This document shows, piece after piece, positions 1 to 64,000 of a stretch of DNA of 64,000 bases. Under the pieces are notes generated by a model that worked only from the letters and a program-made list of their open reading frames with translations, was not told where the DNA came from and did not search any database. Positions within the stretch are counted from its first letter, which is position 1. Each line of letters begins with the position of its first letter. Made by a program: the position numbers and the translations under genes. Location of the stretch: positions 124,001 through 188,000 of the forward strand of contig NZ_KB893388.1 in assembly GCF_000374085.1 (NCBI RefSeq). The letters are read 5' to 3'. This DNA comes from Spirosoma spitsbergense DSM 19989. GTDB lineage: Bacteria; Bacteroidota; Bacteroidia; Cytophagales; Spirosomataceae.

Positions 1-192
1 GATTTTCCCCTCCTGCTCGGCTTTTGTGGCCTGTTCTGATAGCTTGTCCAGCGCTCTGTTGGCACTTTCCTGCGATTGAAGAGCAGTCTGCAGGGCCAGA
101 GATGCCCGTTTTACTGCCACTGTATTGCGCGAACACCCCGACAGGGACAGTAATAGGCCAGCGAGTAAAAATATAGGTATTAGTTTAGGCAT
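1..192 (-). CDS. Lipoprotein with coiled-coil tendency (3' part outside window)
   Basis: The reading frame starts at an ATG at 192 on the minus strand and runs off the left edge, giving 64 visible codons. The N-terminus has a lysine, a hydrophobic stretch and a lipobox (LSLSGC), so the mature protein should be a lipoprotein acylated at about Cys20. The following residues are rich in Ala, Gln, Glu and Lys without Pro, as in a coiled coil (LQTALQSQESANRALDKL). The stop of the next gene upstream is only 4 bp away, so the two are probably cotranscribed. The family is not recognisable from this fragment. Confidence 0.6.
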   Translation of the reverse strand, partial: MPKLIPIFLLAGLLLSLSGCSRNTVAVKRASLALQTALQSQESANRALDKLSEQATKAEQEGKI

Positions 193-196
193 GGTG

Positions 197-1093
197 TTAC
201 TGGTTTATTTCTGGATCGTCAATGAACAGGGGTTCACGGGATTTTATCTTCTTCATAGGGACCGACTGCCGGACCATTGCTTTAGGGCGCACGTTCGCCA
301 GCCGGTTTAGCCGTTCCCGCAAGTAGGGTAAAGGTTTTAGGGAGTAGGCTGTTCGATACCATTCCAGCGCGTATTTTTTAGAGGCCGGGTCGCCGTTTTG
401 CTGATGAGCCAGAATCGACTGCGCCCCCCGGCCCACGCACATCGTGTAAATCGAATCGACAGTTCGTTCGCGACCCGGTGTTCGGCGAAGGATTTCAAAA
501 GCCATTCGGGCATCGGCGAAAATGGCGGGGTGCTTTTCGGCTGGAATCTTTTCCAGCAGACTCAACAGACGCACAGCCTGGGAAGCCGAAGGAGACGCCA
601 TTGCCGATGCTGACTTTGCTACGCGTTCGGCTAGGGCTGGAGCTGTAGTAACCAGCGTGGCCTGGGTAATCGTATCGGCAGGGTCTACGGTGGTAGCTGG
701 GGTGAGCGAAGCGCGGAAAGCCCGCCCATAAGCCAGTATCGGCTTTCGGTAAAAATACCCAACCAGTACAATTGCCAGCAGGAGTATAGTGATCAGAACT
801 GAACGCAGCCAGTTGCTATTGGGTACGGCTGGTGATAGGGGAGTACCCGATGGCCCGGCCGGAACAGGCGCCGAAGGGGGCGCAGTTGGCCCGGTCGGTA
901 CGACTTTAATCGGTGGACGATTATCGTTGAACCACTCGACTTGCCCGTCGGCGTGGAGCCGGGCAATGAGCGGCTGCCCCGTTTGTCGGTCCTGCACTGC
1001 CCAAACCTGCTGCCCCATTTGCGGCTCGAAGGATAATTCTTCTTTGAGCACGAAGCGGTTTTGTAGTACCGTATTGGGGGTTAATCGCTGCAT
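197..1093 (-). CDS. Single-pass membrane protein with a kinase-lobe-like N-terminus
   Basis: 298 aa. Residues 1-50 read like the first strands of a Ser/Thr kinase N-lobe (LQNRFVLKEEL, then VWAVQDRQTGQPLIARL), but no glycine loop, catalytic loop or DFG motif follows, so it cannot be an active kinase. A Pro-rich linker (about 60-92) leads to one transmembrane helix (about 95-115, LITILLLAIVLVGYFY). The C-terminal 180 residues are Ala-rich and helical, ending in a TPR-like segment (KKYALEWYRTAYSLKPLPYL). It lies 4 bp before the lipoprotein gene on the same strand. The topology suggests a cytoplasmic N-terminus and a periplasmic C-terminal domain. The function is unknown; the kinase resemblance is a visual judgement. 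Confidence 0.6.
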   Translation of the reverse strand: MQRLTPNTVLQNRFVLKEELSFEPQMGQQVWAVQDRQTGQPLIARLHADGQVEWFNDNRPPIKVVPTGPTAPPSAPVPAGPSGTPLSPAVPNSNWLRSVLITILLLAIVLVGYFYRKPILAYGRAFRASLTPATTVDPADTITQATLVTTAPALAERVAKSASAMASPSASQAVRLLSLLEKIPAEKHPAIFADARMAFEILRRTPGRERTVDSIYTMCVGRGAQSILAHQQNGDPASKKYALEWYRTAYSLKPLPYLRERLNRLANVRPKAMVRQSVPMKKIKSREPLFIDDPEINQ

Positions 1094-1231
1094 GGTCTTT
1101 TTGTTTGGGCGGGCCTTACTACTACCTGTTCTTCAATGCGTACCTCGTCCCTATTATTATTCATCTTTCCTGCTTGATAGCCTGGGGCGGGTTTTGGTAA
1201 CAGATGTAGAGTGAAAAAGTATTGCAACTGT

Positions 1232-2353
1232 CTAGTGGCTATCGTTCGTCAGTAGTCCCCGTTCCTGGTATTTGCCTGCTAAAGCCCAATAGCCCAGGAA
1301 GAGCATAGCGAGGATAAACAGATAAAACGTCAGGGTCAAAAACTGTGATGCACTGGGTACGTTTTGCGCCATTTGCTGTGAAAGCCGGTTGGCCTGTGGA
1401 ATAAAACCGTCCAGAGTAGAACCAACGGCCCCCATAGTGGCTTTCGCCTTCGATAGCTGGGAGAAAATACTATTTTCGTCCATAAACGCGACAACTGTCC
1501 CCAGTACCATAACCCCGTAGCCCACCACAAACCAGCGCCACTTTAGCCCACCCGCGCTGGTAATCAGCATAACCAGCGCAGACAGTACCACCATACTACC
1601 CAACGAGCTGCTTTTGATGGAGTAGGTAAGCCCTGCCATTTGCCCTAGCGAGGTGGACGAATCATAACCGATAACGGCATACGGGCTTAGCACGGCGTAG
1701 AGAACGAGTAGGGTAGTCAGTACGGCAGGCCAGTTTGGCACTTTCCGGAGTACACTGCCTAACTCGACCGGAGGGGCTGGCGTACGGGGCAGGGGCGTTT
1801 TCCAGAAATCAGGCATCGGTTGCCCCGTAACTGGCGATGTATCGGGTAGCGGGGCTTCAGTGGCGTGTGTTTGAAAGCCAGTGGGTTGCTGCACAACTGG
1901 TTCGGCTGAAAGGCTGACCAGCGGTCGTACGATACTGCTTTGCCCACTGGCTGGATAGGGAGCCAGATAAGGAACGGGTGCCGGACTGTCTGGCTGATTA
2001 AATGGATTGCCAGGTGAGGGAACGGGGCTGGGTTGCGGCCTATCGGAAGTGACAGGTCCAATTGGTTGACCACTTAGCGTGTAGTCAATGTTGGAAAGCC
2101 GGGTATGAATCTTGAAAATAACGATCAGAAGTTCATAAAATAACCGTACCACAAATGGACCAATTACCAGTCCGAGCAACCCTATCAAAACCATGGCCCC
2201 TCCGCCATAGGACGTGCCCATACCCCTTTGTACGAACCACAAACTGGCTATAACGGAGGCAGTCGTGTGGATATAGTAAAGAACGGTTAGGAATGTGGGC
2301 GCAATCATCTTGTCGAAACGAAGCATATCGCGCCAGTTAAAGGAAGGGTCCAT
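1232..2353 (-). CDS. DUF4282 domain-containing membrane protein
   Basis: 373 aa. The N-terminal 90 residues match the DUF4282 pattern: a short amphipathic start (FDKMIAPTFLTVLYY), two membrane helices (about 20-40 and 55-80) and the segment RLFYELLIVIFKIHTRLSNI. A Pro/Gln-rich linker follows (about 95-200). The C-terminal part has several more hydrophobic helices, including one near 212-232 (VLTTLLVLYAVLSPYAVIGY) and one near the end (LTFYLFILAMLFLGYWALAG). It is separated by 138 bp from the next minus-strand gene and may form a transcript with the two genes downstream. DUF4282 proteins have no established function. The family call rests on the N-terminal motif. Confidence 0.65.
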   Translation of the reverse strand: MDPSFNWRDMLRFDKMIAPTFLTVLYYIHTTASVIASLWFVQRGMGTSYGGGAMVLIGLLGLVIGPFVVRLFYELLIVIFKIHTRLSNIDYTLSGQPIGPVTSDRPQPSPVPSPGNPFNQPDSPAPVPYLAPYPASGQSSIVRPLVSLSAEPVVQQPTGFQTHATEAPLPDTSPVTGQPMPDFWKTPLPRTPAPPVELGSVLRKVPNWPAVLTTLLVLYAVLSPYAVIGYDSSTSLGQMAGLTYSIKSSSLGSMVVLSALVMLITSAGGLKWRWFVVGYGVMVLGTVVAFMDENSIFSQLSKAKATMGAVGSTLDGFIPQANRLSQQMAQNVPSASQFLTLTFYLFILAMLFLGYWALAGKYQERGLLTNDSH

Positions 2354-3008
2354 CGGGGTAGTTGTATTAATGTGAAGAGCAAGAAGATGTGGATAGTGTT
2401 GTCTTTAAAAGGGTGTGGATAGAAAAAAGTATGGATAGAAATAGCGTTGGGTACCAGTCGGAATGCCGTTGAAACAGGTAGTCGTTCGTTTGGTTAACCC
2501 TCTCTGTAATTGGTTTGACGTGAATTGATTACCTTGACAAACAATGGTATATCGACTCAGAAGCCGACAAAAACGAGAATAGGCCAGTGTGGCAGCTTCA
2601 CTAATAAGCGTTACAACTGGCTAATAACCGTAAGGAGGATACAGCGAGGGTAACCGGCAAAGCCGATGTCTACAGTCAATTGATGCCGGGAAAGAAGGAA
2701 AGCGCAGGCGTAAATTTTTCATCATAAACCCAGGGAGTTGAACGGAAAAATCAATTACTGCCACGAAGAAGCACTTATTTCGATATGACAATACGACAAA
2801 CTTCCCAATAGCGGAATATTACTGACAAGTAACCGGTTTTTACGAACGAACTATTTTGGGTTCCGCTAACTAGCTTACTGTCAGTTGTTACCTTCTGCCC
2901 TGATACTGTAATAAAAGGACGAACAGGTATTGTTTTTTTATCGTATTATTACGGTCAGGCATGAACGTAAAGCTTGTTGTGATTCATAATTCTACCCATA
3001 AAAATTTT
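2354..3008. other. Intergenic region without a recognised gene
   Basis: About 650 bp between the divergent DUF4282 gene and the sensor kinase gene. It is more A+T-rich than its flanks. I see no convincing reading frame, tRNA, terminator hairpin or copy of the 21-bp-period direct repeats found elsewhere in the island. Promoters for both flanking genes presumably lie here but no clear -33/-7 pair could be assigned. Confidence 0.4.
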
Positions 3009-4754
3009 ATGCAATCCCGGAAACAGCGTAACCTATGGACTCAATCCGTACTCACCCTGGTGCTACTACTTCCCGGAATACTACCCGTACCGACGGCCCC
3101 GGCGCAGGTTCCCCCAACGGGTCGGTTGCTGTATGATAAGCTAGCTAAAACGCAGCGTGACTATCAGGCCGCTATGGCTACCGGGGATTCGGAACAGGTG
3201 GCTCAGGCGTGTTACGACATGGGTAAACGCTACGGTGCCTTCGGTGAATACGTTACGGCGGAGAACTGGTATGTGCGCTCGCTGCGCATCCGCGAACCAC
3301 ACGGACCATCGGAAGTTATTGGCAAAACATACCTGCGTTTGTCCGAAAACTGGATGCGTCAAAAGCAGTATCAGTCTGCCATGCGCTGCGCTCGCCTTGG
3401 CATGAGTAACGTCCGGATTGTCAACTCAAAACATGGCATCATGAGTGCCTACATTGTCCTGGCGGGTGTACATCAAATGGGCTGGAAGGTAAACCGGGAA
3501 AACCCCGGCTCGATATCCGGAGCCTCGTTAGACAGTTCGCTGTATTACTTCGGACAGGCTGAGCGGCTGGCTCTCAAACTGAACAAGCCGCTGGACATCG
3601 GTCTCGTGTATTACTGTAAGGGAGAAGCCCTGATGCTGAAAGGAAGCAGGCAGGCGTTGCCGTATCTTAAAAAATCCTATGCTATTCAGCAATCGCTCAA
3701 ACAGGCGTATGGTATTATGAATCTTTCCATAGAGTTGGCCGAATGCTACCTGTCCCTGAAACAGCCCGCCAAAGCAAAGGTATGGTTAGACCAGGCGGCC
3801 ATTGTCCGCGATACGACCCGGCACGGCGAATACTGGCAGAATAGCCTGCTCGAGGAAACATACGCTAAACTTTACCAGCAAACCGGCAACTGGCAACAGG
3901 CGTTTGCACATCGGGAAAAATATCACGACTATCAGCTTGCCTCGCTGAACGCCGACCGTGAAGGAGCTATGAGCCGGATTGCCACCCAGTATGAGAGCGA
4001 AAAGAAAGAGATAGCGCTTAAAGCCCAGCAAAAGCACCTGGACACCCAAAAAAGACTTACGCTACTGGCCACGCTGCTCGCCTTACTGTTCGGGGTTGCC
4101 TGCGTACTGTTATTCCTGTTATTCAGGAAGTACCGGCGTATCAGCGAATACAACGCCCGGTTGGTAAAAGAGCAAAATCATCGGGCTAAAAATAACCTTC
4201 AGTCCATCACCAATTTGCTGGGACTACAATCCAATCGACTCACTGACCCGGCCGCCCGGAAGGCAGTAGAAGAAAGTTTGATGCGGGTAGAAGCGATGGC
4301 ACTGGTCCATCGGCGACTGTATGACAGTGACCACCTGGCCGAAGTTGATCTGATGCAGTTTATTCCTGAGTTAGTGGAGGGCGTCCTGCGGAGTTATAGT
4401 CTGGGCGATATTCAGCCTCTTTACAGCCTGAGTCCAATATGGCTACGGGCCGACGTGGCAATCAACTTAGGTTTGCTACTGAATGAACTGGTTACGAACG
4501 CCTGTAAGTACGCATTGCCGCATCATCCCGCTCCAGTGCTGGAAATCGGTTGTCAGGAAGAGAAAGGACGGATTCTGCTCTGGTTTTCGGATAATGGACC
4601 CGGCTTTACACCTACCGTAGCCGGAAACTCATTTGGTATGAAACTGATCGATATTATTACCAAAAAGTTAAACGGGAAAGGGAAGTTCGAGACTGAAAAA
4701 GGGTGCCATTTTACGCTGTCGTTTGACGTTAAACCTTCCTTCGTGTTGCAATAG
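3009..4754 (+). CDS. TPR-containing HisKA_2-type sensor histidine kinase
   Basis: 581 aa from the ATG at 3009, preferred over the in-frame ATG at 2961 because it puts a normal signal peptide at the N-terminus (MQSRKQRNLWTQSVLTLVLL, cut near PTAPAQ). Residues about 40-330 form TPR-like helices in the periplasm; a transmembrane helix at about 347-370 is followed by the dimerisation/phosphoacceptor segment EQNHRAKNNLQS with His near 391. The ATPase domain has an N box (LLNELVTNACKYA), a G1 box (WFSDNGPGF) and a terminal G2 region (FGMKLIDIITKKL). The HRAKNN motif places it in the HisKA_2 (PF07568) family. The LytTR response regulator 106 bp downstream is the likely partner. Confidence 0.88.
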   Translation: MQSRKQRNLWTQSVLTLVLLLPGILPVPTAPAQVPPTGRLLYDKLAKTQRDYQAAMATGDSEQVAQACYDMGKRYGAFGEYVTAENWYVRSLRIREPHGPSEVIGKTYLRLSENWMRQKQYQSAMRCARLGMSNVRIVNSKHGIMSAYIVLAGVHQMGWKVNRENPGSISGASLDSSLYYFGQAERLALKLNKPLDIGLVYYCKGEALMLKGSRQALPYLKKSYAIQQSLKQAYGIMNLSIELAECYLSLKQPAKAKVWLDQAAIVRDTTRHGEYWQNSLLEETYAKLYQQTGNWQQAFAHREKYHDYQLASLNADREGAMSRIATQYESEKKEIALKAQQKHLDTQKRLTLLATLLALLFGVACVLLFLLFRKYRRISEYNARLVKEQNHRAKNNLQSITNLLGLQSNRLTDPAARKAVEESLMRVEAMALVHRRLYDSDHLAEVDLMQFIPELVEGVLRSYSLGDIQPLYSLSPIWLRADVAINLGLLLNELVTNACKYALPHHPAPVLEIGCQEEKGRILLWFSDNGPGFTPTVAGNSFGMKLIDIITKKLNGKGKFETEKGCHFTLSFDVKPSFVLQ

Positions 4755-4860
4755 ACTTTACGATTTCAGGTTTAGTGTTGCGGTTCCGTACCCACCGGTA
4801 ATAACGCAAAATGCTGACGTGCCGTAAACCAAAAACTACATACCACCGACTCCCTTTTCT

Positions 4861-5619
4861 ATGGAAACACCTTTACAGATTTTGATTGTAGAAGACGAAC
4901 CATTGATGGTTGCCGAAATTGAAGAAAGCCTGCTGAAAGCGGGCTATCAGGTCTGTGGACAGGCTACCAGTTACGAAACGGCGCTGAAAGCCATGAAACA
5001 AACCCAGCCCGATCTGGTGCTGGTCGACATTAAACTCGATGGCCCCGCCGATGGTATTACGACCGTAAAAGAGTTGATGCGGATAAAGTGGGTACCGGTC
5101 ATTTATTTGACCGGTAATGCCGACAAAGAAACGCTGAATCGGGCTAAAAGCACATTTCCGGCGGCTTTCCTGTACAAACCATTTCGGATGCGTGAACTGT
5201 CGGCACAGATCGACCTGGCCATGCATAACTTTTACGCAGGAACTATTGCCGGGGCACCCGACCTGCCCGACCATACGTTTCTACCAATCGGCAGTGGCTA
5301 TATCCGCGTTGTTAAAGCCGAAATCCAATACCTGAAAGCAGACCGGGGCAATAGTGAACTGTATTTGACAACGGCAGGCTATTACCGAATCTACCCCGAC
5401 AAACCGTACCGGGCTATCATTATATCGCTGAACCTGGGTAAACTGATTCCTTACCTGTCGACCGGATTTTATCAGTTGTCGCGGTCAATCGTAATCAACC
5501 TTGCTTACCTGGACCGTATCGAATCCAACCGATTGTACATCGGTTCGCAGGAAATCCCGATTCCCGATGGGGCCAGAAAACCGCTCATCGACCGGTTACA
5601 GGTGGTCAGAACACGCTAA
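4861..5619 (+). CDS. LytTR-family response regulator
   Basis: 252 aa. The N-terminal receiver domain has the acidic pair E11/D12, the phosphoacceptor D56 (LVLVDIKLDGP) and the conserved K106 (FLYKPF). The C-terminal domain from about residue 145 matches LytTR: the segment IQYLKADRGNSELYLTTAGY, then FYQLSRSIVINLAYLDRIES near the end. LytTR proteins bind direct repeats of about 10 bp. The gene follows the TPR sensor kinase by 106 bp in the same direction, so the two should form a two-component pair. This regulator is one of three LytTR proteins in the window that could read the repeats described at 5.9-28.4 kb. Confidence 0.92.
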   Translation: METPLQILIVEDEPLMVAEIEESLLKAGYQVCGQATSYETALKAMKQTQPDLVLVDIKLDGPADGITTVKELMRIKWVPVIYLTGNADKETLNRAKSTFPAAFLYKPFRMRELSAQIDLAMHNFYAGTIAGAPDLPDHTFLPIGSGYIRVVKAEIQYLKADRGNSELYLTTAGYYRIYPDKPYRAIIISLNLGKLIPYLSTGFYQLSRSIVINLAYLDRIESNRLYIGSQEIPIPDGARKPLIDRLQVVRTR

Positions 5620-5905
5620 ATGTGCCGTTGAAACGTATTCTCCTACACCACGAAACTCTGTTTACCCTTCGTACTTCGTCTCGTACTTAGTGCCTGGTCG
5701 GCTCCTGCTCAAAGCCCGCCCACGATGATTGATTCCCAAAAAAAAGGAAAAACAGTATATCAAAAAACATACTACCCGAATAGAGGTGCTGGCAGGTAAT
5801 ATCCAGCGAGAAAGCGGGTGCGTTTGGGAAGGGTGCGGTGACAGGTCGATAAGCGGCAAAAGCAGACTGCGCTACTGTCCGGGGAAAATTGCCAAAAGTT
5901 CATCC
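5620..5905. other. Intergenic region downstream of the LytTR regulator gene
   Basis: About 290 bp without a supported gene. An open frame running from here across the repeat promoter to 6061 has no family features, signal peptide or start context, and I treat it as chance. Confidence 0.4.
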
Positions 5906-5998
5906 ACGGTTCATCCCGCCTACATACCATTTCAGCGAACGGTTATACCGGTTGAAACCAACTGTGTTTTACCCGACCGGATTGAGCTGCCAATTTTG
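5906..5998 (+). promoter_or_regulatory. Direct-repeat promoter A (three half-sites plus -7 element)
   Basis: Three decamers lie at an exact 21-bp period: ACGGTTCATC at 5906, CCATTTCAGC at 5927 and CCGGTTGAAA at 5948. The octamer CAATTTTG starts at 5991, 43 bp after the start of the last decamer, the same distance as in eight other promoters of the window. The octamer fits the Bacteroidota -7 element (TAnnTTTG), while no TTTG-type -33 element is seen at the usual place, which suggests activator dependence. The site precedes a decayed lipoprotein reading frame and the IS630 element. Confidence 0.65.
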
Positions 5999-6069
5999 TC
6001 TTGTCAGATCGGCCTGAGTACTTCAGTGCGGGCGACTTACTTCCTTTTTTTAACAAAATAACCAACATA

Positions 6070-6236
6070 ATGAAACAGAAGCAGGCTTCCGTTTTGTAAG
6101 GCTCGCCCTGTTGCTACGTTCAGTCTTGTTCACCGCCCACAAGAAAAATTCAGACAATGGCAAATCTCCCCGCCAGACTACGCTGAAACGTACGATCAGC
6201 GTAACCTGTCAGGGGGCACCACGGTCACGATGAATC
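6070..6236 (+). pseudogene. Decayed small lipoprotein gene at the IS630 insertion point
   Basis: An ATG at 6070, preceded by an A-rich leader, opens a frame (MKQKQASVL) that stops after nine codons. In the -1 frame the sequence continues as a hydrophobic stretch and a segment like the start of a Bacteroidota lipoprotein (LALLLRSVLFTA then KKNSDNGKS), but the expected lipobox Cys is His. This frame ends at 6233, just before the IS630 target dinucleotide at 6237. I read this as a lipoprotein gene damaged by frameshift and possibly cut by the insertion. No clear continuation was found after 7440. The call is tentative. Confidence 0.3.
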
Positions 6237-6285
6237 TAGTACTCTTCCAAAATAGAGATTAGAGTAAAATGGTTAGCTTTGTGGT

Positions 6286-6750
6286 ATGGGCCAAATCGCA
6301 ACACCGTTCGTCCTGTCGGAAGCCGACCAGACAACACTTAGTCAATTAGTCAGCAAAGGAAAAGAGTCCGTTCGCAAACTCAATCGAGTCAGGGCCTTGC
6401 AGTTTTCGCATCAGGGTCAGCACCCTGAGCAGATCAGCAATTTGTTGGGTATCAGTGTAGCAACGGTTTATAACGTGCGAAAACGCTATCGAGAAGATGG
6501 ACTGCAACGAGCTATCAGTGAGAAAAAACGGCCGGGTCAGCCCCGTAAAGTGACACAAGAAGTGGAAGCTCAGATTACCCAGTTGGCTTGTAGTCAGGCA
6601 CCTGACGGCCGTACTCGGTGGACAGTAGCCCTGATTAACGAACGGTTGGTTAAACTCCAGATTCATATTGATGACGAGTCAGTTCGATTAGCGTTAAAAA
6701 AAGTAAGCTCAAGCCCTGGCTCAAAAAGCAGTGGTGCATCGGCCAGATAG
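6286..6750 (+). CDS. IS630 transposase, N-terminal frame (orfA)
   Basis: 154 aa if read to its own stop. Residues 30-100 form a helix-turn-helix DNA-binding region (LNRVRALQFSHQGQ, ISNLLGISVATVYNVRKRY), followed by GRPR-like linker residues (KRPGQPRKVT) and a winged-helix segment (RWTVALINERLVKLQIHID). The catalytic part is in the next frame. A heptamer of seven A residues at 6696-6702 lies in the right phase (A_AAA_AAA) for a -1 slip. After the slip the reading continues SKLKPWLKKQWCIGQID, the usual IS630 junction, to give a fused protein of about 379 aa ending at 7424. Without the slip orfA ends with an unrelated tail (SSSPGSKSSGASAR). Confidence 0.88.
   Translation: MGQIATPFVLSEADQTTLSQLVSKGKESVRKLNRVRALQFSHQGQHPEQISNLLGISVATVYNVRKRYREDGLQRAISEKKRPGQPRKVTQEVEAQITQLACSQAPDGRTRWTVALINERLVKLQIHIDDESVRLALKKVSSSPGSKSSGASAR
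6696..6702 (+). other. Probable programmed -1 frameshift site in the transposase gene
   Basis: Seven consecutive A residues in the phase A_AAA_AAA, followed by G. Slippage by -1 joins orfA to the catalytic frame at a position that restores the conserved IS630 sequence without a gap. Programmed frameshifting on A-rich heptamers is established for several IS families. Confidence 0.75.
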
Positions 6751-6770
6751 ACGGGGAATATCTGGCTAAA

Positions 6771-7424
6771 ATGGAGGATGTCCTGTGCCTGTACAGCCAA
6801 CCGGTTCAGGTCGATCGAGCGCGGCTCTGTTTTGACGAGCGACCTTGCCAGTTGCTCGACGATGTAGTGGCTCCCCTGTTGGTCAAGCCTGGCAGAGCGG
6901 CCAAAGAGGATAATGAATATGTTCGCCAGGGCACAGCGGTAGTTCTATTAGCTTACGATCTGGATAGGGGCATCCGATATACACAAACGCGAAAGCAGCG
7001 AACCAAGGCGGATTACGCACAGTTTATGCACCAAATAGTGACTACCTATTATGCTGATGTTGACTACATCGACTTAGTTCAAGACAATCTGAACACACAT
7101 AAGTACGGCTCTTTTTACGAGCATCTTCTGGTGGCTGAGGCCCGGTCATTGAGTCGTAAATTGGTGTTTCATTACACGCCCAAGCACGGCTCCTGGCTAA
7201 ACGTGGCTGAAATTGAGTTTTCGGCTTTAGCCAGACAATGTCTGCATCGACGGATTGGTAGTCTGGATGAATTGGCTCGTCAGGTGGAGTTGTGGACGAA
7301 TGAGCGTAATGAGCAAGCAGTAAGAGTGCATTGGAGTTTTACAGTCGTTACGGCTGAAACCAAACTCAAACGGTGGTATGAGCAGGTGAACCCAGCTAAC
7401 AAACCGGACTCCTGTAATAATTAA
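6771..7424 (+). CDS. IS630 transposase, catalytic DDE frame (orfB)
   Basis: The first ATG of this frame is at 6771, but the frame is open from the slip site (codon at 6702), and translation most likely enters by -1 frameshifting from orfA rather than by independent initiation. The DDE catalytic triad is visible: Asp in RLCFDERP, Asp in LVQDNLNTHK and Glu in NVAEIEFSAL. The segment HYTPKHGSWLNVAEIEF is characteristic of IS630 transposases. The C-terminus (WTNERNEQAVRVHWSFT) matches the usual ending. The stop codon (7422-7424) lies just inside the right inverted repeat. Confidence 0.9.
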   Translation: MEDVLCLYSQPVQVDRARLCFDERPCQLLDDVVAPLLVKPGRAAKEDNEYVRQGTAVVLLAYDLDRGIRYTQTRKQRTKADYAQFMHQIVTTYYADVDYIDLVQDNLNTHKYGSFYEHLLVAEARSLSRKLVFHYTPKHGSWLNVAEIEFSALARQCLHRRIGSLDELARQVELWTNERNEQAVRVHWSFTVVTAETKLKRWYEQVNPANKPDSCNN

Positions 7425-7516
7425 ATTGGAAGAGTACTAGGCATCCTGCCATGTTCGGTTCAGCGTGGGCGCAACAAAATAAGTATTCTGGTTCCCTTTC
7501 TCATCTCAAAAACATA

Positions 7517-7819
7517 ATGAAACGGTCAAACAAAAATGTGCTGCTGGCTTTAGTAGCCCTCACCCTGTTGGGTTTCTTATCCTCCTGTGCAACCGTTTTT
7601 GGCGGTCGCGTTACCGTTCACCAAAAGCAAAAACCCCTGCCGGGTGCGCCTACCCGGCAGGTGCGGGTAGGCGCACTGATTGCCGATATTCTGCTGTTCC
7701 CGCTGGTGAGTGTTCCGGTGGATTTTGCCACTGGAGCTATTTATAAGCCGAAGCAACCCGTTGCTCAGCAAAGCCCCGAAAAACAGCCCGTGGTGGCTGG
7801 TAAAGTTGCCCGGAAATAA
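7517..7819 (+). CDS. Small lipoprotein
   Basis: 100 aa from the ATG at 7517, which is preferred over the ATG at 7451 because it gives a standard lipoprotein signal (MKRSNKNVLLALVALTLL then LSSC, Cys at about 24). The mature part starts ATVFGGRVTVHQKQ, contains a second hydrophobic segment (GALIADILLFPLVSVPVDFA) and ends in a Lys/Gln/Pro-rich tail. The layout resembles small YceK-like lipoproteins, but I cannot assign a family with certainty. It begins 80 bp after the IS630 element, so its original promoter may have been separated from it by the insertion; promoter A lies on the other side of the element. A terminator follows. Confidence 0.65.
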   Translation: MKRSNKNVLLALVALTLLGFLSSCATVFGGRVTVHQKQKPLPGAPTRQVRVGALIADILLFPLVSVPVDFATGAIYKPKQPVAQQSPEKQPVVAGKVARK

Positions 7820-7847
7820 CATTCGCATAGGTTAGGTTACGATCAGA

Positions 7848-7880
7848 ATCCCTGGCGAAAGGCTCCTGCCAGGGATTTTT
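7848..7880 (+). terminator. Intrinsic terminator after the small lipoprotein gene
   Basis: A 9-bp perfect stem (atccctggc / gccagggat) with an 11-nt loop, followed by TTTTT. It starts about 28 bp after the stop codon at 7819. Confidence 0.8.
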
Positions 7881-7912
7881 GTTGAAACACGAATTCACCG
7901 GGCAATACTCCT

Positions 7913-8004
7913 TCGGTTCAACGGCGCTTTTTACGTTTCATGGCCGTTTTCTTACGCTTCATCCGATTGGGTATTGGCTTAACTTCTTCAGGCAGGCAAC
8001 TTTG
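7913..8004 (+). promoter_or_regulatory. Direct-repeat promoter B (cytochrome c gene)
   Basis: Three decamers, TCGGTTCAAC at 7913, ACGTTTCATG at 7933 and ACGCTTCATC at 7954, spaced 20 and 21 bp. The -7-like octamer CAACTTTG starts at 7997, 43 bp after the start of the last decamer. The start codon of the cytochrome gene at 8062 is 58 bp downstream of the octamer. The arrangement supports 8062, not 7879, as the true start, because a start at 7879 would put the whole promoter inside the coding region. Confidence 0.7.
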
Positions 8005-8061
8005 CCGACGGCAATCAAGCCCTGTCTCTTCCTCTTTTATCAACTTTTAGTAAAGTTAATC

Positions 8062-9042
8062 ATGAAAAAAGTAATGAAAATCCTCGGCTTGGTACTGGGT
8101 AGCGTGGTGCTGCTGCTGGCCGGGTTCTGCGCGTATGTAGCAGCTGTGGGCGTTCCCATCTATGACCCACCCGCCATCCCGAAAACTACGGTAGCCGTAA
8201 CACCCTCCCGCGTGGTACGGGGTGAAGTAATCGCCCAGATCCAGTGTATGTCGTGCCATACCGATAAGGATAAACACCTGACGGGTAAGTATCTGGCCGA
8301 GGTGCCTGCCCTGTTTGGGAAGCTGTATTCCAAAAATATCACTCAGGACAAAGAGAAGGGCATTGGTAACTGGACTGATGGCGAACTGATCTATTTTCTG
8401 CGAACAGGGATCCGGCGGGATGGTTCCTACGCAGCCATCATGCCCCAGTATCCCAACATGGCCGACGAGGATCTACAGTCGGTAGTGGCGTGGCTGCGTT
8501 CAGATCGCTTTCCGGTGCAGGCATCGAAACAGGAACCCCAATCGTCGGAACTCAGTTTTGTGTCGAAACTACTGACGCATACCCTGATGAAGCCCCTGCC
8601 GTATCCACAGTCATTTATTCCGCAACCCGATAGTAATGACCTGGTGGCGCTGGGTAAATACACGGCCGATGCCATTGGGGATTGTTACAGTTGTCATTCC
8701 GGCGATCTGGTTGATCAGGACAAAGTGCATACAACTAAAACCAAAGGGTACTACGGCGGTGGTATTGAAATGGTTGGCGAAGGGGGCCAAAAAGTAATAA
8801 CGGCTAACCTGACGTTCGATGAGGAGACCGGTATTGCCCGGAAATACACCAGAGAACAGTTTATCCGGGCGGTGAAGTCGGGCGTGCGGCCCGACGGCAG
8901 CATACTGAAGTATCCGATGGAGCCGAAAATAGTGTTGTCGGATCGGGAAGTAGGGGCTATTTATGACTACCTGAAAACGGTCCCGAAAATTAAAAATGAC
9001 ATCGCCAAAAAGAACGCTGAGTTACAACTGGTAGAAAAGTAA
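8062..9042 (+). CDS. Membrane-anchored diheme c-type cytochrome
   Basis: 326 aa from the ATG at 8062; the repeat promoter upstream and the N-terminal anchor (MKKVMKILGLVLGSVVLLLA) decide this start. Two CxxCH heme sites are visible, CMSCH at 62-66 and CYSCH at 208-212, each followed by a Met-containing segment that could supply the sixth ligand (AAIMPQYPNM; LKYPMEP). The protein should carry electrons on the periplasmic side of the inner membrane. No oxidase or dehydrogenase lies next to it, so its electron donor and acceptor are unknown; the neighbours are regulatory genes. It is a likely member of the 21-bp direct-repeat regulon. Confidence 0.85.
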   Translation: MKKVMKILGLVLGSVVLLLAGFCAYVAAVGVPIYDPPAIPKTTVAVTPSRVVRGEVIAQIQCMSCHTDKDKHLTGKYLAEVPALFGKLYSKNITQDKEKGIGNWTDGELIYFLRTGIRRDGSYAAIMPQYPNMADEDLQSVVAWLRSDRFPVQASKQEPQSSELSFVSKLLTHTLMKPLPYPQSFIPQPDSNDLVALGKYTADAIGDCYSCHSGDLVDQDKVHTTKTKGYYGGGIEMVGEGGQKVITANLTFDEETGIARKYTREQFIRAVKSGVRPDGSILKYPMEPKIVLSDREVGAIYDYLKTVPKIKNDIAKKNAELQLVEK

Positions 9043-9052
9043 ACCCTGTAGT

Positions 9053-9100
9053 AATGAATACTGGATATTGCCTGTCACTAGCCATTATCCGGTATTCATT
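9053..9100 (+). terminator. Hairpin after the cytochrome c gene
   Basis: A 15-bp stem (9053-9067 with 9086-9100; aatgaatac, then ggata against tatcc, then gtattcatt) with one T/G wobble and an 18-nt loop, followed by a short T-rich run. It begins 10 bp after the stop codon. The poor T tract makes termination plausible but not certain. Confidence 0.5.
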
Positions 9101-9146
9101 TTACATTCGGTACCCTAAATCGTGATCCGGTGTAAATGATTAGTTG

Positions 9147-10184
9147 ATGCCGCAATTGAATGATAAATGGATGCGCATTGTGGGCGTTCCCATGCTGGCC
9201 CTGACAGGCCAGTGGATGATGTATGGCTATACGAATGTACCTTACCCGGACGATTGGCGCATTCCGGTTTTTTTTATACTGGGAGCCATCATCGTCTGGG
9301 AGTGCAACCGATGGGGGATCATTCTCTCCCGTCGGCGTTATCCCGGTCTGGCGCAAACTGCCCGTCGGGTACTGGCTCAGTTACTCTGGTTCATTGTGTT
9401 TGCCGCCCTCATTCGCATCAGTCAGACGTATCTGTACCATCGTATCGGATTATTTCCATCGGAAGACTATTTCCTGCTTAAGCCCTATTTTTTCAACACG
9501 CTCGTAGCCGTTTTTGGTACGGTTCAGGTGGCCGCAATTTTCGAGGGCATTTACCTGTATCATCGCTGGAAAGTTACCTACACCGAAACGCTGGAATTGA
9601 AAAAGTCGAGTTTGCAGAGTCAGCTTGAGTCGCTGAAAATGCAGATAAATCCCCATTTCCTGTTTAATAACCTGAACTCCCTGTCTTCGCTGATTACCAG
9701 CGATGCCGGACAGGCCGAACTGTTTCTGGATGAGCTGTCATCGGTATATCGGTACCTGCTCCAGCAGAACAATCGTGATCTCTGCCCGCTGGCTGACGAG
9801 TTGAATTTTATCAAGGCCTATTTTCACCTGCTCAAAACCCGGCATGGCAACGGTATTGTTCTGGAAACGAACATCGACTTGAAGTATATGCTGTATCTAA
9901 TGCCGCCCCTGACCCTGCAGCTTCTCTTCGAAAATGCGATTAAACTCAATGTTATCTCGGCAAACAGTCCCCTGATAATCAGGTTGTATACGCAGGAGGG
10001 GAATCTCTGCGTACAGAATAATCTGCAACCAAAAAAGACGCTGGTGCATTCGAACCGGATTGGGTTACAGAATATAATCGCGAAATATAAACTGATTGGT
10101 CAGGCACCGGTTGTGGTGCGGCATACGGGGGAGGGGTTTCTGGTGTGTATACCCCTGCTCGCGCCATCGGCAACGTTGCTGTAA
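9147..10184 (+). CDS. LytS-type membrane sensor histidine kinase
   Basis: 345 aa from the ATG at 9147; the TTG three bases earlier is less likely. Four transmembrane helices fill residues about 10-145 (for example ILGAIIVWECNRW and LLWFIVFAALIRIS). The His_kinase domain (PF06580) follows with the phosphoacceptor motif QINPHFLFNNLNSLSSLI near residue 170 and a G-box-like end (IGLQNIIAKYKLIG). The N box reads LFENAIKLN, where the paralogues have ENAVKHN, so a usually conserved His is Leu. It has no response regulator gene next to it. A minus-strand paralogue lies 19 bp beyond its stop. Confidence 0.88.
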   Translation: MPQLNDKWMRIVGVPMLALTGQWMMYGYTNVPYPDDWRIPVFFILGAIIVWECNRWGIILSRRRYPGLAQTARRVLAQLLWFIVFAALIRISQTYLYHRIGLFPSEDYFLLKPYFFNTLVAVFGTVQVAAIFEGIYLYHRWKVTYTETLELKKSSLQSQLESLKMQINPHFLFNNLNSLSSLITSDAGQAELFLDELSSVYRYLLQQNNRDLCPLADELNFIKAYFHLLKTRHGNGIVLETNIDLKYMLYLMPPLTLQLLFENAIKLNVISANSPLIIRLYTQEGNLCVQNNLQPKKTLVHSNRIGLQNIIAKYKLIGQAPVVVRHTGEGFLVCIPLLAPSATLL

Positions 10185-10203
10185 CACCTGCTTCTTAATC
10201 GAC

Positions 10204-11226
10204 TTATACGAGGGGTAACGTCACGCGAAACGCCTGACCATCGTCTTCAATGGTTGGTGCGGGCTGGTCCAGCATCTGGTATTTGGTCAGGATGTTACTT
10301 AATCCCACCCCGTTCGACAGGGTGCGGCCGGGTTTTCGCTGCAGGTTGTTGCTGACAACCAGGCATTGGGCGGTGGCGGTGAGGGTAATAGTAAGGGGTT
10401 GCTCGGGCAGGATGATATTGTGTTTTACGGCATTCTCGATCAGCAGTTGTAGCGTCAAAGGTGGCAGTTGTCGGGTTTCGGCACCGGACTGAACCGTAAT
10501 GGCCAGCGTGAGTGAATCGCCATGGCGGGTTTTCAGCAGATGGTAGTATGACTCGATAAAGTCAAGTTCGCTGGCCAGGGGTACCAGCGGGGATTCATTA
10601 CTCCGGAGCAGATACCGGTATACCGTACTCAGTTCTTCGGCAAACGCGCTGGCCTGGAGGGGATTTTCATCAATCAACGAGATCAGCGAGTTGAGACTAT
10701 TGAACAGAAAATGCGGATTTACCTGTTGCCGGAGCGCATCCAGCTGCGTCTGTAGCTGGGCTTTACTGAGCGTTTCTACTTCCTGTCGTGACTGTTGCCA
10801 GTAGTTGAAACTGTCCATACCCTCGTACGTTACGACCACAATGGCCACAATAACGGTCGTATACAGAAGGGCAAACCCCAGTCGGGTAAAGCCAAACTCG
10901 AACCCCGGTAAATTGACGCCCCAATAGAGGGCATACAGAAGACTGGCATTGACAACGGACGATGCGGAGGTACTCGCAAATCGGTAGAGAGACCGCCTGA
11001 TGAATGGCATCTTGCCGTATTTTCGATTGATGTATAAGGCAATCTGGTTATTGAGCAGCCAGTTCAGAAACGATTCGATGAAGGCGAATAGCGATGCCAG
11101 GACAAGGGTTGTACTGTTGGACCAGTAGGCATTGCCGATCATAATCCAGTTGAGCAGGCCGATGTAAATGGGCAACACAATCAGCTGCAGAAGCCAGTCA
11201 TAGCGGGAGTAATGAATTGACTTCAT
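10204..11226 (-). CDS. LytS-type membrane sensor histidine kinase
   Basis: 340 aa from the ATG at 11226. This start is preferred over the ATG at 11283 because the paralogue at 22152-23240 begins at the equivalent position (MKSIHYSRYDWLLQ here, MNVPQYSRYDWLLQ there). Four hydrophobic helices (about 10-145) precede the His_kinase domain with NPHFLFNSLNSLISLID; the N box is LIENAVKHN and the C-terminal G box GVGLSNILTKYQML. It shares long identical runs with the 22152 kinase and is clearly its duplicate. It is divergent from the membrane LytTR gene at 11304 with 77 bp between the start codons, which suggests a functional pair. Confidence 0.88.
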   Translation of the reverse strand: MKSIHYSRYDWLLQLIVLPIYIGLLNWIMIGNAYWSNSTTLVLASLFAFIESFLNWLLNNQIALYINRKYGKMPFIRRSLYRFASTSASSVVNASLLYALYWGVNLPGFEFGFTRLGFALLYTTVIVAIVVVTYEGMDSFNYWQQSRQEVETLSKAQLQTQLDALRQQVNPHFLFNSLNSLISLIDENPLQASAFAEELSTVYRYLLRSNESPLVPLASELDFIESYYHLLKTRHGDSLTLAITVQSGAETRQLPPLTLQLLIENAVKHNIILPEQPLTITLTATAQCLVVSNNLQRKPGRTLSNGVGLSNILTKYQMLDQPAPTIEDDGQAFRVTLPLV

Positions 11227-11303
11227 AGGGCCACGAGGACGGGATTGGGAAATAGGGTACTCAAAACTACAGATAAACACCATACACCCGTCGCAGACCA
11301 GTT

Positions 11304-12164
11304 ATGAAAAAGATAGCCTATCCCGATAAACTTGCACGCGTAGTGGGCATCCCGGTTTGGTCCTTCCTGTTTCGACTCATCGGCGATCCATCGCCCCTGG
11401 GCGACCTGCTACAAAATTCCCTTTTTTACCTCGATGTCGTTGTTGTGATCGGGGTCAATATACTTCTTTGGGAGTCTAACCGATGGCTCATTCAGCAAAT
11501 GGATACCCGCTATTCCTGGGCTATGCAGCCTCTCCATCGTTTTTACGTGCAGGCTGGGGTAGCCTTTATCTGGACGGTGGGCGTTATCGCCCTGTTCAGT
11601 CTGGGGTATAACAACCTTATTCTGCAACGTCCTGCTCCCTTCAACCTGTCTATCACGATTTCCAATGATATACCTATTGGCCTGCTGTTTATCCTGCTTC
11701 TGCATATGGGCTACACCATGTACTGGATGGTCCGGTATCACCGGCATACAGTGGCCGGGTTGCAACAGAAAATTGCCCGGCTGAAATCTGCCAGCCCAAT
11801 CATATTTTCGGGGGGCAACCAACCAGGGGCAAGAACGCTGCTGGTCAACCACGGCAAAGCACAGGTACCGATTACTACCGATCAGGTAGCATTTATTTTT
11901 ATCGCCAATGAAGTTAGTATTGTCAAAACGGCCGATAGCAAATCATTTGTCCTTGACCTGACGATGGAACAGGTAGCCGAACGCCTGTCGTCGGCTGATT
12001 TCTTCCGGCTCAACCGCCAGTTTCTGGTAAATCGGCAAGCCATCCAGCGTGTAGAAAACGATGGTGTCGGGCGAATTGTACTTTATCTGAAACCATCCCA
12101 CGCTGAAGAAGTAGTCGTTAGTCGCCGTCGGGTAGCTGAGTTCCGGCAGTGGATGCAAACATAG
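11304..12164 (+). CDS. Membrane-anchored LytTR transcription regulator without receiver domain
   Basis: 286 aa. The N-terminal 150 residues contain four transmembrane helices and resemble the sensor part of the neighbouring LytS-type kinases: RVVGIP near the start and LLWESNRW correspond to RIVGVP and IVWECNRW in the kinase at 9147. A short coiled segment (HTVAGLQQKIARLKS) leads to a LytTR DNA-binding domain (about 178-286) with VAFIFIANEVSIVKTADSKS and FFRLNRQFLVNRQAIQRV. There is no receiver domain, so it would act as a one-component regulator or be controlled through membrane contacts with the kinases. It is transcribed divergently from the kinase at 10204-11226. Confidence 0.85.
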   Translation: MKKIAYPDKLARVVGIPVWSFLFRLIGDPSPLGDLLQNSLFYLDVVVVIGVNILLWESNRWLIQQMDTRYSWAMQPLHRFYVQAGVAFIWTVGVIALFSLGYNNLILQRPAPFNLSITISNDIPIGLLFILLLHMGYTMYWMVRYHRHTVAGLQQKIARLKSASPIIFSGGNQPGARTLLVNHGKAQVPITTDQVAFIFIANEVSIVKTADSKSFVLDLTMEQVAERLSSADFFRLNRQFLVNRQAIQRVENDGVGRIVLYLKPSHAEEVVVSRRRVAEFRQWMQT

Positions 12165-12187
12165 GCAAATGGGCCTTTTTGCCGGTT

Positions 12188-12280
12188 ACCATTCACCTTT
12201 TCATTCCGACCATTCACCTTTCTTTGTGCGCCAGTGGGGGTTTTAGAGCCGACACAGGCTGTTTTTTACCCCCACTTTTG
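12188..12280 (+). promoter_or_regulatory. Direct-repeat promoter I (beta-barrel gene)
   Basis: Two identical decamers ACCATTCACC at 12188 and 12209, a 21-bp period. A third copy expected at 12230 is degenerate (GCCAGTGGGG). The octamer CACTTTTG starts at 12273, 43 bp after that third position, so the phase matches the other repeat promoters even though the proximal half-site is weak. The start codon of the next gene is at 12308. Confidence 0.5.
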
Positions 12281-12307
12281 TGGCGTAAACAACGCTACAA
12301 AAGCATA

Positions 12308-12892
12308 ATGAAAACGATAGAAATTACCATCCTTACCTGGCTGTCGGCCCTTGCCGGTGTCACTGCTCAGGACTTGTCAGCTGCCCACCAGGGCCTGCCG
12401 TTGACCATCAGTCTCTTTATCGAGTCGATCAGCCTGCCTACGTTCAGGAACATTCAGAGAGGAGGACTTGGGCTTAAAATAGGCACTGAATTTTACTACC
12501 GGAATAGCCCCGGCTCTCAGGTAATCCAGACCCTGACGGTGGGCTACTACCACCATCCCCGTGTTCAGAGTGGGCTATTTGTCAACACCACAATTGGTTA
12601 CCGGAAATACATTGGCGGCTTTTTTACGGATGTCTTCATAGGTGGTGGTGCGTTGCTGCTTCGGCCCGTAGCCCATTCATACGTCCGCGACGAGAGTACG
12701 GGTAATTACCGAAAAGCCCCGGCTACGCAATGCAACTTTATGCCAGTGGTAAAGACGGGTGTCGGTTATCGTTTTCCGAACCGGACACTGGTTTTTGCCC
12801 GTTACGAACTGTTCGGCGAAATGCCTTTCCGCTCGCTTATTCTGCCTCATCAGTCAATCAGTATTGGTACGCAACTTGCCTTGCCGAATTAA
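12308..12892 (+). CDS. Probable outer-membrane beta-barrel protein
   Basis: 194 aa from the ATG at 12308; this start gives a signal peptide (MKTIEITILTWLSALAG, cut near VTAQD), whereas the ATG at 12149 would overlap the LytTR gene and put the repeat promoter inside the coding region. The mature part alternates hydrophobic and polar residues with Gly and aromatic positions typical of short beta-hairpins (KIGTEFYYRN, LTVGYYHHP, NTTIGYRKY, GVGYRFPN) and ends SISIGTQLALPN. This suggests a small eight-stranded barrel. It is followed by the serine hydrolase gene after 32 bp, so the two are probably one operon under promoter I. No specific family is recognised. Confidence 0.6.
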   Translation: MKTIEITILTWLSALAGVTAQDLSAAHQGLPLTISLFIESISLPTFRNIQRGGLGLKIGTEFYYRNSPGSQVIQTLTVGYYHHPRVQSGLFVNTTIGYRKYIGGFFTDVFIGGGALLLRPVAHSYVRDESTGNYRKAPATQCNFMPVVKTGVGYRFPNRTLVFARYELFGEMPFRSLILPHQSISIGTQLALPN

Positions 12893-12924
12893 CACCACGG
12901 GCATCGTCAATCTCCTATAAACCA

Positions 12925-14073
12925 ATGAATACGAAACAAACCGCCCGCACACTGGCACTCGTATGGCTAATGATAACGGCCTGCGCTCAGGAACCCATTG
13001 CACCGGTAACCGATTCCGTTACGGCATCGAACCCGTGGCAGCGGCACCTCAGAAATGATATGTACCGACAGGCTCTGCAAATGTTCAACCAACGCTGGAA
13101 GCAACCCGGCACCACCCTGCTCCTGAAACGGGCCAACGAACCTGTCTGGATGGGAGCGGTTGGGAAATCGAACCTGGAGCTGCAAACCAACCTGCGCACT
13201 ACCGACCCATTTCGGGCGGCCAGTATTACCAAAACATTCGTAGCGATTGCCGTTATGAAGTTGCAGGAACAGGGTGAACTTCAACTTGATAACACGCTGG
13301 GTATGCTACTGCCCGACATGGTCGGGCGGGTGGCCGGGGCCGACCGGATTACCCTCCGGCAGATGCTTTCGCACACCAGCGGCCTGTTCGATCCGACCAA
13401 TGACGGTGTTCAGTATCAGCTCGATCTACTCAATGACCCCGCCCTTCGACTGGCTATGTCTACCCAGCAGGTACTGGCCAGATACGTTTACGGGCGACCG
13501 CTCCGGTTTGAACCCGGCGAGCAGTTTGGATACAGTAACACCAATTACTGGTTGTTGGGTATGGTGATTGAGAAGATAACAGGTCAGCCCCTCCAATCGG
13601 TACTTGACACGGTTATCTTCAAGCCTGCTGGCCTGACACATACCTACCTGGAGTCGCGTGATGACCGGGATGTGGTTCGGGGATATACTGATTTTTACAA
13701 CAATGGAAAACTCATGGATATAACCGCGCTGGATCGGGCCGACAGTCAGGGACGGGCCAGCGGGGGACTTATTACGACGATTGAAGACCTGTTTCGATTT
13801 AGTGAAGCCCTTTTTAGGGGCACGCTCATTCGTAAAGCATCCTTAACCGCAATGATGACGCTCCAGCCCGTTCGGCGTGGAACGACTGAATATGGGTTGG
13901 GGCTGGATTCCTATGCATCGCCTTTGGGTGTGGCCTGGGGTCATAACGGCACCCTGCTGGGCGTTGATGCCAACTGGTTCTATTTTCCTGACAAACAGGC
14001 TACCTATATTCTTTTCGGCAACAACGGGAGCGGAGCCGATAAGTCGTTTATCCATGAACTATTGACGAGTTGA
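12925..14073 (+). CDS. Serine hydrolase of the beta-lactamase/class C family (lipoprotein)
   Basis: 382 aa from the ATG at 12925, chosen because it gives a lipoprotein signal (LALVWLMITAC, Cys20). The PF00144 catalytic motifs are present: SxxK as S100-I-T-K103, YxN as Y203-S-N205 (FGYSNTNYW), and a C-terminal HNG motif (WGHNGTLLG) in the place of KTG/HTG. Proteins of this type include DD-carboxypeptidases, esterases and class C beta-lactamases; the envelope location fits a peptidase or esterase role, and resistance should not be assumed. It lies 32 bp after the barrel gene on the same strand. A hairpin containing the next repeat promoter follows the stop. Confidence 0.85.
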   Translation: MNTKQTARTLALVWLMITACAQEPIAPVTDSVTASNPWQRHLRNDMYRQALQMFNQRWKQPGTTLLLKRANEPVWMGAVGKSNLELQTNLRTTDPFRAASITKTFVAIAVMKLQEQGELQLDNTLGMLLPDMVGRVAGADRITLRQMLSHTSGLFDPTNDGVQYQLDLLNDPALRLAMSTQQVLARYVYGRPLRFEPGEQFGYSNTNYWLLGMVIEKITGQPLQSVLDTVIFKPAGLTHTYLESRDDRDVVRGYTDFYNNGKLMDITALDRADSQGRASGGLITTIEDLFRFSEALFRGTLIRKASLTAMMTLQPVRRGTTEYGLGLDSYASPLGVAWGHNGTLLGVDANWFYFPDKQATYILFGNNGSGADKSFIHELLTS

Positions 14074-14132
14074 TGTGCTGAAGAGCTTATAAATGAACCT
14101 CTTCGGGAATTCTGTGAACCGCTACACAAAAG

Positions 14133-14204
14133 TCGCTTCATCAGCGGCTTTTGTCGTTTCAGCGAAGTTGCCACTCGTTTGGCGACGGGTACTGCGCACC
14201 TTTG
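14133..14204 (+). promoter_or_regulatory. Direct-repeat promoter C, overlapping a terminator-like hairpin
   Basis: Decamers TCGCTTCATC at 14133 and TCGTTTCAGC at 14154 (21-bp period); octamer CACCTTTG at 14197, 43 bp after the second decamer. The first decamer sits inside a hairpin (aaaagtcgc, loop ttcatca, gcggctttt; about 14129-14152) that could terminate the serine hydrolase transcript. The next gene starts at 14328. Confidence 0.7.
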
Positions 14205-14327
14205 GCCCTGCAAACACAATGGCGATTCCTTAGAGCCTTTTTCAACTACCGGCGCGACCGGTGAAACTCCTGCGCCAACACGCCCCAATGAACTCATTCT
14301 CCAACGATTAGTAAACAACAACAATCT

Positions 14328-15278
14328 ATGAAAAAGCCAATCTGTTTCTTCAGTCTGATCGCTGCTGCACTCCTGAGCCTGGTAGCCATGCACCCGACCG
14401 ATGTGCTGACCGACACGGGTGTTACGATGAACAATATTCAGTGGAGTACACTGGCGAATCTACGTCAGGAAGGCAAACTGATTTTCCAGACTAACACCTT
14501 AATGCGCGAGACTTCCCGGCGCATTCCAGCCAGTGCCCGGGTAGCCACTGTACGCATGTTAGGCAAGGTGGTTCGCAGCTACGTGGAGTCGGCGTCGTTC
14601 AAACAGGCTTACCGTCAGTCCATGCGCGAACAGTTTCCGGTCGATGAAACGTACAGTGATGACAACATAGCCCGGCATGAAGCCGAGGTCAACGGGTCCG
14701 ATGCCGCCGTGGCCAGTCAGATGACGGCCATGCAGCAGGCTTTTGCGCAACTGGAGCCGACCATGCTCTACACTGCCATTCAGATGCAGCTACACCAACA
14801 GGAAACGGAACTGGCAGGCGTACAGGGTAGCGAACGCCAGACGATGGCCCGGAATATTGCCGAAATAAAACGGCTGCTAGCGGTCAATGCGGGTAAACCA
14901 GCCGAATTTAAAAAGCAGTATCTGGCCTATCAGCAGCAACAGATGAAGCAAAGTGCTCAGCAGAACGTGGGCGAAGCCCGTACTCAATTAGCTGAAGTGA
15001 AAGCCGGTAATGAAGCCTATCGGCAGCAGAAAGCCGCGCTGGATGCGCACAGTGATTTCCTGCCCCGGCTGCGTAACCAGTTACAGACGTTTATTACCCT
15101 CTGCAACAACGTTGATTTTGAGGCTCGATTGATGCCATACGGGTCGAAGCGGGAGTTTGTTAACCCAACTTACCGGAACAAACCAGCGGAGTGGAAACTG
15201 CTTTACCGAATTGGAAAAGAGCCCGTTATGGCCGCACGGGATTTTGCCCAGTCCTGGCTGGCTGATTTATCCCGCTAA
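14328..15278 (+). CDS. Secreted helical protein of unknown function
   Basis: 316 aa. The N-terminus is a signal peptide (MKKPICFFSLIAAALLSLVA). The rest is almost entirely helical and charged, with Gln/Ala-rich coiled-coil stretches (LHQQETELAGVQGSERQ; AYQQQQMKQSAQQNVGEA). No catalytic or binding motif was recognised. It stands alone between repeat promoter C and a bidirectional terminator, so it is probably a single-gene transcript of the direct-repeat regulon. The predicted location is the periplasm. Confidence 0.65.
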   Translation: MKKPICFFSLIAAALLSLVAMHPTDVLTDTGVTMNNIQWSTLANLRQEGKLIFQTNTLMRETSRRIPASARVATVRMLGKVVRSYVESASFKQAYRQSMREQFPVDETYSDDNIARHEAEVNGSDAAVASQMTAMQQAFAQLEPTMLYTAIQMQLHQQETELAGVQGSERQTMARNIAEIKRLLAVNAGKPAEFKKQYLAYQQQQMKQSAQQNVGEARTQLAEVKAGNEAYRQQKAALDAHSDFLPRLRNQLQTFITLCNNVDFEARLMPYGSKREFVNPTYRNKPAEWKLLYRIGKEPVMAARDFAQSWLADLSR

Positions 15279-15415
15279 AGCAGGCAAGTGCCTTTAATTT
15301 GCTTGGATTGCTTGTTTGGACAGGGCTTTTCTACCAATAAGAACCTCGTAGAGCCGGGCCACCATTGTCGTGGAAACATCGTAGAGAAAAAACATTCACA
15401 CGTGGGCAAACACAA

Positions 15416-15449
15416 AAAAGCCGCGTTCAGTCTTGCTGACGCGGCTTTT
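15416..15449. terminator. Bidirectional intrinsic terminator
   Basis: An 11-bp perfect stem (aaaagccgcgt / acgcggctttt) with a short loop and T runs on both strands, placed between the convergent gene ends at 15278 and 15481. It can serve both genes. Confidence 0.85.
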
Positions 15450-15480
15450 CTTACAGTGATCGGGGCACACGAACGGGTTA

Positions 15481-16488
15481 TCAGGGTTGCCCGTTGCCCC
15501 CTGCCGATCCGTACACCTGTCCGGTAGCAAAACTGGCATCGTTGGCTGCCAACTGAACATAAATGGAGGCCAGTTCGGCGGGTTGGCCGGGTCTTCCCAG
15601 AGCCGTGCTGCCACCAAAGTTCTTTACTTTCTCCTCAGTAGCTCCTCCACTGGGTTGTAGGGGTGTCCAGATGGGGCCGGGTGCTACGCCATTCACCCGG
15701 ATTCCTTTCGGGCCGAGCTGCTTGGCCAGCGACTTGACATAATTCATTGTAGCTGCTTTGGTTTGCGCGTAGTCATACAGGTTGGGTGAGGGGTCGTATG
15801 CCTGTTCTGAGGTCGTACCAATAATGGTTGAGCCGGGCGGCATGTGCGGCAAAGCGGCTTTAATGATCCAGAAGGGGGCATAAATGTTGGTCTTCATGGT
15901 TGCATCGAAGTCCTCCGTGGTCATATCCAGAATCGACTCACGAGCCTGTTGTCGACCCGCATTGCTAACCAGAATGTCCAGACCACCCAGCCCCTTCACG
16001 GCTTCGTCAACCAAGCGTTTGCAGAAGGCCTCATCGCGAATGTCGCCGGGAATGGCAATGGCTTTCCGGCCTTCCGCCTTGATCAGCGCAATTACTTCCC
16101 TGGCATCCGGTTCCTCGGCTGGTAGGTAGTTAATGGCTACATCCGCCCCTTCGCGGGCATAGGCAATGGCGTCTGCCCGTCCCATACCCGAATCTCCGCC
16201 GGTAATCAACGCTTTCCGACCAGCCAAACGTCCCGATCCTTTATAGCTGGTTTCGCCATGATCGGGACGAGGGTCCATCTGGCTGGCGAGGCCGGGAAAG
16301 GGCTGCATGGGCGTGTTAAACGGTGGCCTGGGGTACTTAGTGGTTGGATCGCTGAGGACTGCCGAAGCGGCTGCATCTGGGTGTTGCGTGCCCGAAGTTG
16401 CCAACACGGGTGTGGCCATTGCCGTGGCTATGCTACCTCCTGATCCGCCAATGACCTGACGGCTGCTGAGTTGATTCTCCTGATACAT
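15481..16488 (-). CDS. SDR-family oxidoreductase (YhxC/YdaD-like)
   Basis: 335 aa. After a variable N-terminal extension of about 85 residues (DPTTKYPRPPF, then FPGLASQMDPRPDHGETSY), the Rossmann domain starts with RKALITGGDSGMGRA (TGxxxGxG cofactor motif). The NAG motif (ILVSNAGRQQ), the catalytic Ser region (IIGTTSEQAYD) and the YxxxK pair (YDYAQTKAA) are all present. The extension with the PFPGLxxxMxPxPDHGE pattern is typical of a stress-related SDR subgroup (YhxC, YdaD and relatives), which probably use NAD(P)H on an unknown carbonyl substrate. The gene is single, ends at a shared terminator, and faces the helical protein gene. Confidence 0.88.
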   Translation of the reverse strand: MYQENQLSSRQVIGGSGGSIATAMATPVLATSGTQHPDAAASAVLSDPTTKYPRPPFNTPMQPFPGLASQMDPRPDHGETSYKGSGRLAGRKALITGGDSGMGRADAIAYAREGADVAINYLPAEEPDAREVIALIKAEGRKAIAIPGDIRDEAFCKRLVDEAVKGLGGLDILVSNAGRQQARESILDMTTEDFDATMKTNIYAPFWIIKAALPHMPPGSTIIGTTSEQAYDPSPNLYDYAQTKAATMNYVKSLAKQLGPKGIRVNGVAPGPIWTPLQPSGGATEEKVKNFGGSTALGRPGQPAELASIYVQLAANDASFATGQVYGSAGGNGQP

Positions 16489-16897
16489 GGTTGTCTATTC
16501 TTGTTGAGTAAATACTTATCTGCAGATGATTGATATTTAATCTACCGACATTATAGTTAACCGGCGGCTCGTATTAATGTTAGTGCCATCGTCTGTTTTT
16601 TTGCCCAGGTCTGGTTCCCCGAACGCCTTGTCGACTGGTGATATTCATGGCAGACAGACACTTTTGTCTTGGAATCGGCGGCTATTTATGCCGCTTTGCG
16701 ATTAGTTATACAACCATCAGCCAGTTGTCATAGTTGTTAGGTAGATGCCCGGCAAACAGGTTTCCGGCTGACCGCCGAGCTGGTTGTATACGGCTGGACC
16801 TATTGGAACGCCATACCCTGTTCCCTGCGGCTGCATCCCGGACGCCCGCATCCGGTCATAAAAGTAAACTGCCGGATGTGGGCGTCCGGACTATACC
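16489..16897. other. Divergent intergenic region with two inverted repeats
   Basis: About 410 bp between the divergent SDR and aldo/keto reductase genes. No gene is supported. It contains the 10-bp perfect inverted repeat 16707-16716/16781-16790 (tatacaacca and its complement) and the long inverted repeat 16838-16889 directly before the reductase gene. Confidence 0.5.
16838..16889. repeat. Long inverted repeat just upstream of the aldo/keto reductase gene
   Basis: Arms 16838-16855 and 16872-16889 (18 bp each) are complementary except for one position; the left arm starts CCGGACGCCC and the right arm ends GGGCGTCCGG. The 16-bp loop is A-rich. The right arm ends 8 bp before the start codon at 16898, so the structure would cover the ribosome-binding region in RNA, or act as an operator in DNA. 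Confidence 0.75.
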
Positions 16898-17851
16898 ATG
16901 ATGGAAAAACGTATTATTGGCAGTTCTGATCTGTCAGTCGCTCCGCTGGCTTTTGGCGGGAATGTATTTGGGTGGACAGCCGACGAATCCACGTCGTTTC
17001 AATTGCTGGATGCCTTTGTCGAAGCGGGTTTTAACCTGATCGACACGGCCGATGTGTACTCCCATTGGGTGCCCGGTAATAAAGGCGGGGAGTCGGAGAC
17101 GATTATCGGGAACTGGCTGAAAAAAAGCGGAAAGCGGGATCAGGTCATCATTGCCACCAAACTGGGCGCCGAAATGGCTCCCAACAAAAAAGGGCTGTCG
17201 AAACAGTATATGCTGCGTGAGGTGGAAGCGTCGCTCCAGCGGTTGCAAACGGACTACATCGACCTGTATCAGTCGCATTATGATGATCTGGATACGCCTG
17301 TTGAAGAAACTCTCGACGGTTTCGGGCAGTTGATCAAAGAGGGGAAAGTGCGGATTATCGGCGCGTCGAACTACACACCCGAACGCCTGAAACAATCGCT
17401 GGAAATTAGCGCAAAACAGGGCTATCCAACCTACCAGAGTCTACAACCCGAATACAATTTATACGATCGGAAGAAGTACGAAGAGCAGTTTGCGCCCATT
17501 GTTCAGCAGTACGGTTTGGGTGTTATCAATTATTACGCGCTGGCAAGCGGCTTCCTGACCGGTAAATACCGCTCCGATGCCGATTTGTCGAAAAGCCCGC
17601 GTGGGCAGCGCGCTAAAAACTACCTGAACGACCGCGGATTTCGTATCCTGCAAGCCCTCGATGAAGTAGCCGCGCAGTACAACGCTACCCCTGCGCAGGT
17701 GTCATTAGCGTGGCTGATGGCACAACCAAACATTGCGGCACCCATTGCCAGTGCTACCAGCGTTGACCAACTGCACGACATTGCGAAATCGGTCGAGTTG
17801 AACCTGGATGAATCGGCTATCGACAAACTGACGACGGCCAGCGCCTGGTGA
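16898..17851 (+). CDS. Aldo/keto reductase
   Basis: 317 aa. The AKR catalytic tetrad can be placed: Asp in NLIDTADVY, Tyr in the same motif, Lys in VIIATKLGAEM and His in YQSHYDD. The second AKR signature region (VRIIGASNYTPERL) and the C-terminal cofactor region (PIASATSVDQL) are also present. The sequence resembles the YajO/Gfo-type reductases that use NADPH on sugar or other aldehydes. It starts with two ATGs (16898 and 16901), either of which could be used. A large inverted repeat lies immediately upstream and a strong terminator downstream. Confidence 0.92.
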   Translation: MMEKRIIGSSDLSVAPLAFGGNVFGWTADESTSFQLLDAFVEAGFNLIDTADVYSHWVPGNKGGESETIIGNWLKKSGKRDQVIIATKLGAEMAPNKKGLSKQYMLREVEASLQRLQTDYIDLYQSHYDDLDTPVEETLDGFGQLIKEGKVRIIGASNYTPERLKQSLEISAKQGYPTYQSLQPEYNLYDRKKYEEQFAPIVQQYGLGVINYYALASGFLTGKYRSDADLSKSPRGQRAKNYLNDRGFRILQALDEVAAQYNATPAQVSLAWLMAQPNIAAPIASATSVDQLHDIAKSVELNLDESAIDKLTTASAW

Positions 17852-17909
17852 GCGAATGAGCACCTGAACGCCGGGAGCAGGCGAAAACATCACGCTTTTT
17901 AGGATTCTG

Positions 17910-17960
17910 AAGCCATCAATGAACTGTATAACGAATAATTATACGGTTCATTGATGGCTT
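17910..17960 (+). terminator. Terminator hairpin after the aldo/keto reductase gene
   Basis: A long stem: 17910-17930 (aagccatcaatgaac, one mismatch, gtata) pairs with 17940-17960, followed by the pyrimidine-rich run CTTCC. Its right arm contains the first half-site of repeat promoter D. Confidence 0.7.
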
Positions 17961-18014
17961 CTTCCGTTTCGTCGGCTTGCTGACTGGGGGTAGAGGATGG
18001 GCCATGCAACTTTG
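17943..18014 (+). promoter_or_regulatory. Direct-repeat promoter D (NHL protein operon)
   Basis: Decamers ACGGTTCATT at 17943 and CCGTTTCGTC at 17964 (21-bp period); octamer CAACTTTG at 18007, 43 bp after the second. The second decamer also resembles the AlgR core CCGTTCGTC, a known LytTR-domain target. The start codon of the NHL gene is at 18031, so the leader would be very short. Confidence 0.7.
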
Positions 18015-18030
18015 CGTCATCCTCCTCTAA

Positions 18031-19164
18031 ATGACCAGGCTTATGAATGCTTTTTCGTTTTCCTTTATAGTCGTATTGACCAGTATGCTGGCCTGCACCA
18101 CACCTGCCACTGATGCCGTTACGCCGGGCGGTACCACGCCTGGGTCGCCTGGTCGTGGGAAAGCCTATACGACCATCACCACCATTGCGGGTACCGATAC
18201 CAAAAAAGGATTTGCCGATGGGGCAGGAAAGGCTGCTCAGTTTAACTACCCTGGCCAGATGACCATCGACAAAAACGATAACATCTACGTTATCGACCAG
18301 CAATACAGCTATATCGGGGGCAGCGTAATCCGCAAAATAGACCCGGCGGGCAATGTCACGACTTTTGCCAAAGGTATGTTCTCCATCACCGATCTCTGCG
18401 TGGACCCCCGCGACGGTGTTACGCTTTATGCCATTGAAAGTGGAGACGCCCGCAATGTACCCAACGGCATTTTTCGTATCAGCAGCAGTGGGCAGGTAAC
18501 CCGCCTGAGCACTACTATCGGGTTGCCAGGTTATAAGGATGGCCCTTTAGCGGAGGCTAAGTTCAACCTGCCGCAGGGCATTGCAATGGACAACTATGGT
18601 AACCTCTACATCGGCGATGGCCTGAATCGCTGCATTCGAAAGGTGAATCTCAGCACAAGTACCGTAACAACCCTGGCGGGCAAATACACCGGCGATGCGG
18701 TATGTACGTTGCTGGATGGTAAAGGCAGCGAAGCCCAGTTCTGTACCGTCGCTGATCTGACACTCGACGAAGCCGGAAACCTGTTTGTACCCGACTGGGG
18801 CAACAACTGCGTCAGGAAAATAACCCCCGATGGCACCGTATCGACGTTTATTCCCCTCGGAACGGGCTACACGACCGAGCGTCCCCGTAGTCAGGCGGGC
18901 GTATATCAGCCCTACCGAATTCACTACGATACCAACTCGAAGCAACTGTTGATCGTGTGCGGCACGGGCAGCTCCCTGTATCTGCTGGGCACTAATGATT
19001 ATCTCTATAACCTCGGCCTTTCCATTGTCAGTAACGATTATGCCGACACCAACCCCGGCGCACAGCATGGCCGCTATGGTATGGTCATTAACCGGAAGGG
19101 CGACATTATTTATACCGACACGTACAGTCACTGCATCCGTAAAGCCACTATCGAGTGGAAATAG
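18031..19164 (+). CDS. NHL-repeat lipoprotein
   Basis: 377 aa. The N-terminus carries a lipoprotein signal (FSFIVVLTSMLAC). Several NHL/beta-propeller units follow, each with an aromatic-Asp pattern: TTIAGTDTKKGFADGAGKAA, then QFNYPGQMTIDKNDNIYVID, KFNLPQGIAMDNYGNLYIGD and DLTLDEAGNLFVPDWGNN. The product is probably an envelope-exposed six-bladed propeller used for binding rather than catalysis. An alternative start is the ATG at 18043; the promoter position leaves only about 10 nt of leader for 18031, so 18043 remains possible. It is the first gene of an apparent operon with the ZU5/TIG lipoprotein (34-bp gap) and the FAD monooxygenase. Confidence 0.8.
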   Translation: MTRLMNAFSFSFIVVLTSMLACTTPATDAVTPGGTTPGSPGRGKAYTTITTIAGTDTKKGFADGAGKAAQFNYPGQMTIDKNDNIYVIDQQYSYIGGSVIRKIDPAGNVTTFAKGMFSITDLCVDPRDGVTLYAIESGDARNVPNGIFRISSSGQVTRLSTTIGLPGYKDGPLAEAKFNLPQGIAMDNYGNLYIGDGLNRCIRKVNLSTSTVTTLAGKYTGDAVCTLLDGKGSEAQFCTVADLTLDEAGNLFVPDWGNNCVRKITPDGTVSTFIPLGTGYTTERPRSQAGVYQPYRIHYDTNSKQLLIVCGTGSSLYLLGTNDYLYNLGLSIVSNDYADTNPGAQHGRYGMVINRKGDIIYTDTYSHCIRKATIEWK

Positions 19165-19198
19165 GTGACTATCCCTCTTTTTATAACCATCAAGTTCA

Positions 19199-20968
19199 AT
19201 GAAAACCCTCCTCTTTATTACACTCACCGCGCTGGTGCTGGGCCTTGCCGCCTGCAAAAAAGAAGCGGATTCTGTTACACCTGGTCAACCCGGCAACGCC
19301 CATCGGGGTACCGTCGAGACCATCGGGCGTTCTCTGGGAGCGGGCGTTAAAAAACAGATCGGTCCCGAAGGCGGTAGCCTGCAATCGGCCGATGGCTCCG
19401 TCAGGATCACCGTACCCGCCGGGGCCCTGACGGCCCTGACGGAGGTGGGCATCGAACCCATTACCAATACCTGCAACGGGGGAATCGGCAACGGCTGGCG
19501 ACTGACTCCCCACGGCAAAGCCTTTGCGAAGCCGGTTCAACTGACGCTGGATTATACGGCAGTGAAGGACAGCGTAACCTTCGCCAACGCGCTGGGACTG
19601 GCGTATCAGGATAGTAATGGAATCTGGCAGTTCATAGGGGCTACCGCCATCAATGCCAATGCGCACACGCTGACCATGCAGACCAACCACTTCAGTGACT
19701 GGACACTGTTGCAGTGGCTGACCTTATGGCCCATTCACGAAACGCTTCACGAAGGGGGGCAGGTGACGCTAGAAGCCCGCGAGTACATTGCTATTCCAGA
19801 TGGACTGACTGTGCCCATAGTCCCTGACTACGAAAACGGCTATCCGGTGGGTGATCCGGAATATATAGCGCAGAAATACGTCAAAAAATGGTCATTGGCG
19901 GGAGTAGGGGCGCTTAATCCACTCAGCACGGCTCCGGAAGCTGTTTATTTTGCTCCCCTAAAGGTAACGAAAACGCAGACCGTAGCCGTCAGTCTCGAAC
20001 TGAATCTGCCCGGCTCAGGGCAGGCCTTTCTGGTTTCCTCCATTGATATCCTGGGTAAAGAACCGTTTATCGACTACCTCCAGGTGGCGGAAAAAAAAGG
20101 CCCCAACGGCCGTGATAGTGAACTGATTATTTACGGTGCCAACTTCGGGGCGCAGGACAACGCCAAATCCAGCGTGACGATTAACGGCGAAGTAATCGGC
20201 CGTGAGGACATTGGCCTGTGGGGTGATAACATCATCGTTTGCCGCATACCGATGCTGGGCAATGCCGCATCGGGCGAAGTGCGGGTAAACACGGCGTCGG
20301 GTGTCGCCAGCCAACCCCATATGCTGAACGAATGGACGGTGGCCATGCGCTACAGACGTCCCTGCGCGCGGGTAGGCCAAAGTCTATTCGAGGCCAGTAC
20401 CATCTACCTGCGTATCCGGGGCGATGCGTCACCACCGCCCCAGAACCTGAATCTGCTGATGGGCGACAACAACCCCAATACGGCCGCGTTCAGGTCGTAT
20501 GTACACTGGCAAGCCGGTGGCGATGGGTTCTCCTCCTATAATAACGAGGAGTCTTGCGGGTCCGAGAAAGAAATCTGGTCGAAAAGTGAGGGCGATATTG
20601 AACTGACTCCGGATGGCAGGATTACCGATCCACAGTATTTTCGCGTTGCCCTGTATCATCTGCCGGGTCGTGGATTTGACGCGGTTATTGAATACGAAGC
20701 CAAAAATGTGGTTCCTTCCAACTTCGTTTTTACCCCCTGCAAAGGCAATCCCGTGTTGAATAACCGGCCCTACACCGTTCATTTACCTACCGAATTTCAT
20801 GAAGAACGTTTTCGGTTGTTGTTCAACGGAAATGGGCTGAAAGGTGGAAAATCAGCGGTTCATCCGGTGGGCATCGGTTCGTACAACCTACACTGCGATG
20901 TATCGGATGTTCCCAACTGGATGCAACAGGTCTCCGTGGAGTGGGATAACACAGCGGGTAAGTACTGA
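19199..20968 (+). CDS. Lipoprotein with ZU5-like and IPT/TIG domains
   Basis: 589 aa. The signal ends in a lipobox (LVLGLAAC, Cys19, followed by KK). Residues about 55-140 match the ZU5-like fold common in Bacteroidota surface proteins (IGPEGGSLQSADGSVRITVP, then AGAL). A middle region (about 285-375) looks like an IPT/TIG Ig-like domain (ELIIYGANFGAQDNAKSSVT, then GEVRVNTASG). The C-terminal 200 residues are not recognised. The product is likely a surface-exposed binding protein. It sits between the NHL and monooxygenase genes with small gaps, which suggests cotranscription from promoter D. Confidence 0.75.
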   Translation: MKTLLFITLTALVLGLAACKKEADSVTPGQPGNAHRGTVETIGRSLGAGVKKQIGPEGGSLQSADGSVRITVPAGALTALTEVGIEPITNTCNGGIGNGWRLTPHGKAFAKPVQLTLDYTAVKDSVTFANALGLAYQDSNGIWQFIGATAINANAHTLTMQTNHFSDWTLLQWLTLWPIHETLHEGGQVTLEAREYIAIPDGLTVPIVPDYENGYPVGDPEYIAQKYVKKWSLAGVGALNPLSTAPEAVYFAPLKVTKTQTVAVSLELNLPGSGQAFLVSSIDILGKEPFIDYLQVAEKKGPNGRDSELIIYGANFGAQDNAKSSVTINGEVIGREDIGLWGDNIIVCRIPMLGNAASGEVRVNTASGVASQPHMLNEWTVAMRYRRPCARVGQSLFEASTIYLRIRGDASPPPQNLNLLMGDNNPNTAAFRSYVHWQAGGDGFSSYNNEESCGSEKEIWSKSEGDIELTPDGRITDPQYFRVALYHLPGRGFDAVIEYEAKNVVPSNFVFTPCKGNPVLNNRPYTVHLPTEFHEERFRLLFNGNGLKGGKSAVHPVGIGSYNLHCDVSDVPNWMQQVSVEWDNTAGKY

Positions 20969-21006
20969 TTATTTAGGCATTCGACCTTGTAAAAACTGCG
21001 TAAGCC

Positions 21007-22155
21007 ATGAACACACAACCTGCATTCGCCATTCTGGGTGGGGGCATCGCTGGCCTAACCACCGCTATTGCACTCCAGCGAATCGGCATCCGGGCCACGC
21101 TTTTTGAGGCCGCACCCGACGTGAAGCCGGTAGGAGCAGGGCTTGCTCTGGCGGCCAACGCCATTCAGGCATTCCAGCGTCTGGGTATGGCCGACCGGGT
21201 AATTGCCAGCGGGCGCCAACTCGACGCGTTTTCTATTCTGGATGAGTGGGGCAAAGCCATTACGCGCAGCGATAGTCGCGCTATTAGCCAACGCTACGGC
21301 GTGAATAATTTTGCCATTCATCGGGCCGAACTGCACCGGGTTCTGTTAGAAAGCATTGATTCGGATATTGTTCAAACGGGTAAGCGGGCTGTTCGTATCG
21401 TACAGGAACCGGATAGCGTTACCATTTTTTTCGATGATGAGACGAGTTACCAGACGCCCTACCTGCTCGTTGCCGATGGTATCCATTCGCTGATCCGGCA
21501 ACAACTCGTGCCTAAGTCGGTCCCGCGCTATGCGGGCTACACCTGCTGGCGGGCAGTGGTCCGCCAGCCCGGCTCTATCCTGCACGAAGCCACCGAAACC
21601 TGGGGCAGCCGGGGGCGGGTAGGCATCGTGCCGCTAGCCAATGAGCAGGTGTACTGGTTTGCCTGCGTAAACGCCCCCGCCCAACACAAACCGATGCGCC
21701 AGTTGACCCCGTACGATCTGGCCGACCGGTTTAAACACTACCACGCCCCCATTCCTGAACTGCTGGCGCAAACACCCGGCGAAAACCTGCTCTGGAATGA
21801 CATCATTGATCTGAAACCGCTGTCCCGTTATGCCTTTGGGCGAGTGCTGCTGTTGGGCGATGCGGCCCATGCCACCACGCCCAACATGGGGCAGGGAGCC
21901 TGCCAGGCCATAGAAGATGCTGTCGTCCTGGCCGATGAGCTGGCCAGAGGTCAATTGGTGGAAGAGGCTTTTGCCGGGTTCGAGCGTCGGCGGCTGGCAC
22001 GAACTCATTACATCACTACGACGTCCCGGCGAATCGGGCAGGTGGCGCAAATCACCAACCCGCTATTTACGATGCTTCGTAATGGGCTGTTTCGCCGGTT
22101 GCCCGACCGTATCAATGAACGGCAGCTGGAGCAACTGTATCAGGTTAATTTTTAG
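21007..22155 (+). CDS. FAD-dependent monooxygenase (PF01494 family)
   Basis: 382 aa. The N-terminal FAD-binding motif is FAILGGGIAGLTTAIALQRI, the middle DG motif is LLVADGIHSLIRQQLV, and the GD motif is LLLGDAAHATTPNMGQGACQ followed by AIEDAVVLADEL. These are the three hallmark motifs of flavin monooxygenases such as salicylate and 6-hydroxynicotinate hydroxylases and zeaxanthin epoxidase. The substrate cannot be predicted. The gene follows the ZU5/TIG gene by 38 bp, an odd pairing of a cytoplasmic redox enzyme with envelope proteins. Its stop overlaps the end of the convergent kinase gene by 4 bp. Confidence 0.9.
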   Translation: MNTQPAFAILGGGIAGLTTAIALQRIGIRATLFEAAPDVKPVGAGLALAANAIQAFQRLGMADRVIASGRQLDAFSILDEWGKAITRSDSRAISQRYGVNNFAIHRAELHRVLLESIDSDIVQTGKRAVRIVQEPDSVTIFFDDETSYQTPYLLVADGIHSLIRQQLVPKSVPRYAGYTCWRAVVRQPGSILHEATETWGSRGRVGIVPLANEQVYWFACVNAPAQHKPMRQLTPYDLADRFKHYHAPIPELLAQTPGENLLWNDIIDLKPLSRYAFGRVLLLGDAAHATTPNMGQGACQAIEDAVVLADELARGQLVEEAFAGFERRRLARTHYITTTSRRIGQVAQITNPLFTMLRNGLFRRLPDRINERQLEQLYQVNF

Positions 22156-23240
22156 CGGCTCTGCCAGGGTGAGCGGACGGTACGACCCAAAGCGGGGTTG
22201 ACCGGCGAATCGACGACTAAAGCCAGCGTAACGCGGAATGTTTCCCCATCGTCTTCAATCACTGGCGTAGGTTGGCCCAGCATGCGATACTGATGCAGGA
22301 TGTTGCTCAGGCCTATCCCGTTGGATAATACGTTGCCGGGCTTGCGCTGTAGGTTGTTACTCACCGTTAGCCGCTGCTGCTCATCGGTCGTGAGCGAAAT
22401 GGTCAGGGGTTGTTCGGGCAGAATTGCGTTATGCTTCACGGCATTCTCAATCAGGAGTTGCAGGGTTAAGGGAGGGAGTTTTCGATCTTCCAGACCGGGC
22501 TGGATGCGGGTGATGAGCGTGAGGGAGTCGCCATGACGCGTCTTCAGCAGGTGGTAGTAGGACTGAACGAAGTCGAGCTCAGCGGCCAGGCTGGTTAGTG
22601 GTAGTTCGTTGGCCCGGAGCAGATACCGGTACACGGAACTGAGTTCTTCGGCAAACATACCCGCCTGGTGGGGATTTTCATCGATCAACGAGATCAGCGA
22701 GTTGAGGCTATTGAAGAGAAAATGGGGATTGACCTGCTGTCTGAGCGCGTCGAGTTGTGCCCGCAGCTGCGCCTTGCTAAGCGTTTCTACCGTCTGCTCC
22801 GATTCCTGCCAATGGTCGAACGAGTGAATACTTTCGTAGGCAAGGAGCACCAGCGCTACTACCGTCAGGGTTACCGATAATCCCAAAGCAAGCCGGATCA
22901 GGGGCGGCTGGAAATCATTAAAAGCAATAAACCTGTACAGAAAAAACAGCAGGATGGTGTTCAGGGAAGAGTCGAAAATACACAGAACAGTCTGCCGGGT
23001 AAGCCGTTGCCGGTACTGCTCTTTTCGGGGATACCGGCGATGCATGGAGTTGGCAGCGACATTATTTATGAGCCAGCCCACAAAGGAGAAACAGCTGGCA
23101 ATGAGCGTAGCAACACCGAATATGAACCAGTTTTGCCAATAAACCGGCCCAATCAACGCCCAGTTGAGTACGCCAATGTAGATAGGTATCACAATGGCCT
23201 GTAGCAACCAGTCGTAACGGGAATACTGCGGTACGTTCAT
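22152..23240 (-). CDS. LytS-type membrane sensor histidine kinase
   Basis: 362 aa, starting MNVPQYSRYDWLLQ. Four transmembrane helices (about 10-150), then the His_kinase domain with QQVNPHFLFNSLNSLISLID, N box LIENAVKHNAIL and G box GIGLSNILHQYRML. It is the closest paralogue of the kinase at 10204-11226: the H-box region, the helix before it and the C-terminal domain are nearly identical. It converges on the monooxygenase gene and diverges from the membrane protein gene at 23438, whose repeat promoter lies in the shared spacer. No response regulator gene is adjacent. Confidence 0.9.
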   Translation of the reverse strand: MNVPQYSRYDWLLQAIVIPIYIGVLNWALIGPVYWQNWFIFGVATLIASCFSFVGWLINNVAANSMHRRYPRKEQYRQRLTRQTVLCIFDSSLNTILLFFLYRFIAFNDFQPPLIRLALGLSVTLTVVALVLLAYESIHSFDHWQESEQTVETLSKAQLRAQLDALRQQVNPHFLFNSLNSLISLIDENPHQAGMFAEELSSVYRYLLRANELPLTSLAAELDFVQSYYHLLKTRHGDSLTLITRIQPGLEDRKLPPLTLQLLIENAVKHNAILPEQPLTISLTTDEQQRLTVSNNLQRKPGNVLSNGIGLSNILHQYRMLGQPTPVIEDDGETFRVTLALVVDSPVNPALGRTVRSPWQSR

Positions 23241-23340
23241 GGGTAAGGGATAGCGGGTTGGATAGTCAAAAATACATAATTGTACCGGTCAGACAAACTC
23301 CCTGCCTTACTATACGAATCGTAAGGAATTACTAATCAGA

Positions 23341-23412
23341 CTGCTTCATCGGTAGTTTTTTCCGTTTCATTGACTTCATAATGGGCTATGTACCCAGACG
23401 AAGTCAACTTTG
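23341..23412 (+). promoter_or_regulatory. Direct-repeat promoter F (membrane protein gene)
   Basis: Decamers CTGCTTCATC at 23341 and CCGTTTCATT at 23362 (21-bp period); octamer CAACTTTG at 23405, 43 bp after the second. The first decamer lies in a weak hairpin (actgc/gtagt around ttcatcg) followed by six T residues. The gene start at 23438 is 26 bp downstream. Confidence 0.75.
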
Positions 23413-23437
23413 ACCGGTAAACCAAAAACAACTTCGT

Positions 23438-24172
23438 ATGAACACATCAACTGCTTACACCCGTCAGGTGGGTCTGCTGACGCTCCTGTCCGGTCCCCTG
23501 GCCCTGCTATCCCTGGTTCTATCCGGCGTAGCCCTGGCCGATCATCCGGAAGCCTTTTCCGATCCGGTGCAGATACTGGCTATTCCAATGGTTAATGCCG
23601 ACCTGTTGCGCTGGTCGATGCTCTTCGATATAGCCGGTTATTATCTGCTGCTGCTACCGGCAATCTTCTGGCTGCGGCAATGGTTGCAGGCGCAAACGCC
23701 CTGGGCGCGACTTATTACCTACTGCGCTACCAGTTACGTGCTGATTGGGGCGATTGGAGCAGCCATCCTGGCGGTCCTGATCCCTATGTTACTGGCCGAC
23801 TACTCGTCGGCCGCTGCCAGTGAGCAGGCTACCATCCGGCTTATTTACAAAACAATAGTCGGACTGGTGTACGGTGGATTATGGAATACGCTGGAGGTGA
23901 CACTGGCCGGTGTCTGGTGGTTGATGACGGGCTATTATCTGACCCGGTTTGGCCGGGCTTTCCGCTGGATAACGATCCTGCTGGGCCTATCATCCCTGCT
24001 CGATGGTTTGGGCGAGGTTTTGGAGCTGGAAGCAGTAGCTACGGCTGGATTAAATGGTTACCTGCTGCTGGCTCCCATCTGGGCCATCTGGTTGGGTATA
24101 AAACTCCGGTGGTTTGCACGGCATAGTACGCCCGTGGTTGCGGAAGACCAATTGATGCCTACGGCTTACTAG
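23438..24172 (+). CDS. Multi-pass membrane protein (DUF4386-like)
   Basis: 244 aa with about six hydrophobic helices (for example VGLLTLLSGPLALLSLVLSG at the start, YVLIGAIGAAILAVLIPMLL in the middle and LLLAPIWAIWLGIKLRWF at the end). The spacing of helices and the segment YKTIVGLVYGGLWNTLEV recall DUF4386-type proteins, but this is a weak assignment. It has its own repeat promoter (F) directly upstream and a terminator-like hairpin downstream that overlaps promoter E. Expected location: inner membrane. Function unknown. Confidence 0.7.
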   Translation: MNTSTAYTRQVGLLTLLSGPLALLSLVLSGVALADHPEAFSDPVQILAIPMVNADLLRWSMLFDIAGYYLLLLPAIFWLRQWLQAQTPWARLITYCATSYVLIGAIGAAILAVLIPMLLADYSSAAASEQATIRLIYKTIVGLVYGGLWNTLEVTLAGVWWLMTGYYLTRFGRAFRWITILLGLSSLLDGLGEVLELEAVATAGLNGYLLLAPIWAIWLGIKLRWFARHSTPVVAEDQLMPTAY

Positions 24173-24202
24173 CCAGCCGGCAAACAGCCAGTCTGTTTAC
24201 TA

Positions 24203-24225
24203 AAGCCGCTTCATCAGCGGCTTTT
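24203..24225 (+). terminator. Short terminator hairpin with an operator half-site in its loop
   Basis: Stem aaagccgc/gcggcttt around the loop ttcatca, followed by T residues, 30 bp after the stop at 24172. The loop and left stem form the first decamer of promoter E. Confidence 0.7.
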
Positions 24226-24277
24226 TCCGTTTCATCGGGTTCGCTCCTGTTACCCTGTAAAGGGGCCAATATCTTTG
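24206..24277 (+). promoter_or_regulatory. Direct-repeat promoter E (methyltransferase gene)
   Basis: Decamers CCGCTTCATC at 24206 and CCGTTTCATC at 24227 (21-bp period, one base apart from identical); octamer TATCTTTG at 24270, 43 bp after the second and a perfect match to TAnnTTTG. This is the best-conserved member of the nine sites. The gene start is at 24362. Confidence 0.8.
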
Positions 24278-24361
24278 AATCAGTAAATAATAAACCGCCA
24301 CTCATCCGGCGACTTCCTCTTTTTTTAACCAAACCGGCTTACAGCCAATACAACAAATCAG

Positions 24362-25426
24362 ATGGAAACACTTACCCTTGAATCCAAAACGGCCGTTGCG
24401 CCAAAAACGGTTATCACTCCCGACCACATCATACAGATCGGTATGGGCTTCTGGGCCTCCAAAACCCTGCTGGCTGCCGTTAAACTAGACCTGTTCACTG
24501 AAATTGGTGATGGTTCATTTACCGGCGAAGAACTCCGCGAACAGTTGGGCCTGCATACACGTAGCAGTACCGATTTCTTCGACACACTGGTATCGCTGGG
24601 GTTACTTTGCCGTCATGATAACGGCGCTACTGTCCGCTACGGCAATACACTGGAGACCAGTATCTTTCTGGTGAAATCATCGCCAGCCTATGTGGGTGGC
24701 CTGCTCGAAATGGCTAATGATCGGCTTTACCCGTACTGGGGGAGTCTGGAAGAAGGGCTTCGTACCGGCCAGCCTCAAAACGAAATAAAGCATACCGGCA
24801 AACCTGGGTTTGATGCTATTTACGCCCAGCCTGCCGTGCTGGAGCAGTTTCTGAACGGAATGGCCGGGGCGCAGGCAGGCAACTTCATGGCACTGGCCAA
24901 CGTGTTTGATTTCGGGCAGTACAACTCGTTGTGCGACATTGGTGGAGCCAATGCTACGCTGTCAATCTGCGTAGCCCGGCAATACCCGAACCTCGATTGC
25001 CTGTCGGTAGATTTACCGCCGGTAGCACCCATTGCCGCCCATAACGTAGCGCAGGCGGGTCTGGCGCATCAGATTCAGGTGGGAACGTTCAATTTCCTTG
25101 CCGACTCATTTCCAACGGCCGATGTCATTACAATGGGCAATATCCTGCACGACTGGAACCTGGATATTAAGAAGATGCTGATCCGAAAAGCGTACGAAGC
25201 TTTACCCGAAAATGGTGCCCTGGTGGTGATTGAAAACATCATCGACGACGAACGGCGACAAAATACCTTCGGACTGCTGATGTCGCTGAATATGCTCATC
25301 GAAACAGACGGGGGCTTCGACTACACCCACGCCGACTTCAACGGGTGGGCCCTGGAAGCGGGTTTCCGGTCAACGGAAAAACGGTCGCTGGCCGGTTCGG
25401 CCAGTATTGTGATTGCCTACAAATAA
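24362..25426 (+). CDS. SAM-dependent O-methyltransferase (PF00891 family)
   Basis: 354 aa. The N-terminal dimerisation domain (about 25-100) has the winged-helix pattern of this family (MGFWASKTLLAAVKLDLFTE, LREQLGLHTRSSTDFFDTLV). The catalytic Rossmann part has the SAM motif LCDIGGANATLSICVA, an acidic residue after strand 2 (CLSVDLPPV), and the GNILHDWN motif, whose His-Asp pair matches the general-base region of O-methyltransferases such as hydroxyneurosporene methyltransferase and plant OMTs. The substrate is unknown. A VOC protein gene follows after 117 bp; a small-molecule modification pathway is possible but unproven. It is driven by promoter E. Confidence 0.88.
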   Translation: METLTLESKTAVAPKTVITPDHIIQIGMGFWASKTLLAAVKLDLFTEIGDGSFTGEELREQLGLHTRSSTDFFDTLVSLGLLCRHDNGATVRYGNTLETSIFLVKSSPAYVGGLLEMANDRLYPYWGSLEEGLRTGQPQNEIKHTGKPGFDAIYAQPAVLEQFLNGMAGAQAGNFMALANVFDFGQYNSLCDIGGANATLSICVARQYPNLDCLSVDLPPVAPIAAHNVAQAGLAHQIQVGTFNFLADSFPTADVITMGNILHDWNLDIKKMLIRKAYEALPENGALVVIENIIDDERRQNTFGLLMSLNMLIETDGGFDYTHADFNGWALEAGFRSTEKRSLAGSASIVIAYK

Positions 25427-25501
25427 TACCCCCTGATCCGGGCAGTAAACAACAATCCGGGGCCGGGTGAATCAATCCGGCTCCCTTTCTATCTTCCTGA
25501 A

Positions 25502-25523
25502 AACAGGCATTCCAATGCCTGTT
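25502..25523. other. Perfect hairpin in the leader of the VOC gene
   Basis: Arms aacaggcatt and aatgcctgtt (10 bp) separated by 2 bp. It lies 20 bp before the VOC start codon and 76 bp after the methyltransferase stop. It could be a terminator with a distant T run (ctcctcttttt) or a leader structure. Confidence 0.5.
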
Positions 25524-25543
25524 GATGATTCTCCTCTTTTTGT

Positions 25544-26275
25544 ATGAAAATTCTCGAACTCGATCTTTACACCCCTGATCTGGAGGCCACCCGGCTTTTC
25601 TACGTCCAGCGTCTGGGCCTGTCCGTATTGGCTCGGTCAGCCGACAGTCTGACTGTACGAATTGGCTGGACACAACTAACCTTCCGGTCCGTCTGCCAGC
25701 CAGTAAATCCGTATCATATCGCCATCAACGTACCCCGTGGGTCGCTGGAGGTGATCATGCACTACTTCGATCTGGATTATCTGGATACGCAGCAACCCGG
25801 CAAAACCATTGCCGACTTCCCCGACTGGCGGGCCAGAGCCTGTTATTTTTATGATGGTACCGGCAACCTGCTGGAGTTTATTGCCCGCACAGACTTGCCA
25901 TTGGATAACCCCAACCTGACCATCAATGACCTGTTTCAGGGCGTTAGTGAGATTGGCCTGGCTACGGAAGATGTTGCCTGCACATCGGAACAGATCCAGG
26001 AGCGGTTTGCCGTTCCGCAATACGATAAATCGACGCCCATGCCTGATTTTAACGCTTTGGGCGATGATAATGGATTGTTTATTCTGTCGCGGGTGGGCCG
26101 TAAATGGTTATTTTCTGCCACCCCCGCTGGCTTAAACTACTGCCGCGTCCGGTTCCTGAACGGGCCGGACAGAAGTTCGCAGGAGCTTTATTTCTATGAA
26201 GTTAACCGGCTACCCATCGGCTGGAGTGTTCGGTCGGTGTCTGCTTCTGAATCTCGTTCATCCCTGGCCGTGTAA
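25544..26275 (+). CDS. VOC-superfamily (glyoxalase/dioxygenase-like) protein
   Basis: 243 aa. The first half is a typical VOC module: LELDLYTPDLEATRLFYVQR, then LGLSV at the start, YHIAINVPRGSLEVIM for the first metal-region His, and RACYFYDGTGNLLEFIART for the Glu ligand region. The second half (from about 130) repeats a weaker VOC-like pattern (GVSEIGLATEDVACTSEQIQ), so the protein may be a two-module fold in one chain. Activity could be dioxygenase, lyase or binding protein. It follows the methyltransferase gene on the same strand. Its stop codon overlaps the first half-site of promoter G. Confidence 0.8.
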   Translation: MKILELDLYTPDLEATRLFYVQRLGLSVLARSADSLTVRIGWTQLTFRSVCQPVNPYHIAINVPRGSLEVIMHYFDLDYLDTQQPGKTIADFPDWRARACYFYDGTGNLLEFIARTDLPLDNPNLTINDLFQGVSEIGLATEDVACTSEQIQERFAVPQYDKSTPMPDFNALGDDNGLFILSRVGRKWLFSATPAGLNYCRVRFLNGPDRSSQELYFYEVNRLPIGWSVRSVSASESRSSLAV

Positions 26276-26367
26276 CGGTTTAATCCCTCTTTTTTCCGGT
26301 TGAAACAGCCCCTTTGACTGTTGGTTGGTATGGTCAGCGGCCTTTGGTACCCCAACGGTCAACTTTG
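26275..26367 (+). promoter_or_regulatory. Direct-repeat promoter G (lipocalin-like gene)
   Basis: Decamers ACGGTTTAAT at 26275, CCGGTTGAAA at 26296 and a weaker ACTGTTGGTT at 26317, all at a 21-bp period. The octamer CAACTTTG starts at 26360, 43 bp after the third. The second decamer is identical to the third one of promoter A. Confidence 0.6.
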
Positions 26368-26413
26368 TCAGGCCAACCGGCAGTAATCCTTTCTCTAAAC
26401 AACACATATAACA

Positions 26414-26914
26414 ATGAACCATTTTCCATTACGCTCGCTCAATATCCTACTAATCGGCCTCCTGCTGCTTACAGCTGCCTGCCGGAACGATACCGATATT
26501 CGTACTACTGGCACCAGTGCCAACCCTGCCTTTGTGGGGCCCCGCTGGCAGATGACTGCTTTTGTGCTGAATCCTGCTATTGATTTCAATGGCGACGGTA
26601 CGCTGGAGTCCGATCTGTTTTCGTTCATGCCCGCCTGCGACCGGGATAACTCACTCGCGTTTAATGCAAACGGAACGATGGTTACCTCACGTGGGCAACT
26701 TCAGTGTTCCGATTCTGCCAGCAACAGCGACAGGATCAACACCTGGCAATACGATTCTGCCAGCCGCACCCTGACCATTACTGATTCCGGTAAGTCCACA
26801 GAGCCTGCGACCTGGACGGTGATCGAAGCTTCTGCCAGTGTCCTGATCATTGAAAAGACAGACCTGGAAAAGGGTAAACCAGTCAAAAATACGGTTCACT
26901 GGAAGGCCATCTGA
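26414..26914 (+). CDS. Lipocalin-like lipoprotein
   Basis: 166 aa. The signal peptide ends in the lipobox LLLLTAAC (Cys23). The mature part has the pattern of Bacteroidota lipocalin-like domains (PF13648): RWQMTAFVLNPAIDFNGDGT near the start, DNSLAFNANGTMVTSRGQ, then NTWQYDSASRTLTITD and VIEASASVLIIEKTD as late strands. Four Cys residues are present in total, including the acylated one. The protein probably sits on the outer membrane and binds a small or hydrophobic ligand. It is preceded by repeat promoter G. Confidence 0.75.
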   Translation: MNHFPLRSLNILLIGLLLLTAACRNDTDIRTTGTSANPAFVGPRWQMTAFVLNPAIDFNGDGTLESDLFSFMPACDRDNSLAFNANGTMVTSRGQLQCSDSASNSDRINTWQYDSASRTLTITDSGKSTEPATWTVIEASASVLIIEKTDLEKGKPVKNTVHWKAI

Positions 26915-27028
26915 TCAGAAAAATCACGTTTCAATCCATCTGTTCGTATTCGTTTCAGCTCCCCAGTGTATGAACAGTTCACGTTAAAAACGGCTCTCTC
27001 AATGGGGTCTGGGGCTTCCTCTTTTTTT

Positions 27029-28291
27029 ATGAAACCAACAACATACCTCTCGCTGAACCTGAGTGTTCAGCCCATCCTGATTCAAACCGGCCTCCGGTTA
27101 GTTTTCCTGATGATGGCCAGCCTGTTTCTGCTAACGGGCTGTAAAAAAGGAACCGGTGATGACGCCATCCAACCCGTTCCAACGGTGACAGATCCCATTC
27201 TGCTGAGTACGAACATCACGACCAAAACAACCCTGGTGGATCAGGTTGCCAACCCCGACCTGCCGGATTATATCGTGACCAAATCCATTGATGTGAACAG
27301 CGAACTGACTATCAACCCCGGCGTGGTGATCGCTTTTGAGCGCGACGTACGGATGAACGTTAATGATGGGGGCGGTATGCTCATCGCTAAAGGTACTGCC
27401 GGGCAACGGATTCGGTTTATAGGAGTGCAGAGAACGAAAGGCTACTGGGCGGGCATTACCCTCTATTCGGGCAGCAACGTCAACGCGCTGGAATATGTTG
27501 ATGTGCTTCATGCCGGGAGCCGTACGGCGTACAGCCTCACCAAAGCCGCTCTATTTTTATCGGGTAGCAGTAAAGCACAGATCGGGCTGAAAAACTGCCT
27601 GTTCTCGGAAAATGATGGCTACGGAATCTATGTGTACACCGGTGGCCTGTTGCGTGAGTTTGAGAAAAATGCCTTTACCAATAATACCGAAGCGGGCATC
27701 CTGCTCGACGCCGACAATGTAGCCAGATTAGATCCAGCCTCAACCTTCACGGGTGGCAACGGCCGTAATGTGGTAGAGGTGGCTCAGTCGGCTGTAACCG
27801 GCGGTAGCGAAATCGTATGGGCTGGCTTTGCCGACAAAACCCCATACCGGCTCAATGGCGTACTGGATATCAATGCGGGCTTTAGCCTGAAACCCGGCGT
27901 AACGGTAGAACTAAACCGGGATGCCATAATTCAGGTCAACACCACTGGCTATTTAAGTGCCAGAGGGACGGCAACGGAAAAGATAGTATTCACCAGTGCC
28001 AGTCATACGGCGGCCTACTGGCGCGGTATTATCTACTATTCGGCCGATAGTAAAAACGTGCTGGAAAATGCGGAAGTCAGCAATGCCGGCAGCATCCAGA
28101 TTGTCTCGAACAAGAAAGCCAATGTGGCCGTCTGGGGTACCCGGGCTTCCATCAGCATAAAAAATACCCATGTCAGTGGCAGTGGGGGGTACGGGGTTTT
28201 TGTAGGCTACGGAGCTTCGGCCAACACCGACATCAGTACCGCCAACACGTTTGAAGCCAACACGCAGACGAACGTACTGATTGACAAATAA
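27029..28291 (+). CDS. Right-handed beta-helix lipoprotein
   Basis: 420 aa from the ATG at 27029, taken because it gives a usable signal with the lipobox SLFLLTGC followed by KK; an ATG at 26966 is in frame but adds 21 unrelated residues. The mature part is a chain of parallel beta-helix coils with repeated short turns: VVIAFERDVRMNVNDGGGML, KCLFSENDGYGIYVY-like turns (actual NCLFSENDGYGIYVYTGG), and a second set (VTVELNRDAIIQVNTTGYLS, SISIKNTHVSGSGGYGVFVG). Such folds occur in pectate lyases and adhesins; no catalytic residues are evident. It may be cotranscribed with the lipocalin-like gene 114 bp upstream. Confidence 0.75.
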   Translation: MKPTTYLSLNLSVQPILIQTGLRLVFLMMASLFLLTGCKKGTGDDAIQPVPTVTDPILLSTNITTKTTLVDQVANPDLPDYIVTKSIDVNSELTINPGVVIAFERDVRMNVNDGGGMLIAKGTAGQRIRFIGVQRTKGYWAGITLYSGSNVNALEYVDVLHAGSRTAYSLTKAALFLSGSSKAQIGLKNCLFSENDGYGIYVYTGGLLREFEKNAFTNNTEAGILLDADNVARLDPASTFTGGNGRNVVEVAQSAVTGGSEIVWAGFADKTPYRLNGVLDINAGFSLKPGVTVELNRDAIIQVNTTGYLSARGTATEKIVFTSASHTAAYWRGIIYYSADSKNVLENAEVSNAGSIQIVSNKKANVAVWGTRASISIKNTHVSGSGGYGVFVGYGASANTDISTANTFEANTQTNVLIDK

Positions 28292-28313
28292 GGTCTGTCA
28301 TTGCCGGAATAAA

Positions 28314-28385
28314 CCGCTTCATCGGCGGTTTATTCCGTTTTATCGTACCGGGGATCGGGGAAGAGGCATAATTCATTAATTTTTG
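28314..28385 (+). promoter_or_regulatory. Direct-repeat promoter H (sensor kinase operon)
   Basis: Decamers CCGCTTCATC at 28314 and CCGTTTTATC at 28335 (21-bp period); octamer AATTTTTG at 28378, 43 bp after the second. The first decamer lies in a hairpin (aaaccgc/gcggttt around ttcatcg) that could terminate the beta-helix transcript. The kinase starts at 28412, so a kinase gene itself appears to belong to the regulon. Confidence 0.7.
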
Positions 28386-28411
28386 CAGCCCTTAGCCTTA
28401 TTTTTACCCAC

Positions 28412-29530
28412 ATGGTAGTGAGTACGCTGAACGATAAATGGTTACGGGTGGGCGGTATTACCGCGCTGATGCTGATGAGCCTGGTCATTGATGACTACTA
28501 TGAACGGCCACTGTCGACCGGCTTGATCGTTCGGGCACTGACTACGTTCGTTGCCATTGTGGTTACCTGGCACGTAATGCGGGCACTCATTTTTTACTTC
28601 CGACAGCAGTATCCGTCTAAACGACAGACGGTTAAACGATTACTGCTTACGTTTCTGGCGGGGAGTCTGTCCAGTACACTGATTTTCTGGCTGACGGGGG
28701 CGATACGGCATTTGCTTGCCTATGGTACGCTGGCCAATTATCATCCCGAAAATCATGGGGCCAGCATTACTATCAATAAACGGACAATTGCCCTCAACCT
28801 GTACGGCTTCGACTTTGTGCAGGCCGTTACCAATTTTATTTTCTTCCAGGCCATTTACGAAACCCTGTTTTTCATCCGCGATTCGTCGCTGAATCAGAAA
28901 CGGCTACGGCAGGCTGAACAGGAGCAGGAAAAGCTACGGACAGCTAACCTGCAAAGTCAGCTTGATGCCCTAAAACAGCAGGTAACCCCGCATTTTCTCT
29001 TCAATAGCCTGAATGTACTGGATTCCCTCATTGACGATGATCCCCGCCAGGCACGGGTGTTTCTGGAGCAACTCAGTACGGTATACCGGTATTTGCTCCG
29101 CGCCAATGATCAGCATCTGACCGATTTAGCCAGCGAGCTGGATTTCGTCCGGGCGTATTTTCATTTGCTCAAAACCCGATACGGAGCCGGTATCGGTCTG
29201 TGTATTACCGTTGACGCGGGGCTGCTGGACTGCCGGGTTCCTCCACTTACCCTACAGTTGCTGGTGGAGAATGCCGTAAAACACAATATAATACTACCTG
29301 AACAGCCCCTATCTGTAGCAATACGAACGGAGGGGCACCAGTTGATCGTTCAGAATAATTTGCAGCGCAGGCAGACATCTATACTCTCAAACAAGGTTGG
29401 ACTGGCCAATATTGCCACCAAATATCGCCTGCTTGGTCAGGGTGACATCCTGATCGGGGAAGAAAACGGGCAATTTGTGGTTAAACTGCCATTGCTGGCC
29501 GCAGAACCCCATTATAGCTCCGGACTATGA
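28412..29530 (+). CDS. LytS-type membrane sensor histidine kinase
   Basis: 372 aa. It begins with the LNDKWLRVGGI signature shared with the kinase at 9147 (LNDKWMRIVGV) and the broken kinase downstream (LNDTRLRLLGL). Four membrane helices (about 12-165), a coiled linker (QAEQEQEKLRTANLQSQLDA) and the His_kinase domain with VTPHFLFNSLNVLDSLIDDD; note Thr-Pro in place of the usual Asn-Pro before the phosphoacceptor His. N box LLVENAVKHNIIL and G box VGLANIATKYRLLG are intact. The stop overlaps the start of the next kinase frame by 4 bp (ATGA), so translation is probably coupled. It is under promoter H. Confidence 0.9.
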   Translation: MVVSTLNDKWLRVGGITALMLMSLVIDDYYERPLSTGLIVRALTTFVAIVVTWHVMRALIFYFRQQYPSKRQTVKRLLLTFLAGSLSSTLIFWLTGAIRHLLAYGTLANYHPENHGASITINKRTIALNLYGFDFVQAVTNFIFFQAIYETLFFIRDSSLNQKRLRQAEQEQEKLRTANLQSQLDALKQQVTPHFLFNSLNVLDSLIDDDPRQARVFLEQLSTVYRYLLRANDQHLTDLASELDFVRAYFHLLKTRYGAGIGLCITVDAGLLDCRVPPLTLQLLVENAVKHNIILPEQPLSVAIRTEGHQLIVQNNLQRRQTSILSNKVGLANIATKYRLLGQGDILIGEENGQFVVKLPLLAAEPHYSSGL

Positions 29531-30562
29531 CAGCCCTGAACGATACCCGTCTGCGTTTGCTGGGTCTGGTTTGTGGCTTTCTTTTTTCGACTCGACTGGT
29601 ATACCCGGTTACCGGTTGGCACATTACTCTTCAACGATGCTATCGCCCTGGTAGCAGGTATCTTTTGCTGGCAACTAGCCCGCTGGGTTGTGTTGCGGAT
29701 TCAGCAGCATTTTCCCGGCTTAGCCAACATCCGCCGACGGCTACTATGGCTGCTGGTGGCGCTGCCCATATTGGTCAATCTGGCCTGGGTGCTGCGGTTG
29801 TTGTCACGGTTCATGATCGACGGCCATTTTTTATACTTCGGCAGCACCGTCGAACTCAGCCGCACGATTGGTATTCAGCTTTTCTGCCATTTTATCTATT
29901 TCTCGATTTACGAAGGGTGGTATATTCTACAGCAGTGGCAGCGCGAAACGATAGAAACCAGCCTGTTAGAGAAAGTATCGCTGCAAAGTCAGCTTGTATC
30001 ACTACAGCACCAGGTAAATCCGCATTTTCTGTTCAACAGTCTTAATTCGCTCTCGTCGCTGATTGGCGAGAGCCCGGTGAAGGCCGACCTGTTTCTTGAT
30101 GAACTGACGGCGGTATTTCGGTATCTGTTACAGGCCAGCGAACGTAATTTTGTGTCTCCTGGCGAAGGAATCGACTTTATCCGCTCCTATTTTCACCTGC
30201 TGCAAACCCGTTACAGGTCCGGTCTGTAGCTCAATCTGATCATTGATACCCATCAAAACGACTTACTTATTCCGCCCCTGCAAACGCTGATTGAAAATGC
30301 GGTGCGTTATAACGTAATTCTCCCCGACCAGCCCCTTCATATCCACATTTATACTACCTCCGCCTGTCGGCTTTATATCACCAATACACGCCAGCGAAAA
30401 AGCGTCCGGGTTGATCGTGTTGGCCCCGGTTTAACGAACCTGGCGACCCGGTATCGGCTGCTCGGGGCGGGCGACCTGCTGATTGAAGAGCAAGCGGGCT
30501 GGTTCGTGGTAAGTCTGCCGCTGGTACAGGAAAATCAGCTTACTTCCCCATCCATTTCTTGA
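29527..30562 (+). pseudogene. LytS-type sensor kinase, broken by a frameshift and a stop codon
   Basis: The gene opens at ATG 29527 with MTALNDTRLRLLGL, the paralogue N-terminus, then shifts frame near a run of six T at about 29582-29587. The second frame (open from 29573) carries the membrane helices and the H box HQVNPHFLFNSLNSLSSLIG. A TAG at 30226-30228 interrupts it after YFHLLQTRYRSGL, and the same frame continues with the N box (TLIENAVRYN) and G box (GPGLTNLATRYRLLG) to 30562. Two independent lesions argue for real decay rather than one read error. The end overlaps the convergent LytTR regulator gene by about 20 bp. Confidence 0.75.
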
Positions 30563-31331
30563 AATCGGTGGCGCGTTCGCGGCTTACCAGCACCTCCTCG
30601 TCGGGGTTGGGCCTGAGGGTAAGTTTCAGCTTGTTATTGAAATACGGGTGAATCTGTTGCACTGAACCAATGTCGACGATAAACTGGCGGTTGGCCCGGA
30701 AAAATTGCGCAGGGTCGAGCATGGCATCCAGTTCATCAAGTGTGTAGTCAACCGAAAACTTCTGGTTCTTACGTGTACGGAACAGGCTGACTCCATCTTC
30801 GGAACAGAAATAAGCAATGTCAGTCACTTCGATAGGCACCCACTGCGCGAGGTGACGGACCAGAAACCGCCGTCGGTAATCGGTTGGGGCTATCTGCTGA
30901 CGAAGTTGCTGGACCAGCGCATCAATGGATACGGCCGGGGTCGTTTCGGGAGCGACTCCACTGCTGATTCGCCGGTGTTTTTCCAGACTGGCTTCCAGTT
31001 CCTGGCGCTTGATAGGCTTGAGCAGGTAGTCGATGCTATTTACCTTAAAGGCTCTCAGTGCATATTCATCATACGATGTAGTAAAGATGACGGGAGCCGT
31101 AACGCGGGTCTGCTCAAAAATTTCAAAACTCTGTCCATCAGCTAGTTCGATGTCCATCAGGATTAAATCAGGTGCCGATGATTGACCGGGCAGGTTATCT
31201 TCCAGCCACTTCACCGAGGCCCGAATGCTGGGTGTTGTCCCCACTATGGTGAGGGTAGGGTCCACATCCTGAAGCAGTTTAGTCAGTTTTCGGACCGCCA
31301 ATTCTTCATCTTCAATAATAAGTACATTCAT
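30540..31331 (-). CDS. LytTR-family response regulator
   Basis: 263 aa. Receiver domain: acidic E7/D8, phosphoacceptor D60 (LILMDIELADG), Thr in VIFTTSYDEYALRAF and K105 (YLLKPIKR). A linker of about 30 residues leads to the LytTR domain (about 160-263): VTDIAYFCSEDGVSLFRTRK, then FFRANRQFIVDIGSVQQIHP. The layout is that of LytR/AlgR/YpdB regulators paired with LytS-type kinases. It is convergent with the kinase pair at 28412-30562 and is the only receiver-containing LytTR protein close to the LytS-type kinases of the island. It is the best candidate for the regulator that reads the 21-bp direct repeats. Confidence 0.93.
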   Translation of the reverse strand: MNVLIIEDEELAVRKLTKLLQDVDPTLTIVGTTPSIRASVKWLEDNLPGQSSAPDLILMDIELADGQSFEIFEQTRVTAPVIFTTSYDEYALRAFKVNSIDYLLKPIKRQELEASLEKHRRISSGVAPETTPAVSIDALVQQLRQQIAPTDYRRRFLVRHLAQWVPIEVTDIAYFCSEDGVSLFRTRKNQKFSVDYTLDELDAMLDPAQFFRANRQFIVDIGSVQQIHPYFNNKLKLTLRPNPDEEVLVSRERATDFKKWMGK

Positions 31332-31453
31332 CGCACCCCGATTTTACGTTTTCTAAACAGCATAAAACTACTAATTTACTTGTGCGATTGCCCTATTCTT
31401 TGCCGATGGAGCTGGAAAATGCAGCCGTGAAACCGCACAACAGGCACTTGAAA

Positions 31454-31518
31454 CGTACCCACTGCTCTCACAAATCCGGCGTTTTTCCCAGTCTGGCTTT
31501 GTGAGAGCAGCGGGTACG
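31454..31518. repeat. Large imperfect palindrome upstream of coaX
   Basis: Arms 31454-31474 and 31498-31518 (21 bp each, starting CGTACCC and ending GGGTACG) pair with one mismatch around a 23-bp centre. A second palindrome (tacctgcc/ggcaggta, 31541-31558) follows. The spacer 31332-31653 holds nothing else recognised except a -7-like CAATTTTG at 31599-31606. The element may be a small non-coding repeat or the regulatory end of the divergent LytTR regulator gene. Confidence 0.7.
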
Positions 31519-31653
31519 ACAAACAGTCTGCCTGCTTCAATACCTGCCCAGGCAGGTACGAACAGCCGTTAAAAAACCTTAAATCAGCCGGAATGGGCCA
31601 ATTTTGTTTTCAACATGAGCGTTGCCCTTTCGTACTGCATTTGGAAATGCTAT

Positions 31654-32436
31654 ATGCCAACCGCTACGAATCTGGTTATCGACTGGGGAAATACACGCCT
31701 TAAAACCGGTTGGTTTGCCGGTACTGAATTAATTGAAACGGGGCAGTATACCGATCTTGACGCATTGGTAACTGCGCTTGCCAACCGGTCGGTTACACAG
31801 GTAATCGCTTCCTCAACGAGTCGGCCGGCCGAAGAAATTAAGGCACGGCTGGCAGGCATAAACGCCGGTCTTATCGTGTTCGATAGCCAGACACCCGTGC
31901 CCCTGCGTAAAGCGTACGATACACCCGGCACGCTCGGGGCCGACCGCCTGGCTGCGGCAGTGGGGGCTATAACGCTGTTTCCGGGGCAGGATTGCCTGAT
32001 TCTTGACGTCGGCACCTGCCTCACGGCCGATTTGGTCGACCGGGATGCGGTGTTTCAGGGCGGATTGATTTCGCCGGGGTTACGCATGCGGTTTAGGGCC
32101 ATGCACGAGCAAACGGCCCGGTTGCCATTAGTCGACACACCGGCTGACTGGTCCGGGCTGGATTGGCCGGGCCTGACCGCTAAAAATACGCAGGCTGCCC
32201 TGCAAAGTGGGGTGATGAATGGATTGGCTTTTGAACTGACCGGTATCGTGGAAAGCTACCGGCGGGAGCGGCCCGGTTTGGTGGTATTACTCTGTGGGGG
32301 TGATGCCTCCGCCTTTGAAAGTCGTCTTAAACCCCCGATATTTGTAGTGCCCGAATTAGTGCTCATGGGATTGAATCGAATTTTACGCTATAATGTTGAA
32401 ACTATACAAGCGAATACGCCTGACGTTAACACATAG
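31654..32436 (+). CDS. coaX: Type III pantothenate kinase
   Basis: 260 aa from the ATG at 31654; this start gives the standard N-terminus (MPTATNLVIDWGNTRLKTGW) and leaves room for a -7-like CAATTTTG at 31599, whereas the ATG at 31615 would not. The CoaX motifs are present: phosphate loop DWGNTRLK, the GADRLAA motif (TPGTLGADRLAAAVG) and ILDVGTCLTADLVD with the catalytic Asp region. The enzyme phosphorylates pantothenate, the first step of CoA synthesis, and is distinct from CoaA. The outer-membrane protein gene overlaps its 3' end by 44 bp, so the two are one transcript. Confidence 0.93.
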   Translation: MPTATNLVIDWGNTRLKTGWFAGTELIETGQYTDLDALVTALANRSVTQVIASSTSRPAEEIKARLAGINAGLIVFDSQTPVPLRKAYDTPGTLGADRLAAAVGAITLFPGQDCLILDVGTCLTADLVDRDAVFQGGLISPGLRMRFRAMHEQTARLPLVDTPADWSGLDWPGLTAKNTQAALQSGVMNGLAFELTGIVESYRRERPGLVVLLCGGDASAFESRLKPPIFVVPELVLMGLNRILRYNVETIQANTPDVNT

Positions 32437-33697
32437 TTTGCTGGCTGTAGCCGCTACATCGCCAATGGTATTGGCGCAGGGATTAGGCAATTCACCCTAT
32501 TCGGCACTGGGTGTTGGTGAACTATACAGCCCGGCCAACGTAACGAATATGGGTATGGGGGAGGTGGGTATCAGTAATGCCAGCCCATTCTACCTGAATC
32601 TGCAGAATCCGGCTCTGCTCGCTCGCCGAACCCGTTTTACGGTATTTGAAGTGGGCCTGCTTGGTCAATCGAAAGGGCTTAGCCAGAACATCGGTAATCA
32701 GTTGCAGAATCAGCGTAACGTGTCCGGTAACCTGGGGTATCTGGCACTGGCGTTTCCGGCCAATTCGCGCTGGAATATATCGATCAGCCTGCGTCCCTAT
32801 ACGTTCGTCAATTATAACACGCAGGAAATCTCTACCGTACCGGGAACAACGTACCCCACCCGATATGAATATACGGGTCGTGGCGGCTTGAATAAAGCAT
32901 CGATAGCTAACGGGGTTCGCATTACGAAAAATATCTATGCGGGTGTGGAAGCTTCTTTCCTGTTTGGCAACATTACGCACACCTCCAGTTCCAGAGTATT
33001 TACGGGGAGTGCCGAAGACGTACTTATCAATCGGCTGAATCGAACGAACTACAGCGATATTGTCTGGAAACTGGGCGCTGCCTGGCGGCCTAAACTGTCT
33101 GAGAAACTGACATTAAATGTAGGCGCTACGTACGACCCCCAGATGCGGGTTGGTGCGCAGCAAACGGATATTTATCAGCAAACCAACACGGCTCAGCAGG
33201 TGGTGGCGGCTCCCGACACCCTGCGGCTCAACTCCTCCGGGGCTACTACCCTGCCCCAGCAGATGCGTTTTGGCATAAGCCTGGAAAAAGGAAATTCATT
33301 TCTGGTTGGTGTCGATGTGGGATTACAGCAGTGGAGCCAGTATCGCACGCCCGATGGTAAATCAGGCAACCTGGTCGATGCCATGAATATTGCGGCCGGT
33401 GCCGAGTTTACCCCCAAGCCTACGTCGAACCGGTATCGCGACCTGATTACGTACCGGGCTGGTTTCCAGTATAATCAGATGCCTTATCTGGTGTCGGGTT
33501 TGAAAATAAATGACATAAACGGTAGCCTTGGATTCTCCCTGCCACTGGGTTCTTACCTGGTCAATCACATCAGTGTTTCGGTCGTGGCGGGTCAGCGGGG
33601 CGTGCTGACGGGCAACCAGATTCGGGAACGCTATGTACGGATAGGCATCGGCTTCTCGCTGAACGACTGGTGGTTCCGGAAACAGGTGGTTGATTAA
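32393..33697 (+). CDS. Outer-membrane beta-barrel protein
   Basis: 434 aa. The N-terminus is a signal peptide (THSLLAVAATSPMVLAQG). The mature part begins LGNSPYSALGVGELYSPANV, then NMGMGEVGISNASPFYLNLQ NP-type text typical of Bacteroidota FadL/PorV-like barrel proteins, and continues with amphipathic strands to a C-terminal aromatic (NDWWFRKQVVD). It overlaps the coaX 3' end by 44 bp, which implies translational coupling, and is followed by lptC after 15 bp. Proteins with this start are common next to coaX and lptC in Cytophagales; the transported substrate is unknown. Confidence 0.8.
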   Translation: MLKLYKRIRLTLTHSLLAVAATSPMVLAQGLGNSPYSALGVGELYSPANVTNMGMGEVGISNASPFYLNLQNPALLARRTRFTVFEVGLLGQSKGLSQNIGNQLQNQRNVSGNLGYLALAFPANSRWNISISLRPYTFVNYNTQEISTVPGTTYPTRYEYTGRGGLNKASIANGVRITKNIYAGVEASFLFGNITHTSSSRVFTGSAEDVLINRLNRTNYSDIVWKLGAAWRPKLSEKLTLNVGATYDPQMRVGAQQTDIYQQTNTAQQVVAAPDTLRLNSSGATTLPQQMRFGISLEKGNSFLVGVDVGLQQWSQYRTPDGKSGNLVDAMNIAAGAEFTPKPTSNRYRDLITYRAGFQYNQMPYLVSGLKINDINGSLGFSLPLGSYLVNHISVSVVAGQRGVLTGNQIRERYVRIGIGFSLNDWWFRKQVVD

Positions 33698-33710
33698 CTT
33701 TTCTACTGTA

Positions 33711-33826
33711 GAATGGATAATGTAAAATGGATAATGGCTAACAGACAGGCAGTGCTACTGGTAATTAGAAATCAGTACTTGCAGAAAATGGTCTATTATT
33801 CATTGTTCATTGTTCATTGTTCATTC
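33711..33826. repeat. Inverted tandem-unit repeat covering the lptC start
   Basis: The left arm (33711-33737) is made of near-copies of AATGGATAATG, and the right arm (33796-33826) of four near-copies of TTCATTG, its approximate complement. Together they can form a long imperfect hairpin. The right arm is read through as coding sequence and supplies the hydrophobic signal segment of LptC. Confidence 0.65.
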
Positions 33827-34327
33827 ATACTTCTGGCCTGCGGTGAGCCGAAACAGGCCAAAAAGGTAGTTCCGTATAGCGGACCGATTGAAGAAATCAA
33901 CGATGTAAAACTGCTGTATAGCGAGGGGGCGGTGGTAAAGGTTAAACTCACTACGGCGAAGCAGCTACGGTATGAAAACGAAAACCGGCGCTACCCCAAA
34001 CCGGTCCATATCCTGTTTTATAACCCGGCCGGACAGGAGATAACGACCATCGATTCAGATTCCGGTCGTTATGACAAAGCCAAGGATATATACGTTGTGA
34101 TGGGCCACGTGGTGGTCGTTAACAAGCAAAAGCAGGAAAAGCTGCTCACACCCGAGCTAACCTGGAATCCCGTTACCAAAAAAGTATACACCGATAAGGA
34201 CGTATCCATCCTGAGCCAGCTGACGGGCGAAAAACTATACGGAACAGGGCTGGATGCCAATCAGGATTTCTCTAAATACGCCATCCGCAAGGTGAACGGG
34301 GTGTTCAACGTGCAGGGTGGTATATAA
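33713..34327 (+). CDS. lptC: LPS-export protein LptC (lipoprotein-like N-terminus)
   Basis: Up to 204 aa. The C-terminal part has the LptC/OstA-like beta-jellyroll pattern: NDVKLLYSEGAVVKVKLTTA, then FYNPAGQEITTIDSDSGRYD, VMGHVVVVNKQKQEKLLTPE and KVYTDKDVSILSQLTGEKLY. LptC takes LPS from the LptFG complex and passes it along the periplasmic bridge to LptA. The N-terminus is unusual: it is encoded by a palindromic repeat, and ends in a lipobox-like LLACG. Start codons at 33713, 33734 and 33788 are all possible; I list the longest. It is probably in the coaX transcript. The OstA-like protein at 42350 is a possible partner. Confidence 0.8.
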   Translation: MDNVKWIMANRQAVLLVIRNQYLQKMVYYSLFIVHCSFILLACGEPKQAKKVVPYSGPIEEINDVKLLYSEGAVVKVKLTTAKQLRYENENRRYPKPVHILFYNPAGQEITTIDSDSGRYDKAKDIYVVMGHVVVVNKQKQEKLLTPELTWNPVTKKVYTDKDVSILSQLTGEKLYGTGLDANQDFSKYAIRKVNGVFNVQGGI

Positions 34328-34344
34328 AATCCGGTTGGTTAACG

Positions 34345-34785
34345 TCACTTCATTGTGGCATTGCTCAACTCGGTTCGGCACTGCTCCAGCACGGGAGCAA
34401 CCGATTTTACATCCGTCACCTTTTTCTCTCCTCCCCACTGATTGTAGATGTACGTAACCACCTCGGCTATCTCGAGGTCGCTGAGTTGCGGGTGGGCGGG
34501 CATAGGGCGGTTGTATTGTTTGCCATTGACCCTGATTTTACCCTGTTGCCCGTACCGGATCAGGCAAATGACCTTGTTCTTGTTGACCAGATAGTCCGAC
34601 TTGGCAATGGGCGGGTACAGTGCCGCCAGTCCCTGGCCTTTGGTCTGATGGCAGTTGGCGCAGTTTCCTTTGTATACCAGAATGCCTTCTGTGATGTACC
34701 GTTCCCGTTTTATTTCTTCCTCACTCTGGCAGGAAACGAAGCAAACGCAAGCCAGGACGGCTAATAGACTGGGTAATATACTCAT
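34345..34785 (-). CDS. Monoheme c-type cytochrome lipoprotein
   Basis: 146 aa. Lipobox LACVCFVSC (Cys19). One heme site, CANCH (residues about 42-46), in YKGNCANCHQTKGQGLAALY, and a Met ligand region in YNRPMPAHPQLSDLEIAEVV. The fold is cytochrome c class I. The gene overlaps the end of the SCO gene by 4 bp, so they are cotranscribed; the pair fits assembly or electron supply of a copper oxidase, although no oxidase gene is in the window. Confidence 0.88.
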   Translation of the reverse strand: MSILPSLLAVLACVCFVSCQSEEEIKRERYITEGILVYKGNCANCHQTKGQGLAALYPPIAKSDYLVNKNKVICLIRYGQQGKIRVNGKQYNRPMPAHPQLSDLEIAEVVTYIYNQWGGEKKVTDVKSVAPVLEQCRTELSNATMK

Positions 34786-35489
34786 GATTTGGGTGCGGCC
34801 TGCTCAGCCAGTAGCCGATCCATGTCGGTCATTAATTTATCAACGCCCTCTTCGGTCGTGCCGTCGTAGATACCCCGTATGTGTTTGTCTTTATCGACCA
34901 GAATAAAGGCGCCACTATGAATAACGCCCCCCGGCGCGGTTGAATCGGCCTGCGCGGTTACCATATAGCTCTTCTGGCCGAGGTCATATATCTTGTCCCG
35001 GTCGCCCGTTACAAATAGCCATTGCCGACCGGTTACGCCCAGGTTTTGTGCGAACTCTTTGAGCACGGATACTGAATCGTGGGCGGGGTCGATGGTGTGC
35101 GAGAGCAACATCACATCCGGGTTTCCTTTAAACTTTTCGTACACCCGTTTCAACTGTACCTTCATTTTTGGACAGATGGTCGGGCAACTCGTAAAAAAGA
35201 AATCGGCTACATAGATTTTATTATCGAGGGTTTTGGCCGTAACGGTATCCCCGTACTGACTGACGAAGGCAAAGTCGGGAATGGTTTGATAGACTGAGTC
35301 CGTCACTTGCTTTCCGTCTACTGTTTTCGTTATGGCTTCGCGTTGTCCCAGAATCGGAAGTCTGTCGCTGCCCGCTCCGCCACAGGCCCACAACAGGGTC
35401 AGGAAGCCCGGGAGTATAAGCCATTGTTTATTTTTTGCCCAAAAACTGGCGGGCCTGCTCAATACTGGAGTTAACTTTTGTTTTAACAT
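34782..35489 (-). CDS. SCO1/SenC/PrrC-family copper chaperone
   Basis: 235 aa. Thioredoxin-like fold with the copper-binding CxxxC motif (FFFTSCPTICPKMKVQLKRV) and the distal His (GGVIHSGAFILVDKD). The N-terminus has a hydrophobic stretch and lipobox (LTLLWACGG), so it should be anchored in a membrane. SCO proteins deliver copper to the CuA site of cytochrome oxidases or act as thiol-disulfide oxidoreductases. The start at 35489 overlaps the upstream gene by 62 bp; a later start would remove the charged N-region of the signal, so I keep it. Operon: lipoprotein 35428, SCO, cytochrome c. Confidence 0.92.
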   Translation of the reverse strand: MLKQKLTPVLSRPASFWAKNKQWLILPGFLTLLWACGGAGSDRLPILGQREAITKTVDGKQVTDSVYQTIPDFAFVSQYGDTVTAKTLDNKIYVADFFFTSCPTICPKMKVQLKRVYEKFKGNPDVMLLSHTIDPAHDSVSVLKEFAQNLGVTGRQWLFVTGDRDKIYDLGQKSYMVTAQADSTAPGGVIHSGAFILVDKDKHIRGIYDGTTEEGVDKLMTDMDRLLAEQAAPKS

Positions 35490-35886
35490 CGGTGATTATA
35501 TCTTTTTGGGTAGTCAGGTAATACAAGGCTTGATCGGACGGTAACTTATCAAGCGTATCCCCATTGTATTGCGCCATCCAGTGGTTCATCAGGCTATCGG
35601 CAACGGTCAGGTTCTGACTCAACTGCATGGCCTGCGCTTTTTCCTCGTCTGTTCGTAAAACAGCCGCTGCCGAACCGCTGGCTTTCACGCTATCCAGCGA
35701 GGTAACGCGTTGATTAAGTTGTTTTTTCAGGTTAACAAGGTCACCCATTACTTTGGGCATGATTTCATCATGAATGGCGAAAACTTCATTTTCGGCGGCT
35801 TTTACCGAATCTTTACCTCCATTACAGGACCAGAAGGCCGTAGCAGCTGTGAATAAAAAAGCAATCGTTTTAGTTGTACTGTTCAT
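35428..35886 (-). CDS. Small helical lipoprotein
   Basis: 152 aa. Signal peptide with lipobox-like FWSCNGG (Cys21). The rest is helical with heptad character (DEIMPKVMGDLVNLKKQLNQ, then DEEKAQAMQLSQNLTVADSL). Similar Bacteroidota proteins are often named viral A-type inclusion proteins in annotations, without functional meaning. It overlaps the SCO gene by 62 bp at its 3' end and heads the SCO/cytochrome operon. Confidence 0.75.
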   Translation of the reverse strand: MNSTTKTIAFLFTAATAFWSCNGGKDSVKAAENEVFAIHDEIMPKVMGDLVNLKKQLNQRVTSLDSVKASGSAAAVLRTDEEKAQAMQLSQNLTVADSLMNHWMAQYNGDTLDKLPSDQALYYLTTQKDIITDVKTKVNSSIEQARQFLGKK

Positions 35887-36016
35887 AAACTGGAAAGGAA
35901 TAGTAGTTTTTTAGAAAGAGGATGTACTGGTAATGCAGGTTCGACAGGAGAAAAGACGTAAGATAATAGCTGCCAACATCTTGCCTCTTTATTCTAACAT
36001 GTCACGGTTCAAAACA

Positions 36017-37684
36017 TTATTTTACCGTTGCCCGTTGTTTTATTATTTCGCGGGCGTTCTTTAACGCACTGGTCGATGGGTTTTTCCCGCCAATCATCTG
36101 GGCAATTTCACTGATTCGTTCATCGAGGGTTAGTTTCTTAATTCGGCTCACCGTTTTGTCGGCCGAGTGGTCTTTGTATACAAAGTAGTGCGCAGTTCCC
36201 TGTCCGGCAATCTGGTGGAGGTGAGTAATGGCAATAATCTGGTGGCTGTGTGCCATGTCATGCATCATATTTCCCATCTTGATCGCAATTTCACCCGACA
36301 CCCCTGTATCAATCTCGTCGAAAATAATGGTGGGTAACGACCGCTTGCTGGCCAGGATGTACTTAATGGCCATCATCAGCCTTGAAAATTCACCCCCCGA
36401 AGCCACGGTTTTCAACTGCTGCGGCTTGATACCTTTGTTGGCACTAAACAAAAACTCAATCGTATCCACACCCGCCGGCATGGGTTTGGTTGTTTCGGCC
36501 TGAATTTTCAGCGATGCATTGGGCATGCCCAGGTCGTGCAGCAAAGCACCAAGTTCGTGTTCTATGGGCAAGAGGGCCGTTTGGCGGGAAACGGACAGGG
36601 CTTCGGCACTGGCCAGAAGTTTCGAGTAAGCTGCCGTCGTTTGCGCTTTGGCCGCATCCAGCGCATCGTCCAGATTCAGTACTTTACTTACCTTACTTTC
36701 CAGTTCATCCCGAAGAACCAACAAATCCTGTACAGAACTGGCCTGATGCTTGGTCTGTAACTGATAGATTAGGTTCAGCCGTTCGCGGATGGTTTCCACG
36801 CGGGCATCATCTACCTCCACGCGGTCCTGCTCACTACCGATTTCGTCGGCAATATCGCGCAGTTCGATCAGGCTACTCTGGGCGCGTTGATGCAGTTGTT
36901 CATACTGGCCCGACAGTTTGCTGATGTAAGCCAGATTGCTGAGCGTACCCTTTAAAAAGTCAATGACGGATTGCTCCGCATTATCCAGGTATTCGTACGC
37001 CAGCTGTAATCGTTCTTTAATGTCTTCGGCGTTCTCCAGTATCGTCAGTTCGTTCTCCAGTTGTTCCTGTTCGTCGGGTTGTAGCTGGGCTTTGGCTAAT
37101 TCTTCGTACAGGAAATTATTATAATCGAACTCTTTTCGCATGGCCGTTGCTTCAGTCTGCAACTGGTCGTACCCCACTTTTTTTATTCGGTAATCCTGAT
37201 AGTCTGTTCGGTAGGTATGCAGTAGATTTTCGTTCTGTGCGTATGTATCGACAATTTCCAGCTGGTATTCATTAGAGCCGAGCAGGACGGAGTCGTGCTG
37301 CGAGTGAATATCCATCAACTGGCTCGTGACGCGCCGGAGCGTTTCCAGATTGACGGGTGTATCATTCACAAACGCCCGGGATTTACCACTCACGCTAATC
37401 TCCCGGCGAACGATACACGTACTGGAATAATCTAGTTCTTCTTCGTCGAAAACCCGCTCTATGGCGTAGCCGGATACCCCAAAGGTGCCTTCGATAACAC
37501 ACTTTTTTTCCGGATTATAGAGGGCACGAGTGTCGGCGCGGTTGCCCAGCAACAACCCAATGGCACCCAAAATGATCGACTTCCCCGCACCCGTTTCGCC
37601 CGTTACGATATTGAGTTCGTGGTCGGGAGAAAGTTCGAGTTCGTCAATCAGCGCGTAATTTTTTATGAGTAAATGCGATAGCAA
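36017..37684 (-). CDS. recN: DNA repair protein RecN
   Basis: 555 aa from a TTG at 37684, which gives the canonical RecN N-terminus (LSHLLIKNYALIDELELS). The ATG at 37753 would add 23 hydrophobic residues atypical of this cytoplasmic protein. Walker A is IVTGETGAGKSIILGAIG, the ABC-type signature is ASGGEFSRLMMAIK and Walker B is IIFDEIDTGVSGEIAIKM, with a long coiled coil between (about 160-360). RecN is an SMC-like ATPase that holds DNA ends during recombinational repair. It closes the bamD-rpoZ-coaBC-DUF4835-recN gene order on the minus strand. Confidence 0.93.
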   Translation of the reverse strand: MLSHLLIKNYALIDELELSPDHELNIVTGETGAGKSIILGAIGLLLGNRADTRALYNPEKKCVIEGTFGVSGYAIERVFDEEELDYSSTCIVRREISVSGKSRAFVNDTPVNLETLRRVTSQLMDIHSQHDSVLLGSNEYQLEIVDTYAQNENLLHTYRTDYQDYRIKKVGYDQLQTEATAMRKEFDYNNFLYEELAKAQLQPDEQEQLENELTILENAEDIKERLQLAYEYLDNAEQSVIDFLKGTLSNLAYISKLSGQYEQLHQRAQSSLIELRDIADEIGSEQDRVEVDDARVETIRERLNLIYQLQTKHQASSVQDLLVLRDELESKVSKVLNLDDALDAAKAQTTAAYSKLLASAEALSVSRQTALLPIEHELGALLHDLGMPNASLKIQAETTKPMPAGVDTIEFLFSANKGIKPQQLKTVASGGEFSRLMMAIKYILASKRSLPTIIFDEIDTGVSGEIAIKMGNMMHDMAHSHQIIAITHLHQIAGQGTAHYFVYKDHSADKTVSRIKKLTLDERISEIAQMIGGKNPSTSALKNAREIIKQRATVK

Positions 37685-37783
37685 AATCAGTAAGCAATTA
37701 GCCGTGAAAAGGAAGTGTGTCAGCCATAACAGAGCGCTGACAAATAAAAACAAAATTACTCACTCTAACCGGCCGTTGGCCAT

Positions 37784-38689
37784 TCACTGTATTAATTTTC
37801 GGTAGTTTTCAGTCTTGGCTGGGTCCAGATAGGAAAGTAAATCAAAGGCTTTCTGGCGTTCTGCCGATGTCCCTTCGAACAGGATGTTGTACAGTTCCTG
37901 CGATTTGGCATCAAAGAAGGAACTGATCAGCACCGAGTTTGGAAGCTGTAGCCCGATGGTTCGGATGGTGGTCAGCAAATTGAGTGTCTGTTTGCGCACC
38001 TGCACCGGATTAGCCGCAAAAATGTCCAGACCCAACCGGTGGTAGGCGTAAATACCATCCCGGAAGGGGATTAACTGCTGGTTTTGCAGGTTCTCGACGA
38101 GCCAGTACCGATTCCGCCGGTCGCCACTGGGTTGCCAGGATGCGTTCGGTGACCCCTGTTGCGCCAGGTTCGTGATGGAAAAAGCTTTCTGTATGAATGG
38201 GTTACCGCCCTGCTTGCTGAATGTATCGTAGTCAACTGCCATAATGACATTGGCATAATAGGCCAGCAGCGAGGTCAGGTCATCGGAAAACTGATTTTCC
38301 CGGAAATACACGGGTGTGGTGGGTAAATAGACGAAGTTGAAGGCGCGGTCCACGTAGCTGAACGTGGTGGTTTCATACCCCGTCCCGTACACCGGTCGTG
38401 ATACGGTAATCTGGGCCGTCGCTTCAAAAACACCCTGCGCCAGGGATTTCACCAGGTTAATGTTCATGGCGCAGTTGATTCGTTCATTCACCGCAAACTG
38501 GTCGTTACTCCAGCGTCGGTTGTTCATGAACTCCGTGATGATTCCCTTCAACTGACTCACGTAGGCAAAGTCCGTTTTTTGTTGGGCAAATAACTGGTCG
38601 GAGTTGATCGTTACCTGGCAGTTCAACTCCTGAGCCTGGGCAACCCCACCCCAACAGACCAGGAAAATTAACATCTTTATTACATTCAT
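37784..38689 (-). CDS. DUF4835 family protein (PorD-like)
   Basis: 301 aa. Signal peptide (MLIFLVCWGGVAQAQ). The mature part starts ELNCQVTINSDQLFAQQKTD, with further conserved-looking segments NRRWSNDQFAVNERINCAMN and FSYVDRAFNFVYLPTTPVYF. This pattern is that of DUF4835, which from memory includes the Porphyromonas PorD protein linked to type IX secretion. The location between coaBC and recN is conserved in many Bacteroidota. Its precise role is not established here; the presence of a T9SS cargo gene in the same stretch supports the secretion link. Confidence 0.85.
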   Translation of the reverse strand: MNVIKMLIFLVCWGGVAQAQELNCQVTINSDQLFAQQKTDFAYVSQLKGIITEFMNNRRWSNDQFAVNERINCAMNINLVKSLAQGVFEATAQITVSRPVYGTGYETTTFSYVDRAFNFVYLPTTPVYFRENQFSDDLTSLLAYYANVIMAVDYDTFSKQGGNPFIQKAFSITNLAQQGSPNASWQPSGDRRNRYWLVENLQNQQLIPFRDGIYAYHRLGLDIFAANPVQVRKQTLNLLTTIRTIGLQLPNSVLISSFFDAKSQELYNILFEGTSAERQKAFDLLSYLDPAKTENYRKLIQ

Positions 38690-38776
38690 GATGGATGAAG
38701 CTATGGGCTAATCCGAAAGGAGGGTTAGCCGTTGGTTAATCAATAGGGTGTACTAAGCCATCTTTGTCAACGATTT

Positions 38777-40018
38777 TTACCGGGCCTTTAGCGTATCGGC
38801 AATCAGATTCACCAAATCCCAGGCTATTTCATCTTTTGATTTCAAGGCAAATTCGTGACTTTGTTCGTCTTTATCAATAACCGTAATCTTGTTGGTATCG
38901 TGCCCGAAACCGGCTCCCGCATCACGCAATGAATTCAGAACAATCCAGTCCAGGTTTTTCGAATGAAGTTTCTTAACGGCGTTCGCGTGTTCGTTCTCCG
39001 TTTCGAGTGCAAAGCCCATCATCCACTGGCCGGGCTGTTTCCGGCTGCCCAGCGTAGCGGCAATATCGGTGGTTTTGGTTAGTTCAAGTGAAAAAACAGC
39101 GTCCTTCTTTTTTATCTTCTGGCTGGCTGGGTGAGCAGGCGTGTAATCGGCAACTGCTGCGCTGAGCACCACAATATCAGCCTGCGCAAAAACGGCCTCT
39201 GTTGCCAGAAACATGTCCTGTGCCGACAGTACCGGAATGCGTTTAACGGCGGGGTCGGGGAGGGGTAAGGCAGTGGGGCCACTTACCAGGGTAACGTGGG
39301 CGCCAGCCTTCGCAAAAGCACGGGCAATGGCATACCCCATTTTCCCGGTCGAATGGTTGCTGATGTAGCGAACCGGGTCAAGGGGTTCCTGCGTCGGCCC
39401 CGCCGTTATAAGCACCCGTTTGTTGAAAAGAAGGGAAAGGAAGGCATCGTTCTTTCCTGCTTTCTCCCCTTCTTCCCAGAATTTTTCCAGCGTTTGTACA
39501 ATCGTTTCCGGCTCGGCCAGCCGACCTTCACCAATCAGGCCACTGGCCAGTTCGCCGTGTTCGGCCCGGATAATATGGTTACCAAAGGATTCGAGTCGAC
39601 GCAGATTCTCAACCGTGCTGGGGTGGTGGTACATGTCGACATCCATAGCGGGCGCAAAAAATACGGGACACCGTGCCGACAGATACACGGCAGATAGCAG
39701 ATTATCACACAGGCCGGTTGCGCACCGGGCCAACGTACGCGCTGAGGCAGGGGCTATGATAAGCGCATCGGCCCACAAACCTAATTCCACGTGGTTATTC
39801 CAGTTCCCGTTACCTGAGTTATCTGTAAAGGTCGATACTACGGGTCGCTTCGATAGGGTGGCCAGCGTCAGTGGGGTAATAAATGCCTGTGCCGACTCGG
39901 TCATGACAACCTGTATTTCGGCACCTGCTTTAATCAGAAGTCGCACCAGAAGGGCTGATTTATACGCCGAGATGCTACCGGTTACGCCCAGTAAAATTCG
40001 TTTACCCGCAATTGACAT
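38777..40018 (-). CDS. coaBC: Bifunctional phosphopantothenoylcysteine decarboxylase/synthetase
   Basis: 413 aa from the ATG at 40018, which gives the standard start (MSIAGKRILLGVTGSISAYK); the ATG at 40084 is too far upstream. The CoaC half has the flavin-binding GSISAYK region, the His in GNGNWNNHVELGLWAD and a PAMDVDMYHHPS motif (often PAMNxxMW). The CoaB half starts near residue 195 with RVLITAGPTQEPLDPVRYIS, then NHSTGKMGYAIARAF and the lysine loop KIKKKD. The enzyme makes 4'-phosphopantetheine from 4'-phosphopantothenate and cysteine. With coaX it gives two CoA-pathway genes in the window. Confidence 0.95.
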   Translation of the reverse strand: MSIAGKRILLGVTGSISAYKSALLVRLLIKAGAEIQVVMTESAQAFITPLTLATLSKRPVVSTFTDNSGNGNWNNHVELGLWADALIIAPASARTLARCATGLCDNLLSAVYLSARCPVFFAPAMDVDMYHHPSTVENLRRLESFGNHIIRAEHGELASGLIGEGRLAEPETIVQTLEKFWEEGEKAGKNDAFLSLLFNKRVLITAGPTQEPLDPVRYISNHSTGKMGYAIARAFAKAGAHVTLVSGPTALPLPDPAVKRIPVLSAQDMFLATEAVFAQADIVVLSAAVADYTPAHPASQKIKKKDAVFSLELTKTTDIAATLGSRKQPGQWMMGFALETENEHANAVKKLHSKNLDWIVLNSLRDAGAGFGHDTNKITVIDKDEQSHEFALKSKDEIAWDLVNLIADTLKAR

Positions 40019-40138
40019 GATGTATACCGATGGCTCTATTGTTCGAAAATCTGGCTTGCGCGCCGAACTGTCTAAAAACGCCAAAACCGCACGGGTAGTC
40101 TTGCCGTGCGGTCGTGAAACGTGATAAATGAGCCAGCA

Positions 40139-40450
40139 TTACGGCTGAGGCTCGTCGTTGTAACGCCAGTAAACCTTTCCTTCCAGAAACTCATCGGTCG
40201 CAATGGACGTGGGCTTTGGCATCCGTTCGTAGAACTTGGAAATCTCGATTTGCTCACGGTTTTCAAATACTTCTTCGAGGTTATCGACCGCCGAAACAAA
40301 CTCCGATAGTTTGTTGCTGAGCTCCTCTTTGTTTTTAGAGGCAATCTGCCGGGCACGTTTCGAAATGATGGATACCGATTCGTACAGGTTGCCGGTCTTT
40401 TCCGCAATCTTATCGTTGTTGCGGGTGATAATCGATTGATTGGTTGCCAT
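40139..40450 (-). CDS. rpoZ: RNA polymerase omega-subunit-like protein
   Basis: 103 aa. The sequence (SIITRNNDKIAEKTGNLYES, then VSIISKRARQIASKNKEELS) corresponds to the Bacteroidota form of RpoZ, in which the VxKRARQI motif is kept but the start is diverged from the E. coli MARVTxxD type. Position between bamD and coaBC is the conserved one. The omega subunit promotes RNA polymerase assembly. Identification rests on the motif and gene order. Confidence 0.85.
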   Translation of the reverse strand: MATNQSIITRNNDKIAEKTGNLYESVSIISKRARQIASKNKEELSNKLSEFVSAVDNLEEVFENREQIEISKFYERMPKPTSIATDEFLEGKVYWRYNDEPQP

Positions 40451-40568
40451 ATTGTTGGTTTATCCTTTCTTATTTTCGGTTTGTAGTTGCGGTTTCCTGC
40501 CAGGACTAACCTCACCGGCGGACCGGTAGAAGTAGTTGGTGCGCGCCAACCAGAAACCTTACATTCAC

Positions 40569-41462
40569 TTAATTTGCTGCCGTCACTTTTGCCGGCGGGT
40601 TCTTTAGTTTTTCTTTTTCCTTCTCGCGTTCCTGCTCCAGTTTGTCCAGACGATCTATCTCTTTCTGGCTGGTTTCAAACATCTTTTCTGACTGCTTCAA
40701 GTATTTGCTGTTCGGGAATTTGTCGATAAATGCCTGATGATAACTAATGGCATCCTGATAACGTTCCTTCTGTTTGGTTTCCAGACTATTCTGGGCCAGA
40801 CTGAATTCGGCATCTACTTTCAGGTAGGCTAACTCTTCATTGTACTCAGAGTCGGGAAATTCACGCTGGAAATTATTGATGGAAATAACCGCCGATTTGT
40901 AGGTGGCAATATTAAAGCCACTGGTTTTGTAATAGAGTTTGGCTTTTTCGTAGGCTTTTCGCTCCAGCTTTTCCCTCAGTTCCTGAATTTGTTTGGTGGC
41001 ATCGTCCCGGTATTTACTGTCCGGATAAATATTAATAAAATCCTGTAGGGCCGCGGTTGCCGTCAGGGTATTGGACTGGTCGAGGTTAAACGCGGGCGTA
41101 TCTTTATACAGTGAGTAAGCGTACATGTACATGGCTTCCTGCGCGTAATCGGATCGGGCAAACGTTTCGTAAAACTTCTTGAACAGCGTAGCACTCAGCA
41201 GGTACTGACTTTGGCGAAACTGCGTGTAAGCGTAATAAAACTGGGCCATTTCTGACTCTGTGCTCCCCTTCAGAACGGGAATCAACTCCTCGAACAACAG
41301 ACCTGCTTTATACCAGTCTCCTTTGTTATAGTACTGAACAGCACCTTTATACTTTTCTTCATCATTCCCGCTCTTCTGTAATTTCGAAAACGGACTACAT
41401 GAACTCAGCAGGAACAGGAGCCAGGTTCCCAGCAGAAACTTACCAATATGATGGTGTTGCAT
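40569..41462 (-). CDS. bamD: Outer-membrane assembly lipoprotein BamD
   Basis: 297 aa from the ATG at 41462, chosen to give a signal peptide (IGKFLLGTWLLFLLSSC, lipobox LLSSC) without the six extra residues of the ATG at 41480. TPR units are visible (GAVQYYNKGDWYKAGLLFEE; AQFYYAYTQFRQSQYLLSAT; AISYHQAFIDKFPNSKYLKQ). BamD is the essential lipoprotein partner of BamA in outer-membrane protein insertion. The tail (LDKLEQEREKEKEKLKNPPA) is highly charged. Promoter and a terminator of the previous gene lie just upstream. Confidence 0.93.
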   Translation of the reverse strand: MQHHHIGKFLLGTWLLFLLSSCSPFSKLQKSGNDEEKYKGAVQYYNKGDWYKAGLLFEELIPVLKGSTESEMAQFYYAYTQFRQSQYLLSATLFKKFYETFARSDYAQEAMYMYAYSLYKDTPAFNLDQSNTLTATAALQDFINIYPDSKYRDDATKQIQELREKLERKAYEKAKLYYKTSGFNIATYKSAVISINNFQREFPDSEYNEELAYLKVDAEFSLAQNSLETKQKERYQDAISYHQAFIDKFPNSKYLKQSEKMFETSQKEIDRLDKLEQEREKEKEKLKNPPAKVTAAN

Positions 41463-41477
41463 ATGTGTGCAAAGATA

Positions 41478-41523
41478 CAAAAAAAATACAGGCTACATCG
41501 GTTAAAACGGCGATGTAGCCTGT
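41478..41523 (-). terminator. Strong intrinsic terminator between the T9SS cargo gene and bamD
   Basis: A 13-bp perfect stem (acaggctacatcg / cgatgtagcctgt) with a 10-nt loop. On the minus strand it is followed by eight T residues (plus-strand 41479-41486 region), so it terminates the gene at 41586-42254. Confidence 0.9.
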
Positions 41524-41585
41524 CGTATTACCAAAAGCCGTTGTGCACAGCCTTATTTAGCGTATTTTAACAAAAAGGCCAGAAG

Positions 41586-42254
41586 TTACTGATGGCGAAC
41601 GAGCAGCCGCTTTGTGGCTACTTTTTTACCGTCAATGGTCAACTGATACAGATAGTAACCCGTATCCAGTGGTCGGGTAACAATCCGAACCTTGTTGTTA
41701 TTCCGATCCAGTTCTATCTGTTCATACCCTGAAACGGGAGTGCCCAGCACATTCAGCAACACCAGCTTCGCTTCGGACACGGAACCAGTGATCTGATAGT
41801 CCAGTTCAGCCACATCGTCGGCTGGATTGGGGTACGCATTGGAAACCCATAACTTGTCATTACTGAACAGTTTGCTGTCGGCCTTTCCTTCCGAAGCGGG
41901 TGCTGGGCGGGATTCTGCTGAGGCAACGGGAGCGTTGTCACCAGCCCCTGTCCGGGCGGCTGCCTTGGTACTGGAACGTGGTATCATCAACGACCGGTAA
42001 TGTTCGTTGATGGCCGCGTTCTTATTGACAGTTATGGACCGGTCCAGTCCCGATGACAAAGCCGGATTGGCCACGATAGAAAACCGGCTGACTGGCAAAT
42101 GAGTCGCGCTCGTTTTCGGTGAAGAAGCAGTTCGGCCCAGTTCCAGTCGGCTACCTTTCCGGCCATCCGAATCCCGCTGGGCGACCTGCGCCTGGAGGGG
42201 AATCGTTGCCATCAGCAAGCCCGATACTACACCAACAAGTATAATTTTTTTCAT
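41586..42254 (-). CDS. Secreted protein with type IX (Por) C-terminal sorting domain
   Basis: 222 aa from the ATG at 42254 (MKKIILVGVVSGLLMATIPL, cut after QAQ). The middle part is low-complexity, Ser/Ala/Pro-rich. The C-terminal 80 residues are a T9SS type A sorting domain: WVSNAYPNPADDVAELDYQI, then LDTGYYLYQLTIDGKKVATK and RLLVRHQ at the end. Such a domain directs the protein across the outer membrane through the type IX system and is usually removed on arrival. No catalytic domain precedes it; the short mature part may be a structural or stand-alone cargo. Confidence 0.88.
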   Translation of the reverse strand: MKKIILVGVVSGLLMATIPLQAQVAQRDSDGRKGSRLELGRTASSPKTSATHLPVSRFSIVANPALSSGLDRSITVNKNAAINEHYRSLMIPRSSTKAAARTGAGDNAPVASAESRPAPASEGKADSKLFSNDKLWVSNAYPNPADDVAELDYQITGSVSEAKLVLLNVLGTPVSGYEQIELDRNNNKVRIVTRPLDTGYYLYQLTIDGKKVATKRLLVRHQ

Positions 42255-42349
42255 GAATGTCAATTACAGGTATACGACTCGTCAATACAAACCTATCCAT
42301 CAAAAAAGACAATGTCAACGGGGCATTGCTTAAAAAATTGTTAAAAAGG

Positions 42350-44188
42350 TCATTTATTAACTTTTTGAACCAATTTTTGAGCCAAAGGTTTAATCGGACC
42401 CTTGTTTTTTACTGTTTTTTTTGCTTTTGGCTCCTCAGCCGGAGGAGTTTCCTGCCATAAGACCTGCCCTTTCGTTGGTTTTTCTGACTCGCGCCACCGA
42501 AATCCGTCGAGTTCCTGTGTCTCGCCGGTGAATTCCTTTGGTGGAATAAGCTGAGAATCCGGGTGCCCGTAAAATCGAATCCTGCCAACTTTATTGTCGT
42601 TGAATTCAATATTCATTCGGCTACATTCGACGTGGTTTAATCCAATCAATTTATTTTTCTCACTCAGGGCGTAATAAATGCTTTGTCCATTACCATCGAC
42701 GAGTACCCGTTCGAGCGTTGTTTTTTCCTGAAGCCGTACGGTATCCGGGGGCACCATCTGGCTTTTTCTTTTCGATACGTCTTTCTTGGTGCTATTCGTT
42801 GCAGCCGACGGAACATTTTGCCGGGTAGTGGCTGTCATCATGGCCTGTTGACCATCTCTTTCGCTTTGTGTATTCGGCAAAAGCGTATCGGGATTGACGA
42901 TTTTTGTGGTGAAATACGCCGTTACGGTACGCCCTTTTATCTGATTGAAATTTTTGAGTGTATCGAGCGAAATAACGAATGATTTTGTCTTCAGAAACAT
43001 TGTATGAATTTTGTTGTTTTTGAGCAAAATTCGCATCGAATCGGCTTCCATCTGGTATTTATTCTGACTCCAGACGATGGGTTTTTTATAAAAATAAATG
43101 GTCGAATCTGCCGCGTCATAAATGAGTGAATCGCACTTGCTCTGCAAGTCAGATTTGTAGACAAATACGTTTTTTTGACCTACCAATTTACGCGTATTGG
43201 TGACCTTGTTATCGAAGGAAAATAACGTGTCGGCCCGTAAATAAAGGGTGTCTTTGGTGGCTTCGTTCGCAATGCTTTTGGCAACGGCGTGGCCTGTTAC
43301 CCGCGAGATTCCGACCTTGCCATTATAACGCACATGGTCGCCGGTAATAACTACCTTTCTGTCTTTGGCAACCATAATAACATTACCCCGTGCAATACCC
43401 AGTTCGGATGGGTTATCGTAGTAAAGTGTATCGCCCGTGAGCCGGTATTTGGGCGTTTCGACCGTAGCCCGGCGTTCGAAATTGGAAATGCCCGTTGTGG
43501 TATTATACTGACCGGCAACGGCCGTAAGTACTCCATCTTTATTTTTAATACGCGTTGGCCCCTGGAAGGTGGCAATCCGGGTGAGCGAATTATACAGCAG
43601 CGAATCGGCCGTAAGTGTACCTTTGGGGTTCACTAATACAACGTTCTGACGGAAGGTGAATAATTTGGAACGCGTGTCATAGTACCCTTCCCGACTGGTC
43701 AGTACATTGTCTTTATCGACAATACGGCCCGGGGTAGGGTAGTGGGCAATGCCCGATAACATGTCGTAATCGAGCTGCCGGGTGGTCAGGGTCATTTTGC
43801 GGTCGCGCATGATTACATGACCCCGCATATTAGCCTGGCGGGAGTTACCGTAATAAAACATGGTGTCGCCCCGGATGTTGATGGTATCGCCCTGCACAAG
43901 CCGAACGTTGCCGTACGCTTCGATCACGTTGGTCGTTACGTTCTGGATGGCCAGATTACAATACATCAGGACTCCTTTATGGCGCAGACGAACGTTGTTG
44001 TACAGTTTACGGACAGACTCGCCCGGTACATTGAGCACAACCAGGCTATCGGCACCAAACAGTTCCACTTTATCATCGGTGCTGCCGGCTGCCGGAGACG
44101 CACCAAACTGGGCCATTACCTCATTGGATGTAACCAACAGGAAAAGACAGATAACGATAAATAAAGAGCGTACAGGCATACGATTCAT
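42350..44188 (-). CDS. OstA/LptA-like periplasmic protein
   Basis: 612 aa. Signal peptide (SLFIVICLFLLVTSNEVMAQ). The body consists of repeated OstA-type beta units (VRLRHKGVLMYCNLAIQN, YGNVRLVQGDTINIRGDTMF, VTGHAVAKSIANEATKDTLY), the pattern of LptA and the LptD N-terminus. It is much longer than E. coli LptA, as is usual for Bacteroidota OstA-like proteins, and has a Lys/Pro-rich C-terminal tail. It is likely to form part of the periplasmic LPS bridge, possibly with the lptC product of the same window. It is divergent from tilS with 33 bp between the start codons. A later start at 44179 (MPVRSLFIV) is possible. Confidence 0.87.
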   Translation of the reverse strand: MNRMPVRSLFIVICLFLLVTSNEVMAQFGASPAAGSTDDKVELFGADSLVVLNVPGESVRKLYNNVRLRHKGVLMYCNLAIQNVTTNVIEAYGNVRLVQGDTINIRGDTMFYYGNSRQANMRGHVIMRDRKMTLTTRQLDYDMLSGIAHYPTPGRIVDKDNVLTSREGYYDTRSKLFTFRQNVVLVNPKGTLTADSLLYNSLTRIATFQGPTRIKNKDGVLTAVAGQYNTTTGISNFERRATVETPKYRLTGDTLYYDNPSELGIARGNVIMVAKDRKVVITGDHVRYNGKVGISRVTGHAVAKSIANEATKDTLYLRADTLFSFDNKVTNTRKLVGQKNVFVYKSDLQSKCDSLIYDAADSTIYFYKKPIVWSQNKYQMEADSMRILLKNNKIHTMFLKTKSFVISLDTLKNFNQIKGRTVTAYFTTKIVNPDTLLPNTQSERDGQQAMMTATTRQNVPSAATNSTKKDVSKRKSQMVPPDTVRLQEKTTLERVLVDGNGQSIYYALSEKNKLIGLNHVECSRMNIEFNDNKVGRIRFYGHPDSQLIPPKEFTGETQELDGFRWRESEKPTKGQVLWQETPPAEEPKAKKTVKNKGPIKPLAQKLVQKVNK

Positions 44189-44221
44189 AACAACAAAACT
44201 ACGGCTTTGGGCCGATACCGG

Positions 44222-45580
44222 ATGTTGGAACAGGATTTTTTAGCATTTATTAACGATAATCACCTGTTTGATACTACGAAGCGGGTGCTACTAGCAGTGA
44301 GCGGTGGGCTGGATTCCATAGTGATGGCCGAACTGGTTCACCGGATCAAACAGCCGTTTGCCATTGCCCACGTCAATTTTGGCCTGCGTGGTACCGACTC
44401 TGATGCGGATGCTCTCTTTGTTAAAAACAAGGCCGACGATTACGGGGTTCCATTTCACCTAACCCACTTCGATACGGCTGCACTGGCTGCTGCACGAAAA
44501 GTATCCATTCAGATGGTTGCCCGCGAACTTCGGTACAACTGGTTTGCCCAACTGATTCGGGAACAGGAGTATACCGGCGTAGCTACCGCGCATCACCTGA
44601 ACGATGTGCTGGAAACAATGCTATTTAACCTGACGCGCGGCACCGGGCTGGCTGGTTTGCACGGTATTGCCCGTTATCAGGATGGGGTGGCGCGCCCACT
44701 CCTGTTTGCCACCCGTGCTCAACTGGCCGCGTTTGCCGACGAACAGGCATTGGCGTATCGGGAGGATAGTTCCAACGCCGATGATAAGTATGCCCGTAAT
44801 CGAATTCGTCACCACGTAGTACCCGTACTGACGGAGCTTAATCCTGGCCTTTGGCAAACCCTGCCGCATACCCTTGAGCGACTGCGCGCTGCTGAAGTGC
44901 TCATGCAAACCGAACTAACCCGGTCCTGGCGCGAAACTACTGTGCAACAGGGCAGCCAAACGCTGCTGCCCGCAGCTACACTGAACGGTTTACCAGAACC
45001 GGCGTTTCGCCTGGCCGAATGGCTAAAGCCGTTCGGTTTCACAACCGATCAGGCCGGGAAGATGGTTGAATGCCTGACCAAACCGGCTGGTCAGCTATTT
45101 GCCTCGGCTACTCACCGGGTTATGCACGAGCGGGCTGGTTTGGTTCTCGAACTATTACCTGTGCCAGCCGATTACGAAATTTCCCTGCCCGACTGGTCCC
45201 AAACCCCTATACTTGTACCCGGGCGGTTTACGCTCACTGTTGACGTGATGCCCAGGCCCACTCGGTTTGAACTATCGGCAAACCGGGCCGTGGCGTATCT
45301 GGATGCTGATAAACTGCAATTGCCGTTAACTATTCGCCCCTGGCAGCAAGGCGACCGGATGCGGCCATTGGGCATGGGCGGGCATAAGCTGGTCAGTGAT
45401 GTACTGAATGATCTGAAACTGAGCCGAATGGAACGGGAGCAGACCGCCGTAATGGTGTGCGGCCATGAGATAGCCTGGGTCATTGGCCTCAGGATTGATC
45501 ACCGCTTTCGGATTACGTCCGAAACGAAACGAATTGCCCACTTTCGTTGTGATGCCTGGCAATCTGAACCAGTTTCCTGA
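44222..45580 (+). CDS. tilS: tRNA(Ile)-lysidine synthase
   Basis: 452 aa from the ATG at 44222 (MLEQDFLAFINDNHL). The PP-loop is VLLAVSGGLDSIVMAELVHR, followed by AIAHVNFGLRGTDSDADALF and the ATAHHLNDVLETMLFNLTRG motif, all characteristic of TilS. The C-terminal substrate-binding domain (RPWQQGDRMRPLGMGGHKLV, then SDVLNDLKLSRMEREQ) is complete. The enzyme converts C34 to lysidine in the anticodon of a minor isoleucine tRNA. The gene starts 33 bp from the divergent OstA-like gene. Confidence 0.95.
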   Translation: MLEQDFLAFINDNHLFDTTKRVLLAVSGGLDSIVMAELVHRIKQPFAIAHVNFGLRGTDSDADALFVKNKADDYGVPFHLTHFDTAALAAARKVSIQMVARELRYNWFAQLIREQEYTGVATAHHLNDVLETMLFNLTRGTGLAGLHGIARYQDGVARPLLFATRAQLAAFADEQALAYREDSSNADDKYARNRIRHHVVPVLTELNPGLWQTLPHTLERLRAAEVLMQTELTRSWRETTVQQGSQTLLPAATLNGLPEPAFRLAEWLKPFGFTTDQAGKMVECLTKPAGQLFASATHRVMHERAGLVLELLPVPADYEISLPDWSQTPILVPGRFTLTVDVMPRPTRFELSANRAVAYLDADKLQLPLTIRPWQQGDRMRPLGMGGHKLVSDVLNDLKLSRMEREQTAVMVCGHEIAWVIGLRIDHRFRITSETKRIAHFRCDAWQSEPVS

Positions 45581-45644
45581 AAAAAACAGTAAATTGAATT
45601 TTTACCGTAGTCGACCGTTAATTCTATAGCGTTGTAGTAGGCCG

Positions 45645-45678
45645 TTTGCTGGCTTTTATAAAGTTGGCATTCTATTTG
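45645..45678 (+). promoter_or_regulatory. Possible Bacteroidota promoter for the OmpA-family gene
   Basis: A TTTG at 45645-45648 and the octamer TCTATTTG at 45671-45678, separated by 22 bp, resemble the -33 and -7 elements of the phylum. The spacing is a little long. The gene starts at 45723. Confidence 0.3.
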
Positions 45679-45722
45679 TAGGGTTTCGGGCAGACCCAAG
45701 TTTTACCAACATTAGTAACACC

Positions 45723-48005
45723 ATGAACCGAATTGTACGTGTCCTATTTCTCCTGGGACTTGCCTTCTGGAGTCTGAATGTTCAGGCACAAAGTGCGCGG
45801 CTACGAGCGGCTAACAAACAATTTGATAATCTTAGCTACGTAGGTGCGGTACGCGCTTATGAGGATTTTTTGCGGGTCGATAAAAAGAAAGACCCCGCCG
45901 AAACCCGCGAGGCTATGATTAAACTTGGGTACAGCTACCGTCGGTTAAATGACTTTCGTAATGCCGAGCGGGTTTATGGTGAGTTAGTAAAAGCATATAC
46001 CGATCTGGATAGCGAAATCTACCTGTATTATGCACAGGCACTGGCGGCTAATAAAAAGTATCGGGAATCGCAGAAAATGTATAGTCAGTACGGCGAAAAA
46101 CAAGGCCAGGACCTGCGCGGTCGCCGTTTTACCGTTTCGTACATGGACATGAACCGATTCTACCAGGATTCGTCATCCTACAAGTTGTACGACCTGCCGA
46201 TTAACTCCCGGCAGGCAGATTTCAGTCCGATGTACTATAAGGGGGGGCTTGTGTTTGTGTCGGCCCGCGACGAATCCGGACCGGTAAAACGCGTATTCAG
46301 CTGGAACCAGACGCCTTTCCTTGACTTATACTTCCACCCCGATACCAACCAGTTACGGGTTCCCAACCCTGAACCGGTACGTGTCGTAAAATCCTCTGTG
46401 CTGGGCGGTGGGGGCGACGCGAAAACGGATGTGGCTGAGGGGGAAGCGGAGACTCCCCCCTTAACGAAGGCGGAGATTTTTAGCCGCACGCTGAACACCA
46501 AGTACCACGAAGGTCCGATGACCTTTACGAAAGATCAGAGTTTTATCGTCTTCACCCGCAACAACTCCAGCAAGGGTAAATCCGGCAAAAGCTCTGACGG
46601 CGTACGGAAACTGAAATTGTATTCTTCCGTGAATAAGGGCGGGAAATGGGTTGATATTCAGGAAGTGCCTTTCAACAGCAATGAGTACTCGGTGGGTCAC
46701 CCGGCTTTCTCGGCCGATAATACTAAAATGTATTTTGTTTCGGATATGCCTGGCGGCTATGGCGGTACGGACATCTACGTAGTGGAGTACAACAATGGCC
46801 AGTGGGGAACGCCCGTGAATATGGGTAAAGAGATCAATACGGAAGGAAACGAGATGTTTCCCTTTGCGTCTGATGATGAAAGTCTTTACTTCTCCTCCGA
46901 CGGGCATGAAGGCTTGGGGGGGCTGGATGTATTTGTGGCCGAACTGAAAGATGGCATTGCCTACCGGGGCGTTCAGAACGTTGGGGCACCGATCAACTCA
47001 GAAAAAGACGATTTCGGGTTCATTACCGATAAAAATCGTACGACCGGGTACGTGAGCAGTAACCGGAAAAAGGGTATCAGTGATGATGATATCTACTCGT
47101 TCCGGCGCGTGTGCAAGCAACTCAATGTGCTGGTGTTCGATGCGAAAACCAACACCCCGCTTGAGAACGCCGATGTCCGGATTCTGCGGAATGGTGTGAA
47201 CCAGGAGATACGCCTGACGGATGTGCAGGGGAAGATGGACCTCTGCCTCGATTCCAATACGGAGTATGAATTTAAAGCCATCAAAGAAGGGTACGCGATG
47301 AACAGTATTCGCTTCTCTACCCTCACGCAATCACCCAAGCCGGTTATGAACGTGTCCATCTACCTCGAAAAGTCGGAGAATACGCTGGTGAAAGGGATTG
47401 TGAAAACGGAAGTTAACCAGAAACCGGCCACCGGCGTGAAGGTGACCCTGCGGAATGAGAAAGATAAATCGGAACAGACCGTAACGACCGGGCCGGATGG
47501 GGGGTATGAATTTGATGTGAAGCCCAACGCTCCGTACACGATTACCGCTCAAAAAGACCGTTACGCGACCAAGAAAACGCAGTTTAGCAAAACGAAGCGT
47601 AAGTCAAACATCGTTCCTGACTCGTTGGGACTGTATGGGGAAGGGGATATTTTCCAACTTAAGAATATCTATTATGACCTGAACAAGTTCTTCATCCGGG
47701 CCGATGCCGCCCGCGAACTCAATCATGTTGTGGATTTGCTGAAGGAGTATCCGCAAATGAAAATTGAGCTTCGCTCGCATACCGATGCCCGCTCCAGCGA
47801 TGCCTACAATATCCGATTGTCGGAAAACCGGGCCAGGGCTGCTATGGACTATCTCGTATCGCGCGGTATCCCGGCCAGTCGGTTGTCGGCCAACGGGTAT
47901 GGCGAATCCGAAATTATTAATGGTTGTGTCGATGGGGTAAATTGCTCGGAACACGAGCATCAGCAAAACCGCCGGACAGAATTCAAGATTTTAGCGGTGA
48001 AGTAA
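45723..48005 (+). CDS. OmpA-family protein with TPR, PD40 propeller and carboxypeptidase-like domain (PorE-like)
   Basis: 760 aa. Signal peptide (RVLFLLGLAFWSLNVQAQ). Domains in order: TPR-like helices (about 25-130), PD40/WD40-like propeller (about 150-455, with HPAFSADNTKMYFVSDMPGG, then YGGTDIYVVEYNNGQWGTPV and DESLYFSSDGHEGLGGLDVF), a carboxypeptidase-regulatory-like domain (about 465-620, AKTNTPLENADVRILRNG) and a C-terminal OmpA domain (ELRSHTDARSSDAYNIRLSE, then NRARAAMDYLVSRGI) that binds peptidoglycan. This order is that of PorE of the type IX secretion system, but related OmpA proteins share it. A Cys pair lies in the OmpA part (INGCVDGVNCSEHEHQQNRR). Confidence 0.88.
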   Translation: MNRIVRVLFLLGLAFWSLNVQAQSARLRAANKQFDNLSYVGAVRAYEDFLRVDKKKDPAETREAMIKLGYSYRRLNDFRNAERVYGELVKAYTDLDSEIYLYYAQALAANKKYRESQKMYSQYGEKQGQDLRGRRFTVSYMDMNRFYQDSSSYKLYDLPINSRQADFSPMYYKGGLVFVSARDESGPVKRVFSWNQTPFLDLYFHPDTNQLRVPNPEPVRVVKSSVLGGGGDAKTDVAEGEAETPPLTKAEIFSRTLNTKYHEGPMTFTKDQSFIVFTRNNSSKGKSGKSSDGVRKLKLYSSVNKGGKWVDIQEVPFNSNEYSVGHPAFSADNTKMYFVSDMPGGYGGTDIYVVEYNNGQWGTPVNMGKEINTEGNEMFPFASDDESLYFSSDGHEGLGGLDVFVAELKDGIAYRGVQNVGAPINSEKDDFGFITDKNRTTGYVSSNRKKGISDDDIYSFRRVCKQLNVLVFDAKTNTPLENADVRILRNGVNQEIRLTDVQGKMDLCLDSNTEYEFKAIKEGYAMNSIRFSTLTQSPKPVMNVSIYLEKSENTLVKGIVKTEVNQKPATGVKVTLRNEKDKSEQTVTTGPDGGYEFDVKPNAPYTITAQKDRYATKKTQFSKTKRKSNIVPDSLGLYGEGDIFQLKNIYYDLNKFFIRADAARELNHVVDLLKEYPQMKIELRSHTDARSSDAYNIRLSENRARAAMDYLVSRGIPASRLSANGYGESEIINGCVDGVNCSEHEHQQNRRTEFKILAVK

Positions 48006-48049
48006 AAAACTGATTCTACCAGCAACTGGTTTCGCTGGCTAAAAAAGGG

Positions 48050-48084
48050 AGAGCGTTGTTCCAATCGGTACAACGCTCTTCTTG
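48050..48084 (+). terminator. Intrinsic terminator after the OmpA-family gene
   Basis: A 10-bp stem (agagcgttgt / acaacgctct) with a 10-nt loop followed by TCTT, 45 bp after the stop at 48005. Confidence 0.75.
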
Positions 48085-48130
48085 TATGCCTGATAGGCGT
48101 AAATCTAAAACTGGTTGCTGTTTCCATTTA

Positions 48131-48204
48131 ACCGCAAAGAACGCTAAGCCAAATCCGCAAAGGTTTCGAAGAAATTAAGTCAGCCACTTAGTGCTCTCTG
48201 CGGT
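48131..48204. repeat. Imperfect palindrome with CGCAAAG units
   Basis: Left arm 48131-48148 (accgcaaagaacgctaag) and right arm 48187-48204 pair with three mismatches. The centre contains a related unit (tccgcaaaggtttcg). It is an intergenic repeat of the CGCAAAG type, which I recall as dispersed in Bacteroidota and some cyanobacteria. Confidence 0.65.
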
Positions 48205-48256
48205 CAAGCCCAGGTACTCTGGAACTATGGGGAAATAAGTTTAAACCGGGTTCTAT

Positions 48257-48775
48257 TTAAAACGTTATAACCCGCACCGTAACGGATAACTGCCCAACGT
48301 GGCGCATCGTATGTTCGGCCGAATGCGTCAGCAGGCCAATAACCGTAGAGGGGATATTGGCCCGACCTACCCCACGAACGTGGGTTAGTGTTTGTTCATC
48401 CGTACTACGGAGTTGGCTGATGGCGCTGTCAACTTGTTCCTCAAACCGCCGAACCAATTCCTGAGCGGTGTTATCCGTTTGGTCTGGCTTTCCTTCGGCT
48501 GCTAAAGCGGTCAACTGGTCTGGTGATAATGGTTCATGCCGTGCGTACGTAAACAGTCGGTCCAGCACACCCGTCAGGTGCTGCAAATGAAATCCGACGG
48601 ATGCCACGTTGGCGGGGCGTTCCCAGAGTTTGTTCTCCGGAAAATCGCGCATCAACGTCACCACTTCCTCGCGTGCCTGCATCAGCGCATGAGCTATGGG
48701 TTGCAACAGGGGCGGAAAACCGGGTAGTGGGCCGCGCAGCCAGACTTCGCGGGTTTCGGTACTGGGGCTATTCAT
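48257..48775 (-). CDS. DinB-superfamily protein
   Basis: 172 aa. The four-helix DinB pattern is visible: an N-terminal helix (LLQPIAHALMQAREEVVTLM), the first His region (ASVGFHLQHLTGVLDRLFTY) and the C-terminal helix with two further His residues (LLTHSAEHTMRHVGQLSVTV). The three histidines fit the metal site of DinB_2 enzymes, which include thiol transferases. The physiological substrate is unknown. It lies 32 bp after the solute-binding protein gene at the end of the sugar locus and may be an incidental passenger. Confidence 0.85.
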   Translation of the reverse strand: MNSPSTETREVWLRGPLPGFPPLLQPIAHALMQAREEVVTLMRDFPENKLWERPANVASVGFHLQHLTGVLDRLFTYARHEPLSPDQLTALAAEGKPDQTDNTAQELVRRFEEQVDSAISQLRSTDEQTLTHVRGVGRANIPSTVIGLLTHSAEHTMRHVGQLSVTVRVITF

Positions 48776-48807
48776 ACGTTGACAGGTACAGGGTTGGAGA
48801 TGTGGTT

Positions 48808-49761
48808 TTACGGCTTGAGAAACGAAGATAGATTGGCCTTCGTGACTAACTGGAACGGGATGAGGGTTTGTTTTTCGTAGGCTTCTCCTTTGGCCGCTTT
48901 GATGGCTGTTTCGATGGCTTTTGACCCCTGTTGCTCGGCATTCTGGAAAATGGTAGCATCCAGCGCGCCTTTCTTTACCCCCTGCAAGGCATCTGGAATG
49001 CCGTCGATACTGACAACGATGACCTTATCCTTCATACCCGCATCCGTTAGTGCTTTGGCTGCTCCCAGTCCCATTTCATCGTTGTGGGCAAAAACGGCAT
49101 TGATCTGCGAACCGTAAGACTGAATCCAGTTTTCTGTCAGGGACATGGCCTTCGCCCGATCCCATTCACCGGTCTGGTGCGCCAGCAGTTTCAGGCCGGG
49201 GTACTGCTTCAATACCTCGCGGGCACCCTGTTCGCGTTTTATCTGGGCGGCCTGCCCCATGTACCCGTGGATCATCACCACGTTGCCTTTGCCATTCAGC
49301 TTGTCGGCAATGAACTTCATGGCCATCCGTCCTGATTCCACATCATCGGAGCCGACAAAAGCGGAGGGTTTGGCACTGGTTTCGGAGTTGACGTTGATGA
49401 TGGGAATATTGGCGGCCAGGGCTTTCGCAACAGCGGGCGAACTGGCCTCTACTTCGCAGGGGTTCATGATGATAGCGTCTACCTTTTGGGCAATGAAGCT
49501 TTCTACCTGCTCCACCTGTTTCAGCGGGGAGTGTTCGGCATCGACGGTAATTAACTCAACACCATCGGCGGTCGCCTTTTTTTCTATCTCATCGTGTACA
49601 TTCACGATAAATTCATTCTGCATACTAAGCATGGTGGCTCCTATCACGAGTTTTTTACTGCCTGCCCCGCCTTTTTCATCGGATGTTGACTGATTGCAAC
49701 CCGTTAGCAGAAGAGCGATTAACAGAGCAGAACTGGAAAGTAGTGTACGAATAGGCTTCAT
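48808..49761 (-). CDS. Sugar ABC transporter substrate-binding lipoprotein (RbsB-like)
   Basis: 317 aa. Lipobox LIALLLTGCNQS (Cys22). Periplasmic-binding-protein type 1 fold of the ribose/galactose group: VIGATMLSMQNEFIVNVHDE, NPCEVEASSPAVAKALAANI, then GKGNVVMIHGYMGQAAQIKR and VFAHNDEMGLGAAKALTDAG. It would deliver a sugar or polyol to the permease encoded 21 bp upstream. Ligand cannot be read from the sequence; a ribose, xylose, fructose or inositol-type ligand is typical. The gene is the last of the rbsA/rbsC/rbsB-like set on this strand. Confidence 0.92.
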   Translation of the reverse strand: MKPIRTLLSSSALLIALLLTGCNQSTSDEKGGAGSKKLVIGATMLSMQNEFIVNVHDEIEKKATADGVELITVDAEHSPLKQVEQVESFIAQKVDAIIMNPCEVEASSPAVAKALAANIPIINVNSETSAKPSAFVGSDDVESGRMAMKFIADKLNGKGNVVMIHGYMGQAAQIKREQGAREVLKQYPGLKLLAHQTGEWDRAKAMSLTENWIQSYGSQINAVFAHNDEMGLGAAKALTDAGMKDKVIVVSIDGIPDALQGVKKGALDATIFQNAEQQGSKAIETAIKAAKGEAYEKQTLIPFQLVTKANLSSFLKP

Positions 49762-49782
49762 GTGTTTGACAAACAGGATTAG

Positions 49783-50769
49783 TTAATTTTTGTTGGTTTG
49801 ATTCATACTGTCCAGCACGACAGCCCCAATGATGATGGCACCCATCACTACCTCCTGATAATAGGAGGTTACATTAAGCAGGTCCAGCCCGTTGCTGATA
49901 ACGCCGATGAGCAACGCGCCAAGCAGTGTTCCCGTCATGGTGCCCGTGCCGCCCGACGTGCTGGTGCCGCCAATGATGGCTGCGGCAATGGCATCCAGTT
50001 CAAAGCCCTGACCGGCATTGGGTTGCCCGGTGGTAATACGGGAGGTGAGCAAAATTCCGGCTAAGGCTGCCAGTAACCCGCCCAGGGTATACACGACAAG
50101 TTTGACCTTGCCGATGGGAATACCCGACGCTCTGGCGGCCTGTTCGTTCCCGCCAACGGCGTACATATACCGACCAATAACCGTCTTTTTCAGCAGGACT
50201 GAACAGCCGATAAACGCTACAATTAAGATAACGATAAGCGTCGGTACACCCAGGATTTTACCGCCCCCAATGAAGTTGAACGAATCGGACAGGTTGGATA
50301 TGGGGCGACCCTTACTCAGAATCAGGGCCAGCCCCCGCCCGATGGTCATGGTGCCCAGCGTGACGATAAAGGGTGGAACGTGGCTGCGGGTGATGACAAA
50401 GCCGTTGAACGCCCCGAAGAGAAGCCCGGCCAGCAGACCAATCACGACTGGAACCACCACTGGGTAGGTGTCGGGATGAGCAAAGGACGCGGCCGCTACC
50501 CCCGTTACGGCTACCATAGACCCGATGGACAAGTCGATGCCGCCCGTGATGATGATAAAGGTAACGCCGAAAGCCAGTAATGCGTTGATAGACACCTGCG
50601 TGACAATAATCATCAGGTTTTGCACCGTAAAAAAACGGGGTGTTATCAGCGAGAGTGTCAGGCAAATGCCCAGGAAGGCAATCAGCAGGCCGTATTGACC
50701 CAGCCGCCCGAAGCGGGTTTTATAGGAAAGGGTAGTCTTAGAAGGAGAAGGGGGCAGGCCGTTTTTCAT
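49783..50769 (-). CDS. Sugar ABC transporter permease (RbsC-like)
   Basis: 328 aa with about eight hydrophobic helices. RbsC-family motifs: FGVTFIIITGGIDLSIGSMV near residue 75, FNGFVITRSHVPPFIVTLGT in the middle, and AIAAAIIGGTSTSGGTGTMT near the end. It forms the membrane channel of a CUT2-type importer with the ATPase and binding protein encoded on either side. A long perfect inverted repeat lies in the 165-bp spacer between it and the ATPase gene. Confidence 0.93.
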   Translation of the reverse strand: MKNGLPPSPSKTTLSYKTRFGRLGQYGLLIAFLGICLTLSLITPRFFTVQNLMIIVTQVSINALLAFGVTFIIITGGIDLSIGSMVAVTGVAAASFAHPDTYPVVVPVVIGLLAGLLFGAFNGFVITRSHVPPFIVTLGTMTIGRGLALILSKGRPISNLSDSFNFIGGGKILGVPTLIVILIVAFIGCSVLLKKTVIGRYMYAVGGNEQAARASGIPIGKVKLVVYTLGGLLAALAGILLTSRITTGQPNAGQGFELDAIAAAIIGGTSTSGGTGTMTGTLLGALLIGVISNGLDLLNVTSYYQEVVMGAIIIGAVVLDSMNQTNKN

Positions 50770-50789
50770 CTGGGTTTATAAAATCGCGT

Positions 50790-50831
50790 AGTCATTTGTG
50801 GTCATTTATTGGTAGTAAGTCGTCATTTATC
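50790..50831. repeat. Near-tandem GTCATTT repeats in the permease/ATPase spacer
   Basis: Three copies of a unit close to GTCATTTRT (at about 50790, 50800 and 50822) in one orientation. The same unit type (GTCATT) forms the palindrome at 53755-53837. Confidence 0.5.
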
Positions 50832-50865
50832 GATAACTATTCGTCAGACAATAGTTGGGCCGATT

Positions 50866-50927
50866 ACCTTTGACAAAGCTGATACTACAGTTGATTGATT
50901 ATCAGAGCTATCAGCTTTGTCAAAGGT
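50866..50927. repeat. 19-bp perfect inverted repeat between ABC permease and ATPase genes
   Basis: Arms 50866-50884 (acctttgacaaagctgata) and 50909-50927 are exact complements around a 24-bp loop, located 7 bp after the ATPase stop. There is no T run on the minus strand, so a simple terminator is unlikely; mRNA stabilisation or processing between the ATPase and the more abundant permease/binding-protein messages is a common role for such hairpins. Confidence 0.85.
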
Positions 50928-50934
50928 CAAACTA

Positions 50935-52431
50935 TCAGGGCTGCATGGCGTAGCGCATGATCGTTTCCTGGGTAGCGTCCTCTTTTGAAAGGAGTGCCGT
51001 TTGTTTGCCTTTGGCCAGCACCAGCACCCGGTCGCTGAGACCGAGTAATTCGGGGAGTTCGGATGAAATCAGGATGATAGCAATTCCCGATGCTTTCAAT
51101 TCATGAATAAGTTTATAAATCTCCGACTTGGCGCCAATATCGATGCCCCGCGTTGGCTCATCCAGTAGTACTACTACCGGATTTGCCTGAAGTACTTTCC
51201 CGATAACGACTTTCTGTTGATTGCCCCCACTCAGGTAAACAACTGGCTGGTCGGGACCAGTCGCTTTTATCTGTAAATCAGCCATAACGTCGACGGCCGC
51301 CGTGGACTCGCGCTGACTTCGAATAAACCCGCCATCGGCATGATTCGATAAGCTGCCCAGGGTAATATTATACTTGACCGACAGGGCCGGAATCAGGCCC
51401 AGTTGCTTCCGGTCTTCACTCACGTAGCCAATGCCAAGCCGGATGGCATCCTGCGGAGAATTTATCGTTACCGGCTGTCCTTTCAGGTGAATGTCGCCCG
51501 TGTGTAGTGGGTCCAGGCCGTAAATGGCGCGGGTAACCTCCGTTCGGCCAGCACCCATCAAACCGGCCAGCCCCAGTACTTCTCCGGCATGAACGGCGAA
51601 GTTGATGTCCGAAAACGCCCCCTTTCGACCAAGCTGCCGTACGGATAGGACCTCCGCTCCCGGCGGTGTGGTCGATTCAGGGAATAGCCGATCCAACTCA
51701 CGACCAACCATCAGCTTTATCAGGCTGTTCTCGTTCAGGTCGGTGGCTGGATGAGTGCCGATGTACTGGCCATCGCGTAACACCGTGATGGTGTCGGCGA
51801 TGGTGAATATCTCGTCCATTTTGTGCGAGATATAAATGATGGCTACGCCTTTCTGGGTTAGTTCCCGGATGATGCCAAAAAGGATTGTTACTTCTGCGTC
51901 GGCCAGGGCGGAGGTAGGCTCATCCATAATCAGCACTTTCACGTCGTTGGAAATCGCTTTTGCAATCTCGACCATCTGCATTTGGGCTACGCTCAGGTGC
52001 TTCATTTTGGTATCGGGCGGGATTGAAACGCCCATGTGTGCCAATAGCTCAGCCGCCTGTTTGTTTCGGTTGCTGTCGTCGAGCCAGCGGAAGAGACCAC
52101 CGGCTGTTTCCCGACCCAAAAAGATGTTCTGCGCTACGGTCAGTTCCGGTACGTTCAGCATTTCCTGATGAATCATGGCGATGCCTTTTTGCAGCACATC
52201 ATGAACACTGGTCGCTTTCATGCTGGCGCCTTCAAACAGAATTTCGCCAGAATCGGGTGTGAGCAAACCGATCAACAACTTCATGAAGGTTGACTTTCCG
52301 GCGCCGTTTTCACCCATGAGGGCATGCATTTCACCCTTCCGCACGTGTAGCTGAACAGCATCCAGGGCTTTGATGCCCGAAAATGTTTTCGTAAGGTCAG
52401 TTACTTCCAGAATGTAGGCCTGTGGAATCAT
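50935..52431 (-). CDS. Sugar ABC transporter ATPase with two ABC domains (RbsA-like)
   Basis: 498 aa. The first ABC domain has Walker A GENGAGKSTFMKLLIG, signature LSVAQMQMVEIAKAI and Walker B VLIMDEPTSAL. The second domain, from about residue 255, has a degenerate Walker A (LAGLMGAGRTEVTRAIYG), signature YLSGGNQQKVVIGKVL and Walker B VVLLDEPTRGIDIG. This is the RbsA/XylG/MglA architecture of CUT2 importers, in which only one site hydrolyses ATP efficiently. It is transcribed with the permease and binding-protein genes. The substrate is presumably a product of the catabolic genes upstream. Confidence 0.95.
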   Translation of the reverse strand: MIPQAYILEVTDLTKTFSGIKALDAVQLHVRKGEMHALMGENGAGKSTFMKLLIGLLTPDSGEILFEGASMKATSVHDVLQKGIAMIHQEMLNVPELTVAQNIFLGRETAGGLFRWLDDSNRNKQAAELLAHMGVSIPPDTKMKHLSVAQMQMVEIAKAISNDVKVLIMDEPTSALADAEVTILFGIIRELTQKGVAIIYISHKMDEIFTIADTITVLRDGQYIGTHPATDLNENSLIKLMVGRELDRLFPESTTPPGAEVLSVRQLGRKGAFSDINFAVHAGEVLGLAGLMGAGRTEVTRAIYGLDPLHTGDIHLKGQPVTINSPQDAIRLGIGYVSEDRKQLGLIPALSVKYNITLGSLSNHADGGFIRSQRESTAAVDVMADLQIKATGPDQPVVYLSGGNQQKVVIGKVLQANPVVVLLDEPTRGIDIGAKSEIYKLIHELKASGIAIILISSELPELLGLSDRVLVLAKGKQTALLSKEDATQETIMRYAMQP

Positions 52432-52521
52432 GGAGCAAAGGAAACGTCGATGGGCTAAATTAGCAACTGCCAGTCCCGCAGGGGCAGGGCTGGCAGTTGA
52501 ACTGGTAAACGAAAGAGTAGA

Positions 52522-53694
52522 TTAAGGATTGAAACCGGCAAAGGACTCAACCCCCGTATCCCGCCAGCTCCGGGAGTTGGCCGAGTCTATAACGGCTTCG
52601 CAGACTTTCTGCGTTTCCAGCGCATCCTGGAAAGTAGGCGAGCAGGGTTCGCCGGTTTCGAGGCTTTTCAGGAAATCGGCCACCTGATGGATAAAGCTGT
52701 GTTCGTAGCCAATACCCAGGCCCGGCACCCACCACTTGTCCATATACGGTTGGTCGCCGTCCGTTACGTGGATAGATCGCCAGCCCCGAACGATACCTTC
52801 ATCGGCATAGTCGAAGTATTCAAGTCTGTTCAGGTCGTGCAAGTCCCAGCGGATAGAGGCATTCTCACCGTTGATTTCAAACGTGTACAGCGCTTTGTGA
52901 CCACGGGCGTAGCGCGTCGATTCAAATAAACCAAGTGACCCGTTTTTGAAGTGACAGTGAAAAATACAGGCATCGTCGATACCGACAGGCTGTATTTTAC
53001 CGGTTAGTGCGTGCATCCGTTCTTTTACGAACGTTTCCGTTACGGCCGACACATCCGTGATGGCTCCGTTGATCCACATGGCCGTATCGATGCAATGCGC
53101 CAGCAAATCGCCGGTAACGCCCGAACCGGCGGCTTCAACGTCCATGCGCCAGGTGCCAGTGCCGCCCTGAGGCACATCGGCATTGATAGTCCAGTCCTGA
53201 AGGAAGTTGGCCCGGTAATGAAAAATTTTGCCCAGCTTACCCGAATCGACAATCTGTTTGGCCAGTGTAACCGCTGGAATGCGCCGATAGTTGTACCAGA
53301 CCGTTGTGTTTACACCTGCTTTTTCGGCCGCATCGACCATGCGTTGCCCTTCTTCCATATTGCGGGCAATGGGTTTCTCGCACAAAATCATTTTACCCGC
53401 TTTAGCCGCGGCAATGGCAATTTCGGCGTGGGTATCGTTAGGTGTACAAATATCGATGGCGTCGATATCGTCCCGCGCAATAACGGCCTTCCAGTCCGTT
53501 TCAATGGATTCATAGCCCCACTGATCGGCAAAAGCCTGCACCTTTTCGGCATTGCGGGAACAAACGGTTTTTAAGACGGGCGTGTAGGCCAGATCAGGAA
53601 AAAAGTTTGGTACCCGATTATAGCCATTGGAATGAGTCCGGCCCATAAATCCGGTACCGATCAGGCCAATGCGTAATTCTTTTTTGGGTGTCAT
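52522..53694 (-). CDS. Gfo/Idh/MocA-family oxidoreductase
   Basis: 390 aa. The N-terminal Rossmann motif is [20 protein letters not shown], the EKP motif is [20 protein letters not shown] and a [20 protein letters not shown] segment precedes it. The C-terminal beta-sheet domain is complete ([20 protein letters not shown], then [20 protein letters not shown] with the catalytic Asp/His region). Enzymes of this family oxidise sugars or polyols with NAD(P), including at C3. Together with the TIM-barrel protein downstream it fits a 3-keto-sugar or inositol-type route. Confidence 0.93.
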
Positions 53695-53754
53695 AAATTT
53701 CTTGTTATGTATGGTCGATAGGGGGCCAGTTGGTCGATATTGATAGTCAGTTAG

Positions 53755-53837
53755 TTGTCATTCAGTAGTCATTGGTTGTTATTGCTGACCTGAAGAGGAT
53801 TTTCCAGCGGGAACAATCAATGACTACCGGATGACAA
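53755..53837. repeat. Imperfect palindrome with GTCATT units
   Basis: Left arm 53755-53778 and right arm 53814-53837 (24 bp) pair with about three mismatches; units TTGTCATTCAGTAGTCATT and CAATGACTACCGGATGACAA. The pairing weakly extends outward. It fills the 172-bp spacer between the TIM-barrel and Gfo/Idh/MocA genes. Confidence 0.75.
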
Positions 53838-53866
53838 TCAATGACCACAAGGTAACGACCTCTTTA

Positions 53867-54889
53867 TTATTCCTGCCAGCCGTGGGCTTCCCGCACCTTA
53901 ATCATGGTCGCCAGGATGTCGTTCCAGGTCTGTTGATTGGTCATAACATCATTCGGAAACATACAGCCGTCCCAGCAAATGTGTCTGAAGGCTTTGGTGA
54001 GATTCCCGGTTGAGTCGCGCAGCCAGTAGCCCGCATCGTGCACCACATCGAGTTTGCCGTTGGGGTCCAGTGCCTGACAGTGCCGACCCGTTTTATCGTG
54101 CGAGCCGGAGCCGAATACCGTTCCGTCGTTTTGAGCCACGTGGAAGTCGATGGTCCAGGGGCGCAGGGCATTCGTGATAGTGACGAGGGCTTCTTCCAGC
54201 GTTTTGCGGTCGCTCCAGTCGAAGTCGGGTGGTAAAATACGGTCCTGCTCGCGGTTGTAGCCTAGGGTGTACAGCAGGGTATGCGCCATGTCGGCCTGAA
54301 AACCCATGTTAGGCCGGTCAACAGCTTCCATCGTTTCCAGCATGGTTTTCCAACTGTGCATACCACCCCAGCATATTTCGCCCTCGGCCGCCAGTTTCTC
54401 GCCGTACTCAGCGGCTACGTCGCAGGCCTCGCGGAAGGTCTGGGCAATAAGCTTAGTATTGCCAGCCGGGTCGGCATCCCACTGGTGTGGAGAACTGGCC
54501 GAGTCGATGCGCACCACGCCACTGGGACGAATGCCAAGCTCGGTTAGCTTCTGGCCAATGTGGCACGATTTCCGAACCATCTCGATAAACGTTTTCCGGT
54601 CGTCGTCAGAGCCCAGGACCGGGCCACCCCAGATGGGGGCTACCAGCGAGCCAATGTTCAGGCTGTGGCCGCCCACCTTGTCGGCCAGCTTTTTAATCTC
54701 ATCATCCGATATATTGACATCGATATGCTCGAATAGCGCCAGATCGACTCCATCGAATTTTACGCCATCGACTTCAGCCGCAGCGGTCATTTCCAGCATT
54801 TTATCGAAGCCAACAACCGGCTCGGAATCGGGGCCTTTGCCCACCACACCCGGCCACATGGCGTTGTGGAGTTTTGGGTAGTTATTCAT
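53867..54889 (-). CDS. Sugar phosphate isomerase/epimerase-like TIM-barrel protein
   Basis: 340 aa. The AP-endonuclease-2-like TIM barrel is visible through its strand ends: GVKFDGVDLALFEHIDVNIS, RPSGVVRIDSASSPHQWDAD, EICWGGMHSWKTMLETMEAV, NMGFQADMAHTLLYTLGYNR, then TIDFHVAQNDGTVFGSGSHD. Several His, Asp and Glu residues sit where the metal site of xylose-isomerase-like enzymes lies. It may isomerise, epimerise or cleave a keto-sugar or inositol derivative. It is placed between the cupin isomerase and the oxidoreductase. Confidence 0.88.
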   Translation of the reverse strand: MNNYPKLHNAMWPGVVGKGPDSEPVVGFDKMLEMTAAAEVDGVKFDGVDLALFEHIDVNISDDEIKKLADKVGGHSLNIGSLVAPIWGGPVLGSDDDRKTFIEMVRKSCHIGQKLTELGIRPSGVVRIDSASSPHQWDADPAGNTKLIAQTFREACDVAAEYGEKLAAEGEICWGGMHSWKTMLETMEAVDRPNMGFQADMAHTLLYTLGYNREQDRILPPDFDWSDRKTLEEALVTITNALRPWTIDFHVAQNDGTVFGSGSHDKTGRHCQALDPNGKLDVVHDAGYWLRDSTGNLTKAFRHICWDGCMFPNDVMTNQQTWNDILATMIKVREAHGWQE

Positions 54890-54904
54890 ATGTATGGTTT
54901 GAGG

Positions 54905-54990
54905 TTTAGTTTGACGTTTACGGTTTATGACGTGTTCGTTACTGAGACCTCAGCCGACCGCAAACGTCAAACCGTAAACTATAAACTAAG
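54905..54990. repeat. Imperfect palindrome with GTTTACGGTTT units
   Basis: Left arm about 54905-54926 (with GTTTACGGTTT) and right arm about 54969-54990 (with AAACCGTAAAC). The right arm overlaps the last codons of the cupin gene, so the repeat extends into coding sequence by 12 bp. Confidence 0.7.
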
Positions 54991-56202
54991 TTCTGGATTT
55001 GCCGGGCCGAAATGCTTGAGCATCACGATTGGGTCTGTGGTGGAGTGGTTCACGATGGTAACCCCTTCCATAGCCGCTTTCTCGCTCACAAAAAACTCGT
55101 CGTTCGTTAACTGTCCGTAGCGGATCAGGGCGGGTGTTTCGATGTTCCACACGCCCATTTTGCCGTGCCCCTGCATCATAATAAGTCCGTAGGCGGCACT
55201 GTCTCTGATCGTAACGGTCTGGCCGGGCATCACCGTTAATTCCTTGGCACTGAACGCGTCGGACTTGTAACAGACCCATACTTCACGGTATCCGGCGGCT
55301 TTCATCTCGTCCTCATCCCGAACGGGCTGCGGCACCATGTATCGATTCGCCATCATTTGCGGGTCGGTATTAAGTTCCCAGTCGATGGCTTCCATAAGCT
55401 GGTCGTAATCGCCCATACGGTCTTTAGGCGTACCATTCCAGAGCAACTCTTCCGGAATGATGGCCTCGTTTACCAGCGACTGATACATGGCGAAAACGTC
55501 GGAGGCTTTCTGCGGTTCGTAGGTACACAGACTACCCGGTGCATGGAGCAGGCCGGGAGGAACATCCCAGCCCGTACCGGGTTCGAGCCGGAAAGCCGAC
55601 GAGTAATTGGTAATTTTGTTATCGCCCTTCGTAAAGTTCTGTAAGCACTCCTTGATTTGCTCTTTGGTGGTGCCGGGTGCAATTCCAATAAATGTGTAAG
55701 GGAAATCGCCCCCGTGGTTATTGACCTGAGGAGGGAAATAATACGCTTCCGGTTTGCCCAACTGCCCAATCAGCGCGGCCTGCTCGTCGTTGTGGTGCAG
55801 GTGGTGGGGCAGTGGTCCCATGTTATCGAAAAACTTGGAGTACATGGGCCAGGCACCATATTCATTCCAGAGCCGGTCACCAATCAGTTCTCCCTTTAGT
55901 TCATCGATGGCATCTTTGAGTAAAAACTGAACTTCGTTGCCCTCATCGTCAAAAACAACATGGCTCAATCCTTCGTTTTCGCCGGTTAAGGGGCCGTTTT
56001 TGGCGGGTGTGGTGGAGGAGAACCAGCGTTCGTCGATGCCACCGCGTTCGCCACCCAGTACGTAATAATCATCGGGATGGAGCTTAATGCGTCGGCCCGG
56101 TACACAGAATGACCGGGGTACCCAGGTTGGGGTAAGTCGCAAAATACCTTTTCCTTTTTCCAATGCCTTTTCGGCTACACTTACTGCTGAGGTTGTTTCC
56201 AT
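54979..56202 (-). CDS. Cupin-fold phosphomannose-isomerase-like protein
   Basis: 407 aa. The metal-site segments of type I phosphomannose isomerases are recognisable: PLPHHLHHNDEQAALIGQLG, then KPEAYYFPPQVN with the conserved Glu, and GWDVPPGLLHAPGSLCTYEP with the distal His. The C-terminal part has a second cupin-like barrel (ELTVMPGQTVTIRDSAAYGL). The protein probably interconverts an aldose and a ketose, possibly without phosphate. It is in the middle of the locus, 19 bp after the DUF4432 gene. Confidence 0.82.
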   Translation of the reverse strand: METTSAVSVAEKALEKGKGILRLTPTWVPRSFCVPGRRIKLHPDDYYVLGGERGGIDERWFSSTTPAKNGPLTGENEGLSHVVFDDEGNEVQFLLKDAIDELKGELIGDRLWNEYGAWPMYSKFFDNMGPLPHHLHHNDEQAALIGQLGKPEAYYFPPQVNNHGGDFPYTFIGIAPGTTKEQIKECLQNFTKGDNKITNYSSAFRLEPGTGWDVPPGLLHAPGSLCTYEPQKASDVFAMYQSLVNEAIIPEELLWNGTPKDRMGDYDQLMEAIDWELNTDPQMMANRYMVPQPVRDEDEMKAAGYREVWVCYKSDAFSAKELTVMPGQTVTIRDSAAYGLIMMQGHGKMGVWNIETPALIRYGQLTNDEFFVSEKAAMEGVTIVNHSTTDPIVMLKHFGPANPELSL

Positions 56203-56221
56203 GAATTAATCTGTTAAGCCA

Positions 56222-57277
56222 CTATACTTTCAATATTCTGTCAATTACTGTTTCATCCGTCAATACTTCCAGTTCCAGGTCGTACGTCCGGGTTTGGCCC
56301 GGCTCCAGAAACAACAACGTGTTCTGTTCCCGGGCCCTGGCCTGTCCAATAGGGGGGTGAGTGCCGGGTTCGAGACCGGTTACGTACTCGCCTTTTCCCC
56401 AGTGCTGCCAGTTGGTGAGCCAGGGCAATTGCTCCTTCTGAAAGCGCATCGAAACGGCCAGGCCGAGTTTGGCGTTGTACAGCCCGACCGTGCATTCCCC
56501 CATGCCATCGTGGGCGACATCAATAAACGCGACGGCTTCGCCCGAACCACTATGACTGTCTAAGGGGGCCGGACAGGTTTTGAAGTCATACCCATCCCGG
56601 AAAATCTGATCGTTGATGCCGCCTTCGCGTGCCTGCCAGTTGCCCCGCCACACAAAACGCGTTCCTTTATCCACCAGGGGCCAGCCGAAATTAAAATGAT
56701 ACAGCAGCATATGCGGCACAATGGTATTGCCCCGGTTCGTCACCTCATCGTGAATGCGGATAATGGGTTGCCCCAGTACGCCGGACAGGGTTCGTTTGAG
56801 CTCCAGACTGGGACCGAAGATTTTCGTTTCCTTCATCCGGCCGGTAATGCTCATGTCCAGTTTACCCGTCAGGAGGTCGGGCTGGATAATGGATTCAATC
56901 TCGGCCGGACTGTTGCTGATTTGTCCATGCAGCCCCCGTTCGCCATGAGCATCCTGTTCCGGGCCACCCACGTGCGAGAGACCGCAGGTAGTGAGTAAGC
57001 CACCGCCAAACGTACGGAGCCAGTCGGCTCCCCGGTCAGAGAAAGGTTCGGGCGTTGTGATGCCGGTGTGGCTTAGCCAGGTCAGACTGTGCTGGTTGAA
57101 AAAGGCATCGAAAATGTCCATAGCCCGGTCAAGGACTACTTTATAGCGCAATCCCGTTCCAGTATTTATCCAGGCAACGCGGGTACCGCGTCCAGTGCCA
57201 TTATCCAGCACGGCGGTTTCTATACCGCCAATCTGTGCTGCATTTGTTACTTTATTTTGCCAGGGTTGTGGAGACAA
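56222..57277 (-). CDS. DUF4432 family protein (aldose 1-epimerase-like)
   Basis: 351 aa. Galactose-mutarotase-type fold: VLDRAMDIFDAFFNQHSLTW, then FGGGLLTTCGLSHVGGPEQD and HGQISNSPAE, and in the C-terminal half MLLYHFNFGWPLVDKGTRFV. DUF4432 proteins are thought to act on sugar anomers. The conserved His and Glu positions of mutarotases seem present (HMLLYHFNFG; TGLEPGTHPP). It is followed by the cupin gene after 19 bp, so the two are probably one transcript. The precise sugar is not known. Confidence 0.85.
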   Translation of the reverse strand: MSPQPWQNKVTNAAQIGGIETAVLDNGTGRGTRVAWINTGTGLRYKVVLDRAMDIFDAFFNQHSLTWLSHTGITTPEPFSDRGADWLRTFGGGLLTTCGLSHVGGPEQDAHGERGLHGQISNSPAEIESIIQPDLLTGKLDMSITGRMKETKIFGPSLELKRTLSGVLGQPIIRIHDEVTNRGNTIVPHMLLYHFNFGWPLVDKGTRFVWRGNWQAREGGINDQIFRDGYDFKTCPAPLDSHSGSGEAVAFIDVAHDGMGECTVGLYNAKLGLAVSMRFQKEQLPWLTNWQHWGKGEYVTGLEPGTHPPIGQARAREQNTLLFLEPGQTRTYDLELEVLTDETVIDRILKV

Positions 57278-57292
57278 GGGTGGTGGTGTCTG

Positions 57293-57384
57293 GTTTGATG
57301 TTTGTCGTTTGGTGTTTGTCGTTTACTGACGCTTTACTTTTTTTGCATCAGCCAACGACAAATATCAAACGACAAACCATAAAC
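57293..57384. repeat. Imperfect palindrome with GTTTGTCGTTT units
   Basis: Left arm 57293-57331 and right arm 57346-57384 (39 bp each) pair at most positions; each arm contains two near-copies of GTTTGTCGTTTG or its complement. The right arm ends at the stop codon of the DUF1080 gene. It fills the whole spacer between that gene and the DUF4432 gene. Confidence 0.78.
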
Positions 57385-58178
57385 TACATTTGCTTCAACA
57401 TCAAATTCCGATACTGCACTTTCATGGGGGGACCAACGTGAACCTGTACGCCCATCAGCCCTTTCGATTTACCATTTACCATATCATTATCCGTTACATC
57501 GCTCATCAGTATATCATTGATGTAATGCTGGAGATGATTGCCCTTGATAACTAAATGAAATGTGTTCCAGTCTTCGCTTTTGATGAGCGTCTTGAGCGAA
57601 TCGGAACTACCAAGAGAACCGGTCACGGTTAGTCCGTCCCAGGCATTCTTTTTTACGTGACCCCGAACGGCTTCGGGCGTATTCTCACCAGTGTAAGGTG
57701 GGATAGTTGTTTTCTGACCCCGATACGCCAGAGTCGTCCGCTTGCGTTCTTCGTAGTTCTGGCCCGTGTAATTGATTTTTCCGTCGATGTCGGCCTGGTA
57801 CCCGCGTAGCGCAAACGGCACGTCGGTTAACTGATCACTGCGGTAGTTGATACCCGAATTGCCATCTCTGGTGATTTTAAACTCACCTTTAAACTCAAAA
57901 TCAGCGGGTTCACCGCCCCGCCAGATGATGAACGAGTTGGTTTTTAGCAATGTGCTGGGTGTTATCTCGCCCGTTAGTGTGCCATCTTCTACCCGCCAGT
58001 AGGTAGGATCACCCTCCCAGTTTTTAAGGGTCTTGCCATCGAAGATGGAAACGAAGCCTTTCTCTTTCGTCTGAGCAGCCCGTTTCTGGGCGGTACAGGA
58101 CGTTGCCAGCCCGCCACTGAACAGCGCTATCATCGTTAGCGCTGTCAGCAGAGGGTTGCCGGTTATTTTTTTGATCAT
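57384..58178 (-). CDS. DUF1080 (3-keto-glycoside hydrolase family) lipoprotein
   Basis: 264 aa. Signal with lipobox-like GGLATSC (Cys28). The DUF1080 pattern is clear: FVSIFDGKTLKNWEGDPTYW, then RVEDGTLTGEI, FIIWRGGEPADFEFKGEFKI, GNSGINYRSDQ, and the C-terminal NTFHLVIKGNHLQHYINDIL. The fold is a concanavalin-like jelly roll. Members of this family cleave 3-keto-glycosides after oxidation of the C3 hydroxyl. It is likely to act on the outer side of the inner membrane or on the outer membrane. It precedes the large heme protein gene in gene order, which could supply the oxidised substrate. Confidence 0.92.
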   Translation of the reverse strand: MIKKITGNPLLTALTMIALFSGGLATSCTAQKRAAQTKEKGFVSIFDGKTLKNWEGDPTYWRVEDGTLTGEITPSTLLKTNSFIIWRGGEPADFEFKGEFKITRDGNSGINYRSDQLTDVPFALRGYQADIDGKINYTGQNYEERKRTTLAYRGQKTTIPPYTGENTPEAVRGHVKKNAWDGLTVTGSLGSSDSLKTLIKSEDWNTFHLVIKGNHLQHYINDILMSDVTDNDMVNGKSKGLMGVQVHVGPPMKVQYRNLMLKQM

Positions 58179-58211
58179 ATTAATGCCGATTTTTTTAATG
58201 CGTGGTGATTC

Positions 58212-60893
58212 TTATTTTCCACCAGCTTTGTAGACTCCGTTATTTTCATTCCCGCCCGATTTGAGGTAAGCTACCAGCGTTCTGAGTTCATCCGGGTTCA
58301 GGCTGTTGATCAGGCCCGGCAGCATGATCGACTCCGGCGAATACCGCTTCGAGGTAACGTCTTTCTTAGGGATCTTCCGAAGCTGATCGGCCGCGAATGG
58401 ATTCTGGGAAATCATATAGTTCGTTTTATCCTCATTCACCAGGCGACCCACGACTGACTGCCCATTTTTAAGGTAGAATATCGTTGATGCGTATTGATCA
58501 GAAACCACCTTGCTGGGGTCGATCATGGCTTCCAGAATATCCTTGTTCGAGAAACGGGTGCCCAACTGCGTCAGGTCGGGGCCGATGTCACCACCCGAAC
58601 CCTGCATGGCATGGCAGTGGCTACACAAAATAGCCGAATAGATTTTCTTACCCGTTTCGAAATCCAGTTGTGCGTGGTTGCTGTCAACGGCTGCAACGGC
58701 ATTGTCCAGCGTCCAGCGACGGCCGGGGCCTTTTGGAGCATAACCACTCATGGCAATGTCGTTACCTGAACTGGTTAGCAGATCGGCTCCCGACATTTTG
58801 TTATACTTCTCGAACTGTTCTTTCGGAACGTGTGCAAGTGCCAGTTTTCTGGCCCGGTCAATAAACCCTACATAGCTTCGACCACCCTCGTATTTGAACG
58901 CATTGCCAAACCAGCTAAAGTACTTGTTCCGTAGTTCTGGTGTCCATCCCGAATCTTCGCGACTCAGCATCACTGCATAGTACGTTTGCTGAAGGGGTGG
59001 AACCTTGGCCAGCATTTTGGCAATGTCCATGCCGTATTGTGGATTACGCAGAATCAGGTCGGAGGAGGCTGTGGCGGTTTCAAGGCCCAGGTTTTTGCTG
59101 CCTGGCTCGTCTTTTATATCCATCAGGGCCAGCGTTTTGTTCACTACATTCGGCGCTTCCAGGTAGATCAGTACTTTGCTGAGACCGCGATTCAACAGCG
59201 CTGTTTTTGCCGGATAATACGGATTCAGATACGCCACTACCTTTGCTTTGTCAGCCGCATCAGGAGCACCCATGCGCAGAAAAATCAGTTCAAAGGCGCG
59301 TAACAGATCGAACTGCTGCGATTCGGGTAACTGAGCGTAATTGATTTTCAATAACGTACCGATGGCTTTGCTTTTCAGGTCGGCACTCGCCTTCCCCTGC
59401 CGGGCCAGGGCTACAATAGCCTGGGTAGCCCGTTGCGGATTGGTTTCCGTCAGAGCTTTATCCTGCCACTGGTCCAGGGGCTGATGTTCAACCGCAATCC
59501 GGGCCGCGTACCGCACAAAGCGGTCGGGGTGATTCAGGTTAGGCCACGCAGCGGCAATCGCACCGGCATTGGGACCTTCGTGGTATTTTTCCAGACTTTT
59601 CCGAAGGGTATTCTCTGCCGTAACGGCGGGTGCCTGATCGGTAGTTGATTCAGTGCCCGCGTAATAAACCCGGTATAAATCCGACTCCAGCCGACGGCCA
59701 CCCGTCATGAAATACAGGGCCCCATCGGGACCAATAACGCCGTCTGTAACGGGTAGGGGAGAGCCTGAAATAAATTCTTCCCGCTCGCCTTCGTACGTAG
59801 CCCCTTTGGGTTTAAGATGGATGGAGTAGATGATTCCGAAACTCCAGTCGAACGCAAACAGCGACTGCCGGTATTTCTGGGGGAATTTTGCATTCTGACC
59901 GTAGACTACGTTGGTCGGTGAGCCTTGTCCGATATTCAGTACGGGCGGCAGGTTATCCGGGTTGGCGGGCAGCCACTTGCTGTCGCCGGTACGCCAGCCG
60001 AATTCGGCTCCGCTGGGGATATGGCAAATGCGCGTAGGCCGGTACCAGGGGAGACCAAAGTCCCACTCCATGTCGGAATCGTAGGTAAACAAATCACCCG
60101 CTTCGTTGAAGGCAATATCAAACTCGTTGCGGAAGCCTGCACCCATCAATTCCCACCGTTTTCCTTCCGGATCAACCTGAGCGACCCAGCCGCCGGGTGC
60201 CATCCGGTTGTTGGCATGACCGCGTGGATCCTTAATTAATGGGAACAGATTATCTTCCTGCCAGTTTGACGGGAGCCGGTAGGCATCCATCGCGGTTACA
60301 TCCGTGTGGTTACCGGCGGTAACATACAGGGATTTTTTGTCTGGCGACAGGATGATACTGTGCGGTCCGTGCTCCCCTTCGCCCTGCAGTTCCCGAAGCA
60401 TGGTTACCTTATCGTACTGATCGTCGCCATCCGTATCCTGCAGGCGGTACAAGCCACTGGGCTTGGGAAACTGCTTGCTGGGGCGGTTATTCACCATTAC
60501 ATACAGGCTATTGAAGGCATAAAGCAACCCGTGTGCGTAGCCCATAGTAACACTGGTATCCTTGTTGATCGCCAGCTTTTCGACGGTTGGCGTCGTTGAT
60601 CCCGAACCGATGGCCGGAACGGTTAACCGATACAGGCCGCCGTATTGGTCGGAAGCGATCATCCGGCCTTTATCATCGAAGGTCATGGATACCCATGACC
60701 CATCGTGATTTTCGGAGATGCTATACAGGTGCTCTGCCTTGAAGCCCGGCTGGAGTTTCAGGTTTTGAGCCTTGGGGTTCTCGGCTCCCTGCCTGGCCGT
60801 TTCCGGATATTGCAGACTAATCCAGGATGCACCGGCCAAAATGAGCACCGAGAACGCCAGCCCTATTTTTGCCTTGTTGAGTTGAGAAATCAT
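58212..60893 (-). CDS. PVC-type heme-binding protein with PQQ-dehydrogenase-like propeller
   Basis: 893 aa. A signal anchor (KIGLAFSVLILAGASWISLQ) precedes an N-terminal beta-propeller (about 50-400; YSISENHDGSWVSMTFDDKG, LYVTAGNHTDVTAMDAYRLP, ELMGAGFRNEFDIAFNEAGD). A helical HEAT-like middle (about 440-700) follows, then a cytochrome c module with CSHCH (AILCSHCHAMQGSGGDIGPD) and the heme-Met region SPESIMLPGLINSLNPDELR. Such proteins are named heme-binding domain or membrane-bound dehydrogenase proteins in Planctomycetes and Bacteroidota. I infer it oxidises a sugar and passes electrons to a heme. It opens the operon; upstream spacing with SusD is 322 bp with a terminator. Confidence 0.88.
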   Translation of the reverse strand: MISQLNKAKIGLAFSVLILAGASWISLQYPETARQGAENPKAQNLKLQPGFKAEHLYSISENHDGSWVSMTFDDKGRMIASDQYGGLYRLTVPAIGSGSTTPTVEKLAINKDTSVTMGYAHGLLYAFNSLYVMVNNRPSKQFPKPSGLYRLQDTDGDDQYDKVTMLRELQGEGEHGPHSIILSPDKKSLYVTAGNHTDVTAMDAYRLPSNWQEDNLFPLIKDPRGHANNRMAPGGWVAQVDPEGKRWELMGAGFRNEFDIAFNEAGDLFTYDSDMEWDFGLPWYRPTRICHIPSGAEFGWRTGDSKWLPANPDNLPPVLNIGQGSPTNVVYGQNAKFPQKYRQSLFAFDWSFGIIYSIHLKPKGATYEGEREEFISGSPLPVTDGVIGPDGALYFMTGGRRLESDLYRVYYAGTESTTDQAPAVTAENTLRKSLEKYHEGPNAGAIAAAWPNLNHPDRFVRYAARIAVEHQPLDQWQDKALTETNPQRATQAIVALARQGKASADLKSKAIGTLLKINYAQLPESQQFDLLRAFELIFLRMGAPDAADKAKVVAYLNPYYPAKTALLNRGLSKVLIYLEAPNVVNKTLALMDIKDEPGSKNLGLETATASSDLILRNPQYGMDIAKMLAKVPPLQQTYYAVMLSREDSGWTPELRNKYFSWFGNAFKYEGGRSYVGFIDRARKLALAHVPKEQFEKYNKMSGADLLTSSGNDIAMSGYAPKGPGRRWTLDNAVAAVDSNHAQLDFETGKKIYSAILCSHCHAMQGSGGDIGPDLTQLGTRFSNKDILEAMIDPSKVVSDQYASTIFYLKNGQSVVGRLVNEDKTNYMISQNPFAADQLRKIPKKDVTSKRYSPESIMLPGLINSLNPDELRTLVAYLKSGGNENNGVYKAGGK

Positions 60894-61215
60894 GGTCGTT
60901 TGTATGTGAAATTTAATAGATGCTTCGGCTGTATGTTAATATCTTTCAGCCAGCATCCTGTTTGGGATTGTACTCCCATAGTAAGAGTCAGATGTGTGGC
61001 TTTTTTACTACTTTGTTGCGGTGAATATTCAGTAAGTCCATAGGGTCTGCCAGACCCTGTAAACACAGCTATATTTTTTCTTATAACGGTTATGACTGGT
61101 GGCTGGATAAACGACGAGGTAATCACTGATTGAATAACTGGTTTATCCTGAATGTTTTAGCAAAAGTTAAGGTGTGTGCCGGGTAATACTACCTGGCACA
61201 CACCCGGAATTTGAA
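60894..61215. other. Spacer between the SusD gene and the heme-protein operon
   Basis: 322 bp with the SusD terminator at its right end. The minus-strand promoter of the heme-protein operon should lie here, but no clear -33/-7 pair was found. Confidence 0.4.
61171..61204 (-). terminator. Terminator after the SusC/SusD genes
   Basis: A stem of about 14 bp (ggtgtgtgcc, one bulge/mismatch, ggta against tacc and ggcacacacc) followed on the minus strand by TTAACTTTTG. It lies 12 bp after the SusD stop codon (61216). Confidence 0.75.
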
Positions 61216-62727
61216 TTAAAAATAAGGCGTTAGGGCAGCTTCAACGGCTGGCAGGCCGTAATAGTCATCCAGTACGGTAAAGGCATTAGGTGGAGGAACG
61301 GCTCCTGCGGGGAAATAATAATTCAGTGGATTGGCTTTCACGCGGGCACCATATGCTGTGATTACATCCTTCACCCGGCTTGTTCTGACCAAATCAAACC
61401 AGCGTTTGGCTTCGAAGGCCAGCTCAACCCGGCGTTCCTGATAAACTGCCGTCCGCATATCGGCCTGCGATGCCGCTTTGGTGGCTGCCAGACCTGCCCG
61501 CGTTCGTACCTGATTCAGAAAGGTAGCCGCTTCTGCGGTTTTACCCTGTTCGTTTAGGGCTTCGGCCATAAACAGCAATACTTCGGCGTAGCGGTAAACG
61601 TGCCAGTTGGTACCCGTATTCTGATGTAACGCGTGGGGGCGGGCAAACTTTTTAACGTAAGGATACACCTTGTTATCCCGCAGACTCTGGCTCAGGGTTA
61701 CGTAGCCGATCGTGATATCCTTCCGCTTGTCGCCGGGTTCGTAGGCCGCAATAATATCCGGGGTTGGAATCATGTTATTCTCGCCCGAAAGCCCCTGCGG
61801 GTTCGATGTGCCGGTGATAACTCCCAGCTCGGCCGATGTAATGGGGGTGGGGGTTATCCGGTAAATAAGGTTGCCGTTATACCCCGCCGAGCCTTCCAGA
61901 TACTGTACTTCAAAAACCGACTCCGGATTGTTCTTGTTGCTGGACGAAAACGAAAAAGCGTTGTCGTAGTCAGGCATCAGCGTGTACCCATCGTTGGTAA
62001 TAACATCCCGCATCAGCGTTTCGACTTTGTCCCACTTTTTTTGCACCAGATACAGGTCTGCCAACAGGGTTTTGGCGGCACCCGACGTAGCCCGGCCCGC
62101 TTCCTGCTTTGCCTTGTTTGGCAGCAGCGTGCTGGCAGCCGTGGCGTCCTTTTCAATCTGGGCGTAGATTTCTTCCGTTGTAGATAGGGGTAAGGCGGCA
62201 TCATCCCGACCCGTAACGGGTACCAGGTGCAGGGGAACTTTACCAAATACCCGTACGAGCTGATAATAGGCAAGCGCACGCAGAAACAGGGCCTGACCTT
62301 TTACATTACTTTTTACTGCATCACTGTCGAATGTTACCCCATCGATAAGTGCCAGTATCTGATTCGCCCTTGCAATGATTTGGTAATCATACCGGTACTG
62401 TTGCAGTACGTTATCGTTGGCGGTGACGCCACTGGCCGTTGGTACGGCGAAATCGGCGATATTCTCCGTAGGGTCAACCGCACCGAACAATACATTGCGG
62501 GCGTAGTACGAATTGTCGGAGTGCAGTTCGCCCAGAATCCACCATCGTTCATTAAAGATGGGCCTCAGGGGTACGTACGTCGCGTTAACTGCCTGCTGAA
62601 AATCGGCCTGGGTCTTGAAGAAGGTGGCCGAACTCAGGGCTGTTTCGGGAACAATTGTCAGAAAATCTTTGCTGCAACCGGTTAGGGCAATCCCTAAAAT
62701 CCAGGTCGCTATGAGTCTTTTGTTCAT
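61216..62727 (-). CDS. SusD/RagB-family nutrient-binding outer-membrane lipoprotein
   Basis: 503 aa. Lipobox LGIALTGCSKDFL (Cys18). Typical SusD segments: ALSSATFFKTQADFQQAVNA, then AYYQLVRVFGKVPLHLVPVT, SGAAKTLLADLYLVQKKWDK, and the C-terminal LLFMAEALNEQGKTAEAATF, then NQVRTRAGL and ERRVELAFEAKRWFDLVR. SusD proteins form a lid on the SusC channel and bind glycans. It directly follows SusC with a 51-bp gap. Its substrate is unknown but should match that of the downstream catabolic genes. Confidence 0.96.
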   Translation of the reverse strand: MNKRLIATWILGIALTGCSKDFLTIVPETALSSATFFKTQADFQQAVNATYVPLRPIFNERWWILGELHSDNSYYARNVLFGAVDPTENIADFAVPTASGVTANDNVLQQYRYDYQIIARANQILALIDGVTFDSDAVKSNVKGQALFLRALAYYQLVRVFGKVPLHLVPVTGRDDAALPLSTTEEIYAQIEKDATAASTLLPNKAKQEAGRATSGAAKTLLADLYLVQKKWDKVETLMRDVITNDGYTLMPDYDNAFSFSSSNKNNPESVFEVQYLEGSAGYNGNLIYRITPTPITSAELGVITGTSNPQGLSGENNMIPTPDIIAAYEPGDKRKDITIGYVTLSQSLRDNKVYPYVKKFARPHALHQNTGTNWHVYRYAEVLLFMAEALNEQGKTAEAATFLNQVRTRAGLAATKAASQADMRTAVYQERRVELAFEAKRWFDLVRTSRVKDVITAYGARVKANPLNYYFPAGAVPPPNAFTVLDDYYGLPAVEAALTPYF

Positions 62728-62778
62728 TCTTGTAAAGGAATAAGAATGTTAAAAATAAGGTTGATAAGCCTGTTTGGC

Positions 62779-64000
62779 TTAGAAATTTAGATTAATGCCT
62801 AACGTATAGGTACGGGGAACGGGGTAGTTGGACAGGTCGACGCCCTGGCTCAGGTTACCACCGTCGCCATTACCATCGCCCTGGGCACTGGTTTCGGGGT
62901 TAGGGCCACCGCGGTACTTCGTGAATACGTACACCTGTTGAATAGAAGCATACAGCCGGGCAGACTTGAAGTATTTGTCAAAAGCCCCAATGTTATAACC
63001 CAACGTTATGTTCTTGATCGTGAAGTAAGATGCGTTGCCCAGAAACTGCGAACTGTTCCAGTCCCGCTCAACACCCGTGAAGTTACCACCTCCGTTGGAG
63101 ACCCCGAACTGGCCAGCCCCTGGGGTAATGACGGCACCGTCTTTATTCACCCGAAAGCGGTCTTTTACGCCCGCTACCAGATTAAATACGCCATCCAGAT
63201 TGGCTGTGCTATACAAATGCCGTATCCACAACTGATTACCGAACGAGCCAGAACCGGTAACGGACATATCGAATTTGCCGTACTGAAGGGTATTGGTCAG
63301 GCCGTAGGTGAATTTCGGGAACGGACTGCCAATAATAGCCCGGTCGTCCTTATCACCCCCGTAGGTTATGACCCCATCGCCATTAACGTCCTGGAACTTG
63401 ATCGTTCCCACTGCCGACCGGCCCGGAATGATGGGCGAGTTCTTGAGTTCGTCGGCATTCTGATAATAGCCCTGCTTTACCATACCATAGAACTGACCAA
63501 AAGGCTGCCCTACCTGCGTGATGTGTTGGTTTCCATATACCCGGTCGATGCCCGGTGCCAGCGAGGTGACAATGTTGCGGTTAAAGGAAATATTGGCGTT
63601 GGTCGTCCACTTCAGTCGGCCCGTGGTGTTTCGGCTGGTCAATGAAAACTCATGTCCCCAGAACTTAATCTCGCCGATGTTATCCGTGAAGAAACCGAAC
63701 CCGGCTTCCTGCGGAATCTGTACATTATACAGCAGGTTGGTGGTCCGCTTCGTATAATAGTCATAAATGAACTGAATGCGGTCATTGAACAGACCCAAAT
63801 CCAGGCCAACGTCGAACTGCTTGGTCGTTTCCCAGCCTAAATTGGCGTTAGATAGAGACGTTACATTGGCTCCAGAAGCTACGTTACTACCAAAAACGGC
63901 ATTGGTTGTGTTATTGACCAGCGCGTACTGGCTGTAGTTACCAATGTTATTATTGCCGATTACACCATAGCTGGACCGGATTTTGGCAAATGAAATCTGC
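62779..64000 (-). CDS. SusC/RagA-family TonB-dependent transporter, C-terminal part
   Basis: 407 codons of the C-terminal part are in the window; the frame is open to the right edge, so the N-terminal plug and TonB box lie outside. The TTG at 63798 is not a start: the frame continues upstream through the SNANLGWETTKQFDVGLDLG motif, which is typical of SusC barrels, to the edge. Other SusC segments include GQFYGMVKQGYYQNADELKN, RSAVGTIKFQDVNGDGVITY, DDRAIIGSPFPKFTYGLTNT and the terminal YPVPRTYTLGINLNF with a C-terminal Phe. It would import the glycan bound by the SusD partner. Confidence 0.96.
   Translation of the reverse strand, partial: QISFAKIRSSYGVIGNNNIGNYSQYALVNNTTNAVFGSNVASGANVTSLSNANLGWETTKQFDVGLDLGLFNDRIQFIYDYYTKRTTNLLYNVQIPQEAGFGFFTDNIGEIKFWGHEFSLTSRNTTGRLKWTTNANISFNRNIVTSLAPGIDRVYGNQHITQVGQPFGQFYGMVKQGYYQNADELKNSPIIPGRSAVGTIKFQDVNGDGVITYGGDKDDRAIIGSPFPKFTYGLTNTLQYGKFDMSVTGSGSFGNQLWIRHLYSTANLDGVFNLVAGVKDRFRVNKDGAVITPGAGQFGVSNGGGNFTGVERDWNSSQFLGNASYFTIKNITLGYNIGAFDKYFKSARLYASIQQVYVFTKYRGGPNPETSAQGDGNGDGGNLSQGVDLSNYPVPRTYTLGINLNF

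Follow-up and report, generated by a model that had tools for sequence, protein, structure and literature searches.

Six promoters in a 64,000-nt stretch of Spirosoma spitsbergense DSM 19989 (GCF_000374085.1, NZ_KB893388.1, positions 124,001-188,000, forward strand; the window) share a code of two decamers 21 bp apart, the second of which starts 43 bp before a -7 octamer, and we consider it very probable that a response regulator of the LytTR type uses these sites as its operators, the predicted binder most likely being the protein encoded at 30540..31331 and its orthologs. We base this reading on the computed scores of the six sites, which exceed those of a 980-kb control, on the peaks at 21 and 43 bp that appear when the spacing is left free, on the recurrence of the pattern in 222 family genomes, on the co-location of the sites with PF06580 kinase and LytTR genes, which show the largest excess in site stretches, on one LytTR clade whose members all have sites nearby, on the agreement with published LytTR operator geometry, on the small number of gene families found behind the sites and on the divergence of kinases sharing an island, which is greater in the sensor than in the catalytic part.

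The initial annotation had assigned the code to nine promoters. All nine octamers ending in TTTG are present and fit the Bacteroidota -7 element, but the repeat and its 43-bp distance are strong at six of them only, or at seven if a marginal site is counted. A held-out matrix, trained on 26 sites that all come from other genomes, gave the six sites 33.6-44.8 against a maximum of 19.1 in the control (49 stretches, 980 kb in total); the full matrix of 32 sites, which includes the six strong window sites, gave 37.1-46.4 against 17.4. With the first matrix, made solely from the six strong window sites, six Markov-resampled versions of the window reached maxima of only 12.3-14.0.

The strong sites all lie on the plus strand. 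That at 7933..8004 (decamers at 7933 and 7954, octamer at 7997; held-out score 39.8, 0 mismatches to the family pattern) precedes a cytochrome c gene, that at 14133..14204 (octamer 14197; 33.6) the gene at 14328, and that at 17943..18014 (18007; 44.8) the genes for an NHL-repeat protein, a TIG-like protein and a FAD monooxygenase. Further along, the site at 23341..23412 (23405; 38.0), divergent from a kinase gene, precedes the gene of a DUF4386-like membrane protein, while those at 24206..24277 (24270; 42.8) and 28314..28385 (28378; 34.2) precede an O-methyltransferase and a PF06580 kinase gene, respectively. The upstream decamer lies in a hairpin at 14127-14153 (fold z -3.5) and 28308-28334 (fold z -2.9) and in a terminator-like hairpin at 24202-24224 (fold z -4.1); its frequent position inside the loop of such hairpins had been overlooked.

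As to the three other promoters, the site at 5906..5998 (+; decamers at 5906, 5927 and 5948 with a 21-bp period, octamer at 5991) is marginal, with 22.0 by the held-out matrix against the control maximum of 19.1 and 20.6 by the full matrix; among its copies the last is poor (1.0) and the preceding one better (6.9), and a transposase lies downstream. The doubtful site at 26275..26367 (+), before a lipocalin-like gene, combines a good octamer (26360) with poor decamers (9.9), and the promoter with octamer 12273 (12188..12280, +), preceding 12299 and beta-lactamase-fold genes, scores -0.2; at both the distance of exactly 43 bp was true by placement only, and we dropped them on score. Instead of the family decamer, the 12273 promoter carries the repeat ACCATTCA, kept in two relatives: copies of ACCATTCACC start at 12188 and 12209, 21 bp apart and 85 and 64 bp ahead of the octamer, and their arrangement and spacing to the octamer are the same in genomes G004 and G005.

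The decamer consensus is approximately MCGNTTCAKY. In the 32 selected sites the 10-nt repeats are separated by an 11-nt spacer by construction of the selection, and a period of 21 is also found among masked pairs with free spacing. LytTR sites as described in the literature have repeats of 9-11 nt with a spacer of 11-13 nt (PMC4847170), and the repeat geometry itself is ordinary for LytTR operators. Another feature overlooked earlier is a -33 TTG, which starts 10 bp past the second decamer, with T, T and G in 22, 26 and 20 of the 32 sites at columns outside the selection; adding the decamer (10), the gap (10), the TTG (3) and the 20 nt ahead of the octamer gives 43. According to one report (PMC6193735), a -35 element often follows LytTR repeats at a distance of 10 bp, and examples from Bacteroides precede TATCTTTG. 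Columns 41-43 and 64-71 agree with a Bacteroidota primary-sigma promoter (TANNTTTG as -7 element, -33 element about 19-20 bp upstream), the octamer, whose first base is mostly C (19/32), having been part of the site selection.

When the selected sites were masked and the spacing was left free, a period of 21 occurred 39 times and any other period between 12 and 32 at most three times; a distance of 43 to the octamer occurred 27 times and other distances between 30 and 59 at most four times, with no comparable peak at 21 or 43 in the controls. The family pattern matched 114 times in 222 family genomes against 6 times when reversed, a count which includes relatives that are not independent by kinship and weakens the argument to that extent. 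Of 147 genomes from the phylum but outside the family, 5 had a single match and 3 matched the reversed pattern, and these genomes give no evidence that the code recurs beyond the family. A genus search with a gap of 14 rather than 13 between the half-sites returned zero island sites; it served as an unintended check on the spacing and is not used as evidence. In the same genome, the held-out matrix also found a site outside the island (C25:25690, score 25.3), which shows that here the code also occurs beyond the island; the nearest LytTR being about 23 kb off, this site weakens the operator reading.

The two families most enriched by the sites are PF06580 (29 of 39 site stretches) and LytTR (19 of 39), each found in 1 of 49 controls. 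LytTR genes stand beside sites in 9/18 genus stretches against 0/20 controls and in 9/21 stretches from the rest of the family against 1/17. This linkage is not universal, and the reading is weakened by the 20 of 39 site stretches without a LytTR gene, by the 9 of 39 with neither LytTR nor kinase, and by the fact that none of the 21 LytTR genes lies directly behind a site scoring at least 22. The gene at 30540..31331 (-) encodes a response regulator with Pfam REC and LytTR domains, as in LytS/LytTR systems, and belongs to a clade (99/93) of 20 LytTR proteins, 17 of which are near sites; the other three, set as a prediction and then fetched, had best sites of 28.4-30.1. The tree, computed from the last 112 residues, left out the 4861 protein, whose LytTR match is slightly under the Pfam cut-off, and the divergent site-linked L120 and G148C4_52885. 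At least six site-linked LytTRs fall outside the clade, namely four in the tree and these two, if the latter are placed as in the earlier tree with differently cut domains. In total, this genome contains 31 LytTR matches. The earlier proposal of a probable LytTR regulon is well supported, operator geometry and adjoining LytTR genes both agreeing with it; from the three LytTR proteins it had named (4861, 11304, 30540), 30540 is found in the site-linked clade, and 11304 is probably tied to the different repeat ACCATTCA.

LytS-type kinases (PF06580) with H and N boxes are encoded at 9144..10184 (+), 10204..11283 (-), 22152..23240 (-) and 28412..29530 (+), the last one behind a strong site itself. 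A fifth of the same kind (29527..30229, +) clusters with the others and is broken by a frame change past the start and a subsequent in-frame stop. Among 76 kinases of at least 320 aa, 73 contain the H box, all 76 the loose and 58 the strict N-box pattern, in line with the PF06580 kinases of LytS/LytTR systems. In all 80 within-island kinase pairs the sensor identity is lower than the catalytic one (medians 25% vs 51%), although membrane parts may evolve faster anyway.

The gene at 11304..12164 (+) encodes a membrane LytTR protein (Pfam LytTR) without REC; its N-terminal part and the sensor part of the kinases are related (hmmsearch E 2.6e-6, hhalign probability 94.7%). It is improbable that this protein, as a one-component regulator with a kinase-like sensor acting from the membrane, binds the six sites: it is located within the island, and in one 40-kb stretch (G021:C5) the sole LytTR found is of the membrane type and is flanked by two strong sites, but the 40-kb stretches taken around the relatives of 11304 in G004, G005 and G010 contain no site of at least 16, the genes following 11304 carry the different conserved repeat, and 19 of the 21 LytTRs in site stretches, 30540 included, match the receiver domain of 30540 (two weakly). 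Even less probable is that some other regulator owns the operators and merely travels with the LytS/LytTR genes, as the stretches lacking a LytTR gene might suggest; the top 30 protein clusters contain no rival regulator family that comes close (a cNMP-binding family, one member identified, reaches 6/39), the repeats are arranged as in LytTR operators, and sites were present for all three remaining clade members. It is hardly credible that the pattern merely accompanies terminators or a dispersed intergenic DNA repeat. Of the 71 sites whose upstream gene is co-oriented, 47 have the upstream decamer within a terminator-like hairpin, but such a hairpin is present at only 4 of 18 divergent sites, and the divergent sites nevertheless retain their decamers (mean decamer score 22.4 vs 24.7). 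Conservation between second decamer and octamer is scant, the -33 TTG and several single T positions excepted.

The genes behind the putative LytTR operators recur as well, 105 genes directly behind sites falling into only 25 families, several of which are repeatedly found there (7/7, 12/13, 11/14 and 3/3). The cytochrome c gene (8080..9042, +; PF00034) belongs to a family directly behind a site in 11 of 14 site-stretch members, the gene without a Pfam match (14328..15278, +) to one with 7 of 7. The NHL-repeat, TIG-like and FAD monooxygenase genes stand in a row (18031..22155, +; NHL family 6/7), whereas the genes for the membrane protein, whose DUF4386 match is slightly under the cut-off, and the O-methyltransferase (23438..25426, +; methyltransferase family 3/3) have one promoter each. 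The reading is weakened by the RND pump (0/7) and the FAD monooxygenase (1/6), rarely directly behind a site, which may be located further along operons, and by the homologs of 14328 located by protein rather than by DNA, as a site immediately precedes the homolog at only 3 of the 11 new loci. By eye, degenerate repeats are visible upstream of 14328 homologs in L243, L248 and L252; they are uncounted. The target mix comprises cytochrome c, cupins, lipoproteins, glycosyl-, methyl- and FAD-dependent modifying enzymes and, in some islands, pumps; going by these family names, the inducing signal could tentatively be small toxic or aromatic compounds, and the response an inducible detoxification.

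We infer a mechanism in which the two decamers, two helix turns apart, would present the same DNA face to two protomers of the phosphorylated regulator, bound upstream of the -33 TTG and recruiting RNA polymerase; this operator position speaks for activation rather than repression. Phosphotransfer would come from the LytS-type kinases of the same island, as their co-location suggests, and with a common catalytic part and differing membrane sensors several signals would meet at a single regulator. Behind a co-oriented upstream gene, the distal half-site usually lies in that gene's terminator hairpin. More speculatively, Spirosomataceae may possess plug-in signalling islands, in which as many as ten or so diverged membrane sensors, all built on a common kinase core, feed one LytTR regulator. 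This regulator would switch on a variable assortment of genes for detoxification and the cell surface, each inserted behind the same terminator-operator-promoter cassette, and 11304 would be a one-component version with the sensor moved onto a LytTR domain.

New are the predicted family-wide regulon, the islands with many kinases per regulator, the kinase-like sensor on a membrane LytTR, and the putative operators nested in the terminator of the upstream gene. The code supplies a matrix predicting targets across many genomes, singles out one clade of regulators and allows a set of orphan kinases to be tested as a many-to-one network. BtsR, AgrA and VirR represent further LytS/LytTR two-component operator systems. 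The operators of such systems, as in YpdB, likewise consist of two 9-11 nt repeats with an 11-13 nt spacer and are served by a REC-LytTR regulator and a LytS-type kinase, and the YpdB motif in the cited source, GGCATTTCAT, has TTTCAT in common with the window decamer (PMC4847170); the island differs in its several kinases, its Bacteroidota promoter elements and a run of separately promoted targets over about 20 kb. For Bacteroidota, our literature search returned no LytTR regulon with a defined operator, save the predicted repeats of Bacteroides operons that resemble LytTR Regulatory Systems (LRS; PMC6193735). In a Flavobacterium johnsoniae coevolution study a LytTR mutation arose in two lines, its contribution being unknown according to the authors (PMC10197871). 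The LRS and LRS-like Bacteroides operons resemble the island in the geometry of the repeats, which immediately precede the promoter (for example TCCGGTATTCA-11-ACCGGAAATCA, 11 bp, TGTA-19-TATCTTTG) and in having a membrane LytTR, as at 11304 (PMC6193735). In contrast to LRS, where an autoregulated operon has the repeats before a regulator gene without receiver domain, the likely regulator 30540 and most site-linked LytTRs carry REC, no LytTR gene directly follows a site and the predicted regulon extends beyond one operon. A membrane inhibitor partner is a further feature of LRS. The 11304 protein is of the same kind as the transmembrane transcription regulators, from which it is set apart by a sensor part related to that of the neighbouring kinases (PMC10269533).

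Nine promoters of the window had been proposed in the initial annotation to share one code of decamers repeated every 21 bp, the last of them 43 bp before an octamer ending in TTTG, and all nine octamers (starting at 5991, 7997, 12273, 14197, 18007, 23405, 24270, 26360 and 28378) were confirmed. A mismatch scan of the window for decamer pairs lying 64 and 43 bp ahead of a NAnnTTTG octamer found seven places on the plus strand, all among these nine, and none on the minus strand. The six best sites (7997, 14197, 18007, 23405, 24270 and 28378) score 35.0-40.0 with a matrix trained on the same six, against a best score of 14.7 in 240 kb of other DNA of this genome and maxima of 12.3-14.0 when the window was resampled six times with a Markov model. 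A fair test comes from a matrix built only on other genomes (26 sites): with it the six score 33.6-44.8 and site 5991 scores 22.0, the maximum over 49 control stretches being 19.1. Support for the code is strong at the six, marginal at 5991 and lacking at 26360 (9.9) and 12273 (-0.2). Between the 5991 promoter and the gene at 7451 lies a transposase pair (6286-7424; HTH and DDE_3 matches), which we take to be IS630-like; the original target of 5991 may therefore have been displaced.

The spacing itself was examined without selection by masking the selected sites, scanning for half-sites with a pooled decamer matrix (threshold 8) and counting distances. In the masked site stretches, period 21 was seen 39 times and no other period between 12 and 32 more than three times; the decamer-to-octamer distance of 43 was seen 27 times, every other distance from 30 to 59 at most four times. 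The controls gave period 21 four times (maximum five, at period 30) and distance 43 four times (maximum seven, at distance 33). In an alignment of 32 sites that deviate from the pattern at no more than one position, conservation was also seen in columns outside the selection, among them a run of T's preceding the second decamer, TT at columns 34-35 and TTG at columns 41-43, the latter forming a -33 element that lies 20 nt ahead of the octamer. Folding of these 32 sites often placed the upstream decamer inside a hairpin followed by T's (fold z below -1.5 at 21 of 32; mean -2.4). Among sites scoring at least 22 with an upstream neighbour no more than 200 bp away, a terminator-like hairpin accompanies 47 of 71 with a co-oriented upstream gene versus 4 of 18 whose upstream gene is divergent (Fisher p 0.0011), and the T run alone 65 of 71 versus 11 of 18; the decamers are kept at divergent sites. 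The most plausible reading of the hairpin is a terminator of the upstream gene that shares DNA with the operator.

Elsewhere in the own genome such sites are rare. A loose pattern allowing one mismatch gave 19 matches (reversed control, 5), six of which are the strong sites of the window and the other 13 of which score at most 14.1; a stricter pattern allowing two gave eight, namely the same six, one at 7.3 and one at 25.3 (contig C25, 25690-25761, with a LytTR gene at 48428 of that contig). Among the sites these patterns could find, the strong ones are therefore confined to the island, that is, the run of sites, kinases and LytTR genes in the window, and one moderate site lies outside it. Of the 36 genomes of the genus Spirosoma, 30 have a match with correct spacing and up to two mismatches; summed over the genus, there are 107 matches, and the reversed pattern gives 10. 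When no more than one mismatch is allowed, 53 of the 222 genomes and 11 of the 36 genera of the family contain a match, in total 114 (six of them in the window) versus 6 for the reversed pattern. Among 147 sampled genomes from elsewhere in the phylum, matches are at chance level. One recurrent two-mismatch match (G009:C1:132168, and nearly identical sequence in G008, G011, G017, G021 and G032) is probably a false positive that reflects conserved coding sequence.

Which regulator accompanies the sites? Within the genus, LytTR genes (one a weak match) occur in 9 of 18 stretches around places with at most one mismatch, two of these stretches being short contigs and the own genome and G021:C5 being left out, versus 0 of 20 shifted stretches (p 0.0003); in the family beyond the genus, the count around places with no mismatch is 9 of 21 versus 1 of 17 controls (p 0.012). 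Ranking protein clusters by 39 site versus 49 control stretches places PF06580 kinases first (29 versus 1 stretches; 82 members) and LytTR proteins second (19 versus 1; 22 members); at least one of the two is present in 30 of the 39 site stretches and neither in nine. On a tree of 44 LytTR domains, proximity to a site is clustered, with 8 changes versus a shuffled mean of about 15, and none of 500 shuffles gave so few. A clade of 20 (support 99/93) holds 17 near-site members, including the REC-LytTR response regulator 30540, and four near-site members fall outside. The three remaining clade members lack a match within 10 kb in the earlier genus list (up to two mismatches); scoring 20 kb around each found sites of at least 18 at all three (2, 1 and 4 sites; best 29.6, 28.4 and 30.1). 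Outside the clade, six of 15 far-labelled LytTR loci have one site of at least 18, five of these adjoining the LytTR gene, and a sister LytTR clade may therefore use a similar code on itself. Sister-clade LytTRs with one site of 18.0-31.4 close to their gene are found in L225, L227, L230, L232, L233 and L240.

The island also encodes the LytTR protein 11304, a membrane protein without REC domain, and its loci in G004, G005 and G010 contain no site of at least 18. A profile of the kinase sensor matches the N-terminal part of 11304 (E 2.6e-6; G004 ortholog, 2.3e-7), the G021 homolog reaching only about 0.002, close to the 0.0029 of the best unrelated protein. Repeats of the ACCATTCA type, 21 bp apart and placed 85 and 64 bp ahead of the octamer, occur at 12188-12280 of the window and, in the same arrangement, near joined positions 19928 (L065+L066) and 20290 (L067+L068); they are kept upstream of homologs of gene 12299 adjoining the membrane LytTR and are possibly its own operator. 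Directly before the membrane LytTR of G004 lies an arylamine N-acetyltransferase gene (PF00797; L065, 18116-18892), behind a weak repeat pair (16.8), and G005 has a similar sequence at the same place.

Five kinases, one of them broken, belong to the window island; the broken PF06580-type gene (29527-30540) changes frame close to the start and runs into an in-frame stop near 30229. G148 carries eleven in 60 kb, L115, L116, L118, L197, L199 and L202 carry four each, and nine site stretches hold a single one (L218 being a control). The H box is found in 73 of 76 long kinases and the N box in all 76 by a loose pattern or 58 by a strict one. Within islands, the sensor is less alike than the catalytic part in all 80 kinase pairs (medians 25% versus 51%). 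In comparisons with the closest kinase from a different island, picked by catalytic part, the kinase 9144 shares 78% in the sensor and 75% in the catalytic part, the other three window kinases 34-50% and 66-79%. Judging from the 9144 sequence, a sensor can thus be conserved, and the case for sensor swapping draws on few orthologs.

The 39 site stretches contain 114 sites scoring at least 22, 105 of them with a downstream ORF, and the 105 genes directly behind sites form 25 families. Among the 25 of 59 Pfam families listed for these genes, matches include cupin (15), cytochrome c (11), beta-helix (9), PF06580 (8), PKD (up to 8), NHL (6), UDP-glycosyltransferase (6) and O-methyltransferase (3). 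By crude ORF calls, a lipobox-like signal is present in 19 of the 105 versus 51 of 692 ORFs in the controls and 31 of the 499 remaining ORFs in site stretches. RND pumps, adaptors and a DAPG-hydrolase-like family are among the island genes that for the most part do not follow a site directly; one glycosyltransferase matches a macrolide-glycosyltransferase model below its cut-off (89 versus 260 bits), and the FAD monooxygenase of the window passes only the cut-off of an unnamed monooxygenase model. Together with the arylamine N-acetyltransferase by the membrane LytTR, these families, broad as they are, suggest a possible role in handling small toxic or aromatic compounds. A protein-based search for one gene behind a site, 14328, found 17 loci in Runella, Fibrella, Fibrisoma, Spirosoma, Arsenicibacter, Larkinella and Telluribacter, six overlapping stretches already analysed. 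Among the 11 new loci, a site of at least 16 directly precedes the gene at three (L246, L247, L255), sites lie only elsewhere in the 17 kb at four (L250, L251, L252, L257), and none of at least 16 is found in 17 kb at four (L241, L243, L248, L249). Within islands, site and 14328 gene are strongly linked; not every locus of the gene shows the link.

Among the articles listed by searches of open-licence PMC, no description of this regulon was found. The general geometry of LytTR operators is already in print (PMC4847170, PMC6193735); the operator type is therefore known, and the regulon is the new part.
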